Below are positions 1-23,179 of a stretch of DNA of 23,179 bases, one piece after another. The DNA is taken from IMG/VR virus record IMGVR_UViG_3300017726_000091, positions 1 through 23,179 of that record; one strand, given 5' to 3'. The stretch comes from a virus. The first letter of the stretch is position 1. Every line of letters starts with the position of its first letter. The notes beneath the pieces are model-generated. The model did no database searches. It worked only from the letters and a program-made list of their open reading frames with translations, and was not told the DNA's origin. A program made the translations under genes and the position numbers.

Positions 1-1
1 A

Positions 2-352
2 GATTGGGAGGATAATTTTAACTTTATGACTGTAGTTGATGCATATAACTCAACACTTAAAGGTAGTTCAACACTTATTAAAAACAAAAACTATAAAATA
101 GATATAGATTTAGGAGATACTGTATTAAATAATTGTATAGAATTAAGTGATGCGTTAGATAATGCAAAGCAAGCTAAATTTGTAAGGGCAATAAAAAAAG
201 TGATAGTAAAAAATGAAAAATTTGATATTGACCATTTAAAGAAAAACTGTTATAAAAGAAGATTAAATATATACAACAGAGAAGGAGATATTGTAAAAGA
301 GATAGTTGATGTATATAATTATTTTAGAAAAAAAGATTTAATTATTGAATAA
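2..352 (+). CDS. C-terminal part of a phage protein, possibly ParB-like (5' end outside window)
   Basis: The reading frame is open from the first bases of the window to a TAA at 350-352, so this is probably the end of a longer gene; an internal ATG at 26 would give 108 aa. The visible part is hydrophilic and mostly helical. It contains an FVRAIKKV helix, then FDIDHLKK, and ends with IVDVYNYFRKK. That arrangement resembles the C-terminal part of ParB N-domain-containing proteins carried by Bacteroidota phages, where a similar FVRAL...FD...F segment and a final IYNYR helix occur. The diagnostic ParB/Srx nuclease motifs would be upstream and cannot be seen. The resemblance is from memory, not alignment, so the function stays tentative. 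The next gene is in the same frame, 27 nt after the stop. Confidence 0.55.
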   Translation, partial: DWEDNFNFMTVVDAYNSTLKGSSTLIKNKNYKIDIDLGDTVLNNCIELSDALDNAKQAKFVRAIKKVIVKNEKFDIDHLKKNCYKRRLNIYNREGDIVKEIVDVYNYFRKKDLIIE

Positions 353-379
353 TATTATAATCTAAAAGAAACAGATACG

Positions 380-787
380 TTGAACAAAAAAAAAGAGTCT
401 CTTATAAGAAATAGAAACTTAGTAAAACAAGTTGTCGACTTTACTGGAGTGCAAAACGGTAAACTTCACCCAAGCGACATAGACTTTGTTTTAGAGTTTG
501 ATAATAAAGTATTAATTTTGGGAGAGGTAAAACATAAATATACTAGAATACCAACTGGACAAAAGCTAATCTTAGAGAGGATTGTAGACAGCTGGGGTCA
601 GGGAGGTATAGCTATAAAGGTAGAACATGAGTTTAATGATGAGAATATAAATATACCTCTTCATGTTTGTAGTGTTACTGCTCGATACTATAAAGGAGAC
701 TGGAAGTATTTTAAAGAGCCTATAATGATTATAGACTACCTAAATAAAATAGGAAGAGTTTTAGAATGTGAAAAATGTAAATTTTGA
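380..787 (+). CDS. Small PD-(D/E)XK nuclease-like protein
   Basis: This 135-aa protein has the order of a PD-(D/E)XK nuclease core. D33 and D35 lie in HPSDIDFVLEF, followed by a beta strand and E49-x-K51 in LILGEVKHKY, then Q61 in TGQKLILERIVD as the usual helix after the core. The family includes phage resolvases and recombination endonucleases, so a role in trimming or resolving phage DNA is likely, but no specific substrate can be named. The start is a TTG at 380, chosen because no ATG or GTG lies in frame between the previous stop and the conserved region. The end overlaps the next gene by 20 nt. Two Cys near the C-terminus (ECEKC) could bind a metal, but only half of such a site is present. 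The nuclease call is an inference from motif order. Confidence 0.6.
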   Translation: MNKKKESLIRNRNLVKQVVDFTGVQNGKLHPSDIDFVLEFDNKVLILGEVKHKYTRIPTGQKLILERIVDSWGQGGIAIKVEHEFNDENINIPLHVCSVTARYYKGDWKYFKEPIMIIDYLNKIGRVLECEKCKF

Positions 788-1040
788 CGACTGGTTTTTA
801 GAAGATAGAGATACAGAATTAACGCCGCATGAAATATATTTACTAGCTTTAATAGATATTGTAAAAGGTACAAGTATAGCAGAGATAGAAAAAATATTAA
901 AACAGTACGAGAAAAAAGAGCAGTATTTAATTTGTGCTGCAATACATAAAGCTACAAAAGTAGCAGAAGAGAAAACAATAAAAGAAATAAAACAATTACT
1001 AGATGACGAATACAACGAATATAAAAGAAATAATAAATAA
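768..1040 (+). CDS. Small hypothetical protein, 90 aa
   Basis: I do not recognise this protein. It is 90 aa and acidic at the N-terminus (FDDWFLEDRDTELT). It then becomes helical and charged, with a Lys/Glu-rich second half suggesting a helical bundle or short coiled coil. The start is a GTG at 768 that overlaps the end of the nuclease-like gene by 20 nt. Its 3' end overlaps the start of the DnaA-like gene by 38 nt. Such tight packing in three frames supports translation and a shared transcript. There is no signal peptide or membrane segment. The order nuclease, small protein, DnaA-like protein, terminase suggests a late or middle DNA-handling role, which is inference from position only. Confidence 0.6.
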   Translation: MKNVNFDDWFLEDRDTELTPHEIYLLALIDIVKGTSIAEIEKILKQYEKKEQYLICAAIHKATKVAEEKTIKEIKQLLDDEYNEYKRNNK

Positions 1041-1482
1041 GTATTTCGAGCTAGACATATCTAAAAAGACTAGACAAAGGGAATACATAGAGGCGAGGTT
1101 TATATACTTTACACTTGTCAAGAAATATACTGGACTCAGTTTAGCAGCAATAGCGAAAACAACAAACCAAAACCATGCTACAGTATTACATGGTATAAAA
1201 ACACTAAAGGATTTAATGCTACATGATAAGAGACTAAAGTTTAACTATAAGCTATTAGACAATAAAGTAGCAGACAACGACTCCGCAGTAAAAGACTTTG
1301 ATTTTACAGAAGGATTAGTACAAAGATATTTAAGCCTAAAACAAACAAATGAGGAGCTAACTAAAACAATAAACGAGCTTACTGAAAAACTAGACATAAC
1401 AAAAGAACAACTTAGGTTTTTTAAAGAGGGTTACTCCTACGAAAAAAGGTTACAAGGGAATAAGGTAATAACAAAAGATTAA
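1003..1482 (+). CDS. DnaA domain IV-like DNA-binding protein with coiled-coil tail
   Basis: Residues about 25-72 match the DNA-binding domain of DnaA. A helix (REYIEARFIYFTLVKKY) is followed by TGLSLAAIAKTTNQNHATVLHGI. The H58-A-T-V-L-H63 segment is the phage counterpart of the DnaA signature loop H-T-T-V-L-H that contacts the DnaA box. There is no AAA+ ATPase part, so this is a stand-alone binding domain. Residues about 112-145 form a charged heptad-like helix, probably a dimerising coiled coil. Phage proteins of this type could bind an origin, load a helicase, or regulate transcription; the position directly before the terminase genes gives no decision. The start is ATG 1003, inside the previous gene. 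The promoter-like element at 1464 overlaps its 3' end. Confidence 0.72.
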   Translation: MTNTTNIKEIINKYFELDISKKTRQREYIEARFIYFTLVKKYTGLSLAAIAKTTNQNHATVLHGIKTLKDLMLHDKRLKFNYKLLDNKVADNDSAVKDFDFTEGLVQRYLSLKQTNEELTKTINELTEKLDITKEQLRFFKEGYSYEKRLQGNKVITKD

Positions 1483-1503
1483 AAATTTGATTGTATAATT
1501 GAT
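1464..1503 (+). promoter_or_regulatory. Phage-type promoter element, copy 1 (terminase operon)
   Basis: It contains AACAAAA at 1470-1476, then 12 nt, then GATTGTATA at 1489-1497. The same two blocks at the same spacing recur five more times in the window. The TATA block starts 19 nt after ACAA, equal to the Bacteroidota -33 to -7 spacing. Transcription would begin near 1505, within the palindrome at 1498-1511. Confidence 0.55.
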
Positions 1504-1511
1504 TAATCAAT
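1498..1511. promoter_or_regulatory. Perfect 14-bp palindrome, operator candidate
   Basis: ATTGATTAATCAAT is its own reverse complement. It lies directly after the TATA block of the promoter-like element and before the terminase ATG at 1523, where a repressor would block initiation. None of the other five promoter copies shows such a palindrome at this position. Confidence 0.45.
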
Positions 1512-1522
1512 CTTTTTCAATT

Positions 1523-1768
1523 ATGGATAAAAGGATAAATAACGGTGGTAAAAGAGAGGGAGCAGGTCGTAAACCTAAGTCCGAAGAGATAAACTTAATA
1601 GAGAAGTTATCGCCTTTAGAACCGTTAGCACTTGCAGCATTAGAGAAAGGAGTCAAAGAGGGAGACTTTAAATTTGTACAACTATACCTCAACTATTACC
1701 TAGGTAGACCAGTAGAGAATAAGAACATAAACGTTAACGAGGACATACCGTTATTTATGACAGAGTGA
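1523..1768 (+). CDS. Probable terminase small subunit
   Basis: This 81-aa protein begins with a basic, glycine-rich segment (NNGGKREGAGRKPK), which resembles the AT-hook-like N-terminus common in small DNA-packaging proteins of phages. The rest is helical, with a C-terminal FVQLYLNYYLGRPVENK segment that also fits this group. In packaging, it would recognise viral DNA and present it to the large subunit. The frame is open to a TTG at 1499, but that start lies inside the promoter and palindrome, so ATG 1523 is preferred. The stop TGA overlaps the GTG start of the large subunit by 4 nt, which suggests translational coupling. It is shorter than most classical small terminases, so it may work as a multimeric DNA-binding accessory. 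The assignment relies on the basic motif and the neighbour. Confidence 0.72.
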   Translation: MDKRINNGGKREGAGRKPKSEEINLIEKLSPLEPLALAALEKGVKEGDFKFVQLYLNYYLGRPVENKNINVNEDIPLFMTE

Positions 1769-2931
1769 TAGCTAAGATAACTCCAGCTTTTAAGAAACTA
1801 CAAAAACTAGAATCAAGAATACGAATTGTAAGAGGAGGTTCTAGTGCTGGAAAAACAATCGCTATACTTTGCCTACTAATAAACAAAGCAATTAAAACAA
1901 AGGGTATAATTATATCTGTAGTGACTGCTACGGTCCCAGCTCTTAGACGAGGTGCTTTACAAGACTTTAGACAGATAATGAAATCTCTAAATAGGTTTGA
2001 CGACAGTAAGTTTAATAAAACACTTTTACAATATACCTTTTCCAACGGTAGTTATATAGAGTTCTTTAGTACAGACGATAGCTCAAAACTAAGAGGCGCT
2101 AGGAGAAACATACTATTTGTTAACGAGTGTAATACAGTTTCCTTTACAGCTTATCAGGAACTATCTATAAGAACCTCTGAGGATATTTGGCTAGACTACA
2201 ATCCAGTTACTAGGTTTTGGGTAGATAAGGAACTAGTTGGACAACCTGATACAGACTTTATAACCCTCACCTATAAAGACAACAATCAACTAAGCGAAAG
2301 CATAGTAAAAGAATTAGAGAAAGCTAGAGACAAGGCTAAGACCTCAGCTTACTGGTCCAACTGGGTTAGAGTTTATTTAGATGGGCTTACAGGGACTTTA
2401 GAGGGAGCGGTGATACCTAACTGGCAAGAGATAGATAACATACCCTTAGAGACGAGGTTATTGGGCTATGGCATGGATTTTGGATATTCAGTAGACCCTA
2501 GTACCTTAATTGCTTTATATAAGTGGAATGAAGCCTTTATATTTGATGAGGTCCTTTACAAAACAGGTATGCTTAATAGAGACATAAGTAGATTCTTAAC
2601 ACAAAACAATATAACAGAAAACATAATAGCGGATAGTGCCGAACCTAAAAGTATAGCAGAATTACAAAGCTATGGACATTCTATCTATGGAGTTGCAAAA
2701 GGTAGAGACTCAGTAGTATATGGATTAAACCTAATAAACCAAAACGAGATATATATAACATCTAGGAGCTTAAATCTAAAAAGAGAACTACAGGGATATA
2801 TATGGGCAAGAGATAAGGAGGGTAATCAGATACAGAAACCTACTGGAGAGCATCCTGATTGTATAGATGCGATGAGGTATGTATTTACAGATACCCAGCA
2901 AGGCAATAGGGGAGAATATCATATTTGGTAA
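1765..2931 (+). CDS. terL: Terminase large subunit
   Basis: This is the ATP-driven DNA packaging motor and headful or site-specific nuclease, which acts at the portal vertex. The 388-aa length is typical of the PBSX/Terminase_3 type. Walker A is GGSSAGKT at residues 24-31 and Walker B is ILFVNE at 116-121, followed by the NPVTRFWV segment. The RNase H-like nuclease domain starts near residue 232. It shows D238 in GYGMDFGYSVDPSTL, D290 in IIADSAEPKSI and D365/D368 in EHPDCIDAMRYVF, the expected acidic metal ligands. The start is GTG 1765, coupled to the small subunit stop. No key residue is missing. A host-type promoter follows at 2948 before any terminator, so the terminator at 3224 probably also ends this transcript. 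Confidence 0.95.
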   Translation: MIAKITPAFKKLQKLESRIRIVRGGSSAGKTIAILCLLINKAIKTKGIIISVVTATVPALRRGALQDFRQIMKSLNRFDDSKFNKTLLQYTFSNGSYIEFFSTDDSSKLRGARRNILFVNECNTVSFTAYQELSIRTSEDIWLDYNPVTRFWVDKELVGQPDTDFITLTYKDNNQLSESIVKELEKARDKAKTSAYWSNWVRVYLDGLTGTLEGAVIPNWQEIDNIPLETRLLGYGMDFGYSVDPSTLIALYKWNEAFIFDEVLYKTGMLNRDISRFLTQNNITENIIADSAEPKSIAELQSYGHSIYGVAKGRDSVVYGLNLINQNEIYITSRSLNLKRELQGYIWARDKEGNQIQKPTGEHPDCIDAMRYVFTDTQQGNRGEYHIW

Positions 2932-2947
2932 AATAAATAGAAAAATA

Positions 2948-2987
2948 TTTGGTATTTAATAAAATGTTTATATCTTTACAAAGTAAA
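2948..2987 (+). promoter_or_regulatory. Host-type Bacteroidota promoter with palindromic operator
   Basis: TTTG at 2948-2951, a 19-nt spacer and TATCTTTAC at 2971-2979 fit the Bacteroidota consensus TTTG-N19-TAnnTTTG. TTTAC at 2975-2979 and GTAAA at 2983-2987 form an inverted repeat over the expected start of transcription. The -7 box plus leader matches the minus-strand promoter at 15138-15169 at 25 of 27 positions. Confidence 0.72.
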
Positions 2988-3012
2988 ACAATAACAACTA
3001 AAAACAAAAACA

Positions 3013-3216
3013 ATGGAAAACACAAAAATAGAAATATACTATAGAACTGATAAACTTAAAGATATGTCCGTAGAAGAGATTCAAAAAATAGAGGACAAAC
3101 TTTGGGCAGCTTATAAACAAGCTGAGACAGCAAAGAAATATAAAAAGCTGTTTAAAGAAGAGCCTACTAATGTCGATTTACTTACTTCGATTATTAGTAC
3201 GGAAAATTTAGAATAA
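3013..3216 (+). CDS. Small hypothetical protein of a moron-like unit, 67 aa
   Basis: I do not recognise the family. The 67-aa product is hydrophilic and helical, with a Lys/Glu-rich centre (SVEEIQKIEDKLWAAYKQAETAKKYKKLF) likely to form an amphipathic helix or helical hairpin, and an acidic C-terminus. It has no membrane segment. The gene has its own host-type promoter (2948), an A-rich leader and its own terminator (3224), between the large terminase and two other small genes. That arrangement is typical of phage morons, which are often expressed independently of the lytic programme. The shared promoter and operator with the minus-strand gene at 14895-15107 suggests joint control by one regulator. 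Function could be host modification, exclusion or anti-defence, but nothing in the sequence decides. Confidence 0.7.
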   Translation: MENTKIEIYYRTDKLKDMSVEEIQKIEDKLWAAYKQAETAKKYKKLFKEEPTNVDLLTSIISTENLE

Positions 3217-3223
3217 CTAACAG

Positions 3224-3246
3224 GGGTCTTTCATAGACCCTTTTTT
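3224..3246 (+). terminator. Rho-independent terminator
   Basis: Stem GGGTCT (3224-3229) pairs with AGACCC (3235-3240) around the loop TTCAT, followed by six T. It lies 8 nt after the stop of the 67-aa gene and probably also ends terminase transcripts. Confidence 0.85.
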
Positions 3247-3265
3247 ATTAACCAAACTTTAATAT

Positions 3266-3403
3266 ATGAAATCGATTAATTATAAATACGTAATAATGTA
3301 CGCTCTTTTATTTAATACCTCTGCTCTTATGTGGATGTATGTAGCAGCTTATAATTTGCTATATTTGGAGGAATTATTTTACTCTTTAATTGAAATATTT
3401 TGA
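3266..3403 (+). CDS. 45-aa small membrane-like protein
   Basis: An ATG at 3266 opens a 45-aa frame. A short basic start (KSINYKY) is followed by a hydrophobic stretch from about residue 8 to 33 (VIMYALLFNTSALMW, then VAAYNLLYL), and then an acidic, aromatic C-terminus. This is the profile of a single-pass membrane peptide with a cytoplasmic N-terminus. It begins 19 nt after the terminator T-tract, and its TGA (3401-3403) is one base before the ATG of the next small gene, which suggests coupled translation. I do not recognise it. It could act in superinfection exclusion or as a regulator of lysis, but the lysis genes appear to be at the other end of the window. Its small size keeps confidence moderate. 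Confidence 0.5.
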   Translation: MKSINYKYVIMYALLFNTSALMWMYVAAYNLLYLEELFYSLIEIF

Positions 3404-3404
3404 T

Positions 3405-3623
3405 ATGATGACGGCTTGTTGGTACGAAAAGATATTCGTTGTACAAAAACCAGTACAAAGAGGCTACAGAAAAAAGGGTTACGATGTTACTCTCTACGTT
3501 GATTACAAAGGTCAAAATAAGATACATGGCAAAGAAACCTACAAACAAAATAGCAAAGAACTTGAAGATGCAATAAAAAAGGCTTATATTTATGCTTACA
3601 AGAAACTCATACTTGGTGAGTAG
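3405..3623 (+). CDS. Small basic hypothetical protein, 72 aa
   Basis: The protein from ATG 3405 is 72 aa. A TTG at 3390 is also in frame, but it would overlap the upstream membrane peptide, while ATG 3405 (or 3408) lies just after that stop. It starts MMTACWYEKIFVVQKP. The middle is basic and beta-rich (RGYRKKGYDVTLYVDYKG), and a C-terminal helix follows (ELEDAIKKAYIYAYKKLI). The overall layout, two or three strands followed by a helix, would fit a small nucleic-acid-binding or adaptor protein, but I recognise no family. It forms a two-gene unit with the membrane peptide, closed by the terminator at 3663. Confidence 0.55.
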   Translation: MMTACWYEKIFVVQKPVQRGYRKKGYDVTLYVDYKGQNKIHGKETYKQNSKELEDAIKKAYIYAYKKLILGE

Positions 3624-3662
3624 CTTTTTTTTTGTTTTGATTGAGATTATTTAGAATTGATT

Positions 3663-3686
3663 AAGAGGGACCTAGTTCCTCTTTTT
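3663..3686 (+). terminator. Rho-independent terminator
   Basis: AAGAGGGA (3663-3670) pairs with TTCCTCTT (3676-3683) around CCTAG, with one G-T pair, followed by a T-run. It separates the small-gene unit from the tail operon and sits immediately before promoter copy 2. Confidence 0.8.
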
Positions 3687-3687
3687 C

Positions 3688-3727
3688 ATTTTATACACTT
3701 TTTACCTTTTTTGATTGTATATATATG
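3688..3727 (+). promoter_or_regulatory. Phage-type promoter element, copy 2 (tail operon)
   Basis: ACA at 3695-3697 and GATTGTATA at 3713-3721 are in the same register as the other copies; the first block is degenerate here (TACACTT). The last three bases are the ATG of the tail chaperone gene, so a transcript made from it would have almost no leader. Confidence 0.5.
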
Positions 3728-4387
3728 AAAGTAGAAATATATGTTCCTGAGGACCTAAGCGAAATAACACTAGGTCAATACCAAAAGTTTGAAAAACTAA
3801 ATACAGAGGAAAACAAAGACTCAGCTTTTTTATTACAAAAAATGGTTGAGATATTCTGTAAGCTAAACCTCCAAGACGTTTTACAAATTAAGGTTAGAAG
3901 TCTTAACGGTATAGTATCTCACCTTAACGAGATATTTGAAAAAGAATATAAGCTGGTAGAGACCTTTACTTTAGAAGGTGTTAAGTATGGTTTCTGTCCT
4001 ATGCTAGACGATATGACACTAGGAGAGTACATAGACCTAGATAACACTTTAGGAGAATGGCAAGAGATGCATAAAGCCATGAGTATTTTATATAGACCTA
4101 TTACTTTCCAAAGAAATAATAAATACCAAATAGAAGAGTATAAAGGAGTAGACAATGCAGAGGTATTTAAGAATATGCCGCTGGACGTTGCTTTTGGTTC
4201 TATGGTTTTTTTTTGGAATTTAAAAAACGAATTGTTGACCAATATCCTGAGCTTTTTACACATGGAGAGCAAAGGCAATCTGACACCTCAGCAACTGGAG
4301 GCTTTGGAGCAAAGTGGGGTTGGTATCAGTCAATCTATGGACTTGCTCAAGGCGATGTTACCAAATTTGATAAGATTACCGAATTAA
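3725..4387 (+). CDS. Tail assembly chaperone, unshifted (gpG-like) product
   Basis: The 220-aa protein begins MKVEIYVPEDLSEITLGQYQKFEKL, a form I know from tail chaperones of Bacteroidota siphoviruses. These coat the tape measure protein and recruit tube subunits during tail assembly, and are absent from the finished virion. The body is helical and acidic, without membrane segments. Near residue 162 the codons run through a T9 tract and then TTAAAAAAC. There the -1 frame, open from 4171 to 4467, encodes the conserved second domain. As in lambda G/GT, this frame would be the abundant product and the shifted one the minor product. The chaperone gene is usually next to the tape measure gene, but here about 7 kb separates them. 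Role is inferred from the frameshift architecture and the N-terminus. Confidence 0.78.
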   Translation: MKVEIYVPEDLSEITLGQYQKFEKLNTEENKDSAFLLQKMVEIFCKLNLQDVLQIKVRSLNGIVSHLNEIFEKEYKLVETFTLEGVKYGFCPMLDDMTLGEYIDLDNTLGEWQEMHKAMSILYRPITFQRNNKYQIEEYKGVDNAEVFKNMPLDVAFGSMVFFWNLKNELLTNILSFLHMESKGNLTPQQLEALEQSGVGISQSMDLLKAMLPNLIRLPN

Positions 4388-4467
4388 ACGTACATAAATG
4401 TCTAATGTATTTAGCTTTTGAAAAAGATAAGATAGAGCTTGAAACTAAACTAATAAAGAAAAAATGA
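4171..4467 (+). CDS. -1 frame extension of the tail chaperone (gpT-like domain)
   Basis: This frame follows a TAA at 4168-4170 and has no convincing start of its own; only a TTG at 4213 lies near its beginning. It encodes GGFGAKWGWYQSIYGLAQGDV, then KITELNVHKCLMYLAFEKDKIE, which I recognise as the C-terminal domain of tail chaperones from Bacteroidota phages, where the WGWY...LA.GD and L.YL...K motifs are typical. It is therefore best read as the extension produced by -1 frameshifting within 4207-4228, giving a fusion of about 247 aa. Its stop overlaps the ATG of the next gene (ATGA at 4464), as expected if ribosomes finish here. The T domain would bind tube protein subunits. Confidence 0.8.
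   Translation, partial: EYAAGRCFWFYGFFLEFKKRIVDQYPELFTHGEQRQSDTSATGGFGAKWGWYQSIYGLAQGDVTKFDKITELNVHKCLMYLAFEKDKIELETKLIKKK
4207..4228 (+). other. Predicted -1 programmed ribosomal frameshift site
   Basis: Relative to the upstream frame, three slippery heptamers are present: T TTT TTT (4207-4213), T TTA AAA (4219-4225) and A AAA AAC (4222-4228). Each permits a -1 shift into the frame that encodes the conserved T-like domain. The A AAA AAC form is the best known. I did not find an obvious downstream stem-loop by eye. Confidence 0.75.
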
Positions 4468-4922
4468 AAGGTTTTTACAACGTAACTCAGCAATTAAAAA
4501 CAGCTTTAGCAGCGGAACCGTTTTGTAATACCGTCAGCTTTGGAAACATAGACGATATAGATTTAAAGAAACAAACGATATTCCCTTTAAGTCATATCAT
4601 AGTAAACAACGCTACAATAGGGACCAATACAATCCTATTTAATATCTCTATTTTATCTATGGACATTGTAGATATTAGTAAGGAGGAGGTAACAGATGTA
4701 TTCGTAGGAAACGACAACGAACAAGACGTACTAAATACTCAACTAGCTTTACAGTCAAGAGTATTAAACCAGTTGCAAAGAGGAGAGCTATATACTAACC
4801 TCTACCAAATAGAAGGCGACATAAGTTGTGAGCCTTTTGTAGATAGATTCGAAAACAAGTTAGCAGGTTGGGCAGCAACCTTTGACGTATTAGTACAAAA
4901 TGATATGACGGTATGCAGCTAA
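4464..4922 (+). CDS. Probable tail terminator / tail completion protein
   Basis: The 152-aa protein is rich in beta strands, with a DLKKQTIFPLSHIIVNNATI segment and ILSMDIVDISKEEV, a pattern I associate with a conserved protein of Bacteroidota siphoviruses next to tail chaperone and gp10-like genes. The size, the alpha/beta layout and the place between chaperone and gp10-like protein fit a tail terminator, which caps the tube and joins it to the head. Its ATG overlaps the stop of the shifted chaperone, and its own stop overlaps the next gene by 10 nt. The structural role is inferred from position and fold character, without a decisive motif. Confidence 0.6.
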   Translation: MKGFYNVTQQLKTALAAEPFCNTVSFGNIDDIDLKKQTIFPLSHIIVNNATIGTNTILFNISILSMDIVDISKEEVTDVFVGNDNEQDVLNTQLALQSRVLNQLQRGELYTNLYQIEGDISCEPFVDRFENKLAGWAATFDVLVQNDMTVCS

Positions 4923-5452
4923 CAAAAACACAAACCGCACTAGAAGCCTTTAAAAAGTTTGTTATACAACAAGCTAGGACTAGATTAACTAAAGGTAAAA
5001 AGAACGCCTCTAGGGAACTTTACAATAGTTTAAAAGGTGTTATAGGAGTTGGTCCTAATTCTATTGCTTTAGATTTTGAAATGGAGGAGTACGGAATATA
5101 CCAAGACAAGGGAGTCAAAGGAGTAGGAGGAGTAAGAAAAACTACAAGTAAGTTTAACAGTAAAAACAACAAGGGTAAGATGTGGAAGCAAAAAGCTAAA
5201 AACAGTCCCTTTAGTTTTAAGCAAGGCAATAAACCCTCTGTTAAACATTTCAAAGATTGGGCGAGAATGAAAGGACTAAACGCTTTTGCAGTAAGAGAGT
5301 CAGTATATCACCAAGGTATTAAACCTAGTTTATTCTTTACTAAACCTTTTGAACAAGCATTTAAGAAACTACCTAATGAATTAAAAGATAAGTTTGGCTT
5401 AGATATACAAGACTTTCTAGCATTTACATTAAACCAAGATAGATTAAGATGA
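4913..5452 (+). CDS. HK97 gp10-like head-tail joining / tail completion protein
   Basis: The 179-aa protein is strongly basic and helix-beta mixed. It has EYGIYQDKGVKGVGG after a beta strand. Later come FKQGNKPSVKHFKDWARMKGL and then VYHQGIKPSLFFTKPFEQAFKKL. The Y...D.GVKG motif followed by a GIKP..F...F.....L ending is the usual pattern of gp10-type neck proteins, which sit between connector and tail tube. It starts 10 nt inside the preceding gene and its stop forms ATGA with the next gene, so these tail genes are translated as a tightly coupled unit. Confidence 0.68.
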   Translation: MQLTKTQTALEAFKKFVIQQARTRLTKGKKNASRELYNSLKGVIGVGPNSIALDFEMEEYGIYQDKGVKGVGGVRKTTSKFNSKNNKGKMWKQKAKNSPFSFKQGNKPSVKHFKDWARMKGLNAFAVRESVYHQGIKPSLFFTKPFEQAFKKLPNELKDKFGLDIQDFLAFTLNQDRLR

Positions 5453-6978
5453 GTACATATACTAAAATAAACGTAAGGTCACCTTTTTTCTTACACTTAA
5501 CCGAACCAGCTGACCCTCTTCCTGAGTACGATTGTACAGTAGCAGGATTAACAGGATTTGCAGTAGATAACCAAGGGGTAATAACTCTACCTACTCCAGC
5601 TGTAGGAGCTATTCTAAGTTATACAAGCTCAGACGGTGATTTTGCAAATAACAAGTTTGCAGTAGAAAATAGTGATACTTCTAGGACTATATCAGTAACG
5701 CTCTCTATACCTCCTAACTTATTCTCTAATAGTAGCGATGCTACATTTGTGTGTACAGCTACAGCTACTCAAGCTGGTACTGGAGCTGGTGGAGGTACAG
5801 CTGTAATAGCACCTTGTACTGGAGGACCTAGTACCTCAGGCTCAATAGGCGCACAAACTTTAACTCTTGGAGGTTCTAGCGTTGACGTAGATTTAGCTGG
5901 ATTCTTTACAAGCGAAACAACTTACTCATTTTCTAATCCTAATCCAAACTTAGTAGACGTAGCAATCTCAGGAAGTGTTTTAACATTATCACCTACTACC
6001 CAAGCTGGTACGACTGTAGTTTATGGTATTGGTAGAGACAATAGCTACCCTACAACTTGTCAAGCAACTCAATCTATAAGTATAACTGTTAATGCAGGGG
6101 TGGCTTATGCTTGTACTTTAAATGGAGTAAACGTAATACAGGGAGGTTCTATAAGTCAGGCAGGAGTAATAACAAATCCTACAACGGTCCCAGTAGCAGC
6201 AATAACAGCTATAAAAGATTCAGGAGGAAGTGTAATAACCAGCGTAAGTGCAAACACTACTGGAAGCGTTAAGGACGTTGCTTTAACTTTTGTCTTAACA
6301 GCACCAGCACAATTTACTAACGCAGGAGCCTCAGTAGAGTGTGACTTAACATTAAAACAAGCTGCCTCTAGTTTAAAGCCTTGGAATTGTGATATAGCAA
6401 ACCTTACTGGACAGTCAATAGCTCAAAACGGTGCTATATCTCTTGGTACTGCTACTAATGGAACTGTAAAGAGTTTTACTCCTCCAAATCCAGTTTTCTC
6501 AAGTTCAGTAACTACAGATACTCCTAGAACTGTAGTATTTCAAGTATTAATACCTAGTGGTTTCGTAGGTGAGGGTACTACTGTAGACTGTACAAAAGAC
6601 AATTTAACTCAACCAGCTGGGACTAATGTTTGCGGAAGTAATACTAAGTTTATTACTAAAGGAAAACAAAACATCCAAGACGACAATCCTAACCAGTCCG
6701 ATTTTTGCTCGTTAGCTTTTGCAGCCGATGCAATAACAGAAGTGACATCTACTAAGAGTTCACTAATGGACCCTAACGCTAGGATATGTAAAGGCGGAAC
6801 ACCTTTTGACGGTAAGAATTTATATTACGGAATAGCTAATGTAAGTACAGATAGATACGCAGGTCCAAATGGAGGGTTCTTTAATTGGGTAAGAATAGAC
6901 TCAGACGGAATAGTAACCGAGGCAGGTTCTAAGTCTTGTCCTCAAGTTGGTGGAGCAGGTGGAGTAAATGTAGTTTAA
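5449..6978 (+). CDS. Tail protein with cysteine-bearing Ig-like repeats
   Basis: The 509-aa protein opens with TKINVRSPFFLHL, a conserved start of Bacteroidota phage tail proteins. Three related modules follow at residues 27-108, 219-305 and 311-389. Each begins aromatic-x-Cys (YDC, YAC, WNC), has a G-x-I...PT-like centre and ends with a strand containing Cys (FVC, VEC, VDC), so each could form one disulphide. Between modules 1 and 2, residues about 128-214 look like a different, cadherin-like Ig fold (GSIGAQTLTLGGSSVDVDLAGFF). The C-terminal 120 residues hold a FDGKNLYYGIA region and more Cys. It lies in the tail operon, so it is likely a surface-exposed tail or baseplate component for adhesion. 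It has no signal peptide, which fits a virion protein. Confidence 0.68.
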   Translation: MSTYTKINVRSPFFLHLTEPADPLPEYDCTVAGLTGFAVDNQGVITLPTPAVGAILSYTSSDGDFANNKFAVENSDTSRTISVTLSIPPNLFSNSSDATFVCTATATQAGTGAGGGTAVIAPCTGGPSTSGSIGAQTLTLGGSSVDVDLAGFFTSETTYSFSNPNPNLVDVAISGSVLTLSPTTQAGTTVVYGIGRDNSYPTTCQATQSISITVNAGVAYACTLNGVNVIQGGSISQAGVITNPTTVPVAAITAIKDSGGSVITSVSANTTGSVKDVALTFVLTAPAQFTNAGASVECDLTLKQAASSLKPWNCDIANLTGQSIAQNGAISLGTATNGTVKSFTPPNPVFSSSVTTDTPRTVVFQVLIPSGFVGEGTTVDCTKDNLTQPAGTNVCGSNTKFITKGKQNIQDDNPNQSDFCSLAFAADAITEVTSTKSSLMDPNARICKGGTPFDGKNLYYGIANVSTDRYAGPNGGFFNWVRIDSDGIVTEAGSKSCPQVGGAGGVNVV

Positions 6979-6987
6979 TAAATAGAT

Positions 6988-8007
6988 ATGGCATTAAAAA
7001 GAATAGAATTAAGTTTGTTTATATGGGACGGTGTGATAGGTGATAGACCTAACCTGCCGCAATACTCAATAACAAAAAGTGTAATAACAGGGCAGTCAAA
7101 CATAACTATAGAAATAGCAGAGCTTGTAAGAGACTATTTTACAATCTCATTTAACGATGACTATCGCTCTATAGCTAGATATGTACAAACCGTAGTAAAC
7201 TCTTTTGACGATGCGGATGAGCCTTATGATACAAACCCAGTAGTAACTACCTATGTAGCCTTAGACGGATATGGGTACTTCGAGGAGGGGACAAATCCTG
7301 AGCTTAATAGACATGCTTTGTTTAGTTCTAACAATATATACCTGCCTGAAAATACTACAGGTAAGTTTCCAATCTTTGCAGAGGGAGTAGGCAAGGTTAT
7401 AATAGATTCAACTACAACTCAAATAACAGACGGTGGAAGTACAGGAGCAGACAATACAACCTCACCAGCTGGATTTGCGTCAAACCCAAAAGTTCAGTAT
7501 ATAACTATTCCAGCTAACAGCTCAACAATACAGATATTTGATACAGATGACACTACGGTAAAAAAGACAGTAACAGTTACAAACGTATGCGAACCAAAAT
7601 ATACTCCGATAAAATCCGTTTTTATAAATAAGTTCGGAGCTTTTGAAAATTTCTACTTTTTTAAGAGTAGTAAAGAGAACACAAATGTAACAGACGAGCT
7701 ATTTAAAAGAAATATAATAACAAATACTAGCTCTACTTATAACACCTATGACAATCAAAGACAAAGAATAAACGTAAACGCTCAAACGTCTTTGACTCTA
7801 AGTACAGGTTTTATTAAGGAAGAGATGAACCAAACTATAGAGGAACTTCTTTATAGTGAAAATGTTTATTTAATTTATGAAAGTAAAACTCTAGCAGTAG
7901 TACCTAAGACAAAAAACTTAGAATATAGAACCTCCTTAAACGACAAGCTCGTAAACTATACAATACAGTTCGACTTTGCGTTTGATAGGATTAACAATGT
8001 TAGATAA
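6988..8007 (+). CDS. Probable baseplate / distal tail protein
   Basis: The 339-aa protein is beta-rich. It has an N-terminal strand set (RIELSLFIWDGVIGDRPNLPQYSITK), a central acidic, Thr-rich region, and a conserved C-terminal part containing FINKFGAFENFYFFKSS. The LLYSENVYLI and NYTIQFDFAFDRINNVR segments also match a protein I know from Bacteroidota phages between the Ig-like tail protein and the large hub protein. The C-terminal strand pattern would suit a distal tail ring that joins tube to hub. The start is preceded by AGATATG, and its stop overlaps the next ATG by 1 nt, so both proteins are probably made in similar amounts. Exact role is uncertain. Confidence 0.55.
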   Translation: MALKRIELSLFIWDGVIGDRPNLPQYSITKSVITGQSNITIEIAELVRDYFTISFNDDYRSIARYVQTVVNSFDDADEPYDTNPVVTTYVALDGYGYFEEGTNPELNRHALFSSNNIYLPENTTGKFPIFAEGVGKVIIDSTTTQITDGGSTGADNTTSPAGFASNPKVQYITIPANSSTIQIFDTDDTTVKKTVTVTNVCEPKYTPIKSVFINKFGAFENFYFFKSSKENTNVTDELFKRNIITNTSSTYNTYDNQRQRINVNAQTSLTLSTGFIKEEMNQTIEELLYSENVYLIYESKTLAVVPKTKNLEYRTSLNDKLVNYTIQFDFAFDRINNVR

Positions 8008-11000
8008 TGGTCCAACTACAGGTTTTTTTTGATAATCAGGAAGTAGAGCTATTTAAAGACGAGAGTATTGTACTTACTCAGTCAATACAAGACATTAAAG
8101 ATATACAGAAAGTCTTTATACCTTTTACTCAAACCTTTAACGTCCCAGCGTCAAGAAACAATAATAAGATATTTAACCATTTCTATAACTTTAATATACT
8201 AGGCTTTGATGCTAGAAAAAAAACAGATGCAGAGCTATACTTAAATTTCAAGTTATTTAAAAAAGGCAAAATAAAACTAGAAGGGGTACAGCTTAAAAAC
8301 AACGAACCACATACTTATAAACTAACCTTTTTCGGTAATACAGTAAACCTTAAGGACCTACTTGGAGAAACCAAACTTAACTCTCTTATAGGATTACAAA
8401 AATATAAGTTTACTTACGATAGTTCAACTATTCAAAGCTTAATGACAGGTGGCTTAGACTTTGTTGCTTTAGACGGTAACGTTAACAACGCTCTTATAAT
8501 TCCATTAATAACTCACACAGCAAGACTAACCTTTGATAGTAACTCCGCAGTAACTAATACTGATACTATAAAAAACATTAATACAAGTGCTGGGACCTCA
8601 ACAAGCTATGGAGTTCCATTGTCTGAATTTAAACCAGCTATAAGACTCTACTCTATTATAAAAGCAATAGAAGCCGAGCCTAGCTATAATATAAAGTTTA
8701 GTACAGACTTTTTTAGTAGAACTAATGAGCCATTTTTTGGACTTTATATGTGGCTACACAATAAAGAGGGAGCCTTATTAGACAACCAGTCAGCACAAAG
8801 TCAGGTTTTAAACTTCGCACCGCTTTCAGGTCAAGTAGATAAAGATGGGGTATTTGGAGGCTTTGGAAACAAAAGTTTCGAGTCTAGTGTGGATGAAATC
8901 TTAAAAGCGGATAAATATAATAACAGTAAAATCAACCAAGTATCAAGACATTTAACCGTTAAAGTAACTCCCTCAGGTAGTGACCCTTATAACTTAGTTA
9001 TAAAAAAAGACGGTGAAGAGTTTCAGCGTTTTGAGAACTTAACAGGGACTACAGAAAACGGACAAAGCGGAAACGTAAAACTTAAAGACGGTATAGAAAT
9101 ACAAGACGGAGTTTATACCTTTTATGTAGAATCGGAAGCCGCTCAAAACTTTACTCTAGTTGTAGGTAATAGGATAAAAACCTCACAAGGGTTTCCATTT
9201 GGTAAAAGTGCTAGTGAGTTTTATTTAACAGGCACTACTTCCATAGGTGCTAGTAAGGAGCTTTCAGCTGTGGACCTAATGCCTGATATGAGGGTAATAG
9301 ACTTCCTTACAGCGTTATTTAAGTTATATAATCTTACAGCTTTTGAGGACGATAACGGTATAGTACAAGTAAAGACCTTAGATGACTTTTACGCTAGTAG
9401 CACTACAGCTCATGATATAACAGAGTATGTAGATAAAACAGAAACCGTAACTGATAGCGTTTTACCTTTCCATGAGGTAGACTTTAGATTTGAAGGTACT
9501 GGTAGCTTTCTAGCTAATAACCATAAACAGTTAGCAGCTCACGAATGGGGAGCTTTATATGAGAGAGACAAAACGCAAACAGGCGGAACTACTTACGATA
9601 TTAATATACCTTTTGAACATTTCAAATACGAACATCTATTTACTTCTAACAATAAAGTAGAAAGTACAACTTTAAGCGGAGTACAATATGGTTATAGCGT
9701 AGATGAGAGTCAAAGTCCTTATCTCGGTCAGCCTTTGATATTCTATGCTGCTAATTCAGCTACAAATATTAGAGCTTTAAATCTAGCAGGCACCGCAGGG
9801 GTTACAATCAATACTCCATTTATACCTCTTAACTGTATTGAAAAAGGAAGTACAGCACTAGCAGGAAAACAAAGTATTAACTTTAATGCTGAGTTTGACG
9901 AGTTCTCTTTAGAAGTAAATCCTACTTCTTTATTTAAAACATATTATGAGACTTATATAAAGGATGTATTTGACCCTAGAAAAAGACTAACAAGTCTTAA
10001 GGCTTATTTACCTATGAGTCTTATTTACAATCTAAACCTAGCAGACAAATTTATACTTAACAATAACGAGTATAGAATAAACAAAATATCTACTAACTTT
10101 GAAACGGAACAGAGTAGCTTAGAACTTACAAACATATTCGAAACTCCTGATTTTAGAGTTTTAACAGTTGTAGAAATGAATTGTGTAACCGCAGACACAA
10201 CAAATCTTAGAGCGGACACTATAGACGTAAGAGCAGACGCAGGATGTGATAATAAGACTACCTTACCTAATATAGCTACTGGATTACCGCAAAACGTAAA
10301 CAACAACCCTCAGAGTGTATTTAGTGATACTAACTTGCCAGTAACAGCACCAACATTAGCAGAGCTACAAATACCAGTTGGGACAAGTACAGAGGTTTTC
10401 TTTGCTCACCAAATAACAGCGGCTGGAAAAATTGGAGGTAAGGGTAACATAGATGAGTATGGTTTCTTATATGCAACCTCTACAACAAATCTAAGCTCTA
10501 CAGATGACATAGACACTCTTAAAACATTGTCAGGAATTACAACTGTAGCCTTTACGCCTAGTTTAGCTGTAGCTAACTCTTTAATAGTTGATAATGTACC
10601 AATACAAAAGGTTTACAAAAAAGCAAGTCTTACTCATCCAGCTAGTTTTTACTATAGATTCTACGCAAGAACAAACACAAAAGCTACTAACACCAAAGCG
10701 GATGCAATAAGTACAGCTCAATTAGTTAGCACAAATGCAAGTACAGTTAGTCAATATAACAACGCTAACGGTGATAACATGGTAGGTATTGTTGGAACTA
10801 CAGGCTATATTACAAATACTGCTCCCTTAGGTTTTTCAAAGAATAACTTCCAAAATTACGGTGCAGAAAACCAAGAAGGATTTATAATTCGTCATACAAA
10901 TAATTTAACAGTAGATACCGCTAAAGAGATAATAGAATGGCTAACAAGTACAGCGTCACCAGCTATAGATACTTACTACGATATATCACACACTTTCAAG

Positions 11001-11198
11001 GCTTTAGATAGATTCGGTGCCGACAATGCGAGTATGTTTAATATGACAGATAAAACTAATGCAAAAGTTAAATATGTATTATTCGCAGGTGCCTATCCAG
11101 TAGTAATGATAAAAGGAGGTACAGTTTCAGGTACTCTTGCTACCTCAGGGACTTACTCTATAGGTGACGGAAACGGTGATTTTCAAAGTACCTCGTAA
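8007..11198 (+). CDS. Large tail hub / baseplate protein, 1063 aa
   Basis: The N-terminal 120 residues carry the segments DESIVLTQSIQDIKDIQKVF, FNVPASRNNNKIFNHFYNF and GKIKLEGVQLKNNEPHTYKL. This is a signature I recognise from a large conserved tail protein of flavobacterial phages. The middle (about 120-720) is beta-rich, with an ALFKLYNLTAFEDDNGIVQVKTLDDFYA stretch reminiscent of hub proteins. From about residue 720 the character changes. TADTTNLRADTIDVRAD at 728-744 resembles a motif in the 66-aa protein at 20603, and the last 300 residues are Thr/Ser/Asn-rich and probably fibre-like. It likely forms the tail tip with a C-terminal extension for host contact. At 3.2 kb it is the longest gene here. 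The hub assignment is from order and memory, not a catalytic motif. Confidence 0.6.
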   Translation: MVQLQVFFDNQEVELFKDESIVLTQSIQDIKDIQKVFIPFTQTFNVPASRNNNKIFNHFYNFNILGFDARKKTDAELYLNFKLFKKGKIKLEGVQLKNNEPHTYKLTFFGNTVNLKDLLGETKLNSLIGLQKYKFTYDSSTIQSLMTGGLDFVALDGNVNNALIIPLITHTARLTFDSNSAVTNTDTIKNINTSAGTSTSYGVPLSEFKPAIRLYSIIKAIEAEPSYNIKFSTDFFSRTNEPFFGLYMWLHNKEGALLDNQSAQSQVLNFAPLSGQVDKDGVFGGFGNKSFESSVDEILKADKYNNSKINQVSRHLTVKVTPSGSDPYNLVIKKDGEEFQRFENLTGTTENGQSGNVKLKDGIEIQDGVYTFYVESEAAQNFTLVVGNRIKTSQGFPFGKSASEFYLTGTTSIGASKELSAVDLMPDMRVIDFLTALFKLYNLTAFEDDNGIVQVKTLDDFYASSTTAHDITEYVDKTETVTDSVLPFHEVDFRFEGTGSFLANNHKQLAAHEWGALYERDKTQTGGTTYDINIPFEHFKYEHLFTSNNKVESTTLSGVQYGYSVDESQSPYLGQPLIFYAANSATNIRALNLAGTAGVTINTPFIPLNCIEKGSTALAGKQSINFNAEFDEFSLEVNPTSLFKTYYETYIKDVFDPRKRLTSLKAYLPMSLIYNLNLADKFILNNNEYRINKISTNFETEQSSLELTNIFETPDFRVLTVVEMNCVTADTTNLRADTIDVRADAGCDNKTTLPNIATGLPQNVNNNPQSVFSDTNLPVTAPTLAELQIPVGTSTEVFFAHQITAAGKIGGKGNIDEYGFLYATSTTNLSSTDDIDTLKTLSGITTVAFTPSLAVANSLIVDNVPIQKVYKKASLTHPASFYYRFYARTNTKATNTKADAISTAQLVSTNASTVSQYNNANGDNMVGIVGTTGYITNTAPLGFSKNNFQNYGAENQEGFIIRHTNNLTVDTAKEIIEWLTSTASPAIDTYYDISHTFKALDRFGADNASMFNMTDKTNAKVKYVLFAGAYPVVMIKGGTVSGTLATSGTYSIGDGNGDFQSTS

Positions 11199-11208
11199 TT
11201 AGAAAGAT

Positions 11209-11361
11209 ATGATAGAAAATATAATACAGCTTTTAGAAATAGCAAAGCAACAAAATTGGAGAGGTGACTATATAGATATAGCATTAGGATTAAATAAATA
11301 TCCTGAATCAATAAGAGAGGGATTTAAACAACATAAAAGAGGACTATGGCACAAAAAGTAA
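11209..11361 (+). CDS. 50-aa hypothetical protein ahead of the tape measure
   Basis: An ATG at 11209, preceded by the AGAT context seen at other starts, opens a 50-aa frame. It overlaps the tape measure start by 16 nt in another frame. The product is charged and helical (LLEIAKQQNWRGDYIDIALGLNKYPE) and basic at the end (FKQHKRGLWHKK). It fills the only gap between the hub and tape measure genes, and the overlap suggests coupled translation. I do not recognise it. Its position is one where tail chaperone fragments often lie, but it shows no similarity to the chaperone found at 3725. Confidence 0.5.
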   Translation: MIENIIQLLEIAKQQNWRGDYIDIALGLNKYPESIREGFKQHKRGLWHKK

Positions 11362-12878
11362 TGTTAGAGCTTGAAGTCAAAACTGGAGCTGCTATAGACA
11401 ATATAGAAGATGTTCAGGAGGCTATACAAGACGTAGGAGAGGAAACAAAAAAAACGACAACCGATGTAACTGAGTTAGGTGGTCAACTAGACTCTGTATC
11501 AGGCGGAGCTATAACAAAGTTTAAAGGACTTACTGGTACCCTTGGAGGTGTTGTTAAGAGTTTCAAAACACTTAAGGGAGCTATAATTGCTACAGGTATA
11601 GGAGCTTTGATTATAGCAGTAACAGCTCTGACTACAGCTTTTACTTCAAGTGAAGCTGGACAAAACAAGCTATCTAAAGCATTAAAACAGTTGGGAGTTA
11701 TTGCTGGGAATGTAGGTGATATATTTTCTAGTCTTGGTATGGTAATTATAGGAGTCTTTACAGGTGATTTAGATGAGGCTGGAAAAGCCTTTGATGAGTT
11801 TAAAGAAAGGATTACCAACTTTGGCGAAGAGACACGAAAAGAAATAGCTTTAGCTGGTGAACTTGCTGATAAGATTGCAGAGGCAAATAAAAAAGAGAGA
11901 GAATTACTTGTAGAGAGAGCGCAGACTAACGTAGAAATAAATAAGCTAAAAACAAAAGCCGCAGAGGTTGATAAGTTTACTACAGAACAAAGAATATCAT
12001 TCTTACAAAAAGCTGCCACCTTAGAAGATGAAATAACAGGCAAAGAGGTAGAGTTAGCTAAGACTAGAAGAGATATAAAAATACAAGAAAACTCATTAAG
12101 CGAATCTACCCAAGAGGACCTTATGGATGAGGCTATGCTAACTGAGCAGGTAATAAGACTTGAAGAGGGTAGGCTTATTAGAAATAAAGAACTTCTAGGA
12201 GTAGCAGCTGGACTTAGAAAGGCAGAAAACGATAAGATAGCAGCCGAACGAAAAGCAGAGCTAGACGCTTTTAAAAAACAGCAAGACGATATATCGGCAA
12301 TACTTAAAGATAGTATTACAACAAATGCAACGGCTGTTATAACCTCTGAGAAAGATGTAAATAGTAAACTTAAAGGACTTCTTAAGAAAAAAGGTGAGGA
12401 CGAGGTTCAGATAGAAAAACTAACAACTGAGCAAAAACTTAAACTAGCCTCAGATGCTTTCGGTAATTTAGCTACTATATTTGGAGAGGAAAGTAAGGCT
12501 GGTAAAGCAGCGGCAATAGCACAAACTACGATAGATACTTTAGTTTCCGCACGAGCAGCCTTTAAGTCTTTAGCTGGTATTCCAGTAGTAGGACCAGTTT
12601 TAGGAGGTATAGCCGCAGCGGCAGCACTAGCTACAGGATTTAGAACTATTAAAGAAATTCAAAGTGTTGGTCCTCCAGTAGCAGCACCAAACGTAGCAGG
12701 TCCTAGAGGAGCAGCGTCACCAAGTTTTAACATAGTAGGAGCTAGTCCAGTAAATCAACTAGCAGAAACTATAGGAGAGCAAAGCAGCCAACCAGTAAAA
12801 GCCTTTGTAGTTTCTAATGAGGTTACTACAGCACAAGGTTTAGAACGTAATATAATAGACGGTGCAACGATTGGATAA
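11346..12878 (+). CDS. Tape measure protein
   Basis: The 510-aa protein sets tail length and passes into the host envelope at infection. The N-terminus (KVMLELEVKTGAAIDNIEDVQE) is a short strand and helix. Hydrophobic, Gly/Ala-rich segments lie near residues 78-100 and 116-140, and again near 410-436 (AGIPVVGPVLGGIAAAAALATG). In between are long charged helices typical of a coiled coil. The C-terminus (QPVKAFVVSNEVTTAQGLERN) resembles the conserved end of Bacteroidota phage tape measures. By the usual 0.15 nm per residue it would correspond to a short tail of about 75 nm. The last bases overlap promoter copy 3, so the following protease gene may be transcribed separately. Confidence 0.87.
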   Translation: MAQKVMLELEVKTGAAIDNIEDVQEAIQDVGEETKKTTTDVTELGGQLDSVSGGAITKFKGLTGTLGGVVKSFKTLKGAIIATGIGALIIAVTALTTAFTSSEAGQNKLSKALKQLGVIAGNVGDIFSSLGMVIIGVFTGDLDEAGKAFDEFKERITNFGEETRKEIALAGELADKIAEANKKERELLVERAQTNVEINKLKTKAAEVDKFTTEQRISFLQKAATLEDEITGKEVELAKTRRDIKIQENSLSESTQEDLMDEAMLTEQVIRLEEGRLIRNKELLGVAAGLRKAENDKIAAERKAELDAFKKQQDDISAILKDSITTNATAVITSEKDVNSKLKGLLKKKGEDEVQIEKLTTEQKLKLASDAFGNLATIFGEESKAGKAAAIAQTTIDTLVSARAAFKSLAGIPVVGPVLGGIAAAAALATGFRTIKEIQSVGPPVAAPNVAGPRGAASPSFNIVGASPVNQLAETIGEQSSQPVKAFVVSNEVTTAQGLERNIIDGATIG

Positions 12879-12910
12879 CAAAATATAAGAAATTAGATTG
12901 TATAGATATG
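12871..12910 (+). promoter_or_regulatory. Phage-type promoter element, copy 3 (protease operon)
   Basis: AACAAAA at 12877-12883 and GATTGTATA at 12896-12904 fit the shared pattern exactly. The final three bases are the ATG of the protease gene, as in copies 2 and 4. Confidence 0.55.
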
Positions 12911-14485
12911 GATATAGTAGAGTTAATAATAGATGAAAATGACCAAACCCTTGGTATAGAAGCAGTTAGCTTAGTAGAAGCACCAGCCATTGAAGAAACG
13001 TTTGTAGCATTAAAAAACCAAAAGATAGAATTTGCAGAGGTTGACAAAGAAAAACGTATTCTTTTAGGACCAGCTTTAATTCCTAATAAACCCATATTTA
13101 GAAAAAGAGCAGGAGAAGAGGAAGGCTTTTATATTTACTTTTCCAAAGATACAGTACGCAAAGCAAGTGAATTGTTTTTCCAAAAGGGCAACCAAAATAA
13201 CGCAACCTTAGAACATAACGTAAAACTTAAAGGACTAACAGTTGTAGAGAGCTGGTTAGTTGAGGGGGATAATGATAAGAGTAAGAACTACGGACTAGAT
13301 ATGCCTGAGGGTACTTGGATGATTTCTATGAAAGTAGAGGATGAAAAGATATGGAACGAATATGTAAAAAGTAAAAAGGTTCTAGGTTTTAGTATAGAAG
13401 GTTACTTTGCAGACAAGTTAGAAAGACCTCAAGACCGAGCTATTAAAGATGACCTCAGCGAACTAGAAAGCGAGTTTCTATTAGAAGAGTTAAAAGAAAT
13501 GCTATCTACTAGGGTTACACTAGACTCGTATAATGACTATCCTGACTCAGCTGTAAACAATGCAAAAAAAGCAATAGACCTAAATAAGTCTATAGACAAT
13601 AAGTGCATGACTCAAGTAGGTAAGATAAGAGCTAGACAAATCAGCAAAAAGCAAAAACTCTCTGAGCAGGTTCTAGTAAGAGTTAGGTCTTATTTAGAAA
13701 GAGCAGAGGTTTACTATAATGAAAAAGATATGAAAGCGTGTGGGACGATTGCCTACCTCGCTTGGGGGGGATTGTCTATGAAGAGATATGTAAACGCTAA
13801 ACTAAAGACTCTAGGATATGAAAACCTAGAAGAGCAGTCTACAAGAGTAATTGATGAAAACTACGCTATTATAGACGATAGATTAGCTTATAGCAGTTTA
13901 CAAAAAGCGGTTGATATAAGTAAAGATTTAGGTTGTCAGGGTTTCCATATTCATGAGATGGACGGTAAAAAATGGTATATGCCATGTGAACAGCATAGCG
14001 TAAATATGAAATATAAATGTCCTAAAGGTTATAAAAAAGATTACCAAAAACATAAGTGCGTTAAAATGGCTGAGGTAGGACCAAGAGGCGGTATCAAAAA
14101 AAGTCCAAAAGCTCCAAAGTCAGGAACACCAAACCCAAAACCTAAAGGAGAGGGAACAGCTAAAGGAGACGCATCCACGACAAGAGGTGCTAAGGTTTCG
14201 GCTAAAGATTTAGCAGCCTTACAAAAAAAAAGCGATGACTTTAACGAAAGGTATAAAGACAAGCTAGGATACGGTGCAACAATAGGACAACTTAAAGCGG
14301 TATTTCAAAGAGGTCTAGGAGCCTTTAATACTTCCCATAGTCCTAGGATTAAGTCACCTACTGCATGGGCACAAGCAAGAGTCAACGCTTATCTATATTT
14401 ACTTAAAAACGGTAGACCACAAAACGCTAAATATACTGGTGATTTTGATTTGCTACCTAAGAAACATCCAAAGAGTCCAAAATGA
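12908..14485 (+). CDS. Multidomain head maturation protein with XkdF-like prohead protease
   Basis: Residues about 48-170 form an XkdF-like serine protease (Peptidase S78_2 type). They contain ILLGPALIPNKPIFRK, H103 in ATLEHN, the VVESW strand and S162 in VLGFSIEG, the likely catalytic His and Ser. Prohead proteases cut scaffold and capsid during maturation. Residues 208-303 hold a second helical domain (YPDSAVNNAKKAI, CGTIAYLAWGG). Residues 342-386 hold a short Cys/His region (GCQGFHIHE, WYMPC, then CPKGYKKDYQKHKC) that may bind metal. A Lys/Gly/Pro linker follows. Residues 452-525 match the DUF5824-type ending (GLGAFNTSHSPRIKSP, WAQARVNAYLYLLKNG, DLLPKKHP). The gene lies before scaffold and capsid genes. 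Several parts could be separated by cleavage after assembly. The stop overlaps the next ATG. Confidence 0.85.
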   Translation: MDIVELIIDENDQTLGIEAVSLVEAPAIEETFVALKNQKIEFAEVDKEKRILLGPALIPNKPIFRKRAGEEEGFYIYFSKDTVRKASELFFQKGNQNNATLEHNVKLKGLTVVESWLVEGDNDKSKNYGLDMPEGTWMISMKVEDEKIWNEYVKSKKVLGFSIEGYFADKLERPQDRAIKDDLSELESEFLLEELKEMLSTRVTLDSYNDYPDSAVNNAKKAIDLNKSIDNKCMTQVGKIRARQISKKQKLSEQVLVRVRSYLERAEVYYNEKDMKACGTIAYLAWGGLSMKRYVNAKLKTLGYENLEEQSTRVIDENYAIIDDRLAYSSLQKAVDISKDLGCQGFHIHEMDGKKWYMPCEQHSVNMKYKCPKGYKKDYQKHKCVKMAEVGPRGGIKKSPKAPKSGTPNPKPKGEGTAKGDASTTRGAKVSAKDLAALQKKSDDFNERYKDKLGYGATIGQLKAVFQRGLGAFNTSHSPRIKSPTAWAQARVNAYLYLLKNGRPQNAKYTGDFDLLPKKHPKSPK

Positions 14486-14859
14486 AAAGATACATAAAAA
14501 AGGTTTTTAATTATTATAGGACTACAAGTCCCCAAGACGATACAAGAGCCTGTTTGTGTGAGGACAATACTTATTCTAGGAGATGCTGTGACGGTTCTTT
14601 AAACGCTCAGGGTATTGGAAGCGTTACAAAAACAACAACAACTTATTTTTATAAACTACAAAAATGTGGACATAGTTCACAAAAAGAGATTTACATAGAA
14701 GATATAGAACTAACTGTAAATGATATTTACTATTTTAATTTTGCAAATACTAATCATAGTGGATGTTATACTGTTACACAAACAAGAACCTCAGGAGACC
14801 AAAAGGTAAACTCAGTTGTATCTTACAATAACTGCGATGCTTGTATAGCAGCAAACTAA
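14482..14859 (+). CDS. Cys-rich small phage protein, 125 aa
   Basis: The 125-aa protein has eight cysteines. Two pairs lie in ACLCEDNTYSRRCCDG at residues 24-36, one is in KCGHS at 62, one in SGCYTV at 95, and two in NNCDAC at 118 and 121. The C-x-C...CC start followed by GSLNAQGIGSV is a pattern I know from small proteins in Bacteroidota phages. The second half is beta-rich with a KLQKCG...SGCYTV...NNCDAC arrangement that may be one small beta domain. It has no export signal, so the cysteines would be reduced in the cytoplasm unless they bind metal or oxidise in the virion. It is coupled to the protease gene by an ATGA overlap. A minor virion role is likely, not shown. Confidence 0.65.
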   Translation: MKRYIKKVFNYYRTTSPQDDTRACLCEDNTYSRRCCDGSLNAQGIGSVTKTTTTYFYKLQKCGHSSQKEIYIEDIELTVNDIYYFNFANTNHSGCYTVTQTRTSGDQKVNSVVSYNNCDACIAAN

Positions 14860-14860
14860 A

Positions 14861-14885
14861 AATAAAAAAAGGAGCCGAAGCTCCT
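14861..14885 (-). terminator. Rho-independent terminator, mainly for the minus strand
   Basis: AGGAGC (14870-14875) and GCTCCT (14880-14885) flank CGAA, which reads as the very stable TTCG loop on the minus strand, followed there by seven T. It closes the minus-strand gene and may also stop the 125-aa gene from the other side, though its plus-strand T-run is interrupted. Confidence 0.85.
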
Positions 14886-14894
14886 GTTGTTTTG

Positions 14895-15107
14895 TTAAAA
14901 TAAACCTTTTTTTAGATAATTGTTAATTGACCATTCAATTCCGTAACCTTTTTCAATCATTTCAATAACGTCGTTAAAGGTTGTGTATTTTTTGATATTA
15001 TCAAATGAATAATTTTTATAAGGCTGAATCTTTTTGTCAGCAAATGCACCCTCATTAGTTGTGATGCTTTTTATTTTTTTAAATACTTTTTTTTCTAGTT
15101 GTGTCAT
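14895..15107 (-). CDS. Minus-strand small hypothetical protein of a moron-like unit, 70 aa
   Basis: This is the only gene on the minus strand. The 70-aa product is basic at the start (TQLEKKVFKKIKSITTNEGAF), with aromatic residues and a charged middle (YKNYSFDNIKKYTTFNDVIEMIEKGYGIEW), and has no membrane segment. I do not recognise the family. The gene has its own host-type promoter, an A-rich leader like that of the gene at 3013, and its own terminator, all inside the gap between the protease operon and the scaffold. This is the standard arrangement of a moron. The helical second half would suit a small protein-binding inhibitor, but no motif supports a role. The shared operator with the gene at 3013 suggests joint control. 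Confidence 0.75.
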   Translation of the reverse strand: MTQLEKKVFKKIKSITTNEGAFADKKIQPYKNYSFDNIKKYTTFNDVIEMIEKGYGIEWSINNYLKKGLF

Positions 15108-15129
15108 TTTATTTTGTTTTTGTTATTGT

Positions 15130-15169
15130 TTTACTCTGTAAATATACAACCTTTTTTGATATAAACAAA
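15130..15169 (-). promoter_or_regulatory. Host-type promoter with palindromic operator, minus strand
   Basis: Read on the minus strand, TTTG (15169-15166), a 19-nt spacer and TATATTTAC (15146-15138) match the Bacteroidota consensus. The TTTAC-N3-GTAAA palindrome spans 15142-15130. Sequence and leader match the promoter at 2948 closely. Confidence 0.75.
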
Positions 15170-15189
15170 TAATTAACAATTTATTTTAA

Positions 15190-15229
15190 ATATGCAACAA
15201 AAAACTTGCTATCTAGTTGTTATATAAAA
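15190..15229 (+). promoter_or_regulatory. Phage-type promoter element, copy 4 by position (head operon)
   Basis: AACAAAA at 15196-15202 and AGTTGT at 15215-15220 keep the shared spacing, but one base is inserted before the ATATA block. The scaffold ATG follows at 15240. It stands back to back with the minus-strand promoter. Confidence 0.45.
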
Positions 15230-15239
15230 CCCTTATTAT

Positions 15240-15815
15240 ATGAAAGCACTAGAAATGTTAAATAAAGTTAAGGAGCTTGTTGGTGTTGAGCTGGAAACAG
15301 AAAAAGTAACACTAGCTCAGGCTACTTTAAAAAACGGTACTGTGCTAGAGAGTGAGAGCTTTGAAAAAGGCTCAGAAGTCTTTATAGTTACAGAAGATGA
15401 GAGAGTAGCTTTACCAGTTGGTAGCTATGAGCTTGAAGATGGTGAAATGATACTTGTAAAAGAAGAAGGTATTATTGATGCTATTGGAAAAGCAGAAGAA
15501 GAAGAAGTCCAAGAAAAAGAGGAAGAACTATCTGAAGAAGTTGAAGTACAAGCGGAAGAAGAAAAAGAAGAAATGCAGTACGCTACTAAAACCGAGCTTG
15601 AGGAAGTTAAGAAACTTGTCGAGGAAGTAAAGGATATGGTTAAGGCTATGGACCAAAAACCTAAAGAAGAGATGTCAGCGGTTGTTGAACCTCCTCAAAA
15701 GATAACTCATAGTCCAGAGATAAAAGAAAGTAAAGTCAATGTACAGACTCCACAAAGGCAGCCTGAGACTACATACGACAGAGTTTTACAGAAAATAGCA
15801 AATATTAATAAATAA
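15240..15815 (+). CDS. Probable capsid scaffolding protein
   Basis: The 191-aa protein has three parts. The N-terminal 80 residues include VTLAQATLKNGTVLESESFEKG and a VALPVGSYELEDGEMILV strand repeat, a small beta domain I recognise from pre-capsid genes of Bacteroidota phages. Residues 85-140 are a very acidic, Glu-rich stretch and coiled coil. The end (TTYDRVLQKIANINK) is a short basic helix, as in scaffolds where the C-terminus contacts the capsid subunit. Scaffolds guide procapsid assembly and leave or are cut, and a prohead protease gene lies shortly upstream. The gene is 4 nt before the capsid gene. Fusion-like combinations with a head fibre domain are also possible. Confidence 0.68.
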   Translation: MKALEMLNKVKELVGVELETEKVTLAQATLKNGTVLESESFEKGSEVFIVTEDERVALPVGSYELEDGEMILVKEEGIIDAIGKAEEEEVQEKEEELSEEVEVQAEEEKEEMQYATKTELEEVKKLVEEVKDMVKAMDQKPKEEMSAVVEPPQKITHSPEIKESKVNVQTPQRQPETTYDRVLQKIANINK

Positions 15816-15819
15816 TAAT

Positions 15820-16767
15820 ATGAAAAGAAGAGTAGACTTAAGTACAACTACCTCTATAACAACTACTTACGAGGGAGAGTACAAAGGGCAAATAATTAGC
15901 GCAGCTTTGCTTTCAGGGAAAACACTAGCTGAGGAAAATTTAACTATTAAGCCGAATATCAATTTCAAAGAAGTTATCCAAAAAATAGCCTCAGACGATA
16001 TTGTAAAAGACGCATCATGTGACTTCAATCCGCAATCAACTTTAACTTTAACAGAGAGAGTTTTACAAGTGGAAGAGTTCCAAGTTAACTTACAACTTTG
16101 TAAAAAAGATTTCGTAAGTTCTTATTTAGGTGCTGATATGTTACCTAGTGCTATGGGCAGACAACTACCTAATAGCTTTGGTGATTTCTTAATGGCTCAT
16201 GTAGCAGACAAAGTTTCACAAAGAATCGAAACTACTATTTGGAATGGAACTAACGCAACAAGCGGACAGTTTGACGGATTTAAAACTACATTACTAGCAG
16301 ACGGTGATGTAAACGACGTAGCTGGTACAACTTCTACTACTGCAAACGTAATAGACGAGATTCAAAAGATTTTCGCAGCTATTCCTAGTGCGGTATTTGG
16401 AGAGGAAGATTTACTAATCTACCTACCTAGCAATATGTACAGAAACTACCTTTCTGCCCTTGGTGGATTTGGAAGTAATGGACTTGGAGCGGCTGGTACT
16501 GACAACAAAGGACCACAATGGTACGGTGGAGGACCTTTAAGTTTCTCAGGAGTTAAGATAGCTCATGCACCGGGATTAGCGAATGATACAGCTGTAGCAG
16601 CTCAAAAATCAAACTTATTCTTTGGCTGTTCGTTACTAAGCGACACTTCAGAGGCGAAGTTGATAGATATGACTGACATTGACGGAAGTAACAACGTAAG
16701 AGTAGTTCTTAGATATGCGGCTGGTATTCAGCACGGTATCGGAGGAGACGTAGTTTTATATTCATAA
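15820..16767 (+). CDS. Major capsid protein
   Basis: The 315-aa protein follows the scaffold. It has an HK97-like layout: an N-terminal arm, a long helix with NSFGDFLMAHVADKVSQRIETTIWNG (the spine helix and start of the P-domain), then IFAAIPSAVFGEEDLLIYLPSNMYRNYLSAL in the A-domain. It ends with KLIDMTDIDGSNNVRVVLRYAAGIQHGI, which fits the final capsid strands. This type is conserved in flavobacterial siphoviruses. Cys at the N-terminal third (CDFNPQ and LCKKDF) is unusual for capsid proteins, but only two are close together. It is probably highly expressed; the leader is AATAATAAT before ATG. The identity comes from order, length and fold pattern. Confidence 0.85.
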   Translation: MKRRVDLSTTTSITTTYEGEYKGQIISAALLSGKTLAEENLTIKPNINFKEVIQKIASDDIVKDASCDFNPQSTLTLTERVLQVEEFQVNLQLCKKDFVSSYLGADMLPSAMGRQLPNSFGDFLMAHVADKVSQRIETTIWNGTNATSGQFDGFKTTLLADGDVNDVAGTTSTTANVIDEIQKIFAAIPSAVFGEEDLLIYLPSNMYRNYLSALGGFGSNGLGAAGTDNKGPQWYGGGPLSFSGVKIAHAPGLANDTAVAAQKSNLFFGCSLLSDTSEAKLIDMTDIDGSNNVRVVLRYAAGIQHGIGGDVVLYS

Positions 16768-16786
16768 TATTAATAGATAAAAAGAT

Positions 16787-17197
16787 ATGGGAACAACAGT
16801 AACATTTAGTAACGACGTTGAGAGAATCAAAGACGTTACAGAAGCGATTAGCGTAGGTGGTACTCTAGGCATGGCTGACTCAGGAAAGATATTTCTTGTC
16901 TCAGGTACAGGCGGAACAGTAACACTTCCAGCACCAACCGCAGGTTTTAACATAAGATTTGTAACAAGCGGTGGACTAACATCGGCGAATACAGTAATAG
17001 CAGGAGGAACAGCCGACGTAATGGAAGGCTCTATAATCGTAGCAGGAGCTGTAGTAGACGTAGACGCTGCGGACCAACTTAATTTTGTACACACTGCGGA
17101 CAACGTAGGAGACTTTGTCGACATTTGGAGCGACGGAACTTCTTACTTTGTTTTTGGTAATGCACTAAATAGCGGAGGTATAACAGCTACTGGTTAA
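16787..17197 (+). CDS. Probable capsid decoration protein
   Basis: The 136-aa protein is rich in Gly, Thr, Val and Ala. Its beta-strand pattern ends in DIWSDGTSYFVFGNALNSGGI, and the centre reads KIFLVSGTGGTVTLPAPTAGFNIRFV. This is a common design in phage head proteins that follow the capsid gene and form trimers on the surface. It starts 19 nt after the capsid gene with the AGATATG context. The same design (a flat beta layer with TLPAP...G) also occurs in tail fibre tips, so the decoration role is an inference from position. Confidence 0.6.
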   Translation: MGTTVTFSNDVERIKDVTEAISVGGTLGMADSGKIFLVSGTGGTVTLPAPTAGFNIRFVTSGGLTSANTVIAGGTADVMEGSIIVAGAVVDVDAADQLNFVHTADNVGDFVDIWSDGTSYFVFGNALNSGGITATG

Positions 17198-17206
17198 TTA
17201 ATAACT

Positions 17207-17225
17207 GGTGGCTGAGACTGCCGCC
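17207..17225 (+). other. Intergenic RNA hairpin without T-tract
   Basis: GGTGGC (17207-17212) can pair with GCCGCC (17220-17225) around TGAGACT, with one G-T pair. No T-run follows, so it is not a standard terminator. It could stabilise the capsid transcript or reduce read-through into the tube gene. Confidence 0.4.
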
Positions 17226-17242
17226 TAATAAATTTAAAATCA

Positions 17243-17791
17243 ATGGCTTGTTTACTTACAGCGGGAAGAAAGGTACCATGTAAAGATGTTGTCGGTGGGA
17301 TTAAAGATATATTCTTTTTTAATTATAGCACTATAACAACGACTTTTGATAGTACAGATACAGACGTTATAGACAGTTTAGGAGACGTAACTTGTTTTAA
17401 CTACGAATTAAAAGGGAATAGCTCTTTTGAACAAACAATAACAGCCTCAAGAGAAAACGGAACAGCTTTCTTTGAGCAGACGTTAAATTTAACTTTAACA
17501 AAATTGACAGTTCAAGACCATAAAGAGCTTAAACTTTTGGTATATAATAGACCTCATGTAGTTATAGTAGATTATAACTCTAATGCGTTTATGATGGGCT
17601 TAGAACATGGAGCAGACGTTTCAGGAGGAACGATTGTAACTGGAGCAGCTATGGGAGACTTAAGCGGTTATACGCTTACTCTTACAGCTCAAGAGTTGAA
17701 ACCAGCTAACTTCTTAGAGGGTGCGACTTCAGCTAATCCATTTGCAGGAATGACAGGAACGGTAACTGTAACGGAAGGAACTAACTCGTAA
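17243..17791 (+). CDS. Probable major tail tube protein
   Basis: The 182-aa protein starts MACLLTAGRKVPCKDVVGGIK. It continues with strands typical of tube proteins: NGTAFFEQTLNLTLTKLTVQDHKELKLL, a loop, and VIVDYNSNAFMMGLEHGADVSGGTIVTGAAMGDLSGYTLTL. This arrangement is conserved in flavobacterial siphoviruses, where I recall it as the tail tube. It forms a beta-barrel ring around the tape measure. The gene lies downstream of the capsid and far from the other tail genes at 3.7-12.9 kb, which is unusual. A terminator at 17814 closes the unit. Confidence 0.65.
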   Translation: MACLLTAGRKVPCKDVVGGIKDIFFFNYSTITTTFDSTDTDVIDSLGDVTCFNYELKGNSSFEQTITASRENGTAFFEQTLNLTLTKLTVQDHKELKLLVYNRPHVVIVDYNSNAFMMGLEHGADVSGGTIVTGAAMGDLSGYTLTLTAQELKPANFLEGATSANPFAGMTGTVTVTEGTNS

Positions 17792-17813
17792 GGGTTATTC
17801 ATTTGGTAAGATT

Positions 17814-17844
17814 AAAGGGTAACTTAACGGTTGCCCTTTTTTTT
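17814..17844 (+). terminator. Rho-independent terminator
   Basis: AAAGGGTAAC (17814-17823) pairs with GTTGCCC and following T (17830-17839) around TTAACG, and a run of eight T ends at 17844. It separates the head operon from the portal operon, and promoter copy 5 begins within its end. Confidence 0.9.
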
Positions 17845-17880
17845 ATAACAAAATTTAGCTTTTTTGGTTGTATATATATG
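17841..17880 (+). promoter_or_regulatory. Phage-type promoter element, copy 5 by position (portal operon)
   Basis: AACAAAA at 17847-17853 and GGTTGTATA at 17866-17874 match the shared pattern. It follows directly on a terminator, and its last three bases are the ATG of the next gene. Confidence 0.55.
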
Positions 17881-18222
17881 ATTATATTACAAGAGAGCGG
17901 CTCTTCACAAAATATAGACTTTATTCCTAGGAGTTTTACAAGCGGTAGGAGTTATTCTGTTTCAATAGTAGACGAAACATCTAACAAAGTAATACATACA
18001 GCTACTACTACTGGCATTACTAGCAACTTATATTTTAATAGGTATAGTGCAACCTTTGCAACAAAGCAAGACATATTCTATAACCTAACAATAAAAGACG
18101 GTACTACGGTAATATTTAAGGATAAGATATTTTGTACAAACCAAACAGACCTACCAAATTACAGCGTTAACAATGGGGTCTATACCGCTAATAGTGACGA
18201 TAACGAATTTATAACAGTATAA
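17878..18222 (+). CDS. Conserved small phage protein, 114 aa
   Basis: The start is ATG 17878, giving MIILQESGSSQNIDFIPRSF. The frame runs upstream to an ATG at 17803, but that segment is the terminator and promoter, so the shorter form is chosen. The protein is beta-rich, with strands YSVSIVDETSNKVIHTA, LYFNRYSATF and FYNLTIKDG, suggesting a single beta-sandwich. Its MIILQES...FIPR start recurs in proteins of other Bacteroidota phages. It lies before the portal, which it overlaps by 1 nt, so it may be a head-vertex or tail-fibre accessory protein. No catalytic motif is visible. Confidence 0.65.
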   Translation: MIILQESGSSQNIDFIPRSFTSGRSYSVSIVDETSNKVIHTATTTGITSNLYFNRYSATFATKQDIFYNLTIKDGTTVIFKDKIFCTNQTDLPNYSVNNGVYTANSDDNEFITV

Positions 18223-19985
18223 TGGATAATTTACATATAGTAAACTTGTCGTCTTATAATAGACCACAAATAAAAGAAGATAAGAAACTTGACTACGTCA
18301 AATACGGTGACGATAACGATTACTACTCTTATCTTATAGACTTATTTACTAACTCGACTACAAACCATTCTATCATATCCTCAGTTGCGTCTATGGTATA
18401 TGGTAAAGGGGTAGATGCGTTAGACAGCTCTACAAAGACAGATGAGTACGCAGCCTTAAAATCTATATTTAACAATGACTGTTTAAGAAAGATATGTTTG
18501 GACCTAAAACTTTTAGGAGAGGCTAGTTTTCAAGTAATATACCAAAACGGAAAAGTATTAAAAGCCGAACACTTCCCAAGACAAACTCTCAGAGCTGAGA
18601 AAATGGACGATGAGGGTAAGATAAAAGGCTATTACTATTCAGCTGACTGGTCCAAAGTAAAACAGGGAGACGACCTTAAAAGAATCGCAGCTTTTGGATA
18701 TGGTAATAAAGTAGAACCTGAGATAAAAGTAATTAAGAAGTATATATCAGGCTATGATTACTACTGTCCCCCTGATTACCAAGGTGGAACAGCATACGCA
18801 GAAATGGAAAGCGAAATAAGTGACTACCTTATAAACGATATTCAAGCAGGTTTCTCAGGAACTAAAGTAATAAACTTTAATAATGGGGTGCCTGATAGAG
18901 AAAAACAGCTACAGGTTAAGCAGGATATAATGAACAAACTAAGCGGTAGTCTTGGAGAGAAAATTATAGTTGCTTTTAACAACAATGCAGAAAGTAAAAC
19001 AACTGTAGATGACCTACCTTTAAACGATGCACCAGCACACTATGAGTATTTAGCTAGAGAGTGTGCAAATAAATTAATAGTAGCTCATAAAGTTACAAGT
19101 CCTTTACTCTTGGGTATAAGAACAGAGAACCAAGGTCTAGGCTCAAATGCAGACGAAATAAGAACCGCTAGTCTACTTTTCCATAATACTACTATAAGAC
19201 CCCTACAAGAGCTTATAACGGACTGTATGGACCAAATACTAGCTGTAAACGATATAAGCCTTAAGCTGTACTTTAAAACGCTACAGCCTTTAGAATTTAT
19301 AGAAACAGAAAACGCAGTAACTAAAGAAGCTAAAGAGGAAGAGACAGGAGTAAAACTTTCAGACGATAAACTAAACAGTATAGCAGACGCTCTTATAGAT
19401 TTAGGAGAGGATGAGGACCTAGAAAACTGGGACTTAGTAGACGAGAAAAAAGTAGACTATGACGAGGAGGAAAGGCTAGATAAAATGATAGGGTTAGCAA
19501 ATACAGGAAGTGCTAGACCAAATGCTAGTAGTGAACAAGACGGTGAGGTAGAAAAACAGGACGAGGTTTTAAAATTTAAAGTTAGATACGCATACGCACC
19601 AGCAAGAGCAGACAATGAATCGAGAGAGTTTTGTAGTAAAATGGTAGCAGCAAAAAAGGTTTATCGTAAAGAAGATATTATCTCTATGGATAATAAAGTA
19701 GTAAATGCTGGTTGGGGTCCTAACGGTGCAAATACCTATTCTGTTTGGTTTTTCAAAGGAGGTGGGTCATGTAGGCATTTTTGGATTCGTAAGACGTTTA
19801 TGGCTAAAGATGTAAACCCTGATGTAAAAAACCCAAATGCAGAGATAACAGTAAATAAAGCAAAAAGCGAAGGTTTCACACCAGCAACCAATGACGCTAA
19901 AGTAGCTAAAAGAACAAGAGACCAAGTCAATAGAGGTTTTCTACAACCTAAGAACTTTAAAACACCAAAAAGTAAAGGAGTATAA
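18222..19985 (+). CDS. Portal protein with C-terminal MuF-like domain
   Basis: The 587-aa protein forms the dodecameric gate through which DNA enters. Residues about 1-365 have the portal layout, with YVKYGDDNDYYSYLIDLF near the start, the LLGEASFQVIY strand, and the crown-to-stem helices around KLIVAHKVTSPLLLGI. After an acidic linker (370-450) a separate domain follows at about 451-525. It reads KFKVRYAYAPARADNESREFCSKM, with VYRKEDI, and ends GGGSCRHFWIRKTF. The pattern, including the C471 and C-R-H ending, resembles MuF/SPP1 gp7-type minor head proteins. This suggests a portal-MuF-like fusion, since no separate MuF gene is seen here. The last 40 residues are basic and may bind DNA. Confidence 0.85.
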   Translation: MDNLHIVNLSSYNRPQIKEDKKLDYVKYGDDNDYYSYLIDLFTNSTTNHSIISSVASMVYGKGVDALDSSTKTDEYAALKSIFNNDCLRKICLDLKLLGEASFQVIYQNGKVLKAEHFPRQTLRAEKMDDEGKIKGYYYSADWSKVKQGDDLKRIAAFGYGNKVEPEIKVIKKYISGYDYYCPPDYQGGTAYAEMESEISDYLINDIQAGFSGTKVINFNNGVPDREKQLQVKQDIMNKLSGSLGEKIIVAFNNNAESKTTVDDLPLNDAPAHYEYLARECANKLIVAHKVTSPLLLGIRTENQGLGSNADEIRTASLLFHNTTIRPLQELITDCMDQILAVNDISLKLYFKTLQPLEFIETENAVTKEAKEEETGVKLSDDKLNSIADALIDLGEDEDLENWDLVDEKKVDYDEEERLDKMIGLANTGSARPNASSEQDGEVEKQDEVLKFKVRYAYAPARADNESREFCSKMVAAKKVYRKEDIISMDNKVVNAGWGPNGANTYSVWFFKGGGSCRHFWIRKTFMAKDVNPDVKNPNAEITVNKAKSEGFTPATNDAKVAKRTRDQVNRGFLQPKNFKTPKSKGV

Positions 19986-19987
19986 AT

Positions 19988-20503
19988 ATGGCAGATTTCG
20001 CACTTTTCGTAACAAGAGCTGACGTTGTAAAGTTTACTTCGGCAAATGGTAATATAGATACTGATAGTTTTATACAGTATTTAAAGGAGGCTCAGGATAT
20101 ACATATACAAAACTATTTAGGGTCTAAGTTGTATGAAAAACTACAAACAGATGTAAAAGCAAATCCTACTAGTCTTACAGGGAACTACTTGACTTTAGTA
20201 AATACGCATATAAAACCATGTTTAGTACATTGGGCAATGGTAAGAGCTTTGCCATTTTTAACCTATACGGTATCTAACAAGGGAGTATTTAAAGGAACAA
20301 GCGAAAACGCTGAGAGTATAACAAAAGAAGAGCTAGACTACCTAGTAGAAAAAGAGAGAGAGACTGCTCAGTATTATACAGATAGACTTATAGACTTTTT
20401 AGTCTTTAATTCCCCTAGTATGTTTCCTGAGTATTACACTAATAATAACGATGACAGACATCCTTTAAAGGGTGGGACCGATTTTGAGGGTTGGGTACTA
20501 TGA
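19988..20503 (+). CDS. Head-tail connector (adaptor) protein
   Basis: The 171-aa protein has a mostly helical fold with EAQDIHIQNYLGSKLYEKL, then KPCLVHWAMVRALPFLTYTVSNKGVFKG and ERETAQYYTDRLIDFLV. The helix order and the position 2 nt after the portal stop fit the gp6/gp15-type adaptor ring that binds under the portal. The FGGTDFEGWVL-like ending (KGGTDFEGWVL) may dock on the next ring. The ATG follows TATAAAT with no Shine-Dalgarno sequence. The stop is read through by an overlapping small frame at 20500. Confidence 0.72.
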   Translation: MADFALFVTRADVVKFTSANGNIDTDSFIQYLKEAQDIHIQNYLGSKLYEKLQTDVKANPTSLTGNYLTLVNTHIKPCLVHWAMVRALPFLTYTVSNKGVFKGTSENAESITKEELDYLVEKERETAQYYTDRLIDFLVFNSPSMFPEYYTNNNDDRHPLKGGTDFEGWVL

Positions 20504-20619
20504 GAAAATACAAACCTAAAAAAGAAAATGTTACCAAGCTAAAGAAGTATTTGGCTTATATAACAAAAAACGATAAAAAAGATTGTAATAATATAGTTAA
20601 TTATGGCAAATACAGTTGA
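20500..20619 (+). CDS. Possible 39-aa Lys-rich protein
   Basis: An ATG overlapping the connector stop (ATGA) opens a 39-aa frame with 13 Lys, such as KYKPKKENVTKLKKYLAYITK. It overlaps the next gene start by 17 nt and contains promoter copy 6. The overlap style matches its neighbours, but a Lys-rich frame can arise by chance in AT-rich DNA, so it is only a candidate. Confidence 0.4.
   Translation: MRKYKPKKENVTKLKKYLAYITKNDKKDCNNIVNYGKYS
20556..20595 (+). promoter_or_regulatory. Phage-type promoter element, copy 6 by position (fibre and lysis genes)
   Basis: AACAAAA at 20562-20568 and GATTGTAATA at 20581-20590 keep the shared spacing, with one A in place of the usual T after TTGTA. The ATG of the 66-aa gene is 8 nt further on. 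Confidence 0.5.
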
Positions 20620-20803
20620 TTGGGGTAAGGTTTATTGTAACATGGTTACAAATAACAGTTGGGGAGTAGATATAGCATACACTACCCAAGCGATAAACGA
20701 TTTATCAACTCCTACTTGTTGGACAACATTCACAATAAGTGCGGATACTACAGACTTTAAAGCTGACAACATTGATTTAACTGCGGATGTTACATTTATA
20801 TAA
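20603..20803 (+). CDS. Small conserved phage protein, 66 aa
   Basis: The 66-aa protein begins MANTVDWGKVYCNMVTNNSWG, a form I recall from small proteins of Bacteroidota phages, followed by INDLSTPTCW. Its C-terminal residues 46-62 (SADTTDFKADNIDLTAD) resemble residues 728-744 of the tail hub protein, so both may contain the same short beta element or bind the same partner. It precedes the fibre genes and is probably a structural or assembly component of the tail tip. There is no membrane segment or signal. Confidence 0.6.
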   Translation: MANTVDWGKVYCNMVTNNSWGVDIAYTTQAINDLSTPTCWTTFTISADTTDFKADNIDLTADVTFI

Positions 20804-20824
20804 AAAAATAAAAATTAAATAGTT

Positions 20825-21463
20825 ATGGCTAAACAACTTGTAAATATAGGAACAGACCCAAACGATAATACTGGTGATACCCTTAGAGCAGCATACGACA
20901 AATTAAACGACAACGATACAGAAATATACTCTCTATTAGGTAATGGCACTACCTTATCTATAACAGGAGACGTAAGCGTATCTTCAGGAGCAGTAACAAT
21001 AGCAAACGATGCTGTAGAACAAGCTATGATAGCAGACGATGCGGTAGGAGCTGACCAACTGGCTAGTAGTGCGGTAGTTACCGCAAGTATTGTAGATGAC
21101 AATGTTACTCACGATAAGTTAGAACCAAGATATACAGGCACAACAACAATAACAGCAACTTCAGGTAATACTAATGTTGATTGGTCAACATCAACTGTTT
21201 TTAAATTACAGTCAGCTTGTACAGGTGCTAAGTCATTTACTTTTTCAGCTTTTAAAGTAGGTCAAGTAATAACTTTCCATAATTTAACAGGTGGTTATAC
21301 AATAACACTTATAGCAACAAATGGAACTTTTAACAAGTTAGGCGAAAAAGACTATGATGGCTCTAAAACTAACGCTTTAATGGTAGAATGTATTGACGAT
21401 TCAGCAAACCCAATTTTTAATTACTCAGTATTAACCTATGTAAGTGATTCAACACCAAGCTAA
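20825..21463 (+). CDS. Tail fibre protein with conserved phage N-terminus
   Basis: Residues 1-39 (NIGTDPNDNTGDTLRAAYDKLNDNDTEIYSLLG) match the well-known N-terminal fibre module NIGT.PND.TGD.LR.A..K.N.N..EIY of marine and other tailed phages. Residues 55-100 are repeats of the type I-A-D-D-A-V (ANDAVEQAMIADDAVGADQLASSAVV), a trimeric shaft pattern. The C-terminal 100 residues form a beta domain (FKVGQVITFHNLTGGYTITLIA) that may be a knob. The gene begins a fibre cassette and is likely an appendage or fibre connector rather than the receptor-binding tip. Confidence 0.75.
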   Translation: MAKQLVNIGTDPNDNTGDTLRAAYDKLNDNDTEIYSLLGNGTTLSITGDVSVSSGAVTIANDAVEQAMIADDAVGADQLASSAVVTASIVDDNVTHDKLEPRYTGTTTITATSGNTNVDWSTSTVFKLQSACTGAKSFTFSAFKVGQVITFHNLTGGYTITLIATNGTFNKLGEKDYDGSKTNALMVECIDDSANPIFNYSVLTYVSDSTPS

Positions 21464-21473
21464 AAAATAAGAT

Positions 21474-21935
21474 ATGAAAGCAATAAATATAGACGGTACA
21501 ATTAAAACCTATAATTCAATTCCTAAAACTTGGGGCAATATTTTAGGTGTACAATATTTAAATGATTCAAGTTTAGAAGAACTTGGTTTTTACGATGTAG
21601 TAACACCTTCAACTAAACAAAGCCAAGAATTAGGCTCTATAGAATGGGATTCAAAAAATAAAGTATTTACTTATCCTGTTAAAAATAGGACTTATAGCCA
21701 AACAGTAGCTGAACTTAAAACACAAAAAATAGAAAACCTAAAAAGTATTTATGGAAGTAAGTTAGGTAAAACTGATTGGTATATAGTAAGAGCGCAAGAA
21801 GGTATAGCAGCACCACAAGACATTATAGATGCAAGAGCATCTTTAAGAACTGAATGTGCGAGTAAAGAAGCAGAAATAAATGCACTTTCAACAAAAAGTT
21901 CTATTGTAGATTATCAACTTCCAAGTTATATATAA
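21474..21935 (+). CDS. Probable tail fibre assembly protein
   Basis: The 153-aa protein lies between two fibre genes. The second half carries a LKTQKIENLKSIYGSK helix, then TDWYIVRAQEGIAAPQDIIDARASLRTEC, a segment resembling the TDWY.IR...G..IP..I...R..LR motif of fibre assembly (Tfa-like) and related tail chaperones. The first half is beta-rich with LGSIEWDSKNKVFTYPV. Such proteins aid trimerisation of fibres and can remain at the tip. The overlap of its TAA with the next ATG (1 nt) fits a chaperone made alongside its client. Assignment is from motif and position. Confidence 0.6.
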   Translation: MKAINIDGTIKTYNSIPKTWGNILGVQYLNDSSLEELGFYDVVTPSTKQSQELGSIEWDSKNKVFTYPVKNRTYSQTVAELKTQKIENLKSIYGSKLGKTDWYIVRAQEGIAAPQDIIDARASLRTECASKEAEINALSTKSSIVDYQLPSYI

Positions 21936-23011
21936 TGAGTTTAGGAAAAAAGAAAATGCTTTCTCAAGGTGGAGCAGGAGGAATTGTAGGTACTGATTAC
22001 TTCAATACTGTTACTTATACAGCAAATGGTGGAACACAAGCTATTACAGGGGTTGGTTTTCAGCCTGACTTTGTTTGGGCAAAAAGTAGGGTAGATACGC
22101 AACAAAATATTTTATTTGATTCTGTTAGAGAAGCTGGAAATCACGGTTTAATATCTAATCTTGCTTTATCTGAAAGTGGAGTTTCTGCAGGTGCAAATGG
22201 GAATGTTTCTTCTTTTGATACTAACGGATTTACTGTTAATGTAGGAACAAACAATAATCCATCTAACAATTACACAAACGACACAAGTAATGGAGGAAGT
22301 TACGTTGCTTGGTGTTGGAAAGCAGGAGGTTCAGCAGTAAATAATACAGATGGAAGCATTACAAGTCAAGTAAGTGCAAATACAGCAGCAGGATTTAGTA
22401 TTGTGAAATTCACATCAAATGCATCAACAATTACTGTTGGTCACGGAATAAACAAACCTGATTTAATAATTTTAAAAGCAACAAGTTTTTCTGACTCTTG
22501 GTTTATAAATTGTGTAGGTTTAACAAATCAATCAGATAGAGCGATAAGATTTGGAATTAATGGGGAAGAAACAAGTAATGCTTTTTGGAATAATACAGCA
22601 CCAACATCATCTGTTTTTTCTGTTGGTAATGGTGTTTCTGTTAGCGGTCAATCTTATATCGCCTACTGCTTCCATTCAACAGCGTATCAGAAAATAGGGT
22701 CTTATACAGGGAACGGAAATAATACAGGAACTGTTGTAGATACTGGATTTACTCCTCGATTCGTAATGATTAAAGCAACTACAACTGATAATGGTGGTGG
22801 AAATTGGATTATATATGATAACGTAAGAAGTACATCAAACCCAAGAAATAAAAGATTGTATGCAGATTTAAATATTGCAGAGCAATCTATTTCAAATTAT
22901 GATTTAGATTTTTTAACTGGAGCAACAAAAGGATTCCAACCTAAAATCGGCGCAAGTTCTTATGGATTTAATACACTTAATGTAGATTACATCTATTTAG
23001 CAATAGCATAA
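21935..23011 (+). CDS. Receptor-binding tail fibre-like protein with three internal repeats
   Basis: The 358-aa protein contains three diverged repeats of about 100 residues, at 26-128, 152-248 and 254-358. Each has a Gly-rich opening, a G-F-x-P-x-F/L-V/I-x-x-K core (GFQPDFVWAK, INKPDLIILK, GFTPRFVMIK), and ends in a strand Y-V/I-A/Y (YVAWCW, YIAYCF, YIYLAIA). This class occurs in marine phages as a beta-sandwich tail protein. The repeats, Gly/Asn/Ser richness and place after a fibre assembly gene suggest the host-binding tip. No enzyme motif is visible. Repeats of this size also allow recombination, so this end of the phage may change fast. Confidence 0.68.
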   Translation: MSLGKKKMLSQGGAGGIVGTDYFNTVTYTANGGTQAITGVGFQPDFVWAKSRVDTQQNILFDSVREAGNHGLISNLALSESGVSAGANGNVSSFDTNGFTVNVGTNNNPSNNYTNDTSNGGSYVAWCWKAGGSAVNNTDGSITSQVSANTAAGFSIVKFTSNASTITVGHGINKPDLIILKATSFSDSWFINCVGLTNQSDRAIRFGINGEETSNAFWNNTAPTSSVFSVGNGVSVSGQSYIAYCFHSTAYQKIGSYTGNGNNTGTVVDTGFTPRFVMIKATTTDNGGGNWIIYDNVRSTSNPRNKRLYADLNIAEQSISNYDLDFLTGATKGFQPKIGASSYGFNTLNVDYIYLAIA

Positions 23012-23154
23012 TGGAAGATATAAAGATTTATGGTTTAAATGCAGTTGCTTTAGCATTTTCAGTTAGTGCTATAAATCCTGTTCTACAAGCTATAAGTCTT
23101 TTACTTGCTATTGGATATACTATAATATCAATAACACAAAAACTAAAGAAATGA
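23011..23154 (+). CDS. Small membrane protein, holin-like
   Basis: The 47-aa product has two hydrophobic stretches, LNAVALAFSVSAINPV and LQAISLLLAIGYTIISI, with a short turn between, and a basic end (TQKLKK). Two closely spaced membrane segments with a charged C-terminus fit a class II-like holin. The ATG overlaps the fibre stop by 1 nt (TAATGG), and its own stop overlaps the next ATG. The position after the fibres fits a lysis cassette. The function is inferred from topology and place, since holins have little sequence conservation. Confidence 0.55.
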   Translation: MEDIKIYGLNAVALAFSVSAINPVLQAISLLLAIGYTIISITQKLKK

Positions 23155-23179
23155 CTTTTAAAAACGGTTCAGCAAAAGA
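23151..23179 (+). CDS. Start of a downstream gene, cut by the window end
   Basis: An ATG overlaps the holin-like stop (ATGA) and the frame MTFKNGSAK stays open to the end. The place after a holin-like gene suggests an endolysin, but nine residues cannot show it. Confidence 0.35.

Follow-up and report, generated by a model that had tools for sequence, protein, structure and literature searches.

Bipartite elements ahead of late genes in a marine phage genome fragment are candidate promoters of a phage-encoded ECF-like sigma factor

Introduction

What reads a two-block sequence element that recurs six times along a phage genome fragment? The DNA analysed here, called the window throughout, is a stretch of 23,179 bases from a marine siphophage-like genome, of which it forms the structural part, and carries terminase, XkdF-type protease, portal and tail-fibre genes. 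A first-pass annotation had described six 40-base stretches with two shared blocks and had proposed that they represent a phage promoter class in which the -33 box of the host promoter is replaced, perhaps with the help of a phage activator. The host of the window phage is likely a member of the Bacteroidota, because the closest cultured relatives by portal protein are the Nonlabens phages P12024S/L (36%) and because host-type promoters occur. The terminase and portal assignments in the window are backed by PHROGs and that of the protease by PF14550; the labels scaffold (gene at 15240), tail (3725) and fibre (20603) are guesses from position.

Results

Six elements share a fixed two-block spacing

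All six stretches were found where the first-pass annotation had placed them (Table 1), with ACA at bases 8-10 and TTGT at bases 28-31. The first block reads AACAAAA at five of the six sites, the exception being ATACACT at 3688, and the second reads GRTTGTA at five, the exception being AGTTGTT at 15190. The elements pair a -35 block, TAACAAA, with a -10 block, TATTGTATA, and TATA lies 23 nt from the A of ACA; the -10 triplet is TTG in every case. The last codons of an open reading frame at 1003-1482 overlap the -35 block of the first element.

The claim of fixed spacing was borne out: at five of the six sites the distance from ACAAA to TTGT is exactly 20 nt. On the + strand of the window this distance accounts for 5 ACAAA-to-TTGT pairs, compared with 0-2 at each other distance between 5 and 40 nt and an expectation of about 0.1 to 0.4. 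The pattern ACAAAA-N14-TTGT was observed five times against 0.14 expected, and TTGTATA-N-ATATG three times against 0.00 expected.

The window was also scanned on both strands with a held-out matrix trained only on eight relatives, all outside the portal clade of the window. The six sites scored 21.0, 18.8, 16.0, 14.4, 10.0 and 8.2 and all fell within the top nine, while in order-2 Markov shuffles the maximum score averaged 8.2 with a 95th percentile of 14.4. The sites at 3688 and 15190 thus reach only shuffle-level scores, and their support is therefore synteny, not score. As a set, the elements withstood the comparison with shuffled and coding DNA that had been proposed as a refuting test.

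Two of the elements lie directly after rho-independent terminators, as had been reported, and a GC hairpin with a T-run similar to that at 17814-17839 is also present 5' of the orthologous promoter in relatives. The statement that the elements head functional modules stands for terminase, portal and protease, with the qualification that the fifth site precedes a small gene ahead of portal and not portal itself; for scaffold, tail and fibre it depends on the positional labels.

Table 1. Positions of the putative late promoters, terminators and contig overlap in the window
Feature	Position	Strand	-35 block	-10 block	Context
Putative late promoter 1	1464..1503	+	TAACAAAA (ACA 1471)	GATTGTATA (TTG 1491)	Upstream of small terminase gene, ATG 1523; orthologous site in 11/11 related records
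Putative late promoter 2	3688..3727	+	TATACAC	GATTGTATATATATG	Last triplet is ATG of gene 3725-4387; score 10.0; orthologous site at same gene in 10/11 related records
Putative late promoter 3	12871..12910	+	ATAACAAAA	GATTGTATAGATATG	Last triplet is ATG of XkdF-type protease gene 12908-14485 (PF14550); score 18.8
Putative late promoter 4	15190..15229	+	CAACAAAA	AGTTGTTATATAA	Upstream of gene 15240-15815 (probable scaffold); score 8.2, weakest; orthologous sites in relatives
Putative late promoter 5	17841..17880	+	ATAACAAAA	GGTTGTATATATATG	ATG 17878 of small gene preceding portal; score 14.4
Putative late promoter 6	20556..20595	+	ATAACAAAA	GATTGTAATAATATA	Upstream of gene 20603-20803 (probable fibre-module gene); score 21.0
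Intrinsic terminator	3663..3683	+			Directly 5' of putative late promoter 2
Intrinsic terminator	17814..17839	+			Directly 5' of putative late promoter 5
Right end of window	23055..23179	+			Overlapped by contig L206 with two mismatches; sigma gene at about 5157-5696 of L206

Related phages carry the element ahead of the same genes

Among 80 loci retrieved by portal protein, ACAAA-TTGTA pairs occurred 119 times at 20 nt and at most 18 times at any other sense-strand distance, the absolute number being inflated by near-copies. At a matrix score of at least 12, eleven related records, eight of which had trained the matrix, yielded 73 sense and 6 antisense matches. Of the 73 sense matches, 61 lie upstream of orthologues of the six genes that follow the elements in the window, and most of the others precede another late gene beside scaffold or a variant fibre gene. 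The three records outside the training set (G001, G002 and G006) contain 17 sites, every one upstream of late genes. Record G006 is probably complete, because the protease gene is found at both ends of the contig; it has six clear sites, and the matrix scan located none from 7 to 19.6 kb, a region that seems to hold the genes for lysis, replication and recombination. Multiple copies of one motif ahead of late genes, and its absence ahead of early genes in these scans, are the pattern of a phage-sigma regulon.

Start codons lie close to the -10 block

In a set of 175 unique sites, 106 have an ATG positioned 30 or 31 nt past the A of ACA, which is 10 or 11 nt past the first base of the triplet. 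At the remaining sites this distance is mostly 35-77 nt and the ACAAA-to-TTRT spacing is unchanged. These starts are probably real, because the proteins have conserved N-termini, variation is greatest at third codon positions and in-frame upstream stops are common. The promoters of the phiEco32 and 7-11 sigma factors start transcription 6-9 bp from the element (PMC8948821). With an ATG 10-11 nt past the triplet start, near-leaderless late mRNAs are predicted; if the phiEco32 and 7-11 distances hold, late mRNAs would begin at the start codon or a few bases from it.

The two preferred ATG distances could instead mean that the element acts in the 5' region of the mRNA as a translation-initiation signal and is not a promoter. 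We consider this extremely improbable, since the ATG distance varies at the other sites while the block spacing does not, the ACAA/TTGT stem is not conserved, and transcription must restart at the two elements that directly follow terminators.

A compact sigma-like protein accompanies the element

In the Nonlabens phage P12024S, the protein encoded 5' of terminase, gp33, is annotated as Sigma-70 region 2. A profile search with the corresponding protein found an orthologue of 179-195 aa, at 224 bits or more, in the phage genome of each of the twelve motif-bearing records besides the window; the gene is likewise present in contig L206. Outside the motif-bearing records the same profile detected only distant versions of 125-159 aa (22-61 bits). 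Pfam region 2 matched three and region 4_2 five of the twelve proteins, all below the curated cut-off, and the sister-clade versions exceed the region 2 cut-off. PHROG and Pfam matches of the sigma-like protein are weak and include sigma factors; a PDB sequence search with the profile gave chance matches to antibodies only.

An AlphaFold model of the protein was of moderate confidence (pLDDT 77.6, pTM 0.43). Its top Foldseek matches in the PDB were all sigma factors, mostly of the ECF type, with ECF factors first (e.g. 6dv9, 6jbq); E-values went no lower than 0.001, and the whole-chain TM-score was low because the two domains are freely placed. The predicted fold would comprise regions 2 and 4 and lack regions 1.1 and 3, as in ECF (group 4) factors.

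The sigma gene is absent inside the 23,179-base window, which is a fragment that starts after that gene. Contig L206 overlaps the last ~124 bases of the window with two mismatches (about 98% identity) and contains a sigma gene whose frame opens with a non-ATG codon. For the window phage itself, the sigma was observed only in this overlapping contig of a near-identical phage. The motif-clade sigma was sought in cultured phages and not found, the distant form being present only in P12024S/L. Bacterial genomes gave three matches (a Candidatus Thioglobus record, a Bacteroidetes MAG and one weak match), and therefore neither a prophage link nor a firm host.

Residue 60 of the sigma-like protein covaries with the third triplet base

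Residue 60 (G006 numbering) covaries with the third base of the -10 triplet. Among 70 distinct sigma proteins having at least one scored site, those with Arg60 were associated with 108 G and 13 A sites (108/121 TTG) and those with Lys, Gln or Glu with 2 G and 60 A sites (60/62 TTA). Both G sites of the latter class lie in the apparently foreign part of a chimeric contig, G008; they are included in these totals and excluded from the tree test. Column 60 had been chosen by eye from the first twelve sigma proteins, so only later-fetched loci count as a test; all 36 of these, which include near-relatives, obey the rule (20/20 Arg mainly TTG, 16/16 others TTA). Column 60 ranks first among 183 columns, with 98.5% correct and a mutual information of 0.81, compared with 0.71 for the column ranked next; neighbouring columns 71 and 47 correlate too. 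The best tree has six changes of the residue-60 label, and two independent pairs are left on fully supported branches, so that strict phylogenetic significance is not reached. Contig L206 encodes Arg60, which agrees with the TTG of all six window sites.

The segment Y62-M-Y-F-T-L-R68-S69 aligns by eye with the ECF motif W-L-x-x-I-A-R-N, which would place residue 60 at the end of the ECF specificity loop. In SigH, the specificity loop (residues 72-79) holds the flipped -10 base (PMC6411747). The covariation between residue 60 and the triplet is an indirect hint that this sigma may direct transcription at the candidate promoters.

Sister clades pair other -10 triplets with their own sigma proteins

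Related sigma clades each have their own -10 triplet: TTG, TTA, CGA, CGT or CAT. TTGT becomes TTAT in G001, G002, G012 and G013, with ACAAA retained. The sister-clade elements are ACAAAA..CGATATA (54 CGA cases in protease loci), TGCAAAA..CGTTATA (G014, G018 and G021) and TATAACAC..CATTAATA (G015 and G016), and that of P12024S is AAAACAAAA..CGTTAATA. The sister-clade elements occur at the same genes, each paired with its own sigma subclade. A view of the sister clades as lacking the motif was rejected, as their orthologous gene starts show an altered -10 block. Two changes of promoter type are needed on the sigma tree, three on the portal tree and four on the terminase tree, which includes the chimeric record G008; the comparison modestly favours sigma over portal as what promoter type follows.

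These variants also bear on the symmetry of the element. Its core is self-complementary, ACA-N17-TTGT finding the same sites on both strands, and ACAA...TTGT forms an inverted repeat, its half-sites separated by about two helical turns, to which a phage activator or repressor could bind as a dimer near an ordinary promoter. Such an operator is very improbable and was rejected: in relatives the right half becomes TTAT, CGA or CGT while the ACAAA left half stays, so that symmetry is lost, and the TATA that follows the triplet varies less than symmetry demands.

Host-type promoters occur separately in these phages

On the sense strand of these phages the two blocks of the Bacteroidota promoter TTTG-N19-TAnnTTTG peak at the expected spacing, with 12 occurrences compared with about 3.5 at other distances; two near-copies lie in the window, upstream of small accessory genes. 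The host primary sigma might also read the element itself, as a degenerate -33/-7 promoter and perhaps with an activator replacing the -33 contact, given that the ACAA-to-TATA distance equals that from TTTG to TAnnTTTG and that the host is probably a Bacteroidota. This reading is improbable, because TTTG-N19-TAnnTTTG and TTTG-N19-TAnnTTT are matched at none of the six sites, proper host-type promoters are found elsewhere in these phages, and the -10 triplet changes together with a phage protein, as would not be expected if the host sigma read it. From the first-pass proposal we therefore keep a phage-specific promoter class at late-module heads that needs a phage factor, and set aside the host promoter with a swapped -33 box; a separate phage activator is unnecessary, since the ECF-like sigma in all motif-bearing records would account for the element. 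A phage sigma is the most likely mechanism, ahead of an altered host promoter.

Discussion

The six elements are very probably late promoters read by the host core polymerase together with a compact, ECF-like sigma factor encoded by the phage; promoter activity, sigma binding, late timing and leaderless starts are what we infer for them. Under this scheme the host sigma would read the TTTG-N19-TAnnTTTG promoters of early genes, and the phage sigma, encoded in the early region just outside the window fragment, would be made next and would then start the six morphogenesis operons on the host core RNA polymerase. Region 4 of the phage sigma would read ACAAA, and the region 2 specificity loop, with residue 60, may take part in reading the third base of TTG/TTA. 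The scheme would include terminators and fresh promoters where modules meet, and leaders would be short or absent in many late mRNAs, because most start codons sit where transcription should begin.

We suggest, tentatively and as a possibility that is still somewhat doubtful, that the window represents a widespread clade of uncultured marine phages, probably infecting Bacteroidota, with an ECF-like sigma of their own. The -10 specificity of this sigma might have been switched repeatedly via one loop residue (Arg reading G; Lys, Gln or Glu reading A), the late promoters in a genome being rewired in concert, and late mRNAs might be largely leaderless.

Dozens of uncultured genomes show a sigma side by side with its predicted regulon of about 5 to 7 promoters, and sigma-promoter co-evolution and the one-residue rewiring of a whole regulon become directly testable. 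The element should also help to annotate late operons of marine flavobacterial phages and, with its sigma, is a candidate for an orthogonal sigma-promoter pair for Bacteroidota. A literature search, with subscription journals mostly outside it, yielded no description of phage-specific late transcription in Bacteroidota phages; for gp33 of P12024S/L it yielded annotation only and no study as a regulon.

SPO1 is another phage with its own sigma factor and late promoters. The Nonlabens (Persicivirga) phages P12024S/L resemble the window phage in having the gp33 Sigma-70 region 2 protein just 5' of terminase and at least five late-strand sites of similar build; they differ in a distant sigma (no tblastn match with the motif-clade protein), a CGT -10 triplet and a spacing about one nt shorter. 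The housekeeping promoter of Bacteroidota, TTTG-N19-TAnnTTTG, shares the block distance, and neither of its blocks matches the window elements.

In E. coli phage phiEco32, the sigma phi32_gp36 serves middle and late genes through the element tAATGTAtA, with starts 6-8 bp downstream (PMC8948821). This element resembles TATTGTATA, probably by chance: the phiEco32 promoters are single elements without a -35 block and their sigma lacks region 4, whereas here region 4 is present and ACAAA is the most constant part. The ECF factors SigH and SigL of M. tuberculosis and SigmaE of E. coli (PMC6411747) are alike in regions 2 and 4, rigid spacing and a specificity loop reading a flipped -10 base; the present protein, in contrast, is phage-borne, has very low sequence similarity to them and is paired with ACAAA in place of the classical -35 GGAAC.

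In Salmonella phage 7-11, the phage sigma SaPh711_gp47 acts with the host core at eight late promoters, GTAAtg-(16)-aCTA, of fixed spacing (PMC8948821). Common to both systems are a phage-encoded sigma, bipartite promoters before late gene clusters and host-sigma promoters for early genes; the promoter sequence, the phage group, which is unrelated, and the host phylum differ. The 7-11 system was shown biochemically and that of the window by comparison only, and residue-base covariation and a start codon at the -10 box are features of the window system of which none is described for 7-11. We class the window system with phage-encoded ECF-like sigma regulons, and it would work like 7-11 gp47 and its late promoters.

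Elements around predicted late promoters in the window

The predicted late promoter of the terminase operon (late promoter 1) is immediately preceded by a gene for a protein with an orphan DnaA domain IV, also present in the probably complete relative G006, and directly followed by the palindrome TTGATTAATCAA. The palindrome lies at the same position in the related phage records G001, G002, G005 and G006 (12 loci in total), and is a possible operator covering the point where transcription of the terminase genes would begin.

The ORF of the plus-strand accessory cassette matched no known family. A second small cassette has the same build in reverse orientation and is arranged back-to-back with late promoter 4.

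Coordinates of predicted features
Feature	Position	Strand	Remark
159-aa DnaA domain IV protein	1003-1482	+	PF08299, 46.5 bits
Palindrome	1499-1510
Cassette, whole	2948-3242	+	promoter pattern, ORF, terminator
Host-type promoter, TTTG-N19-TATATCTTT	2948-2977	+
67-aa ORF	3013-3216	+
Terminator	3222-3242	+
Second cassette	14870-15169	-
Host-type promoter, TTTG-N19-TATATTT	15140-15169	-
70-aa ORF	14895-15107	-
Two-way terminator	14870-14885

Records with two portal genes, and a contig with an unexpected possible host

Two related phage records, G008 (loci L177/L178) and G014 (L189/L190), carry two portal genes apiece. G008 looks like an assembly chimera, since its two parts differ in promoter type. 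A phage contig (L284) encoding the ECF-like sigma factor and bearing TTA-type sites was found inside a Candidatus Thioglobus record; this would be an unexpected host for the phage group, and the contig is possibly a co-sorted or contaminating phage.
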